Positions 1 through 64,000 of a stretch of 64,000 bases of DNA are shown here, piece by piece. The notes under the pieces were generated by a model. It did no database searches and had not been told where the DNA came from. It saw only the letters and a list, made by a program, of their open reading frames with translations. Made by a program: the position numbers and the translations under genes. The DNA is from Anaerovibrio slackiae (GTDB lineage Bacteria; Bacillota; Negativicutes; Selenomonadales; Selenomonadaceae): NCBI RefSeq assembly GCF_009695585.1, contig NZ_VUNR01000005.1, positions 107,251 through 171,250 on the forward strand. Reading direction: 5' to 3'. Every line of letters starts with the position of its first letter. Positions within the stretch are counted from its first letter, which is position 1.

Positions 1-39
1 CCAGGGCAAAATGTGCACCATAGAAAAGGCGGTGGCAGT

Positions 40-441
40 ATGAAAGATACCATTGCCCAGTTCATGGATGACTATAATACCGGCAAGATTTCCTTGGTAG
101 ACCTGCAACGCAGATTGGCATTTGACCAGTGGAAGCAAGACAGTAAATATACTAGACTAATAGAGTACGTTCCTAACATGAGATGCCCGGAAGACATCGT
201 ACTCGCCAAGTATGATTACTTGGAACTCTATAGCTGTCTTATGAAGCTAAGGCACCGCGTATCCAGTACCACTTGGAAAATCCTGTGCATGGTTGCATAC
301 GGATATACCCAGGAACATATCGGTCAACGGTTGAACTTAGGTCAGCCAGCGATAAGCAAACGAATAAGCAGGGTTCTTCCCATAGCTGAAAGGTTAAACT
401 TGAAAGCACTGCTTCACGCGGTAATTGCATGGAAGCAATAA
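40..441 (+). CDS. sigma-70 region 4-like / HTH transcription regulator
   Basis: A 133-residue protein whose C-terminal half (about residues 72-120) reads as a helix-turn-helix of the sigma-70 region 4 or LuxR type: a helix with the segment TTWKILCMVAYGYTQEHIGQ followed by a recognition-helix-like stretch GQPAISKRISRVL. It probably binds DNA and controls phage transcription, perhaps late genes; that role is inferred. The ATG at 40 follows a purine-rich AAAGGCGG stretch; an in-frame GTG at 13 is the alternative start. It ends in TAA and is followed by a promoter on the same strand. No region 2-like core-binding helix is seen, so it is not a full sigma factor. Confidence 0.6.
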   Translation: MKDTIAQFMDDYNTGKISLVDLQRRLAFDQWKQDSKYTRLIEYVPNMRCPEDIVLAKYDYLELYSCLMKLRHRVSSTTWKILCMVAYGYTQEHIGQRLNLGQPAISKRISRVLPIAERLNLKALLHAVIAWKQ

Positions 442-463
442 AAAAGGGGGAGCATTAAAACAC

Positions 464-492
464 TTGCTTTTAGTATAACTGTGTGATATTAT
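464..492 (+). promoter_or_regulatory. sigma70-type promoter for small RNA
   Basis: TTGCTT at 464-469, a 17-nt spacer and TATTAT at 487-492. The predicted start is near 499-500, just upstream of the two hairpin units and the terminator ending at 634, so the transcript would be about 135 nt and non-coding. Confidence 0.6.
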
Positions 493-499
493 ATAGGCA

Positions 500-634
500 A
501 AGATAAGGTAAGAAATGTCGTAGAGCCACGACGTTATAAAGAAAGCTCACTGAGAAGATGGGTCGTAGAGCCACGACCGGCACAAAAGAAAGCTCACTGA
601 GAAGAACCCTCTTTTGAGGGCTTTTCTTGTTTTT
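500..634 (+). ncRNA. candidate small RNA with two tandem pseudoknot-like units
   Basis: Two near-identical units. Each has a hairpin with loop AGAGCC (517-532 and 561-578, stems GTCGT/ACGAC and GGTCGT/ACGACC) followed by the tract AAAGAAAGCTCACTGAGAAG. The loop GAGC can pair with the downstream GCTC (545-548 and 592-595), forming an H-type pseudoknot in each unit. A good promoter lies upstream and a terminator at the 3' end, and there is no reading frame of note. I do not recognise it as a known riboswitch. Tandem aptamer-like units suggest a regulatory RNA or a decoy, which is inference. Confidence 0.5.
607..634 (+). terminator. rho-independent terminator
   Basis: Stem CCCTC/GAGGG with a TTTT loop (607-620) followed by the T-rich tract CTTTTCTTGTTTTT. 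It ends the putative small RNA. Confidence 0.8.
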
Positions 635-655
635 GGGAGTAATTATGCATTAATC

Positions 656-701
656 AACCCTCTCTAATCTCTGCAAAAGAGAAAAGGGAGGGTTGTTTTT
701 T
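656..701 (+). terminator. second rightward terminator-like hairpin
   Basis: AACCCTC (656-662) pairs with GAGGGTT (688-694) around an imperfect inner stem, followed by GTTTTTT. It insulates the rightward small RNA from the convergent minus-strand genes. It lacks a U tract in the minus direction. Confidence 0.6.
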
Positions 702-716
702 ATTATTGCATGTTGT

Positions 717-923
717 CTATAACTCTGTCCCATCTAAACATACTTGCGGTTCGTTTTTGTAAGAACCGTCTATTCTTTTTCTGATAATTCTTGCACTTCG
801 TTCTTCGCCCGCTTCCTCATATGCCTCTGCTATGAAATTAGCATAGGATAAGAATTTAACTTCATCCCCTTCCATGTGAGCAGAGATAAGAATACCTATT
901 GTTGTTGCATTTATTACCTTCAT
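717..923 (-). CDS. small conserved phage protein, last gene of leftward operon
   Basis: 68 residues, predicted helical and highly charged (HMEGDEVKFLSYANFIAEAY, then an Arg/Glu-rich helix). It resembles the small helical proteins often encoded with phage or plasmid AAA ATPases, but no function is assigned. The ATG at 923 follows a G-rich site. The frame ends in TAG (717-719). If TAG is read as serine the product gains about 20 residues that run through the terminator hairpin and stop at TGA, which looks unnatural, so TAG is probably a true stop here. Confidence 0.55.
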   Translation of the reverse strand: MKVINATTIGILISAHMEGDEVKFLSYANFIAEAYEEAGEERSARIIRKRIDGSYKNEPQVCLDGTEL

Positions 924-944
924 TTTGTCATATCCCCCCTTTTT

Positions 945-1541
945 TTATCTGCCTTCCATGAAATCCTCCATTTTCTGAAGGTCTCGCTCAAGCATACGCC
1001 TGTAATTCAAAAGCTCTTTCATTTCAAGTGCAGTAAAGCAATCTTCGTTATCTTTATATGGTTTTGTTGCGGCATCCTTTATGCCAACGAGCACATCGTA
1101 CAGCAATTCTTCTTCACTGAGATACACTTGCCAGGCGCGATATATAGTAGCATTGGTTGAATCGAATGAGTCATAAACAATTCCATCAATACAGCACACT
1201 GTATGGTCAGTTATTTTGAGTTTATCATTATCTACTTTTACACCCAGCAAAAACCTTCCTTTAGGATGGTTTAATGCAAACTCCTTAACTGTTTCCTGTA
1301 CATCAATCATTAATCTCACAGCCTTGTTGCTCAGATATACACCAATACATCTGGATTCATTAAACATTCTTGACATTTTTATACCAAATTCACATAAGTT
1401 ACGATATGCTTTATCATAAGATATATCAAATGCTAATGCTGTAGCGCGGATAGAACAATCCAGGGAAATGTTTTTCTTTGGATTAACATTGAACTCGCAA
1501 AACACCTCGCCATCTTTTGGTTTCGGTAAATCATATAGCAT
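945..1541 (-). CDS. papain/transglutaminase-fold cysteine protease-like protein
   Basis: 198 residues. An early Cys in the segment DCSIRATALAFDISYDKAY, a later His in ITDHTVCCIDG and an acidic residue in VYDSFDST give the Cys-His-Asp order of papain-like or transglutaminase-like folds, and the hydrophobic pattern around them fits. The family occurs in phages as an unassigned protein; peptidase activity is inferred. The ATG at 1541 has GGAG nine bases upstream; a GTG nine bases earlier is possible. It ends in TAA and lies upstream of the 68-residue protein gene. Its target and role are unknown. Confidence 0.5.
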   Translation of the reverse strand: MLYDLPKPKDGEVFCEFNVNPKKNISLDCSIRATALAFDISYDKAYRNLCEFGIKMSRMFNESRCIGVYLSNKAVRLMIDVQETVKEFALNHPKGRFLLGVKVDNDKLKITDHTVCCIDGIVYDSFDSTNATIYRAWQVYLSEEELLYDVLVGIKDAATKPYKDNEDCFTALEMKELLNYRRMLERDLQKMEDFMEGR

Positions 1542-1631
1542 AACAATCACTCCATTGTATCGTATTTCCAGTTTTCATTTTGTCATATTTACCATTTTAT
1601 CACATTAGAAAAGCGTGGGGAATACCCACGC

Positions 1632-2096
1632 TTAAACAACTTTCAATGTACGGAATATCACGGAAGAATCATCGAACCTAATTGTGTCATCGAAGCTATC
1701 AGTAACCTTGTAGCACGTCATGATAAACATAATGTTGTCAACCATATCATTGTCATCAACGTCTTTGCTGACTCCATCTTTAACAAAGCTAAGTAAGGTT
1801 TGCAGGTACACTCTTATAGCCTCTATATACTCATCTTTAACTTGCATACAAATAGATAAATCATCGCTATTATCAATTGTTGTTATTGCATACAACGTCT
1901 TGCACTCTTTATCCTCGCATGGAAGGTTGTACAGTCTAACACTCTTGTTTCCAAGCCTTGCCATTTTACCATCTGGAAAAACATGCATATTCCATTTCTC
2001 AGCCCATTCGGTAAAAAGTTTCCTTGCAGTTTCCAGGCTGCACGTGACAGCCTGGTCTTCCATGTACAATCCATCTAAAGCAGTGACAATATACAT
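1632..2096 (-). CDS. hypothetical protein
   Basis: 154 residues, soluble and mixed alpha/beta, with a Cys pair in the middle (PCEDKEC). No family recognised. It begins at ATG 2096, two bases after the stop of the 232-residue gene, so it is translated from the same message. The TAA stop is followed by a gap of about 80 bases before the next gene. Confidence 0.65.
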   Translation of the reverse strand: MYIVTALDGLYMEDQAVTCSLETARKLFTEWAEKWNMHVFPDGKMARLGNKSVRLYNLPCEDKECKTLYAITTIDNSDDLSICMQVKDEYIEAIRVYLQTLLSFVKDGVSKDVDDNDMVDNIMFIMTCYKVTDSFDDTIRFDDSSVIFRTLKVV

Positions 2097-2098
2097 GA

Positions 2099-2797
2099 TT
2101 ACTCAGCCCCCTTCATGAAATCTGCGATAACCTTAATTTCCTCTGGCATCCGCTCATACGGTGGTAACTTTCCAGTCTCAGCACAGTTGTCATACAGACT
2201 GATGATTTCTTTGACTGTCTTTTTGATGAGTGCATGGTACTTATTCGTGCCGAGCAAATCCAGGAGCTTGTCGCCATACTCAACGATACCATCATGCACC
2301 CAGTAGAAATCCGTGAAATTATCCAATGGCTTACTATTGGAACCCATCTGCAGGATTTCCAGGGCTGACAGGTTATCAACCGCACTATCGAAATGCTTGG
2401 CGGTGCAAATGAATCCATCGAACCCATGCCTATCAAGGTCAACCACTTCCAAGTCCAGGTACTTATCGATGACATCGAACTGAGCACTTGGTTTTGAGAA
2501 CTCAATGCAAGTACACAGGATGTCAAACAGCTTATCCTGCTTATCGCCGGCCAGCTCAAATACAAGCGTGTGTCTCTCGAATACGCATTTATATTCATGG
2601 AAGCCATCGAACCTCATGACCTTAGTAATGTCATATTCACCGAATGTTCTGTGATTCAGTGTATCATCATAATAATCATGAGAAAAATCATTGAGGCTAA
2701 TGCCTATCTGCCTATCACAGGACACAACAGTATCACTTGCAACCACACAGGTGTCTCCATTTTTCAGCGTAATAATATCAGCATTCTTGAATTCCAT
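2099..2797 (-). CDS. hypothetical protein with SH3-like GD-I-V-T-L module
   Basis: 232 residues. The N-terminus (ADIITLKNGDTCVVASDTVV) matches the beta-rich module present twice each in the products of 2801-3235 and 3644-4108: a strand, a K/R-D/N-G turn, a strand, then a D-rich segment ending in a D-I-x-x-V motif. The remainder is unlike its neighbours. The start ATG 2797 has GGAGG upstream and lies three bases after the neighbouring stop. No enzymatic motif is visible; the small-barrel fold is inferred. Confidence 0.6.
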   Translation of the reverse strand: MEFKNADIITLKNGDTCVVASDTVVSCDRQIGISLNDFSHDYYDDTLNHRTFGEYDITKVMRFDGFHEYKCVFERHTLVFELAGDKQDKLFDILCTCIEFSKPSAQFDVIDKYLDLEVVDLDRHGFDGFICTAKHFDSAVDNLSALEILQMGSNSKPLDNFTDFYWVHDGIVEYGDKLLDLLGTNKYHALIKKTVKEIISLYDNCAETGKLPPYERMPEEIKVIADFMKGAE

Positions 2798-2800
2798 AGC

Positions 2801-3235
2801 TTATTCCTCCCCACCAAGCAATTCCATTTTCCCATCAATGAGCCTATAGTGCTCACATATATCCAGGTCTTCATCCCATGTGTTCATGTACCCCTCATAC
2901 TCAGTGAGCTCAATCCACTGGCAGTCCTTGGGAAATATAATGCGATTACCGGCAATTACACCCCTGTCACCATCTTTGAGTACAACAATGTCACCGCACT
3001 CAAGGGGCTCACCACGCTTGAACACAGTGGTGTAGCACTGCTCATAGCTTTCCTTTCTCTTGATTTCCATGATGTCCCACTCGATGCAAATCTTGCATGT
3101 GCCATTATCCCTGAAATCCTCCAGGGAAATCCAGTCCCAGTCACCGCGCTCATCGATTCTTACGATGGCATCATCAGATACCACGCCCTCAGTCTTGTCC
3201 CTGAATACAACTATGTCTTTCTGTAAGAATTCCAT
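2801..3235 (-). CDS. hypothetical protein with two SH3-like modules
   Basis: 144 residues made of two copies of a roughly 65-residue module: KDIVVFRDKTEGVVSDDAIV near the start and GDIVVLKDGDRGVIAGNRII in the second half, each followed by an acidic stretch and a D-I-x-E-x-(Y/K)-R-type ending. Homologous modules are in the two flanking genes, so the group arose by duplication. Similar proteins are common, unassigned components of Clostridia phages. The start ATG 3235 follows a clear GGAGG. Confidence 0.6.
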   Translation of the reverse strand: MEFLQKDIVVFRDKTEGVVSDDAIVRIDERGDWDWISLEDFRDNGTCKICIEWDIMEIKRKESYEQCYTTVFKRGEPLECGDIVVLKDGDRGVIAGNRIIFPKDCQWIELTEYEGYMNTWDEDLDICEHYRLIDGKMELLGGEE

Positions 3236-3275
3236 GATTTTTACCTCCTAAAACTATAGATTAATCCCCATTTTT

Positions 3276-3330
3276 GAGGGGTATTAATTGCCTGTCCATA
3301 TAATTATATAGGCAAGCAATTTTACCCCTC
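3276..3330. repeat. long imperfect inverted repeat (intergenic)
   Basis: GAGGGGTA (3276-3283) pairs with TACCCCTC (3323-3330). Inside, AATTGC pairs with GCAATT, and the centre is the palindrome ATATAATTATAT. Neither strand has a U tract after it, so it is not an ordinary terminator. It occupies the only sizeable gap inside the module-protein cluster. Confidence 0.6.
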
Positions 3331-3342
3331 GAAAAACAGGCT

Positions 3343-3642
3343 TTAAACGGCTTCTATGATGCGAATATCCACGTCAATGAGACCAATGCTCTTCTGACAG
3401 ACAATGTTATCATCTATATCCACGCTGATATAGTCGCCAAATGCTTTCTCACAAAATTCCCTGAGAATTTCACGGGCACCGCTGAGGCAATACTCCCATG
3501 TCATAATCAGGTAAAAATTATGCTTATACAGTTTGGTCTTGGTGTGTGCAGAACTCATGAACTGTATGAATTTTTCATCGCGCTCATGTAACTTCATGAG
3601 CTGGGCATAGTCCTCCACAAGTAACGCAGCTTTTATCATCAT
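3343..3642 (-). CDS. hypothetical protein
   Basis: 99 residues, predicted helical N-terminal half and beta C-terminal half. No family recognised. Two consecutive ATG codons (3642, 3639) follow GGAGG by about ten bases; I take the first, which lies one base after the upstream gene's TAA, so the two are probably translationally coupled. An upstream in-frame ATG at 3672 would overlap the preceding gene and lacks a site. Confidence 0.6.
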   Translation of the reverse strand: MMIKAALLVEDYAQLMKLHERDEKFIQFMSSAHTKTKLYKHNFYLIMTWEYCLSGAREILREFCEKAFGDYISVDIDDNIVCQKSIGLIDVDIRIIEAV

Positions 3643-3643
3643 A

Positions 3644-4108
3644 TTAATCGCGCCTCCATATTTCCCTGCCATCCCTTATGATAACCATTACATCAATGTC
3701 GGAGTTTCTCTCACCGTGCTGAAGGTCATCTGTGAAATAATCCCAGTAAACAACTTCGTATGTAGCCCTGTGAACAAAGTATGGACCGGACACAATGTAA
3801 TCTTTTTCATTCCTCAGCGTTACAATGTCGCCATTTTTCAACATGTAGCGTGGATCAACACGTCTCCAGATGCGCTCATATTCCCTGCTGCCCTCATGTT
3901 CATCGTCGCCCCAGTCGATACGATACACTTCCATGATGTCCAGCCCGTCATCCTGTATGTGCCTATAGTCATCAGTGTAATCTTCAAAGAGCACATAGTC
4001 ATATGCATCATCATCTATATCGCTGGGAACAAATGCAATAATGTCACCAGCAATTGTGCCACGCCTGTAATCCCTCAGCACAACGACATCTCCGTTAAAC
4101 AGTTTCAT
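3644..4108 (-). CDS. hypothetical protein with two SH3-like modules
   Basis: 154 residues with two copies of the GD-V-V-L-R module: FNGDVVVLRDYRRGTIAGDI at the start and LKNGDIVTLRNEKDYIVSGP about 90 residues later, each followed by a D/Y-rich segment and an (L/I)DIMEVYR- or IDVMVIIR-like ending. It is a paralogue of the 144-residue product at 2801-3235. The ATG at 4108 has GGAGG upstream; the gene overlaps the preceding gene by 14 bases. Confidence 0.65.
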   Translation of the reverse strand: MKLFNGDVVVLRDYRRGTIAGDIIAFVPSDIDDDAYDYVLFEDYTDDYRHIQDDGLDIMEVYRIDWGDDEHEGSREYERIWRRVDPRYMLKNGDIVTLRNEKDYIVSGPYFVHRATYEVVYWDYFTDDLQHGERNSDIDVMVIIRDGREIWRRD

Positions 4109-4355
4109 GATTACATACCTCCATTTCATTTTTCGTATGCTTAACCCTCGGAATACTTGGAATTTCCGTGTATTCCTTTATCCTGAGCTGCTCACATGAA
4201 TTAAATTCATACAAGAGCCTGTAGAATTTCCCTTTTTTAGCATCGTTAGCCTGCCCATCCTTGGCAACGAGGATATTTCCCACGCAATGGCCAAGAGCCT
4301 CGAAGGTTACCGAGCGTTTTTCCTTGTGTACGCATTGGACATAGTCTATGTACAT
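4095..4355 (-). CDS. hypothetical protein
   Basis: 86 residues, basic, no family recognised. The start ATG 4355 has GGGAGTG upstream and the TAA stop lies inside the next gene, showing the overlapping packing typical of this operon. The sequence around FEALGHCVGNILVAKDGQ is beta-rich. It could be a small DNA- or nucleotide-binding protein, but nothing specific supports that. Confidence 0.6.
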   Translation of the reverse strand: MYIDYVQCVHKEKRSVTFEALGHCVGNILVAKDGQANDAKKGKFYRLLYEFNSCEQLRIKEYTEIPSIPRVKHTKNEMEVCNHETV

Positions 4356-4359
4356 TGGT

Positions 4360-4602
4360 TCACTCCCTTATCTTATAGAATTTCACTCGCTTAAATATCT
4401 TTCCCACATGATGCTCGCATGTGAACACGAGATACCGTTCCCTCAATTGCTCAGTGGAAAAAATAGGGGAGACGGTGATACCAATCTCCCTCAAGCCCTC
4501 AATAATGTCCTTCCGCTTCCATTTCTTCCATGGCTTTTCGCCTCTAGCATAGGCTGATATAGCATTGTTGCTCATCATCTTGTCTTTAGAGTACCCAGCC
4601 AT
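4360..4602 (-). CDS. hypothetical basic protein
   Basis: 80 residues, Lys/Arg-rich, with a possible helix-turn-helix-like stretch near the N-terminus (MMSNNAISAYARGEKPWKKW) and a basic C-terminus. The ATG at 4602 is preceded by AAAGGAGTGATTGTC; a GTG nine bases upstream is in frame but too close to the site. It may bind nucleic acid; this rests on composition only. Confidence 0.55.
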   Translation of the reverse strand: MAGYSKDKMMSNNAISAYARGEKPWKKWKRKDIIEGLREIGITVSPIFSTEQLRERYLVFTCEHHVGKIFKRVKFYKIRE

Positions 4603-4650
4603 GACAATCACTCCTTTGTTTCACAATTATACGCTTTGAATTTACGTTTG

Positions 4651-5556
4651 TCAAGCTAATGTACGCTTGATATTGCAAAGACTTCTTCCATAGAAGCACC
4701 CTGCGGAGCCATGCAGGTCGCAGTCAGGACAACGCCATTCACCTGCACGCTTGATTACTCCTTTCTGTATCGTCTTTTTTCCTGAGTCAATAGGGCACAT
4801 GTATTTCTCAGCCCACGCTGGGACAACTGGAATCTCCTTGCTCCCCTTGATGGGCAATACTACACCACCATACTCAAGGAACCTATCCTTAAGCTTGTCC
4901 AGCATTGGATAATCCTTGTTCTTGTATACGAAAGCCAATGGAAGGGTAGGGTAGATGTGGAGATTTTTTGCTGATGCATCGACAGACCACATGATTACAT
5001 TCATATCCCTGTCCAGCTTCTGGATAAGCTCAGGATACTTGGAAAATATCTGTGTTCTTATACCCCTTTCATTGAGGAGCTCAATTACCTTCAGCCAATC
5101 ATCGTTGATGTCACCTTTATCAAACATACGCAACGCTTCTCCGTGGCGGTGCGTTGGAGCGACATTGTACTCACAGCTAATCATGTGAGCAACCCTGTAG
5201 GGGTCAAGGTGTGCAGCGAGAGCAATTAATTCACCCTTGATAGCCACTTTTCTCATGATGTAATGCCCAAAGCAGGCATAACAATACTTAGCACATGCTT
5301 CCGTGGGATTGCAGTCAAGATAGCTGCCGTTCACGCAAAGCCCTGGCTTGCTTGCGTGACCGCAAATGCCCACGGAATACAGCCAATCAAAAAGCCCATC
5401 AACTCCACGCTCTTTCATGGGCTGATAGGCCGAATGTGTTTCATCGAATACGCTTTTATGCACATTTTCTTTTCCTTGCAGCAAATCGTTGGCTGTATGC
5501 CTTATTTCTGAGGCATATCCTGCCATGCGATGCCACGCTGTTCCCTTCAGGCTCAT
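4651..5556 (-). CDS. GP88-like (phage gene product 88 family) protein
   Basis: 301 residues, Cys-rich. The central segment CNPTEACAKYCYACFGHYIM matches the pattern of the phage GP88 family (Cys clusters followed by CYA), and a second Cys group at the C-terminus (CPDCDLHGSAGC) may bind a metal or Fe-S cluster. The fold may be related to radical SAM barrels, but no certain CxxxCxxC SAM motif is identified, so enzyme activity is unassigned. The start ATG 5556 follows AAAAGGAGTG, and the gene abuts the 171-residue gene upstream. Confidence 0.55.
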   Translation of the reverse strand: MSLKGTAWHRMAGYASEIRHTANDLLQGKENVHKSVFDETHSAYQPMKERGVDGLFDWLYSVGICGHASKPGLCVNGSYLDCNPTEACAKYCYACFGHYIMRKVAIKGELIALAAHLDPYRVAHMISCEYNVAPTHRHGEALRMFDKGDINDDWLKVIELLNERGIRTQIFSKYPELIQKLDRDMNVIMWSVDASAKNLHIYPTLPLAFVYKNKDYPMLDKLKDRFLEYGGVVLPIKGSKEIPVVPAWAEKYMCPIDSGKKTIQKGVIKRAGEWRCPDCDLHGSAGCFYGRSLCNIKRTLA

Positions 5557-6072
5557 TTATTTCACTCCTTTTCTTGGTAAATCGTGTAATCCTACGGCAT
5601 TATTGATGGATTCCACTTCTTCATCCGTGAGAATACGCTTTATCTTAATAGCTCCGCAGATATACCACTGAACCACCGCCTGAGCATTGGTTTTGTATCT
5701 GTAGAAGCCATTTTTTGGCACGTATCTCAGCATTTTATCCCGAGCACACTTCCCAGCAAGCTCAGCCTGTACCTGGTAGTCAATTTCATCACTGAATTCT
5801 ATCAGTGCCCACACCTGGTTGTCCGGGCGGTAGCTTGGGCGTGCATCCGTGGGATTTTCCTTGCTTCCAATGTGTGTAGCCACGGGATACTCGCATACAT
5901 GCCATCCAGGACGGAAGCAAAGTTCTCCAGAGGATGCCTTGACTCTCCCTGATGGCATACGCTTTCCTTCGGATGCCTCCAGCCATACCCCGATGGGGCG
6001 TGGTTCCTTTGCATCCACATAGAGGGTAAAGAGCTCTCCATGCTTTACATTGAATAACTTGTAGCCTTCCAT
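5557..6072 (-). CDS. conserved phage hypothetical protein
   Basis: 171 residues. The segment CFRPGWHVCEYPVATHIGSK followed by YRPDNQVWALIEF is characteristic of an unassigned family frequent in gut phages; conserved His and Cys suggest an enzyme or metal site. The start ATG 6072 has GGGAGGG upstream. It lies end-to-end with the GP88-like gene, sharing the message. Function unknown. Confidence 0.6.
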   Translation of the reverse strand: MEGYKLFNVKHGELFTLYVDAKEPRPIGVWLEASEGKRMPSGRVKASSGELCFRPGWHVCEYPVATHIGSKENPTDARPSYRPDNQVWALIEFSDEIDYQVQAELAGKCARDKMLRYVPKNGFYRYKTNAQAVVQWYICGAIKIKRILTDEEVESINNAVGLHDLPRKGVK

Positions 6073-6083
6073 AATACCCTCCC

Positions 6084-6527
6084 TTACACTGCAATATTGT
6101 TGTCAACAAGGTAATGGGCCAGCTTATTGGCAGCCTGGTATCTTGCTTCCGTGTTCCAATCATATGCTGGCATACCGTGGATTAATACGTTCCTTCCAGT
6201 GCGACTGGTGTTAGTTACATAGAACACAGTACAGTATTTTGGCGTGCTCCATGCAATAGAGCGCATTACATCGGTTACGCTTAACCCCTTGAACACCTCA
6301 TTCAACGTCCTGTCATTAAAGAACACAGGTACATCAAGGTCAATCTTCCTGTTATATACGTCCCTCAACAGGTCAAAGAAAATCTCCTGATTTTCCATGA
6401 GCTTGTGCAACATGAACTCATACTGTCTCTCGCTTGCTTCACGCTCTGCAATCATATCCATGAGCTCATCGTACTCACGCTTCATAATGTCTGCCCGTGC
6501 CTTCATGTCTTCAATGTTGTTCATCAT
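6084..6527 (-). CDS. hypothetical coiled-coil protein
   Basis: 147 residues. The first about 55 residues form a charged heptad-like helix (ADIMKREYDELMDMIAEREA), followed by a mixed domain. It begins one codon after the integrase stop (ATG 6527, GGAGG inside the integrase end), so it is likely co-translated with the integrase. It could be an excisionase-like or structural partner, but no winged-helix motif supports that. Confidence 0.55.
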   Translation of the reverse strand: MMNNIEDMKARADIMKREYDELMDMIAEREASERQYEFMLHKLMENQEIFFDLLRDVYNRKIDLDVPVFFNDRTLNEVFKGLSVTDVMRSIAWSTPKYCTVFYVTNTSRTGRNVLIHGMPAYDWNTEARYQAANKLAHYLVDNNIAV

Positions 6528-6528
6528 T

Positions 6529-7314
6529 TTACTTTTCCTCCTTGTAAATCCTTTTCATGATTGCTGCTACGTCATCCTGGTCAATATTAAGATACCTCAT
6601 TGTAGTTCCAGGATTTTTATGTCTCATTGCAGTCTGAATGTACTGCAATTCAACGCCATGTTTTGACAGTGTGTTCGCAAAGTATCTGCGGAAAGAATGT
6701 GGGTGATAGGGGAGACCACATTCCCTGCAAACCTTACTGACCATGAATTTCATACCCTCCAAGGTCATCGCTGCCTTCTGCTGGGTAACAAATAATTCAT
6801 CCAGGTCATACTTGCGTGTGTCCAGGTATTCATCAAGTGACTCACGCACCCTATTATGGATAATGGGAACCACGGCATCCCGTTTCCCTTTTGTATTCCT
6901 GAGCAGGATTTTATTCCCAGATAAAATATCTCCGAGATGCAAGTTAGCAACCTCGGAGATACGGAGACCATTATATGCCATGAGGGCAAAGATTAATTTG
7001 TCTCTTGGGCGTTTCAATACACCCCATATTTTCTCAACCTCCTCATCGGTGGGGCAGGGCTCAATAGGATTATTACAACGATAACCCTTGATTATCCTTG
7101 CCTTGTCCTTGGATAATTCACCGTAATAATCAAGCGCACTTTTGAGTACCGTGAGGTACATCTTTTTCGATGTGCCCTTGATGCTGTCGTCTGCAATGAA
7201 CTCAATAATTTCCTCTTTGCTGCCTGTCTTGAATTTCTTCAAGGCATTACAGTAGTTCTCGTAAGTGTTCGGTGAACGTGTCCTCCGGATTTCCTCAAGA
7301 TATTCTTTAAACAT
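6529..7314 (-). CDS. int: tyrosine recombinase / phage integrase
   Basis: 261 residues. The catalytic set is complete: Arg118 in GLRISEVANL, His206 and Arg209 in HPHSFRRYFANTL, His232 in MRHKNPGTTMRY, and the nucleophile Tyr241. The N-terminal 75 residues form the SAM-like core-binding domain. Length fits compact XerC/D-like phage integrases. It lies inside the early operon rather than beside an obvious attP; no attachment core could be identified. It implies a lysogenic lifestyle or genome-dimer resolution. The start ATG 7314 has GGAGGAG upstream. Confidence 0.85.
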   Translation of the reverse strand: MFKEYLEEIRRTRSPNTYENYCNALKKFKTGSKEEIIEFIADDSIKGTSKKMYLTVLKSALDYYGELSKDKARIIKGYRCNNPIEPCPTDEEVEKIWGVLKRPRDKLIFALMAYNGLRISEVANLHLGDILSGNKILLRNTKGKRDAVVPIIHNRVRESLDEYLDTRKYDLDELFVTQQKAAMTLEGMKFMVSKVCRECGLPYHPHSFRRYFANTLSKHGVELQYIQTAMRHKNPGTTMRYLNIDQDDVAAIMKRIYKEEK

Positions 7315-7316
7315 GC

Positions 7317-8309
7317 TTACATCTCCTCCCAGAGCATTTTCAAGGCGGTATCAAGGAGCTTGTTGCCTTCCAGGGCATCTACCATAGGGCGTTCTGCAGA
7401 AGACTTCGTTCTCCTTACCGGTTCAGTATGATAAGCAAAGTCACTCGCTGCTGAAATAAATCCCCAGCCATCAACGAGGTTACCATTCCAATGGTCAGCA
7501 AGGTCAGGAGCCTTGAGGCACCTCATGAACCTCACCCTATTTTCTGAGGCTCTCTGCGTTGCAATATCTCCCATGTCAGCATTGATAGGGAAGAGCCTAT
7601 TGACCATCTGACATCCACGCTCAGTACCAATCTTTACATGGGCAAGAGCCTCGGCTGTATCGTTGAGAGCCTTGTTGTATTTGGTCTGCATGGCAAGAAT
7701 GTTCTGACATTCTCTTACCTTGCTGGCAATGTCTCCCTTGTGAGCAAAACTCCACTTGCGAGCAGCCTTTTTCAGTGCCAGGTTCATGGTATTCTGGCAA
7801 AATACACGGACATTCGTGAAGCATACGCTCACCGCACGGGTTCCGTCGAAGCTATTGGCGAACAAGAGATAATTCTCGAACTCATCTCCGAGAACCATGC
7901 TGTCGGGCGTTCTTGCGAGCATCCATATCACCTTGGAACCCTTGACATGACCAGCAGTTTCCAGTTGTATATCATGTTCAAGAAGCTCGTCAATAAAATC
8001 AAATGCTTCCCAGTTCTGGACAATGCGATACTTCTTTCCCACAGTTCCGAGGATTTCTCCATTGTCAGTACGATAGTTTGCCACTGCACCCGTAGGGACC
8101 TGCACCCCATCGATGTAGCAGAACTGGTCTGCCTGGGACACGGTAAAGTCCAAGTCTGCAAGATGCAATGCATCCCGCATTTTCGTGGAGCCAGGGAAGG
8201 TGATACTTCCAAGGCTATCCCACGGATTCTTACGGGTATCATACATGCTCTTTGGTACGATATTCCTCTGATTGATTACGGTATTCCTCTGATTCACTAC
8301 TGCTAACAT
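7317..8309 (-). CDS. DUF932 family phage/plasmid protein
   Basis: 330 residues. The segment GKKYRIVQNWEAFDFIDEL and the later FTNVRVFCQNTMNLALKKA are hallmarks of DUF932, widespread in phages and plasmids and without settled function. I choose ATG 8309 because GGAGGT lies 6-11 bases upstream; an in-frame TTG at 8324 sits on that site. The first residues contain a duplicated NQRN segment encoded by a short direct repeat. It overlaps nothing and is followed immediately by the integrase. Confidence 0.8.
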   Translation of the reverse strand: MLAVVNQRNTVINQRNIVPKSMYDTRKNPWDSLGSITFPGSTKMRDALHLADLDFTVSQADQFCYIDGVQVPTGAVANYRTDNGEILGTVGKKYRIVQNWEAFDFIDELLEHDIQLETAGHVKGSKVIWMLARTPDSMVLGDEFENYLLFANSFDGTRAVSVCFTNVRVFCQNTMNLALKKAARKWSFAHKGDIASKVRECQNILAMQTKYNKALNDTAEALAHVKIGTERGCQMVNRLFPINADMGDIATQRASENRVRFMRCLKAPDLADHWNGNLVDGWGFISAASDFAYHTEPVRRTKSSAERPMVDALEGNKLLDTALKMLWEEM

Positions 8310-8314
8310 TTTTA

Positions 8315-8461
8315 TTACCTCCAATTCTCTAACGTGTCCCTAAGCTGTTTTGCAAGGTTATCATAGAGCTCACCCTTGATGTGCACTCTACTGTCACCTG
8401 TGTACTCGTCAAGGAAATCCTCGATGATGTCGATGAGGCATCCAATCAGCTCTTCATCCAT
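8315..8461 (-). CDS. small hypothetical protein
   Basis: 48 residues, acidic, helical (starting MDEELIGCLIDIIEDFLDEY). It has a strong ribosome site (GGAAGGAG nine bases before ATG 8461), begins just after the stop of the preceding gene, and its last codons carry the GGAGG of the DUF932 gene, so the arrangement is operonic. No family recognised. Confidence 0.6.
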   Translation of the reverse strand: MDEELIGCLIDIIEDFLDEYTGDSRVHIKGELYDNLAKQLRDTLENWR

Positions 8462-8466
8462 GCGTG

Positions 8467-8934
8467 TCACTCCTTCCATCCATACACTTTCTTCACTGCA
8501 TCCGCGAGGCTCTCCGTGTACTTGCTAACAAACTCATCCAGCGGCATCTCATGGAGCCTATCCATATCCTTTACCTTCCTGTACACGATGTTGTGGTGTC
8601 CGTCATGGTGATACAGGGTAGACCTCAGCTCGCCATCCTCAATAAAAAAGGTTGCATCATCGCAACCATGGAAATTGAATATGTCACTCAGTATTCCAGA
8701 TGTGATTAAGTGATACCCCTGCGTTCTCCCATTCCAGAACCCAAGGTCTGCCACCTCAATAATTGGAGAACCAACGTCAATCCTGAGATTCATCCTCTCG
8801 TCATCAAGGTATTCTTTATTCAGCTCGCTGACGATATTGTACTTCTCATCATCATCGGTAACACCTGGAAAACATTCCTCCAAATAGTCCTTGTAATCAT
8901 CAATGTCGACTTCGCTGCTCCAAATTTTAATCAT
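8467..8934 (-). CDS. hypothetical protein
   Basis: 155 residues, acidic, with a His-rich patch (LYHHDGHHNIVYRK). The ATG at 8934 follows GGAGGTAATACAC and overlaps the preceding gene's stop. Its family is common in Bacillota phages but unassigned. The TGA stop lies six bases before the small downstream gene. Confidence 0.6.
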   Translation of the reverse strand: MIKIWSSEVDIDDYKDYLEECFPGVTDDDEKYNIVSELNKEYLDDERMNLRIDVGSPIIEVADLGFWNGRTQGYHLITSGILSDIFNFHGCDDATFFIEDGELRSTLYHHDGHHNIVYRKVKDMDRLHEMPLDEFVSKYTESLADAVKKVYGWKE

Positions 8935-9310
8935 GTGTATTACCTCCTTTTAACATTGGTACTGGCTGGGCATTATCAATTGCTATCATGATTTCGGTAT
9001 TGGCTTCACCGAAGCCTTCACCGAATTCCCTGTCAACAATTTCCCAATCACGGATAATATATGTACCATTGTCTCCGTTATCCGTATCCAGCCTGTCATA
9101 CCGGTCAATACCGATAGACAGTGCACCGCCAAAATAGTTTGCTGCCACTTGACACAAGCGTGCCCACCCATAGCAATCACTTTCTGGCCTCCTGAAGCCA
9201 GCACGCTTACAATACTTAAGCAGGGAAGCTACGAAATCAGGATTTCCATTCCAGTGCATGTATACACCGACTTCCCTTGTCTCGGTCGTTATTACACACC
9301 TGTTTCCCAT
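8927..9310 (-). CDS. conserved hypothetical protein
   Basis: 127 residues. The start MGNRCVITTETREVGVYMHW and the following WNGNPDFVASLLKYCK are typical of a conserved, uncharacterised family in Bacillota genomes and phages. It overlaps the peptidase gene by 19 bases upstream and the next gene by 8 bases, so translation is probably coupled. Function unknown. Confidence 0.65.
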   Translation of the reverse strand: MGNRCVITTETREVGVYMHWNGNPDFVASLLKYCKRAGFRRPESDCYGWARLCQVAANYFGGALSIGIDRYDRLDTDNGDNGTYIIRDWEIVDREFGEGFGEANTEIMIAIDNAQPVPMLKGGNTHD

Positions 9311-10161
9311 GATTCTTCCTCCTTTACCTCTTCGTACAATTCCTGTATAATCTCACGCCCATAGTAGGCTACGTACTCCATCAGTATATCTTTACCCATG
9401 TAGACGGAGAGCTCATCCAGCATTTCCTGTTCTTCCTGTGTGGGGATAAAGCAATCCTGCGTTTCATCGAGCCTCCAATCTTCTTTATAGGGAAAACTGG
9501 GAAGCTCATCTGATTCATTTACAATCTCAGTCACCACCTTTATCGTGTGCTCTAATTCAGGTAACACGATGTACTCATGTTCCGTGTGAGCATTGTAGTA
9601 TCCACAGGACAGGTTCACAGCGGCAATTCCAAGGACAGGGGCGATGTCCACAATATCACTGTACGAACCTATGTCCGTATGGAACCCCTTGGAAGTAATG
9701 TAATCCTCCAGTTCGGGGCAATAGCAATCGTAATACACGGCATCATTCTTGCCCTTACGGTCAAGCTCAATAATGAACTTTATGGAACTCATTCTTTTCC
9801 TGAGCCCCTCGTTCTTGAGATATTCATTAACAAACCTGCTTGCCCCGATTCCACCGCTTTCCTCACCGCATGTAAAGAGGAGCCACGGCTTTTTCTTTGC
9901 CTTTTCACGGATGCTCACGAGAGCATACACACCACAACGGTCATCACCTCCGATACCCTGCGGAGACATCCAGATTTTACTGGACCGACAAATGGTTTCC
10001 ACTTTTTCCTTGTGAACCGTGTCCAGGTGGGCAACGAGAAGCACAGGAGCTTCACCTGGAACCAGGATATACTTGATGGCTTCGTGGATTGCATTTTCAT
10101 ACCTGCGAGTGAGCCGGTTGAACAACTGCAATTCGGTTTTCCTTATGATTTTACTCAGCAT
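9292..10161 (-). CDS. zinc-dependent aminopeptidase/amidohydrolase (M20/M28/M42-like)
   Basis: 289 residues. Motifs of the co-catalytic zinc peptidase superfamily are visible in order: VAHLDTVH (first metal His and Asp), GIGGDDRCGV (bridging Asp), TCGEESGGIGA (catalytic Glu pair) and AHTEHEYI (last His). It is shorter than M20 enzymes with a dimerisation insert and closer to M28/M42 single-domain forms. Such peptidases are uncommon in phages; it may act on peptides or cell-wall-derived amides, which is inferred. Start ATG 10161 has GGAGGG upstream. Confidence 0.75.
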   Translation of the reverse strand: MLSKIIRKTELQLFNRLTRRYENAIHEAIKYILVPGEAPVLLVAHLDTVHKEKVETICRSSKIWMSPQGIGGDDRCGVYALVSIREKAKKKPWLLFTCGEESGGIGASRFVNEYLKNEGLRKRMSSIKFIIELDRKGKNDAVYYDCYCPELEDYITSKGFHTDIGSYSDIVDIAPVLGIAAVNLSCGYYNAHTEHEYIVLPELEHTIKVVTEIVNESDELPSFPYKEDWRLDETQDCFIPTQEEQEMLDELSVYMGKDILMEYVAYYGREIIQELYEEVKEEESWETGV

Positions 10162-10163
10162 AC

Positions 10164-11738
10164 TTATGCCCTCCCTAAAGTTTCACGGCTTACCCGTGGG
10201 AAACACTCAGGACAAAGACCATCCCTAAGAGTGCTCAACGGATAGGCATCGTCACATTCTTTGCATTCCGAGAATCTGCTGTTATAACAGTATTCACATA
10301 CTGTTATACTGCTACCATCATGGTCGATTGCATCATGTGTCTCTTCCTTGTTACCATAGTTACTGCACCAGTCGCATTTTTCATAGTTCTCGGCGCACTC
10401 ATCGCATACCCTGCCAATTCCGGATAGGCATTGCGTCTGAGAACTGAATACATCTCTTTCACAGCAATTACATTCGACAACCTCTGAATCATAGCAAGCA
10501 TCGCAAACTACCACCGATTCACCTGTTTCCAGGTCGTGGACTTCATTTCCATTTCCATGGTGGACAGCATCGCCACAGCAAAAGCAAATGTCATAACCCA
10601 TATCTTCCAGGCAATCGTTGCAGTAGAGGTACTTATCGATTTCCTCGCCACACTTGAGACAAAGCCCTGCCTCGCCAGCAATGAAAGGACTTGCTGTTTC
10701 CATGTGAGATTTGAGTACAGATACTGTTGCTAAATTACTGAAATGCCACCAGTCAGCATATCCGCCGAATAATCCGTGCTCATGTACCCAAGTTCTCCCC
10801 CATTGGCTTACTGTTTTCTTGGTCCAGAGATTTACCTCGCCCTCAAGGAGAGCAATTTCCCTCTGGACAAGGTCACGGTAAAGCCTGTACTCTTCCACCT
10901 CTGTATCAGTGCCTCCGTTGGTGGTATAGAGGCGAGACTGACACAAAACGCCATTCCCAGGCTCATACATGAAGAGCTGTCTTGTTGTCTTGCGGTTATT
11001 CAGCGTTTCCTTGTCGCTAGGGTCCGCCACGGTAAATGCGATGAATGTCACCGGGTCACGGGCATACCCAGTACATCCGTTGTTATACTGATATTCAGTG
11101 CATGTCAGGGAGTGGCATGAGGTGAGCATCTGTCCACGGTCATCTCCATGGGGGTTGCTCATAGTAAGAAAATGGGCTGGGTTCAAGCTGAGGAACAGCT
11201 TGTAGCTCAGCTTTCTGCTATTCATTTCATCTGCCACTTCTGCGAACTTCTTCTGGAACCATGAGCCTTTAGACTCATTGACGATTCCAAGGCTCTTACA
11301 TACTCCATGGAGTACGCGGGATAATTTCTTTCCTGGCCTCCATGCGTTTGGAGCGACCCTCTGTAATACTGGCAAGTGCTCGTTTTCATGACATGCAAAG
11401 AATCTTGCAATTTCAGCTATCTCACTAAGGCGAATGTCTTCTCCCACCTTTGCCTTCACAAGAAGGTCAACGACTCCCGAATATACCATCCCAACAACTG
11501 GCTCATGGGTACGATTGCCATTCAATACAATCGCATCGAGTTCCTCGTCCCACGATGGGGACTTACGGAAGAGCTCACGGAGTCCCTGCTTTGCCATGGT
11601 ACTGTCCTCCGCGAGCCGTTCGTAAAAAGGCTCGTCTGTGAGAATATGGTCATCAACATCGATATGTTCGTTGTAATCTATCATGGCAAGGCGAATGTTC
11701 TGCTCTGCCATAGCAATTTTCTCTTCCATGCTAATCAT
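10164..11738 (-). CDS. large zinc-ribbon phage protein, function unknown
   Basis: 524 residues. The N-terminal about 350 residues form an unassigned domain (with TSCHSLTCTEYQYNNGCTGY). The C-terminal about 160 residues hold roughly ten CxxC pairs (for example CLKCGEEIDKYLYCNDC and CEYCYNSRFSECKECDDAY), typical of tandem treble-clef or zinc-ribbon knuckles. It probably binds nucleic acid or proteins. It overlaps the radC-like gene by four bases (ATGA). No catalytic motif is recognised. Confidence 0.65.
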   Translation of the reverse strand: MISMEEKIAMAEQNIRLAMIDYNEHIDVDDHILTDEPFYERLAEDSTMAKQGLRELFRKSPSWDEELDAIVLNGNRTHEPVVGMVYSGVVDLLVKAKVGEDIRLSEIAEIARFFACHENEHLPVLQRVAPNAWRPGKKLSRVLHGVCKSLGIVNESKGSWFQKKFAEVADEMNSRKLSYKLFLSLNPAHFLTMSNPHGDDRGQMLTSCHSLTCTEYQYNNGCTGYARDPVTFIAFTVADPSDKETLNNRKTTRQLFMYEPGNGVLCQSRLYTTNGGTDTEVEEYRLYRDLVQREIALLEGEVNLWTKKTVSQWGRTWVHEHGLFGGYADWWHFSNLATVSVLKSHMETASPFIAGEAGLCLKCGEEIDKYLYCNDCLEDMGYDICFCCGDAVHHGNGNEVHDLETGESVVVCDACYDSEVVECNCCERDVFSSQTQCLSGIGRVCDECAENYEKCDWCSNYGNKEETHDAIDHDGSSITVCEYCYNSRFSECKECDDAYPLSTLRDGLCPECFPRVSRETLGRA

Positions 11739-12406
11739 TTTATTGCTCCTTTCTCCTTCATGGAGACAAAGCTGTCTCCACCGATGATAATGTGGTCGAG
11801 CACGGAAATATTCATGATTTTTCCTACCTGAACCATGCGAGCGGTAACCTCAAGGTCCTCTTTGCTAGGCGTTGGGTCACCACTTGGGTGATTGTGAACC
11901 AGGATAATCGAGGCTGCTCCTTTGATTATCGCTGGCCTAAAGACTTCCCGTGGGTGTACCACGGAAGCATCCAGGGAACCTATTGAGATAGTTTCCCATG
12001 ACAAGATATGATTCTTTACATTGAGCAGGATGATACAAAAATGCTCCCTGTTTTCATATTTCAGCCGTGAAGCTGCGTAATCCGCAGCATCCTCTGGACA
12101 GGTGATAATTTTGATATTCCTATTTTGTTGCCCCAGTCTCTTGGCGAGCTCCAGGAGAGCAAGTAGCTCCAGTGATTTCCCTTTCCCTATGCCAGGAAAG
12201 GATTCAAGATTAATATCCCTGAGCCCTGCGAGCCCATTTGCTTCCCTGAGTAATTCCTGAGCTACCTCGTAACCTGAAGTGGTGCTGGTATCTTTGATAA
12301 GCAGAGACAGGAGCTCTGCATTACTCAGAAACCCTGCCCCCAAATGCTTGAGCCTTGTGGATGGGCGTTCATCCACAGGCATTTCACGAACAAATATAGT
12401 CGCCAT
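11735..12406 (-). CDS. radC: RadC-like JAB/MPN domain protein
   Basis: 223 residues. N-terminal UPF0758 region (ERPSTRLKHLGAGFLSNAEL, then a helix-hairpin-helix-like GIGKGKSLELLALLELAKRL) and a C-terminal JAMM metalloprotease-like core with VVHPREVF and VHNHPSGDPTPSKED (HxHPSGDxxPSxxD zinc site). RadC proteins are frequent on phages and other mobile elements; a repair role is historical and unproven. Start ATG 12406 follows AAAGGAGAG. About 110 non-coding bases separate it from the next upstream gene. Confidence 0.9.
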   Translation of the reverse strand: MATIFVREMPVDERPSTRLKHLGAGFLSNAELLSLLIKDTSTTSGYEVAQELLREANGLAGLRDINLESFPGIGKGKSLELLALLELAKRLGQQNRNIKIITCPEDAADYAASRLKYENREHFCIILLNVKNHILSWETISIGSLDASVVHPREVFRPAIIKGAASIILVHNHPSGDPTPSKEDLEVTARMVQVGKIMNISVLDHIIIGGDSFVSMKEKGAIK

Positions 12407-12516
12407 TTTTCTCTCTCCTTTACCAAATTTTTCCTTTTTCCTAAGTAAAAACCAATAAAACTTTGAAACTCCAAAAATTTTCCTTTTTTTGTACAGGCTT
12501 TTAACCCAGGAAAGTC

Positions 12517-12741
12517 TTAGAATACGTCAACGATTAATACCGCTGACATAAACAAGAGCCCCATGATAAGCAACGCACTCGTTGCTATCCCAGTGTGTAA
12601 CCCTAGAAGGATAACGCACCCCATGACCCCTAGAGCTATGTACTCCGCGAAATCATCGGGGTACTCTTCATATGCTGCACAGTAGGCAGCATAGAACGCA
12701 AGGGCAAGAATTGATATTATGAGAGTCCAGTCAATAAACAT
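12517..12741 (-). CDS. small membrane protein
   Basis: 74 residues with three hydrophobic segments (LIISILALAFYAAYCAAY, IALGVMGCVILLGLHTGI, SALLIMGLLFMSAVLIV) separated by an acidic loop, so an integral inner-membrane protein. Its ATG at 12741 overlaps the TAA of the preceding gene and follows GGAGG. It could be an early superinfection-exclusion or host-takeover factor; this is only inferred from size and position. Confidence 0.65.
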   Translation of the reverse strand: MFIDWTLIISILALAFYAAYCAAYEEYPDDFAEYIALGVMGCVILLGLHTGIATSALLIMGLLFMSAVLIVDVF

Positions 12742-13067
12742 TAGAAATCCTCCTTTACAATGTCAACGCGGAGCACACGCTCCCATTTCTCAAACGGCAT
12801 TTCCACAGAGCCATCGGGGAGAATAGTTCTCCCCATTTTCGCGGTAATCACAGGCTTATCCCCAGCAATCCGAAGGATGCCTGCAAGCAAATTCGGGGGA
12901 GCCACCACGGCAATAATGTCATGCGCCTCAATTTCCTGGGCTATATCCTGGGCGGACTGGATAGACTTGTTCACCTGGGTAATATCAACGTCACCCAGCT
13001 TATCCATGAGAGCCTGCATCTGTGCCACCTGCATGAGGTGGCGCGAAAACCATAATACTTTTGTCAT
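12741..13067 (-). CDS. conserved phage protein, possible Csx-like fold
   Basis: 108 residues, beginning MTKVLWFSRHLMQVAQMQAL, then a D-I-T-Q segment and a hydrophobic strand HDIIAVVAPPNLLAGIL. The alternation of strands and helices is Rossmann-like and the opening recalls small CRISPR-associated Csx proteins, but the resemblance is weak. ATG 13067 has TGAGG upstream; a frame-open extension to 13154 lacks a start with a site. Function unknown. Confidence 0.55.
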   Translation of the reverse strand: MTKVLWFSRHLMQVAQMQALMDKLGDVDITQVNKSIQSAQDIAQEIEAHDIIAVVAPPNLLAGILRIAGDKPVITAKMGRTILPDGSVEMPFEKWERVLRVDIVKEDF

Positions 13068-13180
13068 AATGAACCTCAACTTTCTCCCCGTAACAAGTCG
13101 TACAAGTGTACTAAATCGAGCACACCGACATACCTTAAGCCGATAGGACAGCACAAAACTTATACTTGCTCATGCCAATT

Positions 13181-13238
13181 CATGGGCAAAATAAAAGAGC
13201 CATACAAGTAAATCGCATGACTCCTCTGTTTGCCCATG
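13181..13238. repeat. long inverted repeat (intergenic)
   Basis: CATGGGCAAA (13181-13190) and TTTGCCCATG (13229-13238) are perfect complements. Inside, AGAG pairs with CTCT and CAT with ATG, so the element can form a stem of about 17 pairs with bulges. It lies just downstream of the TAG stop of the small gene at 13244 and is not followed by a U tract on either strand. Confidence 0.65.
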
Positions 13239-13243
13239 ACATA

Positions 13244-13426
13244 CTATAACCCCATCGCAAACTCTGTCAGCATGGCAATAATGGTAGCCTTGCTTGCACG
13301 GAATGGCAGGTGATACACAGGGAGCTGCCCTGCAACCGTGCCTCTACGATAGAATACATAGGTGGCTTGTGCCCCGCAACCGCGAAGCTCCACCTGATAC
13401 CTCTTTATCTTAAGTATACTAGGCAT
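13244..13426 (-). CDS. small hypothetical basic protein
   Basis: 60 residues (MPSILKIKRYQVELRGCGAQ...), beta-rich. The ATG at 13426 follows AAAGGAG; an upstream in-frame start at 13447 sits on the site. It ends in TAG (13244-13246); if TAG is decoded, the frame runs about 27 codons further through the inverted repeat to a TAA. The natural end is probably TAG. Confidence 0.55.
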   Translation of the reverse strand: MPSILKIKRYQVELRGCGAQATYVFYRRGTVAGQLPVYHLPFRASKATIIAMLTEFAMGL

Positions 13427-13449
13427 AACTATTCCACTCCTTTGCAATA

Positions 13450-13722
13450 TTAATTACCATACCTGGCTTCAAGCTGAAGACTGAGAAAAAGACGGATACG
13501 CCTTGGTACAGTAGGGTTGAGTATGGTTTCAACGAAATCAAGAATTACCTCGGCTTCCTTACGCTCCTTGCGATACAGTGGACGCCGGTGCCCTTTGGTG
13601 CGCCCCTTAGTAAACCTACGTGGCTCAGTGAGCTTCCTGAGCAAACTAATGGCTTCCTGTGACTCAGGGCCACTAAAATGGTACTCAACGAGAGTGCTTA
13701 TGAGTAACTTTGTTTTGAGCAT
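13450..13722 (-). CDS. small basic hypothetical protein
   Basis: 90 residues, strongly Arg/Lys-rich in the middle (RRFTKGRTKGHRRPLYRKER), likely to bind nucleic acid. ATG 13722 is preceded by a GGAGG-type site (GGAGGTGAAAAACA). It ends in TAA. No family recognised. Confidence 0.55.
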   Translation of the reverse strand: MLKTKLLISTLVEYHFSGPESQEAISLLRKLTEPRRFTKGRTKGHRRPLYRKERKEAEVILDFVETILNPTVPRRIRLFLSLQLEARYGN

Positions 13723-13728
13723 TGTTTT

Positions 13729-14112
13729 TCACCTCCTCCAGTAATTACGGTTCCAGGTGATGGCACCCCTGGCAACCTCGCCTACACACAACTCGCCATA
13801 GGATGGCGTTTGCCCACCGCCTATGTAGTGCCTCTTATGGCTACGGTGGAGAAGCTTGTTTGTGTCGTATACCGCGACACCATCGCTCCCCTTGTATTCC
13901 GGTGTACTCTTGATGGTAGCAGGGATAGGCGGCAACTCAAGGTTAATTCGCCCCTGAGTATCAATGAGCCACGATATATGCCGTTTGCCCCCACATGTAA
14001 ACACGGCTATAGAGACGTTTTTCTCGTGGTCCCTATAGTGCTTGACGAACACGAGTGTGAACATGCCTTTTACAGTGAGCTTTTGCCCTGGCGTTAGGTC
14101 TTTGATATTCAT
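13729..14112 (-). CDS. hypothetical protein, first gene of the leftward early operon
   Basis: 127 residues, beginning MNIKDLTPGQKLTVKGMFTL, which looks like a small OB- or SH3-type barrel with a K-V-x-G-M-F-x-L-V-F strand pattern. ATG 14112 has GGAGGG upstream; longer in-frame starts lack a site. It is the most upstream gene of the long leftward cluster, just beyond the terminator at 14201-14231. Its promoter is not clear. Function unknown. Confidence 0.6.
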   Translation of the reverse strand: MNIKDLTPGQKLTVKGMFTLVFVKHYRDHEKNVSIAVFTCGGKRHISWLIDTQGRINLELPPIPATIKSTPEYKGSDGVAVYDTNKLLHRSHKRHYIGGGQTPSYGELCVGEVARGAITWNRNYWRR

Positions 14113-14200
14113 GGTAGCCCTCCAATTGCATAGTAAAAAAGCATAGTGTATAGTCACCATGCTTGTGAGACATAGTTTTGTGCGACACTATTTGCACGCA

Positions 14201-14231
14201 TAAAAAAAGAGGCTAGGGAAAAATCCCTAGC
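14201..14231 (-). terminator. leftward rho-independent terminator
   Basis: On the minus strand GCTAGGGA pairs with TCCCTAGC across a TTTT loop (14212-14231), followed by CTC and a run of seven T. It ends the transcript of the 14245-14685 gene and separates it from the early operon. Confidence 0.85.
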
Positions 14232-14244
14232 ACTCTTGCAGGTA

Positions 14245-14685
14245 TCACAGACACAATTTATAAAAATAGCCGTCCTTGTCGTACATAAAATTAGCACATG
14301 TGATAATATCTGCTTTCATAGTGTCGCCGTCAAACGTTGTAAAATCAACGGCATAACCACCAACCCCACTGCCTAGCGGATTATGGGATATGGAAGCCCC
14401 ATTTTTCGAGGCTTTCACATAAATTTTTTTAGCCGTATCACTATAAGCAATTTGTGTTTTAGTGATATAGCCTTGCATGGTGTACGCTCTTACAATGTCA
14501 ATATAAGTATTGGCAATAGTATTTTCTGTATACTCATTATCTTTAACAAGTATGCTGTCCTCGGGTATCTCGCCAAATTCCATAGTCAACGCTGTTTTTG
14601 GAGCCCCCTGCATCTCATAGATACTATCTGTCAGCCTTGCCAACAATGCCTGTACATCTGCCACACTTGCCTTGCCTTTTGCCAT
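14245..14685 (-). CDS. hypothetical protein, own transcription unit
   Basis: 146 residues. N-terminal helix (KASVADVQALLARLTDSIYE), then a beta-rich domain with ITKTQIAYSDTAKKIYVKAS. ATG 14685 has AAAGGTGG upstream; a GTG at 14697 is less well placed. It is flanked by its own terminator, so it is expressed separately from the early operon, as repressor-like or abundantly made phage proteins often are. No DNA-binding motif is visible. Function unknown. Confidence 0.6.
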   Translation of the reverse strand: MAKGKASVADVQALLARLTDSIYEMQGAPKTALTMEFGEIPEDSILVKDNEYTENTIANTYIDIVRAYTMQGYITKTQIAYSDTAKKIYVKASKNGASISHNPLGSGVGGYAVDFTTFDGDTMKADIITCANFMYDKDGYFYKLCL

Positions 14686-15167
14686 GGTAAAGACCACCTT
14701 TCATTATATATAATTGTAAATGTGCTATCGCCCCTTGGCTTTTGCCTCAAGGCTTGCATATAAGGTATCATGAAATCCTATTTTCGCCTATGTATACATT
14801 AAAATATCGCTTTATAACCATAAAGCCAGGTATCAAGGATAGACCCCGGACCCCGTGCCACACAAGGGCTCCCAGGGTGCAAAAATTTTCACCAATGATA
14901 GCAAAAAAATTTATCTTCGCGCGGTATGACCCTCATATCCCGTGGCCACCAATTTTTCAAATGAAATCCCCCTCAAGCCCAGTAATATCAACGCTTCTCA
15001 CTGTCATTCACCCACCGAAACACTATGTAATTCCCAGGCATCAAATGAAAAAACTCTGCTAACCCCAGTAATACCAAGGGGTGCAAGGCTCTGTACCAAA
15101 GCGAAACAATATTTTTATGGGACTAAAGTTTCATTTTTAAAAATTTGAAAATTTTTTTGGGAAACAT
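14686..15167. other. non-coding interval between divergent transcription units
   Basis: About 480 bases without a gene I can support. It lies between the leftward genes and the rightward late region, so promoters are expected; I see TATAAT-like boxes at the 14700 end but no convincing -35 partner. CCAGTAATA occurs twice (about 14979 and 15064), and a GC-rich stretch lies near 14840-14880. Open frames here have atypical composition and no ribosome site. Confidence 0.4.
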
Positions 15168-15985
15168 GGAATATTATTGTGGGCTAAATACATTATATGT
15201 AGAACAGGTTTTTACGTTCTATCCTTTTCTCTTCTTTGTAAAGGAGCTGAGAAGGACATGGACTCATGAGGAAAACTTTGCGAATCGTTAGTGTTGCATT
15301 TCCCAGTCTTTGACTTGCGACTCTTACTCATGTTGTTCATGGCTTTTTCAGAACTCGCCCATGAAGTACAGTGCAGCTTATGCTGTGAGATAGTAGTGGG
15401 AGCAACCCTATTAATCCGTCATTGGCATGGAGTGCTTCTTTAAAAGAGAAGAAAGTAGGGAATGAGGATACGACCGTCTGTGGGGGACTACAGGGGGTCA
15501 ATGTTTAAACCATAGTTCTTATCATAGATATACATTGTATTACTATGATATATATGTATACTATGTATACAGTGTATTCGAGGGTAACTCATAACCTATG
15601 GTTCTTAACCATGGGACATCACCCCCTTGGGATAACGTTATTGTCCGATAGGACAATAAGTCACGAAGTGACTTTACCTTCTATGGGATATATCGTACTA
15701 AGAATACGATAGTATTCCATGTAGCTCTATATGAACTATGGAGTTCCATAGAACATGAGTATATGATATACCATGAATAACTATGACATACATGTATACT
15801 ATGAATACCTTACTTACCTATAGATACTACATTGTATCTTTATGGAACTATATATTCTTTATAGTTCTATAGAAATGCAATGTATATCATACATACAAAT
15901 GTTTACAATTAATTACATTAAATTACAAACAATGTCATTAATTGTTTACATTGTTTACTATGTATTACATTGAATAACAATGTAA
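15168..15985 (+). ncRNA. candidate large structured RNA, copy 1
   Basis: Opens with a 38-nt block (15168-15205) shared with copy 2 at 39272-39309, and contains a 48-nt core (15354-15401) identical to 39441-39488. The core folds as CCCA/TGGG enclosing CAGC-TTAT-GCTG. The next stem differs in sequence but not in pairing (CCCTA/TAGGG here, CCTGGC/GCCAGG in copy 2). The AT-rich 3' half carries perfect hairpins such as TTGTCC-GATA-GGACAA and AAGTCAC-GAA-GTGACTT. No reading frame is present. Size, structure and tRNAs 1.3 kb away recall the ROOL/GOLLD class of phage RNAs; that assignment is inferred. Ends are approximate. Confidence 0.55.
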
Positions 15986-15997
15986 AGGAGGTACATC

Positions 15998-16642
15998 ATG
16001 GCAAGAGGAAATCCAAATCCAAAACCATTAGCTCCAAGGAGGGGCAGTGCGACAAGTCCTCACATGGAAGCTCCAGGCAAGAGCATGATTCAGATATACA
16101 ATCTGACTGGCATGGTAAGGGAAATGAGACTCAAAGGAAAAAGCTATAGAGCCATTGCTGATTACATTAATAGCAATAAGCTCATACCAAATGGCTATGT
16201 CCTTTCTTATAACAGCGTGGTTCGCTGGTGTGCCAATAATGGCCTGGGCGGAACCATAGAAGCAACTTCTGATACTGAGGCCGTCAATACATACAATATC
16301 AATTGCAAGCTGTTAGCCATGTACCGCGAGGCACTTGATGGGTTGCAGCTCAGGCTCGATGAAGCCAATAGCAATCCTGGCGGTACAAAGATTTCTGAGT
16401 ACAACAAGATTGTTGATGGCATAGCCAAGATGGGCTTTCAGATCCAGCAGCTCACAGCGAAAATCGGTGAGATGCAGGAGCAGGTCTATAGATATGAAAC
16501 TGCTTCCAAGGTAATCGAAATCATCATGGCTAAAATAAGTGTCCTGCTTCCTCAAGAGGATTATGAGGAAATCAAGGCCAAGCTGAGGGACGACCCGATT
16601 CTCTGCGAGGCACTGAAGACAATCGCACCGAGCAACGTATGA
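15998..16642 (+). CDS. terS: terminase small subunit candidate
   Basis: 214 residues. N-terminal helix-turn-helix (RLKGKSYRAIADYINSNKL) that would recognise the packaging site, a long central helix-rich region, and a C-terminal oligomerisation-like segment. Position at the head of the late gene cluster fits TerS. The ATG at 15998 has AAAGGAGG upstream. No in-frame TAG. Other DNA-binding phage proteins remain possible. Confidence 0.6.
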   Translation: MARGNPNPKPLAPRRGSATSPHMEAPGKSMIQIYNLTGMVREMRLKGKSYRAIADYINSNKLIPNGYVLSYNSVVRWCANNGLGGTIEATSDTEAVNTYNINCKLLAMYREALDGLQLRLDEANSNPGGTKISEYNKIVDGIAKMGFQIQQLTAKIGEMQEQVYRYETASKVIEIIMAKISVLLPQEDYEEIKAKLRDDPILCEALKTIAPSNV

Positions 16643-16654
16643 GGAGGAATGTGT

Positions 16655-17239
16655 ATGCTATGGTTCATATTTTATCCGATGAACCTGATGCTTTCCATAT
16701 TGTGCTATCTCACAAATTGGTTGGCAGCGCTGTTCGCTGATGAGCGTGGTGAGCTTCATGGCTCATGGCTCTACTGGCAGACATGGGATGATTCATTGGA
16801 TGTGGAGTGGTTCGTGAAGGAAACTGTTCCCAAGATTTTCAGGTACGACTTTGACAAGCACTATGTCAGTACCAGGGAGGCTCCTGAGTACCTCAAGCAC
16901 CTGGGCAGGGATAAAGGCGCTGTCAAATGCATTAATAATGAATTCACATTGAAGGAACGCATCCAGCGGTATTTCTGTCGAGTGCTTTGGCTGTACCGTA
17001 ATAACGGTTATGGCTTTGCCTTCTACTGGTTTGGCAATGGGTGTGTTGGCAACCTGCTTGCAACCAGGAAATTCAAGTATGGTACGCTGGTATACGATAG
17101 GTTCAATCCTATCTGGGGGCCATGGAAGCTGTCTGGCAAGATTGGCTGGTTTGAATTCCTTGCTGGCTGGAAACTTGCCACGGAATCCGGTGCCTTCAAA
17201 TGGGCAATGATAACAGGAAGAATTTTGATTAGAAAGTAA
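16655..17239 (+). CDS. membrane-anchored conserved phage protein (DUF7338-like)
   Basis: 194 residues. The first about 28 residues form a hydrophobic segment (FYPMNLMLSILCYLTNWLAA), followed by a Trp/Tyr-rich domain (WLYWQTWDDSLDVEWFVKE, YGFAFYWFGNG). Such proteins are common next to terminase genes in Bacillota siphophages. I choose ATG 16655, which has GAGGAGG seven bases upstream, over ATG 16649. It is followed by a terminator and the amber tRNA. Role unknown. Confidence 0.6.
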   Translation: MLWFIFYPMNLMLSILCYLTNWLAALFADERGELHGSWLYWQTWDDSLDVEWFVKETVPKIFRYDFDKHYVSTREAPEYLKHLGRDKGAVKCINNEFTLKERIQRYFCRVLWLYRNNGYGFAFYWFGNGCVGNLLATRKFKYGTLVYDRFNPIWGPWKLSGKIGWFEFLAGWKLATESGAFKWAMITGRILIRK

Positions 17240-17263
17240 GCTCTGCAAATGCAGGGCTTTTTC
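17239..17263 (+). terminator. rho-independent terminator before tRNA
   Basis: AGCTCTGC (17239-17246) pairs with GCAGGGCT (17251-17258) over an AAAT loop, followed by TTTTTC. It lies directly between the membrane protein gene and the amber tRNA. Confidence 0.7.
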
Positions 17264-17266
17264 TAT

Positions 17267-17354
17267 GGAGCCATGGCAGAGTGGTTTATTGCAGCGGTCT
17301 CTAAAACCGATGATGTTCACGCATCCGTAGGTTCAAATCCTACTGGCTCCGCCA
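17267..17354 (+). tRNA. amber suppressor tRNA, serine-type, anticodon CUA
   Basis: 88 nt with encoded CCA. Acceptor GGAGCCA pairs with TGGCTCC; discriminator G at 17351. The anticodon loop CTCTAAA (17299-17305) gives anticodon CTA at 17301-17303. A long variable arm (17311-17326) can pair GATG with CATC, making it a class II tRNA; the T stem GTAGG/CCTAC is perfect. The D arm and the GGT/ACC anticodon stem resemble bacterial tRNA-Ser(UGA), and G73 fits serine rather than leucine or tyrosine (A73). SerRS recognises the variable arm, not the anticodon, so serine charging is expected. There is one G-A mismatch at the end of the anticodon stem. It would decode the in-frame UAG codons of the late genes. 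Confidence 0.88.
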
Positions 17355-17515
17355 TAAGAACAATAAGCTGCCATGCATCCCCATTGTCCGGGGAACCGCA
17401 AGCGCAGTACTAAAGCATAAGAGGGCATGTGAGTCATGAATCACGAATGGTAATCCATTCAGAGTATGGGTTGCAAAACGGCTACATGAGGTTCGCCCTT
17501 ACTCATGTATCACAT

Positions 17516-17590
17516 GGTTCGTTAGCTTAGTTGGTAGAGCATCTGACTTTTAATCAGAAGACCTGGGTTCAAATCCTAGACGAGCCACCA
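17516..17590 (+). tRNA. tRNA-Lys (UUU)
   Basis: 75 nt with encoded CCA. Acceptor GGTTCGT/ACGAGCC (one T-G pair), a standard D arm, anticodon stem TCTGA/TCAGA with loop CTTTTAA (anticodon TTT), T arm CTGGG/CCTAG-like with TTCAAAT loop, discriminator A. It lies about 160 bases after the amber tRNA. It would supplement decoding of AAA/AAG, which are frequent in the tail genes. Confidence 0.9.
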
Positions 17591-17614
17591 TAAACATGCA
17601 AAAGGAGAATGACT

Positions 17615-17911
17615 ATGATTAATGCAAATGATTCTGTAAAACTCACTGGTTCTGTTGCCAGCACTGGCACCGGCTCCTTTACCGTGTCCGTAACCGAGTT
17701 TTTCGTTGATGGGGCATGGCACAAGCTGGAAACCCCTCGTGAGCTTGAGATTAACACGAGTGACTACACGAATGACTTTACATCCCTGGAGCTCAAGTAC
17801 ATCAAGGAGAAGGCTGAGGCTGACAGCAAGTCTTCCACGCTCTGCGAAGATGACCTTGAGATTGTGAATTCCATTGTGAAGAAGTTTTCTTCCGCGGCTA
17901 CTGACGCATGA
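17615..17911 (+). CDS. small hypothetical protein
   Basis: 98 residues: an N-terminal beta-rich half (VKLTGSVASTGTGSFTVSVT) and a helical C-terminus. ATG 17615 has AAAGGAG seven bases upstream. It begins 25 bases after tRNA-Lys and overlaps the next small gene (ATGA). No in-frame TAG. No family recognised. Confidence 0.6.
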   Translation: MINANDSVKLTGSVASTGTGSFTVSVTEFFVDGAWHKLETPRELEINTSDYTNDFTSLELKYIKEKAEADSKSSTLCEDDLEIVNSIVKKFSSAATDA

Positions 17912-18036
17912 GCATGGAAGAAAAGAATCGCAGACCTCGCCATGTGAAAAAGGGCAAGGATCTGCGCAGACATGTGAAGGACAGGGATGACTACAGGGCA
18001 GCCAAGAAAGAAATATTTGAGCATAGAGCACGATGA
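17908..18036 (+). CDS. small basic peptide gene
   Basis: 42 residues, very basic (MSMEEKNRRPRHVKKGKDLR...), bridging two genes with ATGA overlaps on both sides, which supports translation. Possibly a nucleic-acid-binding accessory of the HNH protein that follows. Too short for family recognition. Confidence 0.5.
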   Translation: MSMEEKNRRPRHVKKGKDLRRHVKDRDDYRAAKKEIFEHRAR

Positions 18037-18989
18037 ATGACTTGGTTACAACGATAGACGATAGAGAAGCCGTGACATCCAGCCGTGTCGTGGCAACAGC
18101 CTTTGAAAAAAGGCATGACAATGTTTTGCGAGACATAAGGGGTCTCCTCAAAATTGAGGATACCCAAGGAATGTTCTACAAGACTACATATATCAATAAG
18201 CAGAATGGACAGAAGTACACGGAGTACCTCATGAACCGCGATGGGTTTGCCATACTGGTCATGGGGTTCACGGGAGCTAAAGCCCTTGAGTGGAAAATGA
18301 AATTCCTGAATCAGTTCAACGCCATGGAATCCGTCATCAGACAGCACGGTCTCGAAGGGAAGGTGCAGAAGTCTCTTGATGCCATATCTGACCTGCGAAA
18401 GCAATTGAAGGACTCAGGCATACTGAGGGAGTACATAGCTCCCCATCATTTCTTTGACCACCTGGCAGCTCGATGGAAGGAAGCAACGCACCGTGAGCGC
18501 ATAAGGGACTTCTATGATGATATTGGTTCTTACGCTGGCGTGAATGTTCCTTATAGCAACATGATAAACATTACAGTCAAGGATTGGCTGTTGAATCATG
18601 TTGGACTCAGTACCATTGAGGAGCTTGTGATTGGGCTGGAAACACATACGATTACATATTCTAACCGAGGCAAGCCAGTGTCAAAGCATGGTGTCTTCGG
18701 GAACAAAACTGAATGGACAAAGATTGTTAATGAGTTCGGCGGTCGATGTGCTTATTGCGGAGCTGAGGGAACGCCATTGATTGCCGAACATATCATTTCA
18801 CAATCCGCGCTGTCCAAAGACCACCCTGAGAAAGTTGACTTGATAGGAAACATTATTCCTGCCTGTCAGCAATGCAACCGATAGAAATACACGACCGACT
18901 TTGAGAAATGGTTCCCAAAGCAGCCATTCTACTCAAAGGCACGGCACAAGAAGATAATAGAACACATGGAGAAGTATGAGGTGAAGTGA
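18033..18989 (+). CDS. Rha-domain / HNH endonuclease fusion (one in-frame TAG)
   Basis: 318 residues when TAG at 18882-18884 is read. Residues 1-110 are a Rha (pRha) regulatory domain (TSSRVVATAFEKRHDNVLRD; YLMNRDGFAILVMGFTGAKA). The C-terminus is an HNH nuclease: CAYCGAEGTPLIAEHIISQS, then NIIPACQQCNR followed by TAG and KY. HNH proteins normally have CN-x-S-K here, so TAG sits where serine is expected. HNH enzymes beside terL assist genome cleavage in many siphophages; a Rha domain fused to one is unusual. Stopping at TAG would remove the last 35 residues. Confidence 0.75.
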
Positions 18990-18990
18990 A

Positions 18991-20613
18991 TTGGCAGAGA
19001 ACATCATGAGAGAAATCTTTGGCAACAAGCTTCGCAGGGATGCAGAAGTCGGCTCCATGAAAGACAAGTGCGCCCATGACTTCAAGCTGTTCTGCGAGTA
19101 TTATCTGGCGGATAGCTTTGGATAGCCCTGGAGCCACAAGTTCCATGACTGGCTGATTGACAAGCTGGTGAGCATAACCTTTGACCATAGGGATGATGAA
19201 ACGAGAACAGTGGTAGCATCGCCTCGTGGTCATGCAAAGTCAACACTCATATCCTTTGGGTATGTACTTTGGCTGATAGTGTATAACTACAAGAAGTTCA
19301 TCGTTATTGTCTCGGCTACTGGCACGGTATCAAAGCAGTTCCTACTGAATATCAGGACAGCCCTTGAGACAAACCAGCGATTGCGACAGGATTTCGGTGA
19401 CCTAACCAGCGATGACCTATGGAATAACACGGAGCTTCTTACGCAGAACAAAGTGTTTGTCACTGGTCGTTCGGCAGGACAGCAGATGCGAGGACTGAAC
19501 TTTAATGGAACACGACCGGACATCGTTATCCTTGATGACTTGGAAACTCCTGAGCAGGTGGCAAGTCCTGCGCAAACACGTGACCTTGAGAAATGGTTTA
19601 ACTCAGATGTTCTTCCTATGGGCAGCATCAGTGCTGACTTCATTTACATTGGCACAGTGCTTTCATATGAAAGCCTTTTGTACCACATGCTGACCAATGC
19701 TGGCTACAGCTCATGGACACGCAAGAGGTTTCAGGCGGTAATTGAATTTTCCAGGAGCCCATTGTGGGACGAATGGGAAACCATCATTACAGACCTGGAG
19801 CGTGGCGACCATGCGTATGACGATGCGGTGGCATTTTACAATGAGCACAAGGAAGAAATGCTTGAGGGCACGGAAGTCCTCTGGCCAGACCAGCGACCTG
19901 ATATGTACAGGTATCTCATGGAACGCAGGATAGCCGATGAGGAAAGCTTTGCCAGCGAGTACATGAATGACCCACAGACCGAGAACACAAGAGTCTTTAA
20001 GACCAAGTGGCTTGAGGATAACTATTATGTCGATGCGCCTGACATTCGGGAGATGTGCATTGCCATTGACCCGGCGGTATCAGCGAAGCGCAAGAATGAC
20101 TATAGTGCCATTGTTGCTGTGGGGCGTGGCATGGATAACTACTTCTATGTACTGGAAGCCGATGTACAGAAGCGCACCCCTGATAAGATTATTGAAGATG
20201 CCAAGGAGATAATCGCTAGGTACTACAAGTACAAGCCTAGCATTGTCGTGGAGACCAATCAGATGCAAGCATTCTTTAGCAGTACCTTGAAGCGAGATAT
20301 GGTTAATGCTGGAATATACCTTGACTGGATAGAAGTCTATCGTAAGTCAGGGGACAGCAAGAGCAGTCGTATAGAGAGTCTGGTACCGCACATAAAGAAT
20401 GGTTACATAAAATTCAAGGCAAGTCAGAAGATATTGCTTTCACAGCTAAGGAATTATCCAAAGGGACATGATGATGCTCCCGACTGCTTGGAGTCAGCGT
20501 TGGCTCCGATGCTGAGTACAAACAAAACATCGTTTGGCTTCAGTAGTGCAGGGGCATCTCCGAAGCACGGTGGAACTTTTGACTTCCTCAAGAAAGCGAT
20601 AGGAATGAGGTGA
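18991..20613 (+). CDS. terL: terminase large subunit (one in-frame TAG)
   Basis: 540 residues. Walker A-like ASPRGHAKST near residue 78, Walker B IVILDDLE near residue 182, and a C-terminal RNase H-like nuclease with DPAVSAKRKNDYSAIV, VVETNQ and DDAPDCLE. It is the ATP-driven motor and nuclease that packages DNA into proheads. TTG 18991 with GAGGTG upstream is the likely start; ATG 19006 is an alternative. TAG at 19123-19125 (codon 45) precedes the ATPase, so without amber decoding no working terminase is made from these starts. It abuts the HNH gene by one base. Confidence 0.9.
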
Positions 20614-20617
20614 GAAA

Positions 20618-21910
20618 TTGTTTAACAGTGTAAGAAAGTATTTGGCAAGTGTAATCACGCCACCGTTGATGAAACTGCTTCCAACGGACAGGTATGGGAC
20701 ACGGCTGCCACAGAATGTCAAAACGAAATCTGTTTTGCCAAAGAACCCTACCGTGAGGCAGCTACGGAATTTCTCACGAGAGCCTATTGTGCGCAAGGCA
20801 ATCATGATTGTACAGGATGCCCTTGCCAGACAGGATTACCGCATTGATGTAATCGGTGGGCGAGGGAAATGCACAAGGCAGATTGCAGTGCTAAAGAATA
20901 TCATCGAACATCCAAACGTGATTGACAGTAAAGACTCGTTCATCAAGAGAATACTTGATGATGCGCTGGTACTCGATGCCATGACTGTGGAAATCGCGAG
21001 GTCAGAGGATGCGAGCCATCCATTGTTCCTTTATCCGATTGATGGGAGCACCATTCAGCATCTAACTCCGTGTTGCTATTCAGATCCGGATGCTGCAAGG
21101 TATTGCCAGCAGCAAGCGGATGGTATGAAATACTTTACAGCCAAGGAGGTTGCGTATCTTCAGCGTGAGTATTTCACTTATCAGCCTTATGGACTGAGCC
21201 CTGTCATGACCGCCTACAGGTACATTGATTACTATCTGTCAGCAGTTGACCAGAGCAATTCCAAAGCCACAAACGGCACAGCGGATTATCTGATTGACCT
21301 GAAGGATGTGTCCAATGATGAGCGTGAGAGATTCATCCAGTATTTCAATGAAGAAATTGAAGGTACTGGCAAGATACCGATTATCAACGGTACAGAAATT
21401 GAAACCAAGCAGATACGGTCGAGCTTCGGTGAATCCAGTTATCTCAACTGGCAGGACAAGCTGACTGCGATTATCGGTGTGGCTTTTGGACTGCCACCTG
21501 AAAAACTTGGGTTGATGATTGCTAATGACAGAAGCACCGGTGAAGACCAGGAGAATACAGTGATGCAGGAATTGATTAAGCCTTATGCTTCCATGTATGA
21601 GGACTTGATTAACACGTATGTCATTGGCGCACTTGGCTGGGGAGGCATCCTTAAATTCCGATTGGTATACGAGGAATCCGAACAGCAGAAGACCATAAAG
21701 TCCAAACGATTGATTGATGAATACTATCGCGGTGCCATTACTGAGAACGAGTTCCGTGACAATATGGGCTATCCTCAGAGCGACAGTCCTTATGCTTCCT
21801 TGACCTATCCGGAGAAAACCGTGAAGATTAATGTGGACAACGGATTAGCTGGGGGATTCAATGGGGTTGGCAATGTAAAAGACACCAGCGATACCAAAAA
21901 GGATACATGA
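20618..21910 (+). CDS. portal protein
   Basis: 430 residues, HK97/SPP1-type portal. Features: YFTYQPYGLSPVMTAYRYID (conserved P-x-G-x-S-P segment), the KIPIINGTEIE strand, the GLPPEKLGL loop and the C-terminal YYRGAITENEFRDNMGYP typical of HK97 portals. It forms the dodecameric ring through which DNA passes. The TTG start 20618 follows GAGGTGAG. No TAG codons. Confidence 0.85.
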   Translation: MFNSVRKYLASVITPPLMKLLPTDRYGTRLPQNVKTKSVLPKNPTVRQLRNFSREPIVRKAIMIVQDALARQDYRIDVIGGRGKCTRQIAVLKNIIEHPNVIDSKDSFIKRILDDALVLDAMTVEIARSEDASHPLFLYPIDGSTIQHLTPCCYSDPDAARYCQQQADGMKYFTAKEVAYLQREYFTYQPYGLSPVMTAYRYIDYYLSAVDQSNSKATNGTADYLIDLKDVSNDERERFIQYFNEEIEGTGKIPIINGTEIETKQIRSSFGESSYLNWQDKLTAIIGVAFGLPPEKLGLMIANDRSTGEDQENTVMQELIKPYASMYEDLINTYVIGALGWGGILKFRLVYEESEQQKTIKSKRLIDEYYRGAITENEFRDNMGYPQSDSPYASLTYPEKTVKINVDNGLAGGFNGVGNVKDTSDTKKDT

Positions 21911-21925
21911 AAGGTGGTGAGATAA

Positions 21926-22945
21926 ATGGAGAAAATCAAGGCATCACTTAGTAATGTAACCCTATCCAAAGAAAAGAACCTGATGATTATCAATGGATGC
22001 ATCGCCAAAATCGGTGAGCCAAGCACTGGCGCGCCGTGCGGTTCAGGTGGCTACAACGTATGCTTCACACAGGAATCTGTTGATGCATGTGGTAAGAGCT
22101 TCGTTGGTATGCCTGTCAACTGCGTGCTCCCTGCTGGCATATGGGGCGATGGTGCTGACGAATGTTACGCGCCAGAGGAAGTCCTGTCCGGGCATGGAGA
22201 TACCATCATTGGCTTTGTTCGCAAATGCAAAGCACAGGATGACAACATCATGGCAGAGATTGTCATGTGGAAAGAAAAGTACCCGTGGCTGGCAGAGCTT
22301 ACCGTCAATACGATGGACTCATTAGGTTTTAGCGTTGAGATGTACCCGACCAAGGTACACAACGATGACAAGAATAATATCCAATACATTGATGAATTTG
22401 AGGGCGTTGGCTGTGCAATGCTATGGAGCAATGTGGCAGCGTTTTCCCAGACGTTCATCGATAAGATTGCAGCGATGAGGAGTGATAATAATATGGATGA
22501 AAAGATGAAGAATGAGATTGCGGAGCAGGTAAAGGCTTCCGTAGCAGAGACCGCAGAACAGATTCGGGTTTCCCTTGAGGAGACTGTTAATGGCTTGGTA
22601 GAATCTGTGGCTGCCATTAGCGAGACTGTGAATAACCTGACGAAAGCACAGGCTGAACCAGAGGAGCCGGAGGTACCAGCTGATGAGCCGGAGGAACCGG
22701 TGAAGGCTTCCGATGAGACTGAGCAGACTATTGCTGACCTGAAGGCTACCGTTGAGGCACTGAAGGCTTCCATCGAAAAGCCAAGCATCCCTGAGCCAAA
22801 GGCTGGTCAGAAGGCACAGGCAAATCCTAACCTGGATGCACCGAGCGACAAGGCTGAGAGGATTAAACAGATTAATGCATCTTCCATGTCAGCCATGGAG
22901 AAGCTGCGTGCCATTGCCCGTCTGAACATTAAGAAAGAAGGTTGA
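21926..22945 (+). CDS. prohead protease with scaffold-like C-terminus
   Basis: 339 residues. N-terminal about 185 residues: prohead serine protease-like domain of the XkdF/S78 type (SGHGDTIIGFVRKC, LGFSVEMYPTKVHND). C-terminal about 150 residues: coiled coil with a Pro/Glu-rich linker, as in scaffold proteins. It probably matures the capsid and guides assembly. Start ATG 21926 with GGTGAG upstream. It directly precedes the capsid gene. Catalytic residues could not be assigned with certainty. Confidence 0.65.
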   Translation: MEKIKASLSNVTLSKEKNLMIINGCIAKIGEPSTGAPCGSGGYNVCFTQESVDACGKSFVGMPVNCVLPAGIWGDGADECYAPEEVLSGHGDTIIGFVRKCKAQDDNIMAEIVMWKEKYPWLAELTVNTMDSLGFSVEMYPTKVHNDDKNNIQYIDEFEGVGCAMLWSNVAAFSQTFIDKIAAMRSDNNMDEKMKNEIAEQVKASVAETAEQIRVSLEETVNGLVESVAAISETVNNLTKAQAEPEEPEVPADEPEEPVKASDETEQTIADLKATVEALKASIEKPSIPEPKAGQKAQANPNLDAPSDKAERIKQINASSMSAMEKLRAIARLNIKKEG

Positions 22946-22951
22946 TAAACT

Positions 22952-23977
22952 ATGTACAATAGAAAGCTTTATAGAGCATCTGAGAGCCCGATTAACTACG
23001 TAAACCAGGGGCACGTAATGATTATTGGTGATTACGACCACGTGCTGAAGGATTACCTGAAGCGTGATTTTGCGATTGACTTCAAGGTGAACCATGTCCA
23101 GGCACTTGGCTATCCGCATGTATGGAATGAGCAGAAGGCAATTCCTGAGAATACTAAGGCCGTTGACCCGCGCGCTGGCTTTGGCACTAAGGAGACCCCT
23201 TCTTATCGTCCGACTACCCTGAACGCCAACTACGACCGTGATAACTGGAAGCAGGCATTTGCCCGTTGCTATATCACTGGTATCCGTTATGACTTCTTCG
23301 ACAAGAAGTTGGAGGAGACCTATGGCGTTATGGAAGACCTGATTGCGAAGGACTACAACGATATGTTCGTTGACTTCTCCCGTAAGACTGCAAATGATTT
23401 TTGGAATGGCACTGGCACCCTCGCTGGTACCACTGAGAACGACCTTGTGTACTGCGGTGTACTGAGCCAGATTACTGACAAGACTGCCATCGTTTCCGGC
23501 GCAAACATTGCAGATGCCCTGACCACCAAGATTACTTCCTTGATGACTCGCCTGGATTACACCAACTACCCTGATGTTATCTGCATGAACCCTGCAACCT
23601 ATGACATCATCATGAAGCAGGAGCAGAACAGGGACATCTATTCCAAGCCGGTTGACATGGAGATTATCCCTGGTATTTCCGTGCCAGCGTTCTACACTCC
23701 GATGGGCAAGCTGCCAATCGTATTGACTCCGTTCATCAAGCCGGTTACCGGTAGTGGCAAGACCACTCACTCCATTGTTGCTCTGAACACTTCCATGATT
23801 GATAAGCTGTACATGTTCAATGATGGTCCTCAGACCTACGAGATTGCCAACCCTGACAATCCGCTGGCCAATGACCGTCTGCTGACTGACAAGTTTGTCA
23901 TGGACTTTGCGAACTACATTGTTCACGGCGCACACACCGGTGCACACTTCATCATGACCTATGAGGTAACTGCATAA
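22952..23977 (+). CDS. major capsid protein
   Basis: 341 residues, HK97-fold type by position and composition, between the protease/scaffold gene and the connector genes. Strongly biased, optimised codons and no TAG indicate high expression independent of amber decoding. Segments such as DVICMNPATYDIIMKQEQNR match the P-domain of capsid proteins in this class. It is followed by a hairpin that may terminate or process the transcript. ATG 22952 with GAAGGTTG upstream. Confidence 0.8.
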   Translation: MYNRKLYRASESPINYVNQGHVMIIGDYDHVLKDYLKRDFAIDFKVNHVQALGYPHVWNEQKAIPENTKAVDPRAGFGTKETPSYRPTTLNANYDRDNWKQAFARCYITGIRYDFFDKKLEETYGVMEDLIAKDYNDMFVDFSRKTANDFWNGTGTLAGTTENDLVYCGVLSQITDKTAIVSGANIADALTTKITSLMTRLDYTNYPDVICMNPATYDIIMKQEQNRDIYSKPVDMEIIPGISVPAFYTPMGKLPIVLTPFIKPVTGSGKTTHSIVALNTSMIDKLYMFNDGPQTYEIANPDNPLANDRLLTDKFVMDFANYIVHGAHTGAHFIMTYEVTA

Positions 23978-23978
23978 G

Positions 23979-24008
23979 CAGGGGGCTACTAAGCCTCCTG
24001 TTTATCTT
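23979..24008 (+). terminator. hairpin after capsid gene, probable terminator
   Basis: CAGGGGGCT (23979-23987) pairs with AGCCTCCTG (23992-24000) over an ACTA loop, followed by TTTATCTT. A weak U tract suggests partial termination or 3'-end protection of the capsid message. Confidence 0.6.
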
Positions 24009-24024
24009 ATGAAGGAGAATTGAT

Positions 24025-24210
24025 ATGGCAAGAACTACTAAGGCAACCACTAAGGTTGCAGAAAAGGAAAACATCGTTACTCAGGAGTATGAACTGCTTG
24101 AGCAGTACAAGGACTTCACGCACATCATGGTGAATGGTACACTTGTCCCTGTCCATGGTGGCAAGGTTATCCTGGGTAATCCTGATATGGCAAAAGGATT
24201 ATTGAAATGA
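24025..24210 (+). CDS. small head-tail region protein
   Basis: 61 residues, basic N-terminus (MARTTKATTKVAEKENIV), then a small beta domain with HIMVNGTLVPVHGGKVIL. Proteins of this size and place (after the capsid, before the connector) are often head decoration or head-tail joining factors; not proven. ATG 24025 follows GAAGGAG; ATGA overlap with the next gene. Confidence 0.6.
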   Translation: MARTTKATTKVAEKENIVTQEYELLEQYKDFTHIMVNGTLVPVHGGKVILGNPDMAKGLLK

Positions 24211-24767
24211 GTTACATAAAGGAAAGCGAGATACCAATCTACTGCGGTCTTGTCCGTGGCGTGACCATGGAGCATGTGGAAGCAGCGACAACTTTGATTG
24301 ATGCGTACAAAGGTACTAGCTTTCTCCCGGTTCAGCATGTGGAGCGTGTGGAGCTGAAGCAACGCCGTGGGGAATACCGTGGCAAGCTTAATCATTTCCC
24401 TCGCATCTGCATTGATAAAATCACAGCCAAGGCTCGCAGTATTTTCGGTGAACAGAAATTGGAACTCCCGGTGGATTGCATCGACTTTGACGATGACCTT
24501 TCGTTGTACTTCACGTTTACCATGCCTCGTGAGCTGATGTTCAGGCAGGTTCCATAGAACATAAACATTGTTTATCACAGTGGCTACAATGTAATCCCTG
24601 AACAGCTCAAGAGGGCGTGTGGCATCCTTGCTTGCAATATCAAGCAGATGGGCGGTGTCATGCGGTGGAAGCAACGTGATGACTACGACATAAAGGTTAC
24701 TCTGTCAGACGAAGGCGTGTTCACAGAAGAAATAAAGGTTATGCTTAGAGGAGTTGAGATACGATGA
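24207..24767 (+). CDS. head-tail connector/adaptor-like protein (one in-frame TAG)
   Basis: 186 residues across TAG 24555-24557. The C-terminal part, NINIVYHSGYNVIPEQLKRA followed by CGILACNIKQMGG, matches the adaptor family (V-x-Y-x-x-G-Y-x-x-I-P-x-x-L-K-x-A). The TAG follows FRQVP and precedes this signature, so termination there would lose the diagnostic half. ATGA overlaps on both sides show operon translation. Confidence 0.65.
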
Positions 24768-25339
24768 GCAGTGTACTTGAATTTTACTCAGATAGACTTG
24801 AGCGATTACAGTGTGAGCGTGGCTTCATCGAGGAAGGGCTCATGCTGCGCAGAGGTAAAACTCAGAACCCATACACAATCTCTGACCACAAGAACGTCAT
24901 TGTTCCTCTTGGGACGAAGATTGCAAATGGCGACCTCATAAAACGCATCGACCATGAGTTGCAAGACCAGTTTATCATCGTTGCAAAGCAGATTGGAGCT
25001 GACTGCGTATCCATGCAGGGCAAGCGTATCAATTCCTTTATTGATATTTACCAGATTAGCAACAAGCTGGATGACCATCATCGCAAGGTTGGCTTGAAGG
25101 AAGAGCTTGTTCTCAAGAATGTTCCTTCGTACTGCGAAGACCAATCAGCATACAATCAGTTCTATGATGCCGGTTATCTTCCAAAGGTTGTAAAGAAATT
25201 CTTTGTGCAGCCTGACGACAGAATAAAGGATATGCAGCGCATCAAGAGTGAAGATGGTGTATTCCAAATTGACGGTATCACCAAAGAAAAATACCGTGAT
25301 GTTTGGGTAATACAGGTTTCGGAGGATGCCAGGAAATGA
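24764..25339 (+). CDS. head-closure region hypothetical protein
   Basis: 191 residues, mixed alpha/beta, ending in a strand-rich domain (YRDVWVIQVSEDARK). Its place between the connector and the gp10-like gene suggests a head-closure or neck protein, but no family is recognised. ATGA overlaps both neighbours. No TAG codons. Confidence 0.55.
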   Translation: MSSVLEFYSDRLERLQCERGFIEEGLMLRRGKTQNPYTISDHKNVIVPLGTKIANGDLIKRIDHELQDQFIIVAKQIGADCVSMQGKRINSFIDIYQISNKLDDHHRKVGLKEELVLKNVPSYCEDQSAYNQFYDAGYLPKVVKKFFVQPDDRIKDMQRIKSEDGVFQIDGITKEKYRDVWVIQVSEDARK

Positions 25340-26205
25340 ATGAGAGGCTTTAGAAAAGAATGGAGAGATGCCTTCGCAAGTTTGCCCGTGCAAAGAAGAA
25401 GGAATTTTACCATAAGATGAACAAGACCGCAAAGCAGTACAAGAAAGATCGTGGTGAAATTCATTTTGAATCAGAGGTTTCTTCCACTATGGGTAAGGCA
25501 AAGTTATCATTAGCTGCCTATGGTCAGAGAGTATGGACATTCGAGTATGGCAAGGGTAAAGGCACTGGCACATTCGAGAAAACGAATTATACTTTACCAA
25601 CATCGTTCCATAAGACAAAAATATTCAGGCAATACACTGGTAATCCTGCGAGAAACCCAATGCGAAAAGTTTACCAGCTATATGCCAATAGGCCTTCTAA
25701 GCGTAAAAACAAAATCACTGTTAGACGCAAGAGGGGGGATGTTGTTCAGGAATACGAAATGAGCTATCCAAAGCTTATCAGTACACCGATTAAGAGCAAT
25801 CGTGTAATGGATAAGAATGGGCTCATGAGGCTCATGACGAAGAAAGAACAACTTGCCGAAAGCAACATTGGCTGGAGACAGCAAATCATAGGATTGTTTA
25901 CGATTTACTCTCGACCGGGTACTTACACCGACCTCGATGGTAAATAGCATACATCCGATGCTAAAGCTGTGTTCGACTTAGAAAAACCTAATAAGCATGG
26001 GGTACTAAAGAGGCCCAAGCTCTCTCATCCAGGTAGAGCCTATGTTACCAACTTGTTTGAATATGACTTTGTGCGAGAGAAGCCTCGGATATTCCCCGAC
26101 AGGTCTAAAGCTCCTGATTGGACATTGCATGGCTTCTGCAAGCAAGCTAACGAGGAGATAAAGGAATACGCTGAAAACGTGTTTGAGGAATTAGGATTTA
26201 AATGA
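25336..26205 (+). CDS. neck/tail completion protein candidate (two in-frame TAG)
   Basis: 289 residues from ATG 25336 to TGA 26205, reading TAG at 25351-25353 (codon 6) and 25945-25947. The start overlaps the previous stop (ATGA), exactly as at neighbouring junctions, which supports it over internal ATGs. Basic protein: RAKKKEFYHKMNKTAKQYKK, then NRPSKRKNKITVRRKRGD. The C-terminus (ANEEIKEYAENVFEELGFK) resembles the end of HK97 gp10-like proteins. Two apparent separate reading frames are one gene. Confidence 0.6.
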
Positions 26206-26597
26206 ATGCATTTGAGTATGTAGACACACTTTGGTTCCTGTGTGCAGAAAATGAAGAACTAAGGGACCTGCTTAACATAAGCGAAGATGAGGATTACTCA
26301 TTGAAGATAAGGCAAGAGGATGTATCAGCGGAGGGTTATGATGCAGACAAGCTTCCATTTATCGCAATGTATTTTTATGAAGCTTGGACGACTTATAATG
26401 ACTTTGCTAATCTTGGCTACTTGTACATTGACATATATGCGCCGACACGCGAGGCTGTCCCTGCGATACGAAAGATAATCGTAGACACAATGCATGAGCA
26501 TTTTAATGAGAGGGTTCGCAACGAAGGACAACAGCAAAGCGGTGTACATGCAGTGTATAAATACAGATTAGAATTTACTCCTCTGATTTCCACATAA
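26202..26597 (+). CDS. tail terminator-like protein
   Basis: 131 residues. The pattern YGYLYIDIYAPTREAVPAI-like strands and helices, with the position just before the tail tube, fits tail terminator/minor tail proteins that cap the tube. ATGA overlap with the previous gene; TAA stop. No TAG. Family assignment is by context and pattern. Confidence 0.5.
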   Translation: MNAFEYVDTLWFLCAENEELRDLLNISEDEDYSLKIRQEDVSAEGYDADKLPFIAMYFYEAWTTYNDFANLGYLYIDIYAPTREAVPAIRKIIVDTMHEHFNERVRNEGQQQSGVHAVYKYRLEFTPLIST

Positions 26598-26614
26598 GAA
26601 AGGATGATGTATAT

Positions 26615-27385
26615 ATGGCTAACGTAGCAAACATTTTGAACACCCCAGTATTGCTCCATGGTATCGGTAAGGGCGTACTCAAGACCGTATAGGGCAAGAT
26701 TCTTGAGTTCACCACTGCTCAGTCCATGAAGCTGAATGTTACCACCTCCTCCGAGGATGTATACGGTGGTGACTCCCTGTTCCCTCTGTACACCTACCTG
26801 ACTCAGAAGGAAGGCACCGTTGAGATTACCAACGCTGACTTCAAGCTTTCCCAGGTTGATATTGCACAGGGTACCAAGACCAGCACTACTGGCAACAAGC
26901 GCAACTACATGGTAAAGATTACCAAGGACAGCTCCAAGCTGACCGATGATTCCGTTCCTGTAACTGGTGTTGAGGTTATTGCGATGGTAGGTCCTGATGG
27001 TAAGAGCGTACCTGTAGCAACCGATGCTGGCGATGATGTTGTTGCAATTTCCGCTACCGGTGCGATTACCGTTGGCACTAACGTAACTCTGGATGAGGGC
27101 GAGTACAACGTATGGTTCCGTGCTGACAGCTCCGCATCCGTGGCAGCTGAGATGCTGAAGAACGCTATGCCAGAGGTATCCGAGTTCACTTGGATGTTCA
27201 CCACCGAGGATGCAGATGGCAACAAGTATCAGATTGACATCTATGCCCGTCGTGTCCGTGCAAACGGTGAGCTGGCTATTGAGACCGCACGTGATTCCGC
27301 AAGCACTCCTACCTTGACTGTCAAGATTCTTGACCCAGGCGATGGCAGGGATGACTTTGCAACCATTACTATCACTAAGCTGTGA
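26615..27385 (+). CDS. tail tube (major tail) protein (one in-frame TAG)
   Basis: 256 residues across TAG 26690-26692 (codon 26: KGVLKTV-TAG-GKILEFTT). Optimised codons, Thr/Val-rich beta structure and position before the tail chaperones identify the tube protein. A C-terminal Ig-like section is plausible (VTGVEVIAMVGPDGKSVPVA). The ATG at 26615 has AAGGATG upstream. Its own strong terminator follows, as expected for an abundant structural protein. Production depends on amber decoding unless a downstream start is used. Confidence 0.8.
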
Positions 27386-27393
27386 GAATGAAA

Positions 27394-27427
27394 GGGGAGG
27401 GCTGACTGCTCTCCCCGTTATTTTTTT
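27394..27427 (+). terminator. rho-independent terminator after tail tube gene
   Basis: GGGGAG (27394-27399) pairs with CTCCCC (27411-27416), followed by GTTATTTTTTT. Confidence 0.85.
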
Positions 27428-27474
27428 ATAGCTACTGTATTACAGCTATGAGTAATTATTATGGTGAACTATAA

Positions 27475-27622
27475 CACAGGAGAAAGTTGCGCTGATGATG
27501 GAACAGGGTAAATCCATCCTATATTTACAGTTTCATGGAAGCTGTAGTCCACATGGGGGACTTAATGATACCCATGCCACAAGGCAGATACCGAGGCTGA
27601 CAACCAGCATAAAACTCCTGTG
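27475..27622 (+). ncRNA. candidate structured RNA between two terminators
   Basis: Closing stem CACAGGAG (27475-27482) and CTCCTGTG (27615-27622). Inside are further stems: GTAAAT/ATTTAC, CATGGG/CCCATG and GTCC/GGAC, giving a multibranched or pseudoknotted shape. It lies between the tail-tube terminator and another terminator at 27637-27660, so it may be an independent transcript. There is no reading frame. I could not match it to a known riboswitch or ribozyme; the CTGATGA at its start lacks the rest of a hammerhead core. Confidence 0.5.
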
Positions 27623-27636
27623 AACATAAATAACCG

Positions 27637-27660
27637 AGCAGTAATTGCTGCTTTTTTATT
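27637..27660 (+). terminator. rho-independent terminator
   Basis: AGCAG (27637-27641) pairs with CTGCT (27648-27652) around TAATTG, followed by TTTTTATT. It closes the unit containing the structured RNA. Confidence 0.7.
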
Positions 27661-27672
27661 GGAGGGATTTAT

Positions 27673-27951
27673 ATGAAGAAAATATTATTGATGGTAATAA
27701 TGTTACTGAGCTTTAATGGCGTATGCAGTGCAAGCGATGGGAATAACATTGGCGTGGACAGGTTTGCCCACTTTGGCATTTAGTATGTCATTTGCGACCA
27801 GTTGCATCGCAATGCTGGCATGAATAAGTTCTGGGCTGGCGTGACCACGCTGGCTATCGGCGCAGCTAAGGAAGCCTTTGTGGATGACCACTGGGATGGC
27901 GGTGACTTTGCAGCTGATTGCGCCGGTACATTTCTTTGCGTAACATTTTAA
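27673..27951 (+). CDS. exported YfiM-like protein, possible moron (one in-frame TAG)
   Basis: 92 residues. N-terminal signal peptide (MKKILLMVIMLLSFNGVCSA), then VDRFAHFGI-TAG-YVICDQL and a Gly/Ala-rich segment NKFWAGVTTLAIGAAKEAFV with VDDHWDGGDFAAD, the pattern of YfiM/DUF2279-type envelope proteins. TAG at 27781-27783 replaces a residue that is often Ser in related HFG-x-SY segments (from memory). It sits between tail tube and tail chaperones, where a signal peptide is unexpected; it may alter the envelope of infected cells. GGAGGG precedes ATG 27673. Confidence 0.6.
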
Positions 27952-27965
27952 TCGGAGGGATTACT

Positions 27966-28331
27966 ATGGAAACAAACACTATTTCTATGTATGAAACTGT
28001 TATTGACAGGAACAACAAGAAGCACAAGGTATTTTCCGTGCGCTTCAAGGACTTACAGATTGTAACCTCTTTTACAGAGAAATACAATCCTGACTTTTTG
28101 ACCATGTACCTTCTGGCTCCTGTAAGCGAGGATGGCGAGGTAGTCAAGGATAAGGATGGTAACATTGACTATAACAACGGCTTCAAGGATGACCTGCTGG
28201 AGATTATTGAATGCGCCTTGGATTATCGCGAGAGCCGTGAGCAGATAGAGGAATGGTTGGACATGGCAATCGCTAAGGAGATTATCAATACTTTCCTTGG
28301 GCTTTCCCAGTTCAAAAAAAAAGCGATGTAA
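27966..28331 (+). CDS. tail assembly chaperone, upstream (gpG-like) product
   Basis: 121 residues, acidic and helical at the C-terminus (EQIEEWLDMAIAKEIINTFL), typical of the short tail assembly chaperone encoded just before the tape measure. GGAGGG precedes ATG 27966. The last codons contain nine consecutive A, at which a -1 shift gives the longer product. No TAG. Confidence 0.75.
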   Translation: METNTISMYETVIDRNNKKHKVFSVRFKDLQIVTSFTEKYNPDFLTMYLLAPVSEDGEVVKDKDGNIDYNNGFKDDLLEIIECALDYRESREQIEEWLDMAIAKEIINTFLGLSQFKKKAM

Positions 28332-28543
28332 AGGAAAAGACTGAATGGAGAAACCTATTTGCCTCCATTGTCCAGAACACTAGCATGACAATGGAGGATA
28401 TAGGCAATCTCCGAATCAATCAGATGGAAGATTTATTGGAAGGTATGAATGAGAATGCGGAAGCATTGGAACGCGAGATGAAGGGCGAGGTAAAGCCACT
28501 GGAAGGCGATGCTGCCATTAGAAAACTTATGGGAGGGATGTAA
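27966..28543 (+). CDS. tail assembly chaperone frameshift fusion (gpGT-like)
   Basis: About 192 residues: the first 119 codons of the gpG-like gene, a -1 shift at 28314-28322, then 73 codons beginning SDVKEKTEWRNLFASIVQ and ending LEGDAAIRKLMGGM. The second frame has no start codon of its own near its beginning, which supports frameshifting. Both products would bind the tape measure during tail assembly. The fusion ends one base before the tape measure start. Confidence 0.75.
28314..28322 (+). promoter_or_regulatory. programmed -1 ribosomal frameshift site
   Basis: A run of nine A read as three Lys codons, then GCG ATG TAA in frame 0. Slipping back one base gives AGC GAT GTA AAG and a continuous frame to TAA at 28541-28543. 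This is the arrangement of the conserved G/GT tail chaperone frameshift of siphophages. Confidence 0.8.
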
Positions 28544-28544
28544 T

Positions 28545-31500
28545 ATGGCCACAGAAAACGATAAGCCAAAACTTGGATTGGATATATCCATAAGCACAAC
28601 GAGCGCATTTAACTAGGTTAGGCATCTGAAAGAAGAAATCCAGAAGCTCAAGAATTTAGCCGATAAAGGAATTGACTTCTCCGTAAACATTGGCAGTGTT
28701 ATTAAGCAGGCGAACAGCGCACTCAAAGAGGCACGTAAATCTATTGATGACATCAAGAAGTCAGCAATGGAGGGTGGCAAACTCAAGCTTGAACTTTCAG
28801 AGACTGATATAGCAAAGATTAACCAGGGCATGACTGAGTTGCAGACTGCCATGACCAAGGCATCTACGCTGGGTATGGAGGCGTGGGCTAGAGTTGACCG
28901 CGGTATAACTAGGGCTCGCAAGAACCAGAGTGAATTTATGAGGGAAAGCTATCACACGAATTTCCAGAATTTCGCCGGTCAATCTGAAGATCTCGTTCTG
29001 AAGACATAGAACGAAAATGTGAAGAATGCAATTGCCCATCAGATGAATAAGAAGTATTCTGAGTATGACTGGTCTGACCCGGCCAAGCTGGAAGAGGTGA
29101 GAAAAAAATTCTTTTAGCTTGTAGATTCATACAAAGATACTGCCGACCTCATGAATCCAGAGAGATTTGCAAGGTTTATTTCTGAGTATAGAGCTATAGT
29201 AGACCACGCACCTGCATCCGCGGATATAGGAGACTCCCTTAGAATATTAAAGGAGCGCAACATGGATAAAGTGTTCCAAAAGTATTTCAAAGATACTCAT
29301 ATTGCAGGGATGGAAAACATTTTCAAACAGGTTGCTACGCTTGACGATAAGAACTTTGAGTCTATTAAACCGACAATAAAAGAGGCAATAGGTAATATAC
29401 GTGAAGCAGGGGGTAACAGCTCTTTGTTCGCTCCACTGGCAAAGCAATACAAGGATAATCCTAGAATGCTTGATCTTTTACCAATCTATCCTAATAAAAT
29501 TATTGACTGGGACAAGATGTTATATGGCGAGGGCGCAACTAAGACCTCAGTAAATCTCGATGCACTGCATAAGGTAAGCGAGGCTTTGCGCCAGGCTATT
29601 ATGGAAGTCGTTAAAAGCGTAGAGCAGATAAAGAACGCTGCTGCTACGACTGCTGTTTCAATGAATACGATAGCACCTTCATCGGCTTCTCCTGTACCGC
29701 CTGAGAAGAGCAATCTTGTAGTGCAGGTGAAGCAGGAGAACGATGAAATCCAGAAAGCCCTGAAGCAGCGTGAAGCTCTCTTGAAGCAGCTTAACGATAT
29801 GAATAACCTTGTAGCTAAAAGGCCATACGAGCATCGCCTGGAAAAATTGGATAAACTGAATGCAACCCTGTCAACTAATGGCTATGGCATACAGCTTCCA
29901 AGGTTCTATGCAAAAAGCGGTGACAAGGAAGCTACAAATGCAGCTTATGACAATTATCTCCGCGAGGCATCCGGTTACAATTCCATGCGCAAAGAGCTTA
30001 CTTCCATGATGGAACGTGGTATCACGCCTACCAAGGAGCATTGGAATGAAATCAGGAATAACTATTTGTCCATGCTTGACTCCCTGAGGGAAAAGCGTTA
30101 CAAGATTTCTCCGGTATCAGATGATTTTACTGGCGGAACCTATGAAAAGTTCCTTGCAAAAATGAGGGAGTTCCAGCAGACCGCAAAAGCAAATGGTATC
30201 GTACCTGTTACCGCTGATGCCCGTCAGGTCAACGAGAAAATTGCTGAGTTACGTAAAGCCTTGGCATCCCTGGAAGCATTTAGCATTAGGATTACAGCGA
30301 ACACTGAGCCTATCATTAAGGCAGTTGACTCCGTGATTGCCAGATTGCAGTCTATGAAGGACGTGGCTATCACCGTAAATGCGAACACAAAGCCGTTCAT
30401 AGAGGCGATAGATGCTTGCATGGCAAAGTGCAAAGAGCTCAAGCCAAATATAGAGTTCGATGCAGCAAAACTTAACACAGAGCTTGCAAAGATAAAAACT
30501 GTTCTCCCTATTGCTATTGACTTTGAGAAATATCGTGAGGAGCTTCAGAAAATCCAGAAGTACACCAATAGCTTACCACATATGATACTCAAGGCTGGAC
30601 TTGACACAAGCGAGTTCATTAAATCCGTTGAGGCTGCTAAAATTAAAGCCAAAGAAATAAAGGATATTCGTTTGAATATTGATGCGAGCGGTGTTGAACC
30701 TGGCTATAACAAGTTCAAGGATTTCGTTGATTATGCATACAGGCACAATCCTATTGCAATTGGTGTTACAGTGAATGAAACTAGTCTCAGTGTTATTGAC
30801 TTGTTGCTCAATAGGGTCCAGGCATTACAGTAGGCATCTAGGTTGCAGATTGATTTTAAGAAACTCTATGATGATATAAAGGTTCTTGAGCAGAACTGTC
30901 CTACCATTAAATTGCCTATCTCAATTGATAAAAATATGTTCAAGGAGCAGGTGGGTAAAATCGCTTCTCCAAAGATTTCCACTCAGCTCAAGATTGAACG
31001 ACAGAAATTCCGTGATGAAATCAAAGATGTTGGCGAGAAACTTCCTAAGATAAAGGTGGGTATCGGAGTTGATGCAAAGGGGTTCCATGACGAAGTTAAG
31101 AACGTTGGCTCACAGCTTCCTACGGTAAAGGTTCCTGTTACAGTTGACTCGAAGTTCTTTAAGGACGAAACCGCACGCATACAGGAAATACTTGATACCA
31201 TAAAACCCGTATCCATAAAGGTCAATGCTGACACACAGCAGTTCATTTCTACTATAAAGGAGTGCGTTGATGAGCTCCACAAGCTCAAGGACATAACCGT
31301 TACAGTAAAAGGTAAGAAGCCTAAAGAAAAAACAGCTGCTGTTACAGAGGATACTCCAAAGAAGGCTAAGGGGAAAGCCAAGAAGGAGATGGACTACGAT
31401 GAGCTCCTTACTATGCTCAAGATAAATCAGTTTTCTGATGGTATATCGCAGAGTAAATCCACTGTAGGCGCAAGGCTCAAGAGCGTAAGGAACCTCCAGA

Positions 31501-34500
31501 GTGCAGCGATGCAAGGCGGATGGCAACCGAGCGCCGAGGATTTGGCATGGCTGGCAAATGAGCGCAATGCACTTGAACGGAAAAACGAAGCGGTCAAGCT
31601 GAACAGTACCAGACCTGGGACAAACCTTATTGACGAGTATATTCGCTTGAGAGAACAGGAGTCTAAAAGATTCTCTGAATAGCTCCGCAATCAGATGAAC
31701 GAGCGTGTTAAGCAGGAAAACAAGATTACTGATGAGGAACTTGCTGCAACCAAAAGACAGCTTCGTAGAAATCTCAAGGAATGGCAAAAGAATAATACTG
31801 CAATTGCGAAGGCAAAAGAAGAAGCTCGTAAGAGAGAGTTAGCCAAGGAAGCTCAGGCTGCCAAAGAGCAGAAGGAATACAGCGACCGCACGGCAAAACT
31901 TCTTGTTCAGGAAAGATTCGCTCAAACAAAGGAACAGGAAAAGGCAGAGGAAAAAGCTCGCAAGCGTAGATTAGCTCAGGAAGCTCAGGCTACCAAAGAG
32001 CAGAAGGAGTACAGTGACCGCACGGCAAAGCTTATGACCCAGGAAACCAATAGGCTCCAGGCATTGAAGGATAAACTTGCAAAGCTTCAGAATGACATTA
32101 CCATCTCCCAGCTTTCCGGCAAGAAGATTGCCATGGATTCCTGGCTGAGGAAGAGTGACAGGGAGGCCGAGCTTATCAATAGCATCATGTCCATGGGTGG
32201 CACGGCAAGCGCGAAGTACAATGGCATCGCAGGATTCAAGGAATACGTTAAGCCTTGGAACCAGCAGGATAAACTCAAGACTGACAATAAGGAATTGAAG
32301 GAAGCCCTTAAAACATACGAGCGTATCGAAGCCATCCTTGTACGCATCAGGAAAACAGGAATTATCCCTGATAATATCGACAAGTTGAAGCAGAAAGAAT
32401 TGGAAGCAAGGTCAATCATTCAGAAGAGCTTTGGCGGAGCACTTGGTTCTCCTGCACAGCAAGCTGCCTTCAATGCAAATTATCCGCAGGTATTGACACA
32501 GCAGAATATCGATGCTGCAAAGTCCGGCGCTGAGATAAGCAAGAGGCTCAAGGGTGAAATGCGGAGTGCCATGAGCGAGTTCAAGAGCCTCATAAAAGAG
32601 GTAAGGCGCGATGCGATAAATGGCACTGGTCGCTCTGAATACTACTTGGCAAACCGCAGTAGCAGGATTGCTGAGATACTCCAGGGAGTTGATAAGAATA
32701 CCAGGAACGCTCTTTTGATGAGGTATGAGAATGATATTCATAGGGCATACGCAAACCCTGCTGACATTAACGCCAAGGCAATAGCCGAGGTAGAAAAGAG
32801 ACTTGCAGAGCGTTGGCAGAAGTTTGATATGCTTGACAACGTCACTCCAAAGGCATATACAAATATGTATCAGTATCTCGTGAGAGCCGTAGAAAAAATT
32901 GGCTCCATGGGCGGCATGTACGATGGTCGCGTGCTGACCAAGACTCCGGAGGAGTACAAGGCAAGCTATGTGAGACCTTCGACTGGTATAGATGAAGCTG
33001 CACGGAAGCAGCAGAATTTAAATGCTATTCAGGAAAGATACAACGCTGAACTTGAGAAGCAGAATGCCCTGATGACCTACGGCACACTTCTTTCCCAGAA
33101 GCAGATTGATACTGCAATCAGGAAACTCGAAGCATTGCGCAAGAAATACGAGGAACTGGGCGGTGAGCGTAGCAAGCTTCAGCTGTCTGACATTGAAGCT
33201 GCTGGAACTACTGCTCGCGATGTGAACTCTGCAATCGTTGACCGCAATGTGAAAGCATGGAGCACGGATAATGTGGCAACCGTGTCCCAGGGCTTATCGC
33301 ATCTCAGCGGAATGCAACAGGCCCAGTACAATGCATGGCTCCAGGACCCAAGCAAGAATAACCTGAAGAACCTTACGCTTACCACAGCAGAGATGAGGAA
33401 GCTTAACAGGGAGGCCCAGCGTTATCAGCGTGTTGTCAACGACACCAATAAGACGATGGAAAGCCTTAATAATAAGATTCACAATCATCTTTCCTGGATG
33501 ACAAGCGGACTGTTCATTGGAACTATCTTTGCTATTCCTGCTGAGGTAATGAATCAGTGGAAAGAACTGGAGTATAGCCTCGCTGGTATCAGGCAGGTTA
33601 TCACGGAAATCGAAAAGAACGAGGGAGGCAATGCGTTTAAAGAAGCATTTGATCTTATGGAGATTGCCAAAAAGAACGGCGTTGGCGTTGAGGAGACCAT
33701 GGATGCAGCCAAGTCTATCGGTCGTATGTATGGCAAGAACCCTATCGACTCAAACGGTGTCGAAGAAAAGGGCGTTGGTATTCGCAATACAAACCTGATT
33801 ACTTCACAGGCAGCGAAGATGGCAGTAGCCGATGCCTTCGATATGGAGAATGCATTCAAGGGATTGGAGGCAGCATTATCCCAGTGGAACTTGCAGACAG
33901 AGGACACAAACCAGCTTCTCATCAATACCAATCGTATACTGGAAGCATGGACTATCACAGCTCATGCCGGTGCTGCATCGGCTCAGGACATTGGGCAGGC
34001 AATTGAAATTGCTGGTACTGCCGCTGCAAATGCAGGCGTGTCATTCGAGTTCTTCAATGCCCTTGTTGCTACAGGTGTACGGCAGACTGCACGAAGCGGT
34101 AATGAAATCGGTCAGGCAATCAAGTCCATGATGGTTTCCATGCAGTCAAATAAATCCCTGAAAGCCTTGAAGGAATGGGGAATAGAGTTGTATAATGTAA
34201 GCGAGGATGGCACGAAATCCATGCGCTCCATGGAGGACATTATTCTCGATGTATCCCTGCTCATGAACAATACGGCAAAAGATACCAGAGGACTGCTGAC
34301 TACGCTGTCTGGTGGTAAATACCAGTATTCAAAAGTATCAGCAATGCTGGGCAATTATAAAGAATTGCTCCGCATGATGAAACTCATTAACAACCCTAAT
34401 GATAATCTCATGGAAGGCAAGCCTGGCTTATTCATCGACCAGCAGGTTGAAGTGCAGATGGACACCTTACAGAGAAAAATCAATTCCATCAAAGCGGATG

Positions 34501-37500
34501 CACAAAACATCATATTTGACATTGGTGTAAACGCAGGTGGCTTGGATGCCCTCAAGTGGCTCGCTGACAAGATAGATGACATCATTGTAGGTACACAGAA
34601 AATAGGGGATAAATGGGGAGAGACCGGTACTAAGATAGCTGGGGTAACAGTAGCAGTCTTGGCTTTCTATAAGGCTGTTGAAAAAATATAGGTAGCCATG
34701 AAGACATACGAGATGTACAAGGCTGCCTACAATGCTACTGGCAACACGTAGTTTTTCCAGTCACTTCTTGACAATAGAAAGAAGGAAATAGAGCTCAAGG
34801 CTTCTCAGAAAGTGGCGAGTGCCATGAGCGACAATGCTATTGTAGGTGGGAGAGCCGCTAGTACCGAAGCTAATACAATAGCAACCAATGCTAATACAGC
34901 TGCGAGAACTGCTAATACCGCAAGCAATACTGCGAACACGGCAGCTACAGCGGAAAATACCGTGGCCAGCGCAGCGAATACAGCTAGGAGGGCAGCGAAC
35001 ACAGCTGCTACCGAAGCTAATACTGTAGCAACAGTTGCTAATGTCACGGCTCAAAGGTCTGCCGCTGGTGCAGCAACGGGAGCAGCCACTTCAATGGGTG
35101 TAATGGCTACCGCTGGCATGACTGCTCGTGCTGGCCTTGCTGCCCTGGGCGGCCCGCTTGGTGTTGCAATTACAGCTTTGACAATCCTTATTCCTCTTGG
35201 AATAGAATATGCATCAACTCTGGGCGAAGAAGCAAACGCTGCAAAGAAAGCTGCGGATGCACTTGCCGAGAAGAATAATGCAGTAGACCAGGAAATTTCC
35301 AAGGCTAACCAGCGTGAGCACGCAGCTATAAGCCTGGCAAACGCTTACAATAATCTAAGTGTGCAGATAGCTAATGGCACCCTGCGCACCGAGGAGGCTC
35401 AGAAGGCCGAAGCAGAAATGGCTGACCTCAAGCATACGCTGATTGGTATAGTTGGTCAGGAAGCAGTGGCAATAGACGAAAACGGCAGGATTAACATTGA
35501 CACCATCAAGCGAATGAGTAAAGCTGAGAAACAGGCAGCTATTGATAAGCTCAGGGCTGACCGTGATAAGCTTGAGTCAGAAAAGGCTGAGACTCAGAAT
35601 ACTATTGAGCTGACAAAACAGCGCATTGAAGCTATCAAATCTGAGATTGAAGCCATGAGGGAGCGTGCTGGTGCCAGCAGTACATGGGATAAGATAGCTG
35701 CCTCCGTATACCGTGGAGCAGCTTGGTTTGCACATGCTACAGGTCAGACCACGGACGAAGAGTATGAAACCAATTTGGAAAAAGCAAACCTCCGTGAACA
35801 GGGCGTTCCCGCCGAAAAACTCGCTGAACTTGATATGGCAACCAAAAGGGTATCTGAGTTACAAGGTAATCTTGATAAGCTTAACCCAAACATTGATACT
35901 CTGAATAATGCAATAGGAAACCTTACATCCCTTGCAGAAGAGGGAAGTCAGACGTACAACCATGGCGAAATAGAAGAGCCGGAGGAAAAAGCCTCCGCTG
36001 GTAAATCCGCTGGCTCAGACTCTCGCCAGAACAACATGCAGGACCCTCGCATCCTTGCGCATGTCAGTCGTATTGATGAAATCGCAAGCAATACCAGCAA
36101 CCAGGTATCTCTGCTTAATGACATTAAGTCCCAGCAGGGTAACTCCAAGGAGCTTTCCATACAGACCTTCGATACATACCAGAGGGGCATCGACGAGCTC
36201 AAGGCTGAACGCCAGAGGCTCAACGATTACCTGTATACCAAGAACGTAAATGCGTTCAATGGTCAGTTCTCTGTAACCATTAGCGATACCGCTGCATCCG
36301 ATGCGGTGGTCGAGGCTGCCATGCCGTATCTTGAGAAGACCATGGAAAATGGTACCGAGGGCTGTGTCGAGGCTGTTACCAAGATTGGCGAAAAAACCAG
36401 CAGCTTCCTTGCGCAAGAACTCAAGAACGGTGTAGTCCGTGTGCCTGTTCTTGTATCCGATGCTGAGAACGCTGGCATACCTGTAGTTCCTTACGATGCC
36501 AATAATGTAGGTGCCGGGGATGTTATCGTGTACGACAATAATGACCATGTGGTTATGGCTGATGGCAAGGGAGGGTATGTAGGCAATAGCTCCGGACTGA
36601 ATCGTGTTGTACATAGACCTGACTACACAGCTATGGGCGGTCAGGTTCCTACCCAGATTATCAAGACTGGCACCATTGCTGGCGAAAGAAAAGTCCAGTG
36701 GAGCGACAGTCTTGCCAATTATGCAATTGATAATGATGGAACCATGCTTGATGCTGGTACCTGGGATAAGGCAGGGCTCTCTGGGCAAATTAAACTCATT
36801 GAGCAGGCATTGCAGGTCAAGGGCCAGGAGAATAACGAGTTCCTCATGCAGTTCTCCAAGGTGCTACTTGTCGACCTCAAGGCTCTCAATGATGCCGATG
36901 CTAAAACCAGAAGCCTTATTACCCAACAGGCTAATCAGTGGTTCACCGACATGAACGCTGAGGTATCACAGGCAGGAACCACGGCATCCCAGAAGGGGAA
37001 CCGTGAGCTGTTCATGCTTGGCTCAGGAGCTACCGAATATGACAAGGCTCGCATCGAGCTCCAGAAGAACACGGCTGAACTCAGTGCTATGAGTGAAATC
37101 GTGGAACGTAAGCAGACACAGGATCTGAAGAATACCGTTGCTGGCAAAGCGTTCCTTGACAGCTACCTGCAGAAGCAGATGACTCAGCGCGACCTCCAGT
37201 TTAAAACCGTTGTGGCCATGTATAACGATGCAAAAGCAACCACTGACCATAATGTCAAGATGCGTGATTATGGGAACAATAATACCGATGACCGCATGGG
37301 TGTCAAGCGAGCCACGGATACCCTGGCAGATGCGATGGTACAGGTTGAGCTTCAGCGGAAACAGTTGGAGCTTGCGAGAGATACGGACGAAAAGAATTAC
37401 CAGGAAATCCGCAAGATGGAAGAGTCTTACAAGGATGCCCTGGAAGCACTTCGTACCGCACAGAGACAGTACAACCAGCAGGTGCTCGATGGATTCGAGC

Positions 37501-38687
37501 AGATAGCCGAGGACTTCATGTTCAACGGCAAGTCCTTCAGGGATATTATTGATAATCTCTGGCAGGACCTGGGCAAGGATGCATTGAGGGCATTGTTCGG
37601 GCAGGATATTAGCGGTAATCATTCCTTCCTTGCAACCCTGCTTGGTATTGGAAAGCCTGATGAGGAAATGGCGAAGGCACAGGCACAGGAGGAGCTCAAG
37701 AATGTTCCGCTTATCAATAACACCAGTGCTACTGACAGGAACACCTTGGCAGTAAACCAGCTTACTCAGGCTATGCTTGGTCAGGCACTTACCCCGTTGG
37801 CTACTTCCAAGTATACGTTTGATGCTACACGAAATGCGTATGAATCCGCGAGACCATTCAGCTTGCAGGAGAACGCATGGAACAATGCGGTAGCAACGAC
37901 AGGCTTTGGCTCACAGCCTACCTACGATTTCGAGGCTGACATGAAGCAGTGGAAGCAGAGCAACGATTACCTGAACCGCACGATGGCACAGTCGAATCGC
38001 TTGAACGCCACCGGGAACACCGAACAGAAGAAGAGCAATGATGCTCTTGGCAAGAACACCAATGCTAATCTTCAGGTGGCAACCGGGCTCATGGGCATCG
38101 GCAATGCCTTTGCAAACGGTGACTGGCTGGGCGGTCTCCTTGGCATAGCTCAGGTGGGCATGGGCTTCGGTTGGTTCAAGGCTGACGGTGGCAAGTTTGC
38201 TGACGGTGGTGCACCAGCTGGCAAGGTCACCGGTGCTGGCACTGGTCGCAGTGATAGCATCCTTGCTTATCTTGCCAACAAGAACAAGTTCGTATGGCTG
38301 TCCAATGGCGAATATGTCATCAACGAGAAATCAGCGAAGGCACTTGGATACGATACTCTCGATGCCCTCAATGGATATGCCACTGGAGGCAGTCTGGATT
38401 CATCGCCTGTCAATCCAACACCGTACATTCCTACGATTAATCCGCAGGTAGCCAAGAAGGCTACAAGGATTTCCGGGAACAGTGCCACGGAAGCCCTGCT
38501 GAGAAAGCAGAATAAATACATGGCCGAGCAGAACTCCATGCTCAGGAACATGGGCGAGTCCGGGAACGGTCAGGTGGTTGTACTGAATACCCAGGCATCC
38601 AGTGCAGATGTTATGAAAGCACTTCAGGAAAATCCTAGAGCTGTTCAGGCTATCCTTGGTCGACAGCAGAGAATGGGCTTTAGATAA
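28545..38687 (+). CDS. tail tape measure protein, 3380 residues (seven in-frame TAG)
   Basis: A single frame from ATG 28545 to TAA 38687, interrupted by TAG at 28614, 29007, 29115, 30831, 31680, 34689 and 34749. Long stretches of coiled coil, repeated beta-like segments with K-V-x-V-x-x-D near residues 560-950, Lys/Glu-rich helices near 1050-1160, an Ala/Asn/Thr repeat (ANTA units) near 2110-2170, and hydrophobic patches near 1650 and 2200. A CHAP/NlpC-like cysteine peptidase region has Cys2607 (NGTEGCVEAV) and His2668 (NNDHVVMADG). It sets tail length; at about 0.15 nm per residue the tail would be roughly 0.5 micrometre. Under the standard code it would be broken into several apparent genes. 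Confidence 0.85.
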
Positions 38688-38704
38688 GGTTTTCAGAGTA
38701 TATA

Positions 38705-38737
38705 ATGTCGCTCTAGGTATAAACTATAGGGCGACAT
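38705..38737 (+). promoter_or_regulatory. hairpin after tape measure gene
   Basis: ATGTCGCTCTA pairs with TAGGGCGACAT (11 pairs, one G-T) around an 11-nt loop. There is no U tract, and TATAAT overlaps its left edge, so it may be an operator or RNA-stability element rather than a terminator. Confidence 0.4.
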
Positions 38738-38825
38738 GATTATACCCTGAAAAATGGGGCATAATGGGTACTTTTGGGTACCCAGAATTGATTGTAGATG
38801 GTATAATGATACCGAGGTGATAGCG

Positions 38826-39215
38826 ATGGAACCAAACGATATTAAAATGATCAATGCCATGGTGGAGGCACTCAAAGATCAGGTCGATGCATTTATGTTT
38901 AAACACAATCACGAATCGTTATTTGAAGATGAAGACGATAAGACCGATGCTGATTTCTTGAGGCACATGAATCAACCGCCGACAGGGGGTGGCAAGAAAA
39001 AGAAGAAGCCCCAAGAAGTCCATTCAGACCGATATTATTCCCGTGAGCCTGATGTGGTGGGCATAGGTGACAGTATTACCTTCATGAAGGATGGGCTCGT
39101 GCGCACCAAGGTTCTTGATGAAGACGAGAACTATCCAAGCTATCTCAAGAAGCTCCTCGGACACAGGCTGAACGAAGTTGTCGATGGAATGAAAATAATT
39201 TCTATAGAAAAATAA
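38826..39215 (+). CDS. hypothetical protein
   Basis: 129 residues: an acidic helical N-terminus (MVEALKDQVDAFMFKHNHES), a Gly/Lys linker (TGGGKKKKKPQ) and a C-terminal small domain (DVVGIGDSITFMKDGLVRTK). ATG 38826 has GAGGTGATAGCG upstream. No TAG. It lies between the tape measure and copy 2 of the large RNA. Function unknown; a tail accessory role is possible. Confidence 0.6.
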   Translation: MEPNDIKMINAMVEALKDQVDAFMFKHNHESLFEDEDDKTDADFLRHMNQPPTGGGKKKKKPQEVHSDRYYSREPDVVGIGDSITFMKDGLVRTKVLDEDENYPSYLKKLLGHRLNEVVDGMKIISIEK

Positions 39216-39225
39216 TGAAATTCCC

Positions 39226-39254
39226 TTGAAGCCGTACATAGCGTATGGTATAAT
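39226..39254 (+). promoter_or_regulatory. strong sigma70-type promoter for large RNA copy 2
   Basis: TTGAAG at 39226-39231, 17-nt spacer, perfect TATAAT at 39249-39254. The predicted start near 39261 lies just before the conserved 38-nt block. Confidence 0.75.
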
Positions 39255-39260
39255 ATACTC

Positions 39261-40009
39261 GAAGGTCGAATGGAATATTTTTGAGCTTCAAATGTATTAT
39301 ATGTAGAACCCCTTTTTTCTCTTTCTTTGCTAAAGGAGATAGGGTGTAGCGTGGTCAAAGAGGACACCATGGCAACATGGTAGCATCGCATAAGGATGTG
39401 ACTCCTGCGTGCTCACTGGATGGCAACGTTAATTCCTAATCTCGCCCATGAAGTACAGTGCAGCTTATGCTGTGAGATAGTAGTGGGAACCTGGCTTACC
39501 TTTCTCTAAAAAAGAGAAAGAAAGTAACGCCAGGGGAGAACTCTGCCCATGAGGGGGTTTGGGGGAGTAACCATGGATTTCAATGATAAACACAGTTGTC
39601 CTAAGATACTACATAGTATCCTTGGTATATCATAGTTATACATAGTATATCAGTATATCATGGATTACATGTATACCATAGGATAACATAGTTCTCCTTG
39701 GAACTCTATATCGTTTATACATAGAAATTCAAGGTATTCTATAGAGTTCTATAGATATTCATGTATACCATGGATAAATATATATTCTATAGAATAAACC
39801 TTCCTTCGGAAGGTTAATCCACTGACGTGGATTGACGTATAACAAGGCAAGGTATCTTGCATGGTATTCACTTAGATATTCCATGGAATACTAAGTACCA
39901 TAGAATCCATGTACCATAGATACCATAGTTATACATAGATACCATAGTATAACATATATATCATAGTAATCAACAAGACAAGTGATACCCTCGCTTGTCT
40001 TATTTTATT
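39261..40009 (+). ncRNA. candidate large structured RNA, copy 2
   Basis: About 750 nt between a strong promoter and a terminator, without a gene. It shares with copy 1 the 5' block (39272-39309), the identical 48-nt core (39441-39488) and a following helix that differs by compensating changes (CCTGGC/GCCAGG). The AT-rich 3' part carries perfect hairpins, for example AACCTTC-CTTCG-GAAGGTT and AATCCAC-TGAC-GTGGATT, and many CATAG/CTATG motifs. Large ornate phage RNAs (ROOL, GOLLD) are the best comparison, but identity is unproven. Confidence 0.65.
39975..40009 (+). terminator. terminator of large RNA copy 2
   Basis: AAGACAAG (39975-39982) pairs with CTTGTCTT (39994-40001), followed by ATTTTATT. 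The tail-tip gene starts eleven bases later with its own GGAGG. Confidence 0.75.
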
Positions 40010-40019
40010 GGAGGAAAAT

Positions 40020-40448
40020 ATGCAGTACGAAGAATACATAGGCTTGCCATACAAGTTCAATGGCTCAGATGAGAATGGCGTGGACTGCCTTGGGCTCGTA
40101 AAGATGTTCTATCGTAAGCATGGTTGGATTGATATTGACGATGGCTTACCGATAGACAAGGACACATGGATGAAATAGGCTCCCCGGCGCATCATGCGCT
40201 TCTTTGGCAAGCACTTTGACAAGACAAGGGAGCCGAAGGACATGCGACCGTCAGCAGTATGCATCATGCTCATCAATGGAGAAATCCATTTTGGCATCTA
40301 TCTTGGCTATGGTCGCATGTTATAGACACAGCTCACGACTGAGGGCTATGAGGACAGTTATACCACGATATACAGAAGGGACTTCTGGGAACCGTGGTTC
40401 AAGATTGCATTCAATAGAAGGGAGTGTGATTCTCATGGTACAGACTAA
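40020..40448 (+). CDS. NlpC/P60-like tail hydrolase (two in-frame TAG)
   Basis: 142 residues across TAG 40176-40178 and 40323-40325. NlpC/P60 pattern: Cys in NGVDCLGLVKMFYRKHG, His in INGEIHFGIYLGYGRML, i.e. Cys-His of a papain-like peptidoglycan endopeptidase, of the kind placed at the tail tip. ATG 40020 follows GGAGG. It is the first gene after the large RNA. Confidence 0.75.
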
Positions 40449-40518
40449 GAAACGCCGTGGTGGCTGCAAGTGATTCGGGGGAGCTTCCATGCTCCCTCAG
40501 TAAGGAGGCATGAAAAAT

Positions 40519-40878
40519 ATGGAAACACTAAAGTTAATCCCAAGAGGTGATGTGACCAAGGCATACGACTATGGGAACAATGTTGTATAGTTTGAGAATG
40601 GCTTGCAACAGGTTCAGAGGAAATATGTGACTCCTCGCCTTACCTTGTCCATCCACGTCGAGGGTGACAAAGATATGAAGGAATACCTGGAGGAATTCAT
40701 CAATGCCAGGCATGGCAACTATGAAGCTTTCTATTGGACATACGAAGGGCACACCGATGTTTACCGTTTTGGCGAGAGTTCCATACAGTTCACGGAAATA
40801 CGTGGCTACGAGGGCGAGGGGACTGTGGGCTACAAGGCTGACATAAGCCTCCAGAGATGCAAGGAGCGTGAGTATTAA
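40519..40878 (+). CDS. minor tail protein (one in-frame TAG)
   Basis: 119 residues across TAG 40588-40590 (GNNVV-TAG-FENG). The body, VTPRLTLSIHVEGDKDMKEY, then HGNYEAFYWTYEGHTDVYRF, is that of small tail-tip assembly proteins (lambda M/L- or DUF2460-like). ATG 40519 has AGGAGG ten bases upstream; a closer ATG at 40510 is too near the site. Stop overlaps the next start. Confidence 0.65.
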
Positions 40879-41672
40879 TGGTACAGCTACCGGTATGCAT
40901 GAATGAAATGAAGGACAAGGGCAATACCTTTTTTATTGAATTGTATACAATTGCACTTCGCACTGGTACAATTCATCTCGCTGCTTGCGATGAGGACATC
41001 GTATTCGATGGAGTGCGTTATATCGCAGTTCCTATCCAGCGAGAGTCCGTGACACGCTCCATGGACAACATTACAGACAGCTGCCAGCTCACGATAAGCG
41101 ATGTTGACTATTAGCTCCTCGCTTATGTGGTGAATGGCTTTGACTTCCGCGGTGCCATGGCTACCGTGGTACGCATACAGTATCCTGAGAGCCTCAATGA
41201 CCCGAAGATATATGAATGGATATACGCTGGGACAATTGACGAGCCATCATTTGCCGAGGGAACCTTCAGCTGTAAATTGCAGACCGTGTTCCCACAGGTG
41301 CAGTGTCCTAACCGTGGATACCAATTGGCTTGCAATAGCGAGTTCGGTGATGCCGAGTGTGGTTACAGACCAGCAACTGTGTCCGCTGTGGTCACGGGTG
41401 TCAATGGAAACATATTGTATGTGAACATGAATTTCAATAGCAACTATTGGAAGAACGGAGTAATCACGATTGCGGGGGAGTCCAGGATAATCGAAACGAA
41501 TGCAGGGAACTCCCTTTAGATAAACGTGAATTTTCTTCAGGATAACATTGTAGGCAAGGTTGCAACGCTAAAACAGGGATGCGATAAATCCCATGAGCGT
41601 TGCGCATATTATGGGAACACCATTCATTACGGTGGCTTCCCTGCGATACCGTTTGAATCAGTATGGAGGTGA
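40878..41672 (+). CDS. tail-tip protein, DUF2163/BR0599-like (two in-frame TAG)
   Basis: 264 residues across TAG 41112-41114 and 41517-41519. N-terminal part matches the DUF2163 pattern (TIHLAACDEDIVFDGVRYIA), middle has VQCPNRGYQLACNSEFGDAE, and the C-terminus ends in GCDKSHERCAYYGNTIHYGG, the Cys-rich signature of tail-tip L-like proteins. The TAA of the preceding gene overlaps its ATG. It probably contributes to the distal tail complex with the NlpC and hub proteins. Confidence 0.7.
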
Positions 41673-41676
41673 TTGG

Positions 41677-44600
41677 ATGCAAGGATATAACGTATTAAGC
41701 GATGAGAAGCATCGTGAAGTAATGTTTAACTTTGACCTCCAGTTGTTCGGCGGTGGAGGCGGAGGCAAGGGCGGAGGAAAACTCTTTGGTGTACTTGCTT
41801 TCGCTGCACTTGGATGGTTTTGCCCGGCAGCATTTGGGTTTGCTGCGTAGGCTCACTTTGGCGCAGCAGTCATGGGCGCAGCATTGTTTTCCAGCGTATG
41901 GACTGCAACCCATCGCCAGGACAGCTATAACTATGACGGCGCATCTGACATACAGAGGTTCGAGCGTTCCCAGGAAACCATGACCTCCGACGGAGACCTG
42001 CCTGTTGTCTACGGTCGCCGACAGATTTCAGGCAACCAGACATATCACAAGACCAATTCTGATTCTACGACCTTATGGAAGCACGTTGTATTGTGCGAGG
42101 GTGGAATTGAGGGTATCGAGTCCGTGACAGCAAATGACCTGCTGATACCTACGGGCTCCCAGACTGGCAACACTGTATTCACCATTCAGAACGTGAAGTA
42201 CCCTGATGCGTGGGTAAAAAAGGAAGGGCATACGCTTACCCTGTATGCTAATGGAAATACCAAGTAGATTTACCTGTGCACCAAGGACGACTTGCAGAAT
42301 CCAAATGCAAGTTTTTGGGAATATCAGGTATCTATGGGCTCGCTGATTTCCTATATCAACCGCATGGGCGAAGGCTGGCAAGCGTTTCCTATATAGAGTA
42401 CCAATAAATATCCTGGGGAATTATGGGATGCATGGGGAGAGCAGGATGGTTAGTATGGATATGCGTGGTGGTTTTGGGTAGGGCCCAACGGCATACAAGT
42501 TAACAATGACCCAATCCTAAATGGTTTAAACTACCAACAGATTATGACGCTGATGAAGCTGGGGACTGGGCACACAATGGAAGCAAATGGCTGGATATAT
42601 CGTTGTGTTGGCCAGGAGATAATAAAGGTCCTTACAGGGTATAAGAAAGGCTATGCTTATGTAAATGGTAAATATCAACGAGTAGATATTCCTATATACA
42701 AAGACAGGCTTGTAAATAAAATCTATCGCTATCACAAAGGTGGAGCTAGTTGTTACAGAAGTCCTGCAAACTTCCAATGCTCCACGGTAACAGGCGGCAC
42801 ATCGTATACATTCCATGACTGCACGCCTCCGTAGAATTACAACGAGGTCGGTGGCTATCCTAATATGGCATGGCTGGACATGACCTTCACGATTTCAAAT
42901 GAGCTGAATGGTAATCCAAGCGTATCCTGCCTGGTCAAGGGGCGCAAGGTATACGACATAAGAACAGGCATAACCGCGTACTCCACGAATCCTGCATTGT
43001 GCCTCCGTGATTTCCTGTTGTCCAAGCGGTATGGCTTAGGCAAATGGTTCACTGCGGACATGCTCGACACGGACTCATGGATAGAAGCAGCGGACTACTG
43101 TGACGAGCAGATAACATTCCTTGATGGACAGGGAGCCAAGGTCACAGCAAAGCGTTATGAGCTGAACATGGTTATCGACAGCAAGCGCACGGGACTGGAA
43201 TGGGTACAGGAGATTCTTGCGAACTTCTGTGGCTACCTCGTATACAGCGGTGGCAAGCTGAAGCTCAAGATTGAAAAGCAGACACCTGTATCATATAAGT
43301 TTACCGACGATAACTGCTTTGACCTGAAGATTTCACCGCTTGCTCTGTCGGAGACACCGAACCGCTATGAGGTGACGATAATTGACCCGTTGAATAACTG
43401 GGCAGCAGTGAAATGTATATGTGATGACTACGCAGACCAGAAGGAAAGACAGCGGATAGTAACGAAAGCTGTGAGCCTCGAAGGCGTAACATCGCAAAAC
43501 CAGGCATTACGTTTGGCAAGGTTCTATCGTGATTATAACCTTGTGTGCCCTATTCAGCTATCGTTCACTACAGGCATGCAGGGAATGCATCTGGAACCGG
43601 GCGATGTCGTAACTGTATCATACCATGGTGTGTTCAAGGATATGCCGATACGCATCAATGAGATAAAGGAAACAAACAAGGGCACTTTTGAGATAAGTGG
43701 TAGGCAGTACAACGATACGATTTATGGAGACATCCTGGGCGGTGGCATCCACTGGTATAACTATAGCACCATGCAGACACCGTTGGTCGGTGAAATCCCG
43801 GAGGTAATCAATCTGCAAGCGGTAGATGATACCTATGTACTAAAAGATGGGACGAAGAATTCCACCATAAAGCTCACATGGGAAAAGCCATCTGGTTACC
43901 AGTTTACCAGCAGTTATACGATAGATTATTCACTGGACGATGGAGCAACATGGATAGCAGCTGGAAGCACGAGGGAAACCAATTTCTCTTTCCCTGCTCG
44001 CATGTACTGGACACATCTCATCAGGGTTCGCGTTGAGAATACCGTGGGACGATTGTCAGCCGGTGAGAAAACATCTGTGTATGTAAGCGGAAAGAACAAT
44101 CCTCCATAGGATGTAGTGAATCTCAAGGCAGAACTTTTGAATCAGAGCATCCATCTTACCTGGGATGCCAACGCTGATCCTGACCTTAAAGGGTACAACG
44201 TGTACATGGGGATTAACGGATGCGAGAAATCCAGTTGTGAGCTTGTAGCCAAGGCACATTCATCGAATACCATTATTATTCCGATTGAGTCCGCGGAGGA
44301 CTACATATTCTACGTTGAAGCTGTGGACACTGCCGGGAATATATCTGAGCATGCAGCGTATGTAAATGTTCACCTGGATCCACTACCTGCGGTTACAGGG
44401 TTTTACGCTGTAAAGAATGGCGATAACATAAATTTCTATTGGGACAAGGCTGGCGATTGCAACTATGAAATCCGCTGGGGAAATTCATGGAAGACAGGGC
44501 AGCTTGTGGCTAAAGTGAATTCAAATGTGTATACGCATTTCTTTCCGCTGATAGGCACGTATTCATTTTTCATCAAGGCATATGATGGGCTTGGCTTGTA

Positions 44601-45489
44601 CAGTCGTGATGCTTCGTATGTAAGGATTACCCTGACTCCGGCGGTAACACGCAATATCATAGCTGAGTTCGATGAAAGAGCCAATGGATGGCGAGGGGCA
44701 AAAAACCTTACATACGTTGGAGATAACTGCTTAATCAAAGGAAGCAGTGCAGTGAGCGGAGAATACTATACGAATATAAGGCTGGACAAGGAAGTAGAGG
44801 CACGCAACTGGGTAGAGTTTGACATCATCAGCCTTGCCAGTGATTATACGTGGGTGACAGCGAATACCGATTGGCAGGACGGTGATTATGCATGGCTACA
44901 GACCGAAGGCAATTACCGCTGGTGCGATGCCGAGAAAGCGTGGACGGACTATGAATTTTCATGGAAGGAAAATGCTGACGAGTATCCGGTGGAAGTAAGC
45001 AATTACATTGCCCAGTACAAAGGAGTCGACGATTACCTGTACACATTCGACCTGAATGAGAATACAGATGGGGCAAAGGTGGCTACTGGCATAACCTATG
45101 CTGATGGCAAGTTCAGGCAGGGGGCCGTGATAAACAATGGCGTAACCTTGGATTATGCCGTGAATATACCAGCGGAGTTCAACCTGTCTTTCAATGCAAA
45201 GCATCATGAGATAATAGACAAGCATATTGTCTACATGACACTGGAAGGCTCTAACGGCTGGATGCGCGTAGAATACAAGGATGGCATAGTGAGTCTGCTG
45301 GATTCGGCACAGAACCGCATCGAGATACCGATGAGGAATTACGGTGAGGATGCATTGAATTTCTATATACAGCAGAAGGCTGACGAGAGAATCCTCACGG
45401 TCAACAGCATAGCAAATGGCAAAACCATGTCAGCAAGCTTACCGCTGGGACCTATGGGGACATTTACAGAAATGAGGTTGAGACCATGA
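41677..45489 (+). CDS. central tail hub / host specificity protein, gpJ-like (six in-frame TAG)
   Basis: 1270 residues across TAG at 41848, 42265, 42394, 42451, 42832 and 44107. N-terminal Gly-rich and hydrophobic segment, a tail-hub domain (DLPVVYGRRQISGNQTYHKT, WVQEILANFCGYLVYSGGKL, LEPGDVVTVSYHGVF), then fibronectin III-like domains (LNQSIHLTWDANADPDLKGY) and a C-terminal carbohydrate-binding-like section. At 44107 the context NNPP-TAG-DVVNLKA matches the PPSDV linker commonly seen before FnIII domains of gpJ proteins, favouring serine. It determines host binding and forms the tail tip. Confidence 0.8.
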
Positions 45490-45560
45490 ATGAGCAGATG
45501 GATATAAAGGAAGAAGTGGAGATACATGTTATCAGAGGAGGTAATGCAAATGAAGATTGA
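45486..45560 (+). CDS. very small peptide gene
   Basis: 24 residues (MNEQMDIKEEVEIHVIRGGN...), ATGA overlap with the hub gene and ending inside the next gene's start region, where its codons carry the AGGAGG of that gene. Possibly a coupling leader rather than a functional protein. Confidence 0.3.
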   Translation: MNEQMDIKEEVEIHVIRGGNANED

Positions 45561-45969
45561 TGGAGTCATGACAGTATAGGTTTATCACAAGGATGGCAGT
45601 GTGCGCACTGTTATTCAGCATAATATGATTGTAGCCAGCGGATACGATGCTATGTGCGATGTTATTGGTAATGGTGTAATGGCACACATGAGCAAGATTA
45701 TGGTTGGTAGTGGCACCACTGATACGAATGCTTCCATGACAGCACTTGAATCCAAGGTAGCAGAGAAGGCTGCTGTGTATGCTCACGAGCAGGGCACTCG
45801 CAGCTTTTCCTTGAGCACGGATTTCTTGGAAGGCGAGGCTGTCGGCGCACTCACTGAGGCTGGCGTGTTCAACAGTGATGATGTAATGCTTGACCGTGTA
45901 ACCTTCAAGCCATTGAACATTGATGCCGATGACCGCGTGAGCATGAAGTTTGACTTCACGTTCTCTTAA
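45550..45969 (+). CDS. tail fibre region protein (one in-frame TAG)
   Basis: 139 residues across TAG 45577-45579 (GVMTV-TAG-VYHKDGSV). Beta-rich; the segment SKIMVGSGTTDTNASMTALE resembles a family of phage proteins with a short repeated metal- or receptor-proximal beta domain that accompanies tail fibres. ATG 45550 has AGAGGAGG eight bases upstream. TAA stop. Function unknown. Confidence 0.6.
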
Positions 45970-45981
45970 TGGGTGGCAATC

Positions 45982-46983
45982 ATGGCTACGACACATAACT
46001 CTTATGAAGCCCAGTGGAAGAACGTAGGATTTACATGGGCAGAAAATGCGAGGGCGTGGGAACAGTGCCAGACGATTGACCAGTACGATGTTGTTACCGC
46101 TGAATAGATATAGGCTGATGATGGAAAACGTATTGCTATTCATAAGCATAGCCACGAAGACATGTCGGTTAGCTCGGAATTTGAAAAGAAAACTTTGTTT
46201 GCAAGAAGCCCTGCGGAGAAAATCGGATTCTACGATAAGCCTTCGTATTCATGGCTGAACAGCCCATTCAAATGGGGCGATGATACCTGGGCAGAAGCCG
46301 TGATGTACCATGACAGGGACGTGGTTTTCGATGTAAGCAAGGCTCAGAGCACGGACATAAGCGTGGATGTCGTGAATAGCAATGTGCCATCGCTACTCAA
46401 GAAGGAAGCAGTGGTAGTGCAGGAGGACGCTCGTGGCACCGTGACGTTTGTAAGGAACTTCAGCGAGAGCATAAGCATAGCCGATGAAGCATCTAAGGAT
46501 ATAGCTGTGAATAATCATGAGCCGATTGTTCTTTAGGAGGACATGCTTAACAATAGCGGGGCCGTGGTGAGCGATATTATCGTGTCCGCCACGGAAATTC
46601 CAACGATGCTCCCAGCTGGCTATGGAGACTGGCAGCCATTCGTTAGCGGTGACTACAAGTATAGAGAGGCACTGTTGAAGTGTGTAATGAAAATAGAAGG
46701 AAACACGAATACAATTGTTCTTCCAAAGTATACCGTGTTCGTAGACCTGCCTGACATTCAGGACCATGCGGTGACAAGGATTGAGTCGGCTGAAAACACA
46801 TACATTCCATTCAACCTTGATTTCTATCGTGTGCCGGAGGTGACCATTACTACCGTCGGTGGCATGGAAGTAGTGATACCGATTATTACGAAGGTTACTG
46901 AGGACGGTTTCTGGGTTGAGCTAAGAAACCTGGATAAGGAATTGTCTACAGGTACTATTTCATGGTCGGCTTTGGGATGCTAA
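45982..46983 (+). CDS. tail fibre/baseplate repeat protein (three in-frame TAG)
   Basis: 333 residues across TAG 46105-46107, 46111-46113 and 46534-46536. Contains the ESIS-x-AD type repeat seen in some phage fibre proteins: FSESISIADEASKDIAV at about residue 162, while the earlier TAE-TAG-I-TAG-ADDGKRIAI has TAG exactly at the two Ser positions of the repeat. This is internal evidence for TAG as serine. The C-terminal 120 residues are beta-rich. Probably part of the receptor-binding apparatus. Confidence 0.65.
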
Positions 46984-46996
46984 GGAGGAGTATTGA

Positions 46997-47365
46997 ATGA
47001 CAGACTATCAAATGTTTTAGCTTGTAACCAATTGGATAAACCTGATTATCATACCGTTTGCCATTTGGCTTTACCGGTATCTCTCCAATTGGAAAAAGGA
47101 AAATGCAAAGTAGGAAAACGAAAAGGAAAAGAGGCGCAGGGCACAGCAAATGGCTATCATGGCGTTGCTGAGAGACCGCATCCTGCAGAGCGGAAGGTAC
47201 TTTGTAAAACTTGGGGCTATCCCATAGGATATAAAGGTATCGTTGCTCCGCATGGGCGAGGCATATGCTGACCTTGGAGGTAACGGTGAGGGGCATAGGA
47301 TGGTAGAGCAAATCAGGGCTTTGCCAGTAGATGACCTGGTGATTGAGCATAGGAGGGATAAGTAA
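46997..47365 (+). CDS. membrane protein, conserved near tail fibre genes (three in-frame TAG)
   Basis: 122 residues across TAG 47018-47020, 47111-47113 and 47225-47227. One transmembrane segment (WINLIIIPFAIWLYRYL), then a Lys/Glu-rich helix and a conserved C-terminal domain with GRYFVKLGAIP and ADLGGNGEGHRMVEQIRALP, a family common in Bacillota phages next to tail fibres and holins. GGAGGAG precedes ATG 46997. Three ambers in 122 codons make its expression especially dependent on recoding. It may be holin-related. Confidence 0.6.
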
Positions 47366-48810
47366 TGCAGAATTATACAGAGATTTCAGAGAATCAGACA
47401 TTGAGGGATTCGAGGAGCTTGCTTCTGAATAACGATAAGACTGCAATGAGCAACAGCAGTGGCGAGAGTTTTCCAACGCAGAACCTTCAGATTGGCATGT
47501 TCTGCTATAGGACTGACGAAAAGAAACTGTATCAGCTCATGGACAACATGCCTACATGGAAGCTCGTAGTTGACATGAGTGGCGATGGGGCCAAGGTTGC
47601 TTAGGTTGATAAAGATGGCGTGAACGAGGATGCGTTGCAGGACGAGGCTGTCACTGAAAACAAAATTTTAAACAAGGCTGTTTCCACGGAAAAGCTTGCG
47701 GACGAGGCTGTCACCGGCAAAAAGGTGGACATCCTGAGCCTCAGGAGCTATATTGTTGCAGCTACTCCGCGGTACTATGCGCGCGCCGAGGTTCCGGCTG
47801 CATCAGCAAGGACTATCATTAGTATCCCGTCTGACATTTGGATAAATATCAACAATAATGGTTACGTTATTAATGGTGGAACGGATATTGACATTAACGT
47901 GAGTGACAATTGGGACAATGCAACCTATGCTACCGCATAGAATCGTAAGGGCAAGGATTTCTATATGTATGCTTGCATTGGCGACAATGGGATAAAGCTT
48001 GTGCTTTCCGCTAATAGCACTGTTCCAACTGGGTACAATGCCAACACATCTCGTAAGATTGGCGGTTTCCATTGCCTCTGCGCTAATGTTGGCTCCATCA
48101 CTGGACATACACTGTCTGGCTACGTTGCTGGTGACATTATCCCTGGCTCCGTGTGGGACCTGCTTCACAGGGCAAAGAGTGATAACGTTGGTATGGTTTA
48201 TCATGAAGGACTTGGCATATGGGCTGACATCTATGGGGCATCATGGGATGGCTCCAAGCTTACGAGCGTATACGGCGGAATCTTTGCCGACGGAGAGAGC
48301 GCAAAGAGGTTCCATGGAGAGTTGTTCGTTGAGGAGTTTGGCAAGATTGGTAAGCGTTTGATTAGCCGTGCAGAGTTCCAGGTGCTGGCAAAGGGAAGTA
48401 ATGAATGTACCAATATATCTGGTTCTGCTGACCCAGGTACTACAGGTGGGCATGTTGATACCGCTGGTCGGCGCATGATTTCTAATTTTGGTCTTGAGGA
48501 TTGCTGCGGAGCAATGTGGTCATGGACAAGTGATTTGCTTGAGAATTATCCTGGGAGCGTATGGAACTCCGCGAACTACTACTTGGATAGCTATGCTTGG
48601 CAAGAGAGGTCTGTGTATAATCCGGATATTGATTCCCAGAAGTATGGTTCCTGCTTTGGCTTGCTTCGTCGGTGTCTAGTCGGTGGCGATTGGAGCGTTG
48701 GTTCGTATTGCGGTTCCCGTGCGGCGGATTGTGACAATTTCTCGTCTGACCGCTTTGCCGCTTTCGGTGGGCGTGCGGTGTCGGAGCCGAGGGTTGTTCA
48801 TCTCGGCTAA
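47365..48810 (+). CDS. diversified tail fibre protein, DGR target, C-type lectin fold (two in-frame TAG)
   Basis: 481 residues across TAG 47602-47604 and 47938-47940. N-terminal fibre segment (FPTQNLQIGMFCYRTDEKKL), a linker of EAVT-x-x-K repeats, and a C-terminal formylglycine-generating-enzyme/C-type lectin-like domain (SRKIGGFHCLC, GDIIPGSVWDL, GAMWSWTSDLLE, then RRCLVGGDWSVGSYCGSRAA). The last about 45 codons are the variable region of a diversity-generating retroelement. The display fold and location fit a phage receptor-binding tip. The second TAG lies at the boundary to the displayed domain, so without decoding the diversified part is not made. Confidence 0.85.
48647..48785 (+). repeat. 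DGR variable region (VR)
   Basis: 139 bases at the 3' end of the target gene, aligned without gaps to 48937-49075 (constant offset 290). All 16 differences fall where the template has A; VR has G at 11 and T at 5. This is the signature of adenine-directed mutagenic retrohoming. Confidence 0.95.
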
Positions 48811-48887
48811 TCGGCTAAAAGAGTAAAACGGGACGGACGAATGGACGACGGTACTTCTGGTCGGCGGTTCGTCAAGACGATTAAAAA

Positions 48888-48905
48888 CCGTCGCGTGAGC
48901 GACGG
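48888..48905 (+). promoter_or_regulatory. DGR hairpin/cruciform downstream of VR
   Basis: CCGTCGC-GTGA-GCGACGG, a perfect 7-bp stem with a tetraloop, between the target gene end and the template repeat. Such hairpins stimulate retrohoming in studied DGRs; by position and shape this one fits. Confidence 0.7.
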
Positions 48906-48936
48906 GCGATATATATTTTTTCTAGGTTCATAAGTC

Positions 48937-49075
48937 GTTCCTGCAATGGCTTGCTTCGTCGGTGTCTAGTCGGTGGCAATTGGAGCAATGGTTCGTATTG
49001 CAGTTCCCGTGCAGCGAATTGTAACAATTTCTCGTCTAACCGCAATGCCACTATCAGTGGGCGTGCAGTGTCGGA
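48937..49075 (+). repeat. DGR template repeat (TR)
   Basis: Template copy of VR, just upstream of the reverse transcriptase gene. Read in the VR frame it is rich in AAC/AAT codons (GGNWSNG, RAANCNN, SSNRN), whose adenine mutagenesis cannot give stop codons. It would be transcribed into the template RNA used by the reverse transcriptase. Confidence 0.95.
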
Positions 49076-49159
49076 TATGGGGGTACAATGGTGTCGAGCA
49101 ACCCTCAGCTGGGCTTATGAACCTTCCTGCAAAGGAAAATACACAACAGGGGAAGGAGT

Positions 49160-50221
49160 GTGGCTAGTAATGAAAATGAACGTCATAGAGCCTCCGTTAT
49201 GAAACGTCATGGCAATCTTTTTGACCTTATTGCCAGCAAGGAAAACTTATTGGTAGCATTTAATAAGGCTAAGAAGGGAAAGTCACGGCAAAGGAAGGTT
49301 AATGTGGTTGCCAGGAACTTGGATAGAATGCTTAGTGATTTGCATGAGAGCTTGGTTTCTGGTAACTACCATACCTCTCCATATAAAACGAGGACTATAT
49401 ATGAGCCAAAGGAAAGGCTTATATACATATTACCATTTTATCCAGATAGAATAGTACATCATGCAATTATGAATGTACTTGAGCCGGTCTGGAATAACTT
49501 AATGTATTACCATAGCTACGCTTGTCGTAAGGGCAAGGGGATGCACCGTGGCAGTACCTTATGTATGGCGTATGTAAAGCGATATAAATATGTGTTGAAA
49601 TGCGATGTGTCTAAATTTTATCCGAGCATTAATCATGAAGTGCTAAAGAAAATCATTAGGAAGAAAATTAAAGACGGTAGATTACTTATGCTTCTTGACG
49701 AGATTATTGATAGCACTGGCACACCAACAAATGTACCTATAGGAAACTATCTTAGTCAGTGGTTTGGCAATCTTTATCTTAATGAGCTCGATGAAATGGT
49801 CAAGCATAAGCTTGGTGTTAAATCGTATATTCGTTATAGCGATGATTTCGTATTGTTTAGCAACAACAAGTAGGAGCTGCATGAATGGGCGAGGAGAATA
49901 AGGGAGTTCCTTGCATCAAAGCTTTGCTTGCGCATGAGTAAGTGCGATGTATTTCCGGTGAGTAGAGGGGTTGACTTCCTTGGATATAGGCATTTTCCAA
50001 ATAAAATCCTGTGTCGCAAAAGGACGGTGAAGTCGTCCAAGAGGCATGTGAAGGAAACCATGCATCTTCTTAGAAGCGGACGTATATCAAAGGAGCAAGC
50101 ATTAAGCAAGTTGGCAAGTGTAGTCGGATGGATTAAGCACGCCCAGTGTCACAACCTGTATAATGCTATGGAGATAGACAGGATAAAAAAGGAAGTGTTA
50201 GAATATGAAGAAATTCAGTGA
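49160..50221 (+). CDS. DGR reverse transcriptase (one in-frame TAG)
   Basis: 353 residues across TAG 49871-49873. RT motifs in order: EPKERLIYILPFYPDRIVHH, KCDVSKFYPSINHEVLKK, SQWFGNLYLNELD and the catalytic YSDDFVLF with Asp228/Asp229; after the TAG come GVDFLGYRHFPNK and a basic thumb. TAG is codon 238, nine codons after the catalytic pair, so termination would remove the thumb. GTG 49160 with AGGGGAAGG upstream is taken as start; ATG 49199 (MKRHGNLFD) is an alternative. It sits directly after the template repeat. Confidence 0.9.
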
Positions 50222-50489
50222 TTTTGCAAAGACGGAAGCCGGGCTTGTCGGCGATAAGCTAAAGATAAGCGAGGTTATGAATAAGAAAATCGTGGTCACA
50301 GGCTATCGTATGCTTACATAGAAGCATAATAGCAGACCATTGCTGCATCTGCAGTTTGAGCTTGAGGGCAAAACGCATACCACGTTTACCAATAGCGTAG
50401 TGTTAATCCGTCAGTGCGAGACATATCAGGAGGAAATTCCATTTGAGACGATGATTGTCAAGCAGTCCAATTATTACACGTTTTCATGA
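50205..50489 (+). CDS. DGR accessory small protein (one in-frame TAG)
   Basis: 94 residues across TAG 50319-50321. Starts MKKFSDFAKTEAGLVGDKLK, then KKIVVTGYRMLT-TAG-KHN, a strand LLHLQFELEGKTHTTFTNSV and ends QSNYYTF. This OB-like small protein is found beside DGR reverse transcriptases in gut phages; relatives as I recall them have S-K/R at the TAG position. No Avd-type four-helix bundle is seen, so this may replace it. It overlaps the reverse transcriptase gene by 17 bases. Confidence 0.65.
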
Positions 50490-50502
50490 GGAGGTTGATA
50501 CC

Positions 50503-50820
50503 ATGGTAGGTTATCCGAATTTTTTGAATACAAAAGAAGATTATATTTATGTACATGATAATTTTTAGAAAGAGCAGTGGCTGCCAGATTTCCAAGCATT
50601 GCTTGATACCATGAAGGACTGGTTCTTTGACCATGTACTAGCTGATGGCGAAATTGGCATTACCGATGACACTCACAAGGCAGTAATTGAGGAAGTGGAG
50701 CTTGGTGATGATAGGGTTCAGCGTAATGTACAGTACATTCTTAAAGAGAATCCTGACTGCAAATTGCGCAGACTTGGCTTCACTATTCCGGAGGTTAAGA
50801 AATTGATGGCAGGTGAGTAA
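50503..50820 (+). CDS. conserved phage protein near lysis genes (one in-frame TAG)
   Basis: 105 residues across TAG 50566-50568. The opening MVGYPNFLNTKEDYIYVHDN followed by F-TAG-KEQWLPDF is typical of an unassigned family encoded between tail fibre and lysis genes in Bacillota phages. The acidic middle and a C-terminal helix (LGFTIPEVKKLMAG) follow. GAGGTTGATACC precedes ATG 50503. Function unknown. Confidence 0.6.
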
Positions 50821-50822
50821 TC

Positions 50823-50996
50823 ATGAAAATCAGTTTTGAAAAGGTGAACATTGCTGACATTATAATCATTATTGCCCTGTAGATTGCATTGTTTGTTGCA
50901 ATTCATAGTGGCGCAAGCGAGCTGTAGACGACCATAGCAGCAGGGCTTATAGGTTATATCGGTGGTTCTTCATCGCGTGGCAAGGAGGTAATGTGA
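50823..50996 (+). CDS. small membrane protein, holin candidate (two in-frame TAG)
   Basis: 57 residues across TAG 50880-50882 and 50925-50927. One or two hydrophobic segments (VNIADIIIIIAL then IALFVAIHSG, and TTIAAGLIGYIGGSS). Position immediately before the amidase and small size fit a holin. Termination at codon 20 would give no membrane-spanning product, so hole formation would await amber decoding. Ends in TGA. Confidence 0.55.
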
Positions 50997-50997
50997 A

Positions 50998-51594
50998 ATG
51001 AGGAATGTTACATTAAATGAATTGAAGTAGATGGCGATGAATGCCCGTGAAGCCATTTGGGACAAGGCAAGGACGGAGCCGAAGATTTATCTTCATTGGA
51101 CAGCAGGGAGATATGAAACTTGTTTTTCTGATTATCATATTAATATCACGGGCGATGGTGACATTTATGTATCCACGGAAGACCTGTCGGAAACTCTGAG
51201 CCATACTTGGCGCAGGAACTCTGGCAGCATTGGTATCGCTTTGTGCTGTGGGTATGGTGCTGGATCCACTAGTCTCGGTTCATATCCGCCGACAGCCAAG
51301 CAGATTGAGGTGATGGCACAGGTAATCCGTGTTGTTGCTGATGCGCTTTGGCTGACCATCGATAAGGTTCACGTGCTGACCCACGGGGAGGCAGCGAATA
51401 ACGAGGATGGTGACAATAGCTATCACAATCCATACGCATGGTGGAACGATAGCTATAGAGACGGTGATACCCGTGGCGACCTGGAATACCTGGGAACAAC
51501 CGAAAGTCCATGTTACAAGCCGTGGGCAACCGATGGCTCACGTGGTGGCGATGTACTGCGTGGTAAGGCTAATTGGTACAGGAATAATGGATAA
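50998..51594 (+). CDS. N-acetylmuramoyl-L-alanine amidase-like endolysin (one in-frame TAG)
   Basis: 198 residues across TAG 51028-51030 (codon 11: LNELK-TAG-MAMNAR). Amidase_2/PGRP-like features: IYLHWTAGRYE (zinc His), YHINITGDGDIY (second His region), SIGIALCCGYG, KVHVLTHGEAA (third His). It would cleave the peptide from glycan strands at lysis. The TAG lies before the domain; ATG 51031 right after it could give a shorter product, but no ribosome site precedes it. Starts two bases after the holin-like gene. Confidence 0.8.
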
Positions 51595-52123
51595 GGCATG
51601 GATTAAGTATGGTATTGTTATCGTGATACTGTGTGCAGTCGGCTGGTTCTTATGGCATCGTGAGCCAGCCACTGTCATGCCACAGGAGCAAACCACGGAT
51701 GTAAATACTGTACAGAATAGACTTGAAGTGAACAAGCAGAACGCCAAGGAAATTGTTACGCAGGTTAAGGAAATCCATACATATACCAAGGAGCCTGTAG
51801 CAACTTATATTGAAACCAGTCCTGAGCCAGAGAAAGCCGTGGAGAAAAAGCTGGAAAAGAAGGATGTCACGTTGCCACCGGAAGCGTTGAAGGACACGGA
51901 TAAGACAGTTGTGACCACCGATGGCACGAAGGTTGATGTGTACAAAATAAATACATATAGAAATTGGGAGTTCGGCGTGGGCCTCGGAAGGCATGGTAAT
52001 GAATCTTATGTACCAATTTCATTACAGCGGAACTACGACAGGGTGCATAGCATAACTGTGGAAGCACATGTGAATGAACAGGGCATCCGCGGTGGCGAAG
52101 TACAATGGAAAGTACATTTTTGA
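51587..52123 (+). CDS. membrane-anchored coiled-coil protein, spanin-like
   Basis: 178 residues. N-terminal membrane segment (WIKYGIVIVILCAVGWFLWH), a Gln/Glu/Lys-rich coiled coil (VNTVQNRLEVNKQNAKEIVT), then a C-terminal beta domain (EFGVGLGRHGNESYVPISLQ, ending VQWKVHF). Its ATG overlaps the amidase stop. A single N-terminal anchor with a long periplasmic part after endolysin is the layout of an inner-membrane spanin, but the C-terminal domain differs, so the role is uncertain. A terminator overlaps its stop. Confidence 0.55.
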   Translation: MDKAWIKYGIVIVILCAVGWFLWHREPATVMPQEQTTDVNTVQNRLEVNKQNAKEIVTQVKEIHTYTKEPVATYIETSPEPEKAVEKKLEKKDVTLPPEALKDTDKTVVTTDGTKVDVYKINTYRNWEFGVGLGRHGNESYVPISLQRNYDRVHSITVEAHVNEQGIRGGEVQWKVHF

Positions 52124-52154
52124 GGGAGACTGAAAAAGTTTCCCTCTTTTTTTG
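52122..52154 (+). terminator. rho-independent terminator at end of late region
   Basis: GAGGGAGAC (52122-52130) pairs with GTTTCCCTC (52138-52146) around TGAAAAA, followed by seven T. It marks the end of the amber-containing late region. Confidence 0.85.
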
Positions 52155-52163
52155 TTTTTACCC

Positions 52164-52192
52164 TTGACTAACTCAGAGATGTATTATATCAT
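52164..52192 (+). promoter_or_regulatory. promoter of antirepressor operon with operator-like boxes
   Basis: TTGACT (52164-52169), 17-nt spacer, TATCAT (52187-52192). The -10 box lies within GATG-N8-CATC (52178-52193), and further GATG/CATC boxes occur at 52203-52213 and 52232, suggesting repressor sites. Confidence 0.65.
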
Positions 52193-52251
52193 CTGTGTAT
52201 AACATCGATGATGTAAATGTAACGCGTATATCATCAAAGGAGTGTTTGTTA

Positions 52252-52309
52252 ATGGAAAACAAGATTCAGGTTTTTACCAATGAGAAGTTCGGTAAGGTTC
52301 GTACATTAA
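52252..52309 (+). repeat. 58-bp perfect direct repeat at gene starts
   Basis: Bases 52252-52309 are identical to 52963-53020; both encode MENKIQVFTNEKFGKVRTL. Downstream the two genes diverge, so the start has been duplicated recently or kept uniform by conversion. Confidence 0.9.
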
Positions 52310-52950
52310 TGATTAACAACGAACCGTGGTTCGTGGGCAAGGATGTAGCAGTCGCTCTTGGCTACAAAGATACCTCTGATGCCCTGAAAAAGCATGTCGA
52401 CACTGAGGATAAGCTGACTCGGCGTTTTGCCGACTCAGGTCAAAGCAGGGAAATGTATATTATTAATGAGTCCGGTGTGTACTCTTTAGTCCTGAGTAGT
52501 AAACTGCCCACCGCTAAAAAGTTTAAGCGCTGGGTGACCAGCGAAGTCCTTCCTTCCATTCGCAAGACTGGTGGGTATTCTCTTGAGATTCCAAAGGATT
52601 ATCCGTCAGCACTCAGAGCCCTGGCTGACCAGTGTGAAATCAACAGGATAATGAAGCCAAAGGCAGATTTCTATGACACTGTTGCCAGTACAGAGTCCCT
52701 GCTGTCCATGAATGATACAGCGAAAATCCTGAACATGGGCGTGGGAAGGAATAAGTTATTCAAGCTTCTGAGAGACAAAAAGATTCTCATGAAGGATAAC
52801 ATGCCTTACCAGCGTTATGTTGATGCAGGGTATTTCAAAATGGTTGAGTCGTATTACATGGCTGGTGATAATTCAGTAGTTTCCAAAACTACCTATGTAC
52901 GCCAGCGTGGCGTGGATTACATTCGTAAGCTTTTGAATGAGTGTGCGTAA
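52252..52950 (+). CDS. BRO-N / antirepressor protein 1
   Basis: 232 residues. N-terminal BRO domain (EPWFVGKDVAVALGYKDTSD; YIINESGVYSLVLSSKLPTA; WVTSEVLPSIRKTGGY) and a C-terminal ANT/KilAC-type domain (SMNDTAKILNMGVGRNKLFK, YQRYVDAGYFKMVESYY). These proteins antagonise repressors or act as DNA-binding regulators in phages. The ATG at 52252 has GGAGTG upstream. The first 58 coding bases are identical to those of the next gene. First gene of a rightward operon with a good promoter and no TAG codons. Confidence 0.85.
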   Translation: MENKIQVFTNEKFGKVRTLMINNEPWFVGKDVAVALGYKDTSDALKKHVDTEDKLTRRFADSGQSREMYIINESGVYSLVLSSKLPTAKKFKRWVTSEVLPSIRKTGGYSLEIPKDYPSALRALADQCEINRIMKPKADFYDTVASTESLLSMNDTAKILNMGVGRNKLFKLLRDKKILMKDNMPYQRYVDAGYFKMVESYYMAGDNSVVSKTTYVRQRGVDYIRKLLNECA

Positions 52951-52962
52951 GGAGGAAGTCAA

Positions 52963-53682
52963 ATGGAAAACAAGATTCAGGTTTTTACCAATGAGAAGTT
53001 CGGTAAGGTTCGTACATTAAATGAGGGTGGCAAGATTTACTTTGTTGCCAGTGATATTGCTAAGAGGCTTGGGTATACCAATCTTAGCAAAGCTGTTAAT
53101 GACCATTGCAGGTGGGTAACGAAACGTTATATACCTCACCCACAGGGCAATGGTAGCCTTGAGGTAAACATTATCCCGGAAGGTGATGTTTATCGCTTGA
53201 TAACCCATAGCAAATTGCCAACAGCAGAACGCTTTGAAAAATGGGTATTCGATGAAGTCCTTCCGTCCATCCGTAAGACCGGTGGATATACCCTGCCTGA
53301 CTTCACGAATCCTATTGAAGCCGCGAGAGCATGGGCTGATGAATGCGAGGCAAAACAGAAGGCTCTCGCCCAGGTAAATGAAATGAAACCCAAGGCTGAG
53401 TTCTACGATGATGTAACTGGCTCTGAGGATACTATCGACATCGGCGAGGTGGCTAAGGTACTGCATATGGGCATCGGCAGAAACAAGCTGTTCCAGTTCC
53501 TCCGTGATAAAAAAGTGTTAGCACCGAACAATGCGCCATATCAGAGGTTCATTGATGCCGGGTATTTCAGGAGAGTCGAGAGCAGTTATGAAGTGTATGG
53601 GACCACACATGTCAGCGTGAAGACCGTAGTGTTCCAGCGTGGCGTGGATTATATTCGTAAGCTTCTGAAGGAGAGTGCATGA
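52963..53682 (+). CDS. BRO-N / antirepressor protein 2
   Basis: 239 residues, a paralogue of the preceding gene with the same layout: BRO-N (KIYFVASDIAKRLGYTNLSK; LITHSKLPTAERFEKWVFDE) and a KilAC-like C-terminus (IDIGEVAKVLHMGIGRNKLF; YQRFIDAGYFRRVESSYEV). GGAGG precedes the ATG. The middle differs considerably from the first copy, indicating different DNA or protein targets. Ends in TGA. Confidence 0.85.
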   Translation: MENKIQVFTNEKFGKVRTLNEGGKIYFVASDIAKRLGYTNLSKAVNDHCRWVTKRYIPHPQGNGSLEVNIIPEGDVYRLITHSKLPTAERFEKWVFDEVLPSIRKTGGYTLPDFTNPIEAARAWADECEAKQKALAQVNEMKPKAEFYDDVTGSEDTIDIGEVAKVLHMGIGRNKLFQFLRDKKVLAPNNAPYQRFIDAGYFRRVESSYEVYGTTHVSVKTVVFQRGVDYIRKLLKESA

Positions 53683-53683
53683 C

Positions 53684-53839
53684 ATGCTGGTGATTAACGG
53701 TGGCTACCGTGATGCTACAGCTTGCACGGTGGAAGAATTGATTGACTGGCTCTCTGAATTTGACCGTGAGAGCCAGGTATACATTAACAGCAACGGAACG
53801 CTATTGCCAGTCGTATGGCGTTCCCTGGGAGGCGAGTGA
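53684..53839 (+). CDS. small hypothetical protein
   Basis: 51 residues (MLVINGGYRDATACTVEELI...), a family of small phage proteins with T-V-E-E-L-I-x-x-L. It starts two bases after the preceding stop, with GGAGAG upstream, and its last codons contain the ribosome site of the next gene. Confidence 0.55.
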   Translation: MLVINGGYRDATACTVEELIDWLSEFDRESQVYINSNGTLLPVVWRSLGGE

Positions 53840-53840
53840 A

Positions 53841-54047
53841 ATGCAATCATACAAATTGTCTATTCCTGGTTCCGCTGATATAAGCTTTTGCAAAGCAACT
53901 GATTGTAAAACATATTGCCGCAGAAACCGTAGTCTTGAGTGCTTCAAGCGGTGGCTCAAGAGAGAAGTGGAGATTTGCGGTGAGTATGCAAGGTATTCCG
54001 TGAGCGATTTCATGGATAGGTGCAGTGATTACAGGAGGGAATCATGA
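53841..54047 (+). CDS. small Cys-rich hypothetical protein
   Basis: 68 residues with Cys at FCKATDCKTYCRRNRSLEC, possibly metal-binding. GGGAGGCGAG precedes ATG 53841 and the end overlaps the next ATG. No family recognised. Confidence 0.55.
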   Translation: MQSYKLSIPGSADISFCKATDCKTYCRRNRSLECFKRWLKREVEICGEYARYSVSDFMDRCSDYRRES

Positions 54048-54316
54048 TTAAATTTATATCCTATGATGGCAAGTTTCCTAATTTATGCAGAGGAACACTG
54101 GCCATTGAAAAAGATGGAAAACGATATGAGCTTCGTAATGTACTCATATCCTGTGGAAATAGCTTCATTGATGCCTATGGGGATGGGTATACGATAAAGG
54201 GGCCTTGGCGCATAGATTCTTTTGAACTTCCAAGGAAGTTGCAGGGGGACATCAAAGAAATAGAAGAGCTCGTTAATGAGCATTTGGAACATGGATGTTG
54301 CGGAGGGTGCATATGA
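54044..54316 (+). CDS. hypothetical protein
   Basis: 90 residues; beta-rich (KFISYDGKFPNLCRGTLAIE) with a helical end and a terminal HGCCGGCI motif that may bind metal. ATGA overlap at both ends places it firmly in the operon. Function unknown. Confidence 0.6.
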   Translation: MIKFISYDGKFPNLCRGTLAIEKDGKRYELRNVLISCGNSFIDAYGDGYTIKGPWRIDSFELPRKLQGDIKEIEELVNEHLEHGCCGGCI

Positions 54317-54558
54317 CAAACAGGGGTAAGAAAGTTAAAGAATGGGCTGGCACCATGGTAAAGAATGGGTTCTCAATTCATGTGAGCACGTTGGCCCCAT
54401 ACCTTTACCGTGTGTATAAGGACGAGATTGTAAACGGAGAACAGGTGAGATACAATTATGGCTTTCATTTCTGGTTACCAAATGGGGTACACCATGAAGC
54501 TGATTGCTTGCCAGATGCATTAAGGGAAATCAAAATGTATAGGAGCGAAGAAAAATGA
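54313..54558 (+). CDS. hypothetical protein
   Basis: 81 residues, basic N-terminus (MTNRGKKVKEWAGTMVKNGF) and an aromatic-rich middle (YNYGFHFWLPNGVHHEADCL). ATG 54313 has GGAGGG upstream and overlaps the previous stop. Function unknown. Confidence 0.6.
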   Translation: MTNRGKKVKEWAGTMVKNGFSIHVSTLAPYLYRVYKDEIVNGEQVRYNYGFHFWLPNGVHHEADCLPDALREIKMYRSEEK

Positions 54559-54761
54559 CAAAAGAAGATGCTTACAAAATGATTGAGAGCATGAAGGTAA
54601 TTAATGAAACTTGTAGACATGCATATCTTACAGCGGATGTTCGTAAACGTGAATGCTATTGTAAGAATTGTCCGTTGGACACTGGGGATGAGTGCAACGA
54701 TAGCTTCTATCCAAGTATCGTAAGTATCATTCAGAACTATAAATTTAAGGAGAGAGATTAG
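54555..54761 (+). CDS. small Cys-rich protein (C-x2-C type)
   Basis: 68 residues with Cys spacing ECYCKNCPLDTGDEC, similar to its downstream neighbours. Overlaps the previous stop (ATGA). The frame stops at TAG (54759-54761), directly followed by the GTG start of the next gene; if decoded it would gain only three residues before TAA, so either reading is possible. Confidence 0.55.
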   Translation: MTKEDAYKMIESMKVINETCRHAYLTADVRKRECYCKNCPLDTGDECNDSFYPSIVSIIQNYKFKERD

Positions 54762-54762
54762 C

Positions 54763-54948
54763 GTGACTAATGCAGACATAATTAGGAACATGTCAGACGA
54801 GGAACTGTTCAAGTTTCTTACTCAGGAACTAAATGTTATCAGCACATGTTGTATTTGTGACTATGGTGGCTGCGGGCCTGGGGATAATTATGATTGCCAG
54901 GAGGGTGTCATGAGCTGGTTAACATCTGAGGTAGTGGTATTGGAGTGA
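54763..54948 (+). CDS. small Cys-rich paralogue
   Basis: 61 residues: MTNADIIRNMSDEELFKFLT, a Cys cluster (CCICDYGGCGPGDNYDC) and a C-terminal GVMSWLTSE. The same layout (N-x-D-x-I-x-x-[ML]-S-x-x-E-[LM], Cys cluster, G-x-x-x-W-L-x-x-E) occurs in the genes at 54956 and 55661. The family is widespread in Bacillota phages and unassigned. GTG start with AAGGAGAG upstream. Confidence 0.6.
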   Translation: MTNADIIRNMSDEELFKFLTQELNVISTCCICDYGGCGPGDNYDCQEGVMSWLTSEVVVLE

Positions 54949-54955
54949 AGTGAAA

Positions 54956-55273
54956 ATGACTAATAGAGATAAGATTAATGCACTGTCAAATAGAGAAATG
55001 GCTGTTTTATGGGACTATATCAAAAGCGATTGCGCTGGCAGTAATTGCGTATTTTATGCTTGCCCTGACTGCGGTGGTGACTGTCTGAAGGGCTTTGAGG
55101 CATGGTTGGGATTAGAGTGTGAAGTTGAAGAAAATCCACCTGCCGAGAATGTAGCTGAGCCACAGCAGGAAGCACCTGCCGAGAGAAACCATGATAAGAC
55201 CATTGAGGACTTACGAAAGGCGGTCTGGTATATAAACAGGCAGATACAAAGATTGGAAGGTGCAGGGAAATGA
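54956..55273 (+). CDS. Cys-rich paralogue with extended C-terminus
   Basis: 105 residues: MTNRDKINALSNREMAVLWD, Cys cluster (CAGSNCVFYACPDCGGDC), WLGLECE, then an additional Pro/Glu linker and a C-terminal helix (KAVWYINRQIQRLEGAG). ATG 54956 has GGAG ten bases upstream; a GTG at 54950 is too close. Overlaps the next gene. Confidence 0.6.
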   Translation: MTNRDKINALSNREMAVLWDYIKSDCAGSNCVFYACPDCGGDCLKGFEAWLGLECEVEENPPAENVAEPQQEAPAERNHDKTIEDLRKAVWYINRQIQRLEGAGK

Positions 55274-55668
55274 ATAAATGGAAGCCTAATTACGCAGAGG
55301 AATATTTTGTCCCCTATATTAACTTCGGTAAACCAATCAGTTCTGGCTGTGTTTGGCTGAGTCGTGATGATGACCATGCACGATACAATGCTAACATAGT
55401 CTTTCAAACAGCCGAAGAGGCTTTGGAGCTTGCAGAGAAAATGCTGGCGGTGGCAAAGGATAGTCCAGTGAATAGTAGGGATAATCCTCTTACAGCCTAT
55501 AGATATGTCTATGATAACGGTAGAATTAAGTGTCCAAATTGTTCTAAAGAGTTCGTCTGGGGCTACTACGATGGCGATGGTTACGATGAAATAAATTACT
55601 GTCCATATTGCGGTCAGAGGATAAATGTTGTAGATAACGAGGATGATGAGGAGGAGAGCCATGAGTAG
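55270..55668 (+). CDS. protein with C-terminal zinc ribbon
   Basis: 132 residues; helical middle and C-terminal zinc ribbon (CPNCSKEFVWGYYDGDGYDE then YCPYCGQRI). It may contact nucleic acid or a protein partner. It ends in TAG (55666-55668), inside the start of the next gene (ATGAGTAG); reading through would add about 14 residues in the +0 frame and looks accidental. Confidence 0.6.
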   Translation: MNKWKPNYAEEYFVPYINFGKPISSGCVWLSRDDDHARYNANIVFQTAEEALELAEKMLAVAKDSPVNSRDNPLTAYRYVYDNGRIKCPNCSKEFVWGYYDGDGYDEINYCPYCGQRINVVDNEDDEEESHE

Positions 55669-56032
55669 AAGCAGAAGCCAGAAGCTCATAGAAGCAGCAA
55701 TGCTAATTAAGAATAATTGCCAGGGACTCAAGAGCAGAGATAAATGTAAAAAGTGTGTCTTTAACAGTGATGGTGAGTCCACCATATGTTTACTAGATCC
55801 TCCTGGCGAATTTGAGCCAGATTATTGGATTATCCCAAAGGACAAAGTTAAGACTTTTGCGACTAAGGCTGATGCAATTAGGGCTATGAGTAATAATGAG
55901 CTAGCTAAGCTCCTCCACAGTAAGTGTGGTTGCGCGTTCTGTGTACGCGATATACACGAATGCAAGGGTGATGTACCATGCATAGAAGGCATAAGGGCAT
56001 GGCTTGGACAGGAGGTAGGATGCGATGAATAA
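55661..56032 (+). CDS. Cys-rich paralogue, largest member
   Basis: 123 residues. Two Cys groups: CQGLKSRDKCKKCVF near the N-terminus and CGCAFCVRDIHECKGDVPC near the C-terminus, the latter with the paralogue motif DAIRAMSNNELAKLL and RAWLGQE. ATG 55661 has GAGGAGG upstream; earlier ATGs would sit on that site. Overlaps the next gene by eight bases. Confidence 0.6.
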   Translation: MSRSRSQKLIEAAMLIKNNCQGLKSRDKCKKCVFNSDGESTICLLDPPGEFEPDYWIIPKDKVKTFATKADAIRAMSNNELAKLLHSKCGCAFCVRDIHECKGDVPCIEGIRAWLGQEVGCDE

Positions 56033-56282
56033 TAAGGAGTTCCTATACAAATACGATAACTGTGTGCGATTCACCAGCTCGGAGATTATATCCATGTGCA
56101 AAGGAAAAGTTGGCACTAATGTCAAGATATTTTGGGATGAACCTGAAGATAATATGGTTACATGCGAGTTTACTGTTGCAAAACGGAGATTTCAGATTGA
56201 CTACATGGGGGCGCATGACTCATATGGTCAAGCCTGGGATGACGATTTTTGCGATAGCTATCCAAAGGAGATTAGAGAATGA
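56025..56282 (+). CDS. hypothetical protein
   Basis: 85 residues, acidic at the C-terminus, beta-rich (NMVTCEFTVAKRRFQIDYMG). AGGAGG precedes ATG 56025 and the end overlaps the next start. No family recognised. Confidence 0.55.
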   Translation: MNNKEFLYKYDNCVRFTSSEIISMCKGKVGTNVKIFWDEPEDNMVTCEFTVAKRRFQIDYMGAHDSYGQAWDDDFCDSYPKEIRE

Positions 56283-56512
56283 GTTTATTACCGCAGGAGC
56301 AGGAGACAGTTATATCATGGAACAAGACAAGCAAATTCGCCACGATATACACTACTATCCCTGCTGACATGAGAAGATTATTGGAATCGCCTGACATCTA
56401 CAAGAAGGTCAAGGAATATAAGCAGGGCAACAGGGTGATAGGTATGGATTTTAAATGCGAGAAACGCTTTATCACCATGAGGCGCAAGGAAAGGGCGAAG
56501 AAAAATGGATGA
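56279..56512 (+). CDS. conserved small phage protein
   Basis: 77 residues, starting MSLLPQEQETVISWNKTSKF, then YTTIPADMRRLLE and a basic C-terminus (KRFITMRRKERAKKNG). Similar proteins (E-x-x-I-x-W-x-x-x-x-x-x-A-x-I-Y-T) occur in many phages without known function. Overlaps both neighbours. Confidence 0.6.
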   Translation: MSLLPQEQETVISWNKTSKFATIYTTIPADMRRLLESPDIYKKVKEYKQGNRVIGMDFKCEKRFITMRRKERAKKNG

Positions 56513-56696
56513 GGCATATTTTAGGGTTGAGACCGCGGAAGACAATCATGTAAGGATTTCAGCGAAGGGCAGTGATGAACAGATTATCCAGTTGCTTATT
56601 GATGGTATCTGTGCATTTGCAGCGAAATCCCAGAGCAACCTGACAGCCAAGGAAATCGTCAGGATAATCAACGAAGAATTGCAGGACTGGGAATGA
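56505..56696 (+). CDS. small hypothetical protein
   Basis: 63 residues, helical C-terminus (LTAKEIVRIINEELQDWE). Overlaps the preceding gene by eight bases and the following small gene by ATGA. No TAG. Function unknown. Confidence 0.55.
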   Translation: MDEAYFRVETAEDNHVRISAKGSDEQIIQLLIDGICAFAAKSQSNLTAKEIVRIINEELQDWE

Positions 56697-56806
56697 CATT
56701 CGTGCGCCCATGTGACCACATGGAAGATGTGAAGACAATGTGCAAGTGGTATTCACGAAATCGGGGGTATCCTTTGGTGGCAGAAAATTCTGCCGCGAAA
56801 ATTTAG
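56693..56806 (+). CDS. very small gene ending in TAG
   Basis: 37 residues (MTFVRPCDHMEDVKTMCKWY...). ATGA overlap with the previous gene and termination at TAG 56804-56806, immediately followed by AAAGGA and the Rha gene start. Decoding TAG would push the frame deep into the Rha gene, so TAG is very likely a stop here. Confidence 0.5.
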   Translation: MTFVRPCDHMEDVKTMCKWYSRNRGYPLVAENSAAKI

Positions 56807-56822
56807 AAAGGAATGGTACTTA

Positions 56823-57560
56823 ATGGAAAACAGTATTGTAATTAGCGAGAACAATGGTGAGCTGGTGGTGTCCAGTAGACAGGTTGCGGAGAACTTTGGA
56901 AAAAGGCATGACCATGTTATACGAGACATCGAGAGTATAATTAGTCACACCCCAATTTTGGGGGCTGATACCAAGACTGAATTTTCAACTCTGACCTCTA
57001 TGTTCTATGAAACTACTTATAAGGCTGGCACAGGTAAGTCTTACAAAGAGTATCTCATGAACCGCGATGGATTCTCCTTGTTGGTCATGGGTTTTACCGG
57101 CAAGGAAGCGATGGCATGGAAAATCAAATATATCCAGGCTTTTAACGAGATGGAGAAGAAACTCAAGGAACCAGCTCCGCTTCAGAGAGAACAATTGGAA
57201 GTGGATTTGTATAATGCCAAGACCGCCCAGGCAAATCTCTGGTTGCTCATAGCTGGCAATACTAACAATGCCACTCACAAGGAAATCTGCAATGCTTATG
57301 CAGCAAATACCTTGGCAGGTCGTGAGGTCTTTGCTCTCCCCATGGTAGAACAGAAAACATATACTGCCACGGAGATAGGTAATATGCTTGGTATCTCAGC
57401 CAACAAGGTTGGCAAGATTGCCAATGAGCACTGCTTGAAGAATGATGAAAATGGCAAGTTCTTCTACGACAAGTCACGGTATAGCAATAAGACCGTGGAG
57501 TCGTTTAGATATTACTATTCAGCCGTAGATAAATTCCGTGATATTTTGAAGGGAGCATGA
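56823..57560 (+). CDS. Rha family regulatory protein
   Basis: 245 residues. N-terminal Rha domain (VSSRQVAENFGKRHDHVIRD; YLMNRDGFSLLVMGFTGKEA; MAWKIKYIQAFNEMEKKL) and a C-terminal region with a helix-turn-helix (TATEIGNMLGISANKVGKIA). Rha proteins modulate growth of phages in hosts such as IHF mutants and often act as regulators. It is a paralogue of the N-terminal half of the Rha-HNH fusion at 18033. ATG 56823 is preceded by AAAGGA. No TAG. Confidence 0.85.
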   Translation: MENSIVISENNGELVVSSRQVAENFGKRHDHVIRDIESIISHTPILGADTKTEFSTLTSMFYETTYKAGTGKSYKEYLMNRDGFSLLVMGFTGKEAMAWKIKYIQAFNEMEKKLKEPAPLQREQLEVDLYNAKTAQANLWLLIAGNTNNATHKEICNAYAANTLAGREVFALPMVEQKTYTATEIGNMLGISANKVGKIANEHCLKNDENGKFFYDKSRYSNKTVESFRYYYSAVDKFRDILKGA

Positions 57561-58474
57561 TTCAAATGGAAACAACTTTTTATCAGCATGTAGAGAGGCT
57601 TGGCAACGATGAGGTACAGGGTATCCTTGATGGCATGGTCTACCTGTTCACCAAGCTTGACGGAACAAACATTGGCATTCACAGCGAGAATGGTGAGGTC
57701 AAGGTAAACAGCCGTAAGCGTGCTATTGCTATTGGTTGTGATAACGCCGGTAGCTGTAAGTATGTAATGGACAATCCGAAGTTTGCTTCGTATCTCAAGG
57801 CGCATCCGCAGCACTACTTGTACGGAGAGTTCCTTGTACCGCATACAATCCGTAGCTACAGTGATGATGCATGGCGCAAGGTGTATATCTTTGATGTGGT
57901 TGATTACTCCGATGGCTACCCTCGCTACCTTACATACGAGGAGTATCAGCCGTTGCTTGAGGAATATGGCATCGAATATATTCCTCTCATTGCCAAGCTG
58001 GAGAATCCTACTGAGGCGCAGCTTTCCGAGTATCTCCAGCGGAGCAACTTCTTGCAGAGCGATGCCTCCATGCCAGGCGAGGGCATTGTCCTGAAGAACT
58101 ATGGCTTCCGCAACGAGTACGGCAGAACCACATGGGCAAAACTGGTGCGCACGGAGTTCAAGATGCAGAAGAAATGCAAGGTGTCCGCGGTCGATGTCGA
58201 GCATGGCATTGTTGACCAGTATCTTACCACAGCCTTCATCGAAAAAGAGCTGGCGAAGGTGCTGAATGACATTGGCACATGGAACAACAAGTACATTGGT
58301 CGTTGCCTGGGTACGGTATGGCATGAGCTTATCGTGGAGAATACCTGGGACATCGTGAAGAAATTCAAGAATCCGAAGATTGACTTTGGCGTACTGAATG
58401 TCCTTGCAAACGAGAAGATTAAGCAGGTTATGTCCAAGTTCTTCAAGGAACAGGGTATTACATTGCCGTTTTAA
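57557..58474 (+). CDS. RNA ligase (nucleotidyltransferase superfamily)
   Basis: 305 residues. Covalent nucleotidyltransferase motifs: I at Lys33 (FTKLDGTNIGIH), Ia-like NSRKR, III YLYGEFLVP, IV GEGIVLKN, V WAKLVR. This is the RNA ligase (Rnl2/RnlB-like) arrangement. Phage RNA ligases repair host- or phage-damaged tRNAs, so it may protect tRNAs, including the amber tRNA, from host anticodon nucleases; that link is inferred. ATG 57557 overlaps the Rha stop; an internal ATG at 57566 is possible. Confidence 0.85.
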   Translation: MIQMETTFYQHVERLGNDEVQGILDGMVYLFTKLDGTNIGIHSENGEVKVNSRKRAIAIGCDNAGSCKYVMDNPKFASYLKAHPQHYLYGEFLVPHTIRSYSDDAWRKVYIFDVVDYSDGYPRYLTYEEYQPLLEEYGIEYIPLIAKLENPTEAQLSEYLQRSNFLQSDASMPGEGIVLKNYGFRNEYGRTTWAKLVRTEFKMQKKCKVSAVDVEHGIVDQYLTTAFIEKELAKVLNDIGTWNNKYIGRCLGTVWHELIVENTWDIVKKFKNPKIDFGVLNVLANEKIKQVMSKFFKEQGITLPF

Positions 58475-58481
58475 AGGCTGA

Positions 58482-58544
58482 TTTTGGCACCGTTAAATTC
58501 GAGGGTAATATGATTGTACCTAAATGGATTTAATGGTGCCAAAA
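58482..58544. repeat. long inverted repeat (intergenic)
   Basis: TTTTGGCACC (58482-58491) and GGTGCCAAAA (58535-58544) are perfect complements; adjacent TTAAAT and ATTTAA extend the stem, and GGTA/TACC pair inside. It can form a stem of about 16 pairs. No U tract follows, so it may be a regulatory or processing structure rather than a terminator. Confidence 0.65.
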
Positions 58545-58567
58545 ATAGGGAATAAGAGGTGGTTTTT

Positions 58568-58723
58568 ATGGTAATAAATGCACTCAGAGTAGTAATGATT
58601 TCGTTATTAGTCATTGGGATATATCTGCTTTTCCAAGGTGACTTCAATGCTGCGGAGCATAGCCTGATAATCTCGGTGCTTGCTTCATTGCAGATTCAGA
58701 TAAGAGAGGGTGATTTGAAATGA
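58568..58723 (+). CDS. small membrane protein
   Basis: 51 residues with an N-terminal hydrophobic segment (LRVVMISLLVIGIYLLF) and a second hydrophobic stretch. GAGGTGG precedes ATG 58568; overlaps the next gene by four bases. Function unknown. Confidence 0.55.
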   Translation: MVINALRVVMISLLVIGIYLLFQGDFNAAEHSLIISVLASLQIQIREGDLK

Positions 58724-58899
58724 TAAAAATGGTGAGAGAGGGGTTCCTGGCCATTGGTGCATTCACAGGTGTTTCCGCGTTGCTCACGGTACTTAATGTA
58801 GCCGATAAAAAGACATGGTTTGTTTTGCCACTTGTATTCATGGCTTACTTTTGCTTTAGGGTTTATGTGGTTTTGGGAGGTAGTAATGTTGAGAAATGA
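58720..58899 (+). CDS. small membrane protein
   Basis: 59 residues with two hydrophobic segments (FLAIGAFTGVSALLTVLNV and FVLPLVFMAYFCFRVYVVL). Overlaps the previous gene by four bases and the HAD gene by 14, and it carries the latter's GGGAGG. The pair with the preceding gene suggests a two-component membrane function. Confidence 0.55.
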   Translation: MIKMVREGFLAIGAFTGVSALLTVLNVADKKTWFVLPLVFMAYFCFRVYVVLGGSNVEK

Positions 58900-59269
58900 T
58901 TTCAAAAGATTAAGTGAAGGCAAGGAGTTCATTATTGCTACGGACTTTGATGATACTCTCGTTCGTGCAAAGGAGTTCCCTGGGTTTTCCGGCAGAACGT
59001 TCTGGTTCTATGTACTCAGGTATATCCAGAGGAAGTATAGTAACGTGAGGGTAATCCTGTTCACATGCAGGGAAGGCAAGTATCTCGATGATGCCGTGAA
59101 CTTCTGCAGGAAGCACAGTCTTACCTTCGATGCCGTGAACGAGGATATTCCAAGCTCCATCGAATGGAAGGGAAAATCCAGGAAGCCATTTGCTCATATC
59201 TATGTGGACGATAGAAATGCAGGGATAGGCGAGGCAGTAAAGAAAATTTGCAGGGAAGCGAGGGAGTAA
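58886..59269 (+). CDS. HAD-superfamily phosphatase
   Basis: 127 residues. HAD motif I TDFDDTLV, motif II region VILFTCREGKY, motif III/IV region FAHIYVDDRNAG. Small phage HAD enzymes act on nucleotides, polynucleotide ends or sugar phosphates; together with the RNA ligase upstream, a 3'-phosphatase in RNA repair is attractive but inferred. ATG 58886 with GGGAGG upstream is chosen; a longer frame-open extension lacks a site. Confidence 0.7.
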   Translation: MLRNDFKRLSEGKEFIIATDFDDTLVRAKEFPGFSGRTFWFYVLRYIQRKYSNVRVILFTCREGKYLDDAVNFCRKHSLTFDAVNEDIPSSIEWKGKSRKPFAHIYVDDRNAGIGEAVKKICREARE

Positions 59270-59270
59270 C

Positions 59271-62200
59271 ATGTACATCTCATTACATAATCACAGTCAT
59301 TATTCTACGCTCGATGGGTATCAGACGGTACCTGAGATGGTCACGAGAGCAAAGGAGCTGGGCTACACAGCCCTCTCCCTGACCGACCATGGAACCATGC
59401 GTGGCATCGTGGACTTTTATGAGGAATGTAATAGGCAGGAAATCAAGCCTATCCTTGGGTGCGAGTTTTATTTCTGCGAGACCCCTGAGATAAAGGACAG
59501 GGCATTGACTCACCATCTTGTCCTGCTAGCCATGGATGATACAGGGTATCACAATTTAAAGCTCCTGGATTCCGAGGCATACAAGGAAGAAAATTATTTC
59601 TTCACTATGCGCCTTGGACTGGATGAATTACGCAGACATTCCGAGGGCATCATCTGTCTAACTGCTTGCATGGCTGGTGTACTGAATACCAATAGAGCCG
59701 ACTGGTGGATGCAGGAACTGCATGGCATCTTTGGTGACAGGCTGTACGCAGAGATACAGCCACTGAATATTCCTGAGCAGCAGGAGTATAACAGGAAAGT
59801 TATTGAGCTTGCCAGGAAATATAATGTACCTCTTGTAGTGACCACGGATGCGCATTATGCAACCCCTGCTGACCAGCCATATCATACGTTATGGAATGAG
59901 ATACGCGGATTTTCCTACCATGACAATGAGAATTACCTGTGGTCTGAGCAGGAGATTCGTGATACCGCATGGATTCCAGAGGAGGTAAAGGATGAAGCTA
60001 TCAAAAATACTGAATACATTGCTAGCTTATGCAATGCTACCATTACTATGGGTGGCAACCATTATCCTTCGTATCCTACGGATAACCCCAGCGAGGAAAT
60101 AAGGAATATCTGTAGAAAGGCATGGAAGGACAAGGTGCCAAAGGGAAGGTACAAGGAATACGGCGAGAGGTTCAACGCTGAAATGGTTGACCTGGAGAAA
60201 GCAGGATACCTCAATTACCTACTGGTAATATGGGATATGCTCAGATGGTGCATGGAAAATAATATACCCACGGGGGTAGGCAGGGGAAGCTGCTCTGGAA
60301 GCCTAGTTGGTTATTTGCTTGGTATTCATGAGATAGACCCGTTGGTTCATGGGACAGAGTTCTTCAGATTTTGCAATCCATTCAGAATTACTCCTTGTGA
60401 CATAGACAGTGATGTGTCTACAGTGGGCAGAGGGAGAATAATAGATTATGTGAAGCAAAAGTATGGCAATATTTGCAAAGTCATGACCATCGGCTATACA
60501 AAGAATCCTGAAAAGAACGATGTTGGCAAGGCATCCATTCAGAGGGCAGGGAAGGCATTGAAGCTAGAGGCTCAAGCATTAAGGTCGCTGGTTAAGCGTG
60601 TGACCGGAAGTCTCGAAGAAATTCTTGAGTGCCCTGAATTTGACAAGGCTACCCTTGAAAGACTCTATGATGTGGCAAAGCATTTCTGTTATCGTCTTGA
60701 CAAAACAGGATGCCTGGCCCCTCATGAATTAGTCAATACTTCCACGGGGATGCGTATGATAAAAGACATTAAGGTTGGTGACTATGTTCTGACCGAAGAT
60801 GGCTCTTATCGAAAAGTATACAATGTTATTCCAACCATTAGTTCTACCGAGAATATTATAAGGTTTAAAACTATATCCAATAAAAGTGGTATAGATTTTA
60901 CAGCCAATCATGTAATGAAAGTGATTGATAGAAAGGTTATTGATGGTGTTGCTAATACTCGAGGTAGAATGTATACAGACTTAGATTCGGAATATAAATC
61001 GTATGAAATCGAAGCAAGAGATGTAGACATTAATAAGCATATGTTTTATATTCCCCTCGAAAAGAATAACTGTGACTATAAGGTTATACATCATGGCATA
61101 TCAGGGTACAATTGTTCAATTAAAATAAAAGATGACATTGTGGTTGACGAAGATATGGCATGGTTGCTTGGGGCCTTTATAGCGGAGGGTTCAACAAGTA
61201 AATATGGTCATGCAGTAATATTTACATATAACGATGACGAGTCGGGATTCATAAATAAGACACTGCGAATTATGAAAGAAAAATTTGGTATAGATGGAAA
61301 ATTACGACATAGTAACCATGGGCATTCTATAGATGTAACATATAGTTCTAAAATGCTTGCAACATGGATTAAGAGGAATATAGGACATGGTTGTTATAAT
61401 GTTAATATTCCACAATATATATGCGATTCAAATGATAGCGTTAAATTATCCTTTATTCGGGGCATATACGATGGAGAAGGACAGAAAACGCAACGAAAAA
61501 ATGGAGGTCAGCGTTGTCAAATTGAAATGCATAATCGCCAGGTAATTTCATGGATATATAATACGTTATTACGTATGGGATTACGCTGTTCATACAGGGA
61601 ACAGCCAAGAAAGTCTGGTACCATTAGCTGGATATTGGGCTTATCGAATAACGCATGCTTTGCCATTTATGGTGAACCTCTTACGTCTAAAGATACATAT
61701 AAATATCAAATGGCTATTGTTACGATAGATGGGAGAAAATGCATGGCATTTAAAATTACAGAAAAAGATGAATTCAGAAACATATATCATACTGTTTATG
61801 ATATATCTGTTGAAGGAAATCATACCTTTGCATGTAATGGATTTATTGTACATAACTGTCATGCCAGTGCTATCCTGGTAACGCCGGACGCGATTGAAAA
61901 CTATACTCCATTGGAGGGAATGTATTCCAACGACACATCCACGGGTGAGCGCACATATATCCGAGCAGCAGCGTATACATTCCATCAATTGGAAGCGATG
62001 GGATGCATGAAGCTTGATATACTCGGACTGTCTACATTGGACATTATAAATGATTGCTTAAAAAACATAGGCAAGACAAGGGCAGATATTCCAATGAACG
62101 ACAAGAAAACTTTTGACACATATGCACAGGGCAACCTTGATGGCGTGTTTCAGATGGAGTCCAGCGGTATGCAGAGGGTAGCCAAGGAGCTTCATGTGTC

Positions 62201-63407
62201 CAACTTTAACGATGTTGCAGCATTGGTGGCACTGTTCCGTCCTGGCCCTATTGATTCAGGCATGCTCCAGCAGTACATAGATGCCAAGAATGGCGCGGAA
62301 GTACATTATACCTGTGATGCCATGAAAAAGATTGCAGGGAATACATTTAATGTACTGGTATACCAGGAACAGATAATGAAGATAGCCATGGAGATGGCTG
62401 GTTATAACCTTGGGCAAGCAGATGCTTTGCGTAAGATTATCGGTCGCAAGGAAGTTATGAAGATTAACCAGGCGGTCAAGGAGTTCGTGGAGGCTTGCGT
62501 AGCGAATGGATACGAGGAGTCCGTTGCTCAGTCCGTGGGAGAACAGATAAGAGCCGCTGGCAACTATTGTTTCAACAAAGCTCATGCATGTTCTTACGCT
62601 CTCCTGTCATACATGACCGCGTACCTGAAGACCCATTATCCTGTGGAGTACATGTGTGCAGTGATAAATTCCAAGGGCAAGCAGGAGGATATTATAAAGT
62701 ACCTTCCTGAACTCAAGAGGCTCAACATAGAAATCCTGGAGCCAAGCTATAAAGTTGGCAACATGGAGTGGCAGGTGGAAGGCAGGAATATCCGCATGGG
62801 ACTTGGCTACATCAAGGGCGTAGGGAAGAACATCGTTCTCGGATGTAAGTCATGGAAAGAGTTCGTTGACAAGAATACGAAGACCGTTGGCATGGCACTG
62901 ATAAAAGCAGGAGCCATGGACTCCATCGGGAAATCCCGTGCATGGATGATTGCAAATTTCGAGGATGATTCCAAGAAGCTCCAGCGAGTCAGGCAATGCG
63001 ATGAGCGTATAGAACATTATAGCCAGCTCGGAGACACCAAAAGGGTTGAGCAGTGGCAACAGAAGAAAAGCGAAGTGCAGCTGAGTATCAACGCTGAAAA
63101 GGAATACGATGAAGCCAAGGGGGAAATGGAAGTGCTTGGCATGTCATTCCATAAGTTGCCAAAGATACTCGTGGGCATCGCTGATTCCGTGCAGGAGTTC
63201 CATGATAAGAAAGGAAACACCATGGCGAGAATAGTTTTCAAGACGGATTACGGTGAATTCAAGGGAGTGGTCTTTGCCAGCAAGTGGAAAAAGAAGACCG
63301 CATGGGAACGCGGAAGAGGCAACGTACCTGGGATAACCGTGGAGCAGGGAAAGAAATACGAATTCATTATAGATAACGGTGTGATAATGGATGCCAAATG
63401 TTGCTAA
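59271..63407 (+). CDS. dnaE: DNA polymerase III alpha subunit (DnaE type) with intein
   Basis: 1378 codons, 996 residues after removal of a 382-residue intein. N-terminal PHP domain (HNHSHYSTLDG, LSLTDHGTMRG), polymerase palm motif with carboxylates (ITPCDIDSDV), fingers/thumb (GVGRGSC, DGVFQMESSGM, ALFRPGPIDSGM, YQEQIMKIAMEMAGYN) and a C-terminal helix-hairpin region (YIKGVGKNI). No TAG. It provides phage-encoded replicative polymerase. It starts two bases after the HAD gene stop. Confidence 0.92.
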   Translation: MYISLHNHSHYSTLDGYQTVPEMVTRAKELGYTALSLTDHGTMRGIVDFYEECNRQEIKPILGCEFYFCETPEIKDRALTHHLVLLAMDDTGYHNLKLLDSEAYKEENYFFTMRLGLDELRRHSEGIICLTACMAGVLNTNRADWWMQELHGIFGDRLYAEIQPLNIPEQQEYNRKVIELARKYNVPLVVTTDAHYATPADQPYHTLWNEIRGFSYHDNENYLWSEQEIRDTAWIPEEVKDEAIKNTEYIASLCNATITMGGNHYPSYPTDNPSEEIRNICRKAWKDKVPKGRYKEYGERFNAEMVDLEKAGYLNYLLVIWDMLRWCMENNIPTGVGRGSCSGSLVGYLLGIHEIDPLVHGTEFFRFCNPFRITPCDIDSDVSTVGRGRIIDYVKQKYGNICKVMTIGYTKNPEKNDVGKASIQRAGKALKLEAQALRSLVKRVTGSLEEILECPEFDKATLERLYDVAKHFCYRLDKTGCLAPHELVNTSTGMRMIKDIKVGDYVLTEDGSYRKVYNVIPTISSTENIIRFKTISNKSGIDFTANHVMKVIDRKVIDGVANTRGRMYTDLDSEYKSYEIEARDVDINKHMFYIPLEKNNCDYKVIHHGISGYNCSIKIKDDIVVDEDMAWLLGAFIAEGSTSKYGHAVIFTYNDDESGFINKTLRIMKEKFGIDGKLRHSNHGHSIDVTYSSKMLATWIKRNIGHGCYNVNIPQYICDSNDSVKLSFIRGIYDGEGQKTQRKNGGQRCQIEMHNRQVISWIYNTLLRMGLRCSYREQPRKSGTISWILGLSNNACFAIYGEPLTSKDTYKYQMAIVTIDGRKCMAFKITEKDEFRNIYHTVYDISVEGNHTFACNGFIVHNCHASAILVTPDAIENYTPLEGMYSNDTSTGERTYIRAAAYTFHQLEAMGCMKLDILGLSTLDIINDCLKNIGKTRADIPMNDKKTFDTYAQGNLDGVFQMESSGMQRVAKELHVSNFNDVAALVALFRPGPIDSGMLQQYIDAKNGAEVHYTCDAMKKIAGNTFNVLVYQEQIMKIAMEMAGYNLGQADALRKIIGRKEVMKINQAVKEFVEACVANGYEESVAQSVGEQIRAAGNYCFNKAHACSYALLSYMTAYLKTHYPVEYMCAVINSKGKQEDIIKYLPELKRLNIEILEPSYKVGNMEWQVEGRNIRMGLGYIKGVGKNIVLGCKSWKEFVDKNTKTVGMALIKAGAMDSIGKSRAWMIANFEDDSKKLQRVRQCDERIEHYSQLGDTKRVEQWQQKKSEVQLSINAEKEYDEAKGEMEVLGMSFHKLPKILVGIADSVQEFHDKKGNTMARIVFKTDYGEFKGVVFASKWKKKTAWERGRGNVPGITVEQGKKYEFIIDNGVIMDAKCC
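60711..61856 (+). other. LAGLIDADG intein in DnaE
   Basis: Residues 481-862. N-extein ends DKTG; the intein begins at Cys481 (CLAPHELV), has the Hint TxxH block TANHVM, two homing endonuclease motifs (WLLGAFIAEGS and FIRGIYDGEGQ) and ends FACNGFIVHN before Cys863 of the C-extein (CHASAILV). The insertion interrupts the TGCHASA segment of the polymerase active region. The coding sequence is visibly more AT-rich than the flanking dnaE, consistent with horizontal arrival. Confidence 0.92.
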
Positions 63408-64000
63408 TGTACTGCTAACAAAATAGCCGTGAAAACCCATGAATACTGGGGAGTTGTTTTCACTCAGTGAACACTCAACTGAAAACTCGGCTGAATGTTC
63501 AGTTTTTGAATATTCATTTTCTGAAAACAAAACAGGTTCAAGATTGTGATTTTCCGGGACTTTTGGCTGTGATTTTGCCTGCGAGTTTTCACTATCTGAA
63601 CATTCAGTTATTGAACGTTCAGATAGTGAATATTCATTTATTGAATGTTCACTGGCTGAATGTTCATTATTTGAATGTTCACTTATTGAATGTTCATTAT
63701 TTGAATGTTCACTTATTGAATGTTCATTATTTGAATGTTCACTTATTGAATGTTCACTGACTGAATGTTCATTAGGTGAAAAGCTGGCAGCTGCATTGCC
63801 GGGCAGGGGCAGCAGGCGGTATTCGGTCTGGCTGCGGTTGCCGTTCTGTGCCGGGCGGTAGTCAATATACCCCAGTTCCTTCAGGAGGCGGCGCATGTTG
63901 TACACGGTGTTGGGGCTGCCTACGTTGGCAAAAACCATCAGCTGCTGGATGGTGAATTTCAGCCATTCCTGCCGCCAGCAGGTACGGTTGAAGCTTTTGA
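63144..64000 (-). CDS. replication initiator-like HTH protein, 5' end beyond window
   Basis: Open from the window edge to TGA at 63144 (about 285 codons). The N-terminal part seen is a winged helix: LMVFANVGSPNTVYNMRRLL then KELGYIDYRPAQNGN, as in replisome organiser/initiator proteins of phages and plasmids. The middle is a pentapeptide repeat EHSxx encoded by the 15-bp iterons. The last 88 codons run antisense through the dnaE 3' end, so the true C-terminus is doubtful. Codons near 63780-64000 are much more GC-rich than the phage. Confidence 0.5.
   Translation of the reverse strand, partial: KSFNRTCWRQEWLKFTIQQLMVFANVGSPNTVYNMRRLLKELGYIDYRPAQNGNRSQTEYRLLPLPGNAAASFSPNEHSVSEHSISEHSNNEHSISEHSNNEHSISEHSNNEHSASEHSINEYSLSERSITECSDSENSQAKSQPKVPENHNLEPVLFSENEYSKTEHSAEFSVECSLSENNSPVFMGFHGYFVSSTLATFGIHYHTVIYNEFVFLSLLHGYPRYVASSAFPCGLLFPLAGKDHSLEFTVIRLENYSRHGVSFLIMELLHGISDAHEYLWQLME
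63597..63771. repeat. 15-bp iteron array, twelve copies of TGAANNTTCA
   Basis: Twelve TGAANNTTCA palindromes start every 15 bases from 63597 to 63762, with two further copies at 63492 and 63507. The array lies inside the coding sequence of the initiator-like gene, as the iterons of phage lambda lie inside gene O, so it is a candidate replication origin. Confidence 0.75.

Follow-up and report, generated by a model that had tools for sequence, protein, structure and literature searches.

The 38 in-frame TAG codons in the late genes of a prophage carried by the window (the whole 64,000-nucleotide stretch of Anaerovibrio slackiae DNA that was analysed) are very likely decoded as serine by a serine-type tRNA with anticodon CUA that the prophage itself encodes, once this tRNA is expressed. 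Serine decoding is proposed because of the sequence of this tRNA, its kinship to tRNA-Ser, the placement of the TAG codons, and the serine-like composition of the homologue columns in which they fall.

The suppressor tRNA gene (17267..17354, forward strand) was located by ARAGORN and Rfam, both giving the anticodon as CTA, and it neighbours a tRNA-Lys (UUU) gene (17516..17590, forward strand) at the start of the late module. Inspection of the sequence finds G73, the pairs G1-C72 and G2-C71, a long variable arm and an encoded CCA; the identity rules for tRNA-Ser are treated in PMC9976931, in the part available. A preliminary description of the sequence had listed serine identity features, of which the long variable arm and G73 are borne out; the D arm is closer to the Ser(UGA) tRNAs of other families in the phylum than to the host's own, and the anticodon stem carries a G27.A43 mismatch at its top. 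Among 19 tRNAs compared, taken from the 64 tRNA genes that the draft assembly (66 contigs) yielded, the closest is the host Ser(UGA) at 74.7% identity, followed by other serine tRNAs (63-66%), Tyr (64%) and Trp (61%); identity to Leu tRNAs is 55-59%, and to the two host Gln tRNAs 56-58%. When 398 genomes from the phylum were searched, each of the ten top foreign matches was a tRNA-Ser, and of the 25 phage matches listed out of 509, 18 are annotated as tRNA-Ser and seven lie where there is no annotated feature. On this evidence the tRNA is of the serine type, and charging by SerRS is predicted. The 64 tRNA genes of the draft include no second CUA tRNA, a glutamine-type example of which had been named beforehand as an observation that would count against serine. 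The ARAGORN label "tRNA-Pyl" fits the anticodon only, and a genome search for PylS gave nothing above the cut-off of 178.15 bits, its two weak hits scoring 27.0 and 25.3; a pyrrolysine reading was accordingly rejected. No HDV-like ribozyme family was listed beside the tRNAs at E <= 1, and promoter-like and terminator-like sites near the suppressor are no commoner than expected by chance.

The TAG codons are confined to one part of the phage gene set. Nineteen of the 27 late ORFs (10,538 codons) carry all 38, and 25 other ORFs picked by hand from the phage (6,743 codons) contain none (Fisher p = 8e-9). Because the late ORFs were delimited with TAG as a sense codon, they end in TAA or TGA by construction, and the 25 others, delimited under code 11, share such ends. 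Some ORFs of the other regions that were not counted as genes, such as 58754-59269, would contain TAG. Two of the 38 codons (25351 and 51028) adjoin a possible alternative start, and the reading frames of homologues continue through the TAG sites. The phage combines a recoded stop codon in frame in its late genes, absent from the other chosen ORFs, with a cognate CUA suppressor tRNA, in a host whose prfA, encoding RF1, scores above the cut-off in a genome search.

The affected genes, all on the forward strand, begin with a fusion of a Rha antirepressor and an HNH endonuclease (18033..18989; TAG 18882, in the context CNR-TAG-K) and the terminase large subunit (phrog_38, 18991..20613; TAG 19123), for which serine was found in all four homologues holding the column in one comparison and with a weighted share of 0.39 (n=22) in the column test described below. 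They continue with a head-tail adaptor (phrog_442, 24207..24767; TAG 24555), a structural-region protein (25336..26205; TAGs 25351, near the possible alternative start, and 25945, both outside the column test), a virion structural protein (phrog_2729, 26615..27385; TAG 26690) and a small protein that had been described as YfiM-like (27673..27951; TAG 27781, in HFGI-TAG-Y). A protein of 3,392 residues, which by size and position occupies the place of the tape measure (28509..38687), has seven TAGs (28614, 29007, 29115, 30831, 31680, 34689 and 34749). Further downstream lie an NlpC/P60-like protein (39999..40448; TAGs 40176 and 40323), a minor tail protein-like product under the Pfam cut-off (40510..40878; TAG 40588), a baseplate hub or BR0599 tail assembly protein (40878..41672; TAGs 41112 and 41517), and the central tail fiber J (phrog_31, 41677..45489), with TAGs at 41848, 42265, 42394, 42451, 42832 and 44107, the last in PP-TAG-DV. 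The phrog_5417 protein (45526..45969; TAG 45577) yielded no phage homologue, and the phage matches of the following tail-region protein (45973..46983) cover none of its three TAG sites (46105 and 46111, in E-TAG-I-TAG-AD, and 46534); one 27% match in G159 spans 46534 and was left out of the analysis. The remaining carriers are a small phrog_4105 protein (46997..47365; TAGs 47018, 47111 and 47225), the target tail protein of a diversity-generating retroelement (DGR) with an Mtd second domain (47365..48810; TAGs 47602 and 47938), the DGR reverse transcriptase (phrog_1423, RVT_1, 49160..50221; TAG 49871), a small protein beside it (50205..50489; TAG 50319, in T-TAG-K), another small protein (50455..50820; TAG 50566), and an N-acetylmuramoyl-L-alanine amidase (50998..51594), whose TAG 51028 lies just upstream of the possible alternative start at 51031. 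All five TAG contexts quoted in the preliminary description are present, as is the sequence ESISIAD in the same protein as E-TAG-I-TAG-AD, and two small-protein sites that it had listed as agreeing with serine do so in their homologue columns: 27781 has Ser 0.80 and Gly 0.20 (n=8), and 50319 has Ser 0.67 and His 0.33 (n=3).

The residue at TAG was evaluated with a Codetta-like column test, from which alignments below 28% identity were excluded and which could be applied to 25 of the 38 sites, the other 13 having fewer than two usable homologues. By default the test also omits the database proteins P0001, P0003 and P0207-P0209, whose glutamine rows are suspect. Over the 25 sites serine is the best residue at +10.8 bits, followed by Glu (-1.3) and Ala (-5.6), and glutamine (-22.5) ranks ninth of 20, 33 bits under serine. 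The earlier proposal that amber is probably serine and not glutamine is therefore supported by these scores together with the kinship to tRNA-Ser, and the consensus over the sites tested is not glutamine, which had been named as a further observation that would count against serine. Serine outscores glutamine at 17 of the 25 sites and glutamine outscores serine at eight, most strongly at 51028; the single best residue is serine at only five sites, Ala at three, Gln at two and Glu at one.

As a control, the test named all 61 sense codons correctly. In matched draws, none of 2,000 true-glutamine sets reached the observed gap between serine and glutamine; true-serine sets were called serine in 1,989 of 2,000 draws and true-alanine sets in one, and sets of true Gln, Glu, Thr, Lys, Trp, Tyr, Leu or Gly in 0 of 2,000 each. 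Bootstrapping over sites gave serine as best residue in 1,518 of 2,000 replicates, Glu in 310, Ala in 105 and Gln in two. Serine remained best in all 15 leave-one-gene-out runs of the 25-site test; in a smaller 21-site version Glu overtakes it when either the tail fiber gene or that of the terminase is omitted. It is also best in all three variants of the test: the default, a variant restricted to DNA loci (23 sites; Ser +10.2, Gln -20.1), which is free of the table-15 translations that the protein rows of two genes may still include, and one that keeps the suspect glutamine rows (Ser +10.3, Gln -10.0). The TAG sites fit serine worse than matched sense-serine sites do, only 27 of 2,000 draws being as low. 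A comparison of PHROG profiles with TAG translated as serine or as glutamine ended in a tie (summed difference, Ser minus Gln, about -0.2 bits over 13 matched proteins of 15 scanned) and was not counted as support. Serine is thus favoured rather than proved by the columns alone.

The strongest rival explanation, which we nevertheless consider very improbable, is that TAG is read as glutamine, as it is in the known code-15 phages (PMC9523058, PMC10607447 and PMC7886860, in the parts available). A glutamine-rich column favours it at the amidase site 51028, and the nearest database homologues (P0001, P0207 and P0208) have glutamine at TAG sites; P0001 has its start within the gene, like a fragment produced under code 11. 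Against it stand the column scores and matched draws, and the only CUA tRNA found is of the serine type, so that neither the columns nor the tRNA expected under code 15 is present. The database residues, as seen in protein records, are best explained as table-15 translations. P0121, which is 96% identical to a code-15 Lak ORF, has glutamine at all four TAG sites of that ORF, and table-15 translation therefore does occur in the protein collection. P0207 has glutamine at both TAG sites of the DGR target and otherwise a single change in the first 430 residues, and it stands beside P0209, the 281-residue fragment that code 11 yields. Because P0124, also from the Lak control, starts downstream of three TAGs and still has glutamine at the fourth, glutamine in fragment-like entries may in some cases be genuine. 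Searches for DNA of sister phages found no match for 41000-46000 in INPHARED, and among the IMG/VR loci found only record 2936390555_000003 is near-identical to the prophage; in protein searches of 189 family genomes, no copy other than that of the window itself had TAG.

Slightly less probable still is ambiguous decoding, in which TAG would yield mainly serine but also a smaller share of another residue, owing to near-cognate tRNAs or mischarging, or in which RF1 would often terminate translation there. The host keeps RF1, the columns at TAG sites hold Ala, Glu, Asp and Thr besides Ser, and the G27.A43 mismatch belongs to a class of changes tied to relaxed decoding (PMC13092985, in the part available); if TAG accumulates where substitutions are tolerated, however, mixed columns are to be expected, and mean column entropy is 2.16 bits at 21 TAG sites compared with 1.37 overall. 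That the prophage is decaying, with the codons as nonsense mutations and the tRNA as incidental, is hardly credible, because, although it sits in a bacterial chromosome contig, long frames reappear when only TAG is taken as sense and these match homologues across the TAG sites, the 25 other ORFs are free of TAG, and the DGR target has a copy in a metagenome with almost the same sequence.

During lysogeny, host RF1 would end translation at UAG, so that the terminase and the proteins of the tail and of lysis would be cut short. Once the prophage is induced, the suppressor, whose gene heads the late module, would compete with RF1, and full-length late proteins would result; the G27.A43 mismatch may aid amber decoding, as has been reported for a tRNA-Thr.

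A similar tRNA occurs in a second virus (IMG/VR 3300028805_000089, 88.7 kb) whose structural and lysis genes contain TAGs, and its column test (eight sites) gives a weak preference for serine (Ser +4.4, Ala +1.7, Gln -0.6); its terminase matched nothing in the 398 genomes from the window's phylum, which is uninformative. Loci L197 and L198 share an identical serine-like CUA tRNA, with no clear in-frame TAG use within the 7.0 and 8.6 kb seen, and the tRNA of L199 does not look serine-type. Serine identity is independent of the anticodon, and a tRNA-Ser can therefore become an amber decoder and keep its charging enzyme. We regard it as on balance probable that UAG as serine is a distinct phage code with more than one origin, each by capture of a tRNA-Ser gene whose anticodon became CUA: one in this temperate phage, one in the 88.7-kb virus, which is related to it distantly or not at all, and possibly one in the phage that P0003 comes from. 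The same view holds that the code would lock lytic genes post-transcriptionally and that public protein collections now mistranslate it as glutamine.

The E. coli suppressor Su1/supD is likewise of the tRNA-Ser type and inserts serine at UAG, but it is a laboratory suppressor mutation, whereas an evolved code has TAG codons dedicated to it; a serine-sRNA paper of 1965 is reportedly tied to it. Code-15 crAss-like and other gut phages, in the available parts of their descriptions (PMC9523058, PMC7886860, PMC10607447), resemble the present prophage in having in-frame TAGs in late structural genes and, in many cases, a CUA suppressor; their hosts use the standard code, as the present host, which has RF1, may do; they differ in that here the suppressor is serine-type, the TAG columns are serine-like, and the phage is temperate with a probable Selenomonadaceae host. 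The 180 theta-ribozyme-linked suppressor tRNAs, also phage-encoded, are given predicted isotypes of Gln (69.4%), Trp (19.4%), Ile (10.0%) and Tyr (1.1%), with no Ser, in the part of PMC10879173 available. UAG is serine, with UAA still a stop, in the Scotinosphaera code (PMC11687900, in part), which belongs to a green alga, whereas the present code would be phage-borne, confined to late genes and used in a bacterium with RF1. The expectation that a TAG-to-serine phage would be new or rare, the known recoded phages using glutamine, agrees with the literature searched, whose available parts describe no phage with UAG as serine (Borges et al. 2022 and Ivanova et al. 2014 lay outside the search).

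Recoding-aware phage annotation tools predict table 15 or table 4, with no serine option in the part of PMC11210395 available, and if phages that read TAG as serine exist, their proteins in public collections would contain wrong residues and their code would be misfiled. The finding, if true, would widen the range of what can capture a stop codon in phages, and the prophage would offer a system for a direct test of the proposed role of recoding in the passage from lysogeny to lysis.

When TAG is taken as a sense codon, 19 of the 27 late ORFs within 17609-51594 carry it in frame, at 38 of the set's 10,538 codons, compared to none in the 6,743 codons of 25 further, hand-picked ORFs (Fisher p = 8e-9 between the sets; some additional ORFs, left out of the gene count, would contain TAG). 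The TAA or TGA ends of the late ORFs follow by construction; the 25 comparison ORFs have such ends under code 11 (TAG as stop) too. With TAG read as sense, ORFs cover 0.96 of the late region instead of 0.83, where the same change for TGA gives 0.90 and for TAA 0.89; the longest ORF grows from 1,291 to 3,392 codons. The reading frames of homologues continue across the TAG sites, possible alternative starts adjoin two TAGs (25351 and 51028), and the late ORFs use TAG roughly as often as the serine codon TCG (38 and 41 occurrences).

The residue inserted at TAG was evaluated from query-anchored columns of table-11 translations of DNA loci, with protein hits for two genes, using position weights and BLOSUM pseudocounts; the log-odds of each amino acid were summed over 21 TAG sites at first and then over 25, which are those of the 38 with enough homologues. 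The method identified 61 of 61 sense codons correctly when run on these genes. Over the 25 testable sites the consensus at TAG columns agrees with the serine reading of the preliminary description: Ser scores best (+10.8 bits), followed by Glu (-1.3), Ala (-5.6), Thr (-10.5), Asp (-11.1), Asn (-15.9), Lys (-16.1), Arg (-20.4) and Gln (-22.5). Ser scores above Gln at 17 of these sites, and Gln above Ser at eight (24555, 34689, 34749, 41112, 42451, 47111, 47225 and 51028); the single best residue is Ser at five of the 25, Ala at three, Gln at two and Glu at one. The share of Ser in the column is 0.80 at 27781 (HFGI-TAG-Y) and 0.50 at 44107 (PP-TAG-DV), both of which the preliminary description had named as serine positions, 0.61 at 26690, 0.51 at 42832 and 0.39 at 19123, while other residues are favoured at 42394 (Ala, 0.86) and 51028 (Gln, 0.45). 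The HFGI-TAG-Y gene (27673-27951) has two more copies in the host (contigs G000:C5 and G000:C10), 63% and 70% identical, with no internal stop.

Ser remains best in all 15 leave-one-gene-out runs and in a variant restricted to DNA loci (23 sites; Ser +10.2, Gln -20.1); in the 21-site version, Glu ranks first if either the terminase or the tail fiber gene is removed. The Ser-Gln gap of 33.4 bits was reached in none of 2,000 matched draws of 25 sense Gln sites, compared to 375 for Ala, 247 for Thr and 1,928 for Ser, and the test returned Ser for 1,989 of 2,000 matched draws of true Ser sites, compared to no more than 1 of 2,000 for each of the nine other residues drawn. The Ser score is low for sense Ser, being as low in 27 of 2,000 matched Ser draws, and in 2,000 bootstraps over sites the best residue was Ser in 1,518, Glu in 310, Ala in 105 and Gln in 2. 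Distant PHROG profiles (13 proteins matched of 15 scanned) show no preference, Ser minus Gln summing to about -0.2 bits. By themselves, the columns weigh strongly against a Gln reading, and the residue they favour is Ser.

The tRNA gene at 17267-17354 has a CUA anticodon, an encoded CCA end, G1-C72, G2-C71 and G30-C40 (in our own numbering), together with the G73 and long variable arm attributed to it earlier. In the portions of PMC9976931 drawn on here, the variable arm is the main determinant of serine identity, the anticodon plays no part, and G73 is a strong identity element for bacterial SerRS. Among 19 chosen host and phage tRNAs the nearest is the host Ser(UGA) (74.7%), with other tRNA-Ser at 63-66%, Tyr at 64% and Gln at 56-58%. 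Searched as DNA against 398 genomes of the phylum, the tRNA matched in 22, its own included; the best ten foreign matches are all tRNA-Ser and the 11th a tRNA-Tyr, with tRNA-Met among the short matches to the 3' half. Phage records matching the tRNA number 509, and among the 25 listed, 18 are annotated tRNA-Ser and seven have no feature. A second CUA tRNA was also sought: the anticodon occurs in one of the 64 tRNA genes typed across the draft assembly (62 outside the window and two in it). Taken together, columns and tRNA make a strong case that TAG is read as serine.

The Ser-like D arm of the preliminary description can be refined: GGCAGAGTGGTT...TTGC is common to the CUA tRNA and the top foreign match (L232, a Ser(UGA) from another family, 75.8%) and is absent from the host Ser(UGA), so the gene may be an acquisition from another source. 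At its top, the anticodon stem has a G27.A43 mismatch, where the tRNA of the second phage discussed below has a G-C pair; according to work cited in the consulted part of PMC13092985, UAG is read with higher efficiency in a bacterial system by a CUA-bearing tRNA-Thr that naturally has the G27-A43 mismatch than by a 5-bp version of it. The 161-nt spacer between the CUA tRNA and the neighbouring tRNA-Lys (17355-17515) folds somewhat better than shuffles (z = -2.06) and matches no Rfam family of its own.

The rival reading, TAG as Gln (code 15), draws on database proteins: two TAG positions of tail fiber J are Gln in its nearest homologue, P0001, as are both TAG positions of the DGR target in P0207 and P0208; this would argue for Gln if these codons were CAA or CAG in the DNA. 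For a code-15 Lak ORF with four TAGs, used as a control, P0121 (label lgn) is 96% identical with Gln at all four, and P0124 (label ena), which begins downstream of three TAGs, still shows Gln at the remaining one, a pattern expected from a true Gln codon translated with code 11 or from a contig edge. Up to residue 430, P0207 (lgn) departs from the DGR target only by I43V and at the two TAG sites. P0209 (lgn) corresponds to the 281-aa fragment of that target that code 11 produces, starting nine codons past the TAG; the collection therefore mixes table-15 and code-11 translations, and Gln in it was treated as uninformative. The N-terminus of P0001 falls inside the gene, as would be the case for a code-11 fragment and also for a protein cut off at a contig edge. 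P0003 has Gln in one column that is otherwise Ser 110/Ala 8 and in another that is otherwise Ala in 115 of 118, and looks like a serine TAG of another phage mistranslated as Gln. Even with the suspect Gln rows kept, the sums are +10.3 for Ser and -10.0 for Gln. P0001, P0003, P0207 and P0208 apparently are table-15 translations with Gln where the phage likely has Ser, which is a data-quality problem for profile building.

A strict serine-type CUA tRNA pattern matched two stretches in IMG/VR, the window phage and 3300028805_000089 (88,717 bp), whose tRNAs are 74.4% identical. The second phage has 23 TAGs in 10 of the 13 minus-strand ORFs taken. Among the 13 are genes for an endolysin, a neck protein and a portal, the last of which has no TAG; none of the 13 matched window phage loci at 1e-5, and one shares phrog_2729 with the window phage. 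Five relatives (L206-L210) showed no tRNA within the stretches examined and no stop in the aligned frames. At the eight of 23 sites with at least two homologues, Ser scores +4.4, Ala +1.7, Gly +1.4 and Gln -0.6 (with 52 of 54 codons named correctly in the control), and at the seven with at least three, Ser +2.7, Ala +1.7 and Gln 0.0, which is weak support for serine; pooling 21 window sites with these eight gives Ser +9.8, Glu +1.0, Ala -0.1 and Gln -23.1. A looser pattern matched four stretches: the window phage, two serine-like CUA tRNAs and one not serine-type in look. A 204-kb (L197) and a 130-kb (L198) record showed no clear TAG use in the stretches seen; their serine-like CUA tRNAs, identical to each other and in L197 clustered with four tRNA-Ser genes, are possibly unused or nascent suppressors.

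The window occupies positions 107251-171250 of contig G000:C45 in an assembly of 3.01 Mb and 66 contigs, and IMG/VR 2936390555_000003 (77,277 bp) encloses the window except for its last ~240 bases, judging from the offset of a 100% identical portal match. The integrase, BRO/KilAC antirepressors, Rha, terminase, tail genes and reverse transcriptase with Mtd-like target mark the element as a temperate tailed phage carrying a DGR. The DGR (47365-50489) comprises the target with its variable 3' end, the reverse transcriptase and a small neighbour gene; a template-like repeat is visible in translation at about 48.9-49.1 kb. P0207, a metagenomic copy, departs from the target almost only at residues 431-466, which suggests that the DGR is active. 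A DNA polymerase III alpha-like protein (59271-63407; 1,378 aa) contains a LAGLIDADG domain together with a weak match for intein splicing.

The main phage recodings named in the literature consulted are TAG as Gln and TGA as Trp, and the portion of PMC10879173 used here lists 180 phage suppressor tRNAs whose predicted isotypes are Gln, Trp, Ile or Tyr and in no case Ser; no report of a phage reading TAG as serine was found in the literature searched. The alga Scotinosphaera is documented to use UAG for Ser (PMC11687900, as far as consulted). An RNA ligase (PF09414; 57557-58474) lies in the right arm and might repair cleaved tRNAs; according to the same portion of PMC10879173, 54.5% of phage genomes with theta ribozymes have an RNA ligase. 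The host has an RF1 gene, PylS had no match over the cut-off in its genome, and the CUA tRNA and a tRNA-Lys sit directly upstream of the late module. The most likely role of the recoding is a late-gene lock, in which RF1 would end translation at UAG as long as the CUA tRNA is not present and, after induction, this tRNA would permit serine insertion at the UAG codons of the late genes.
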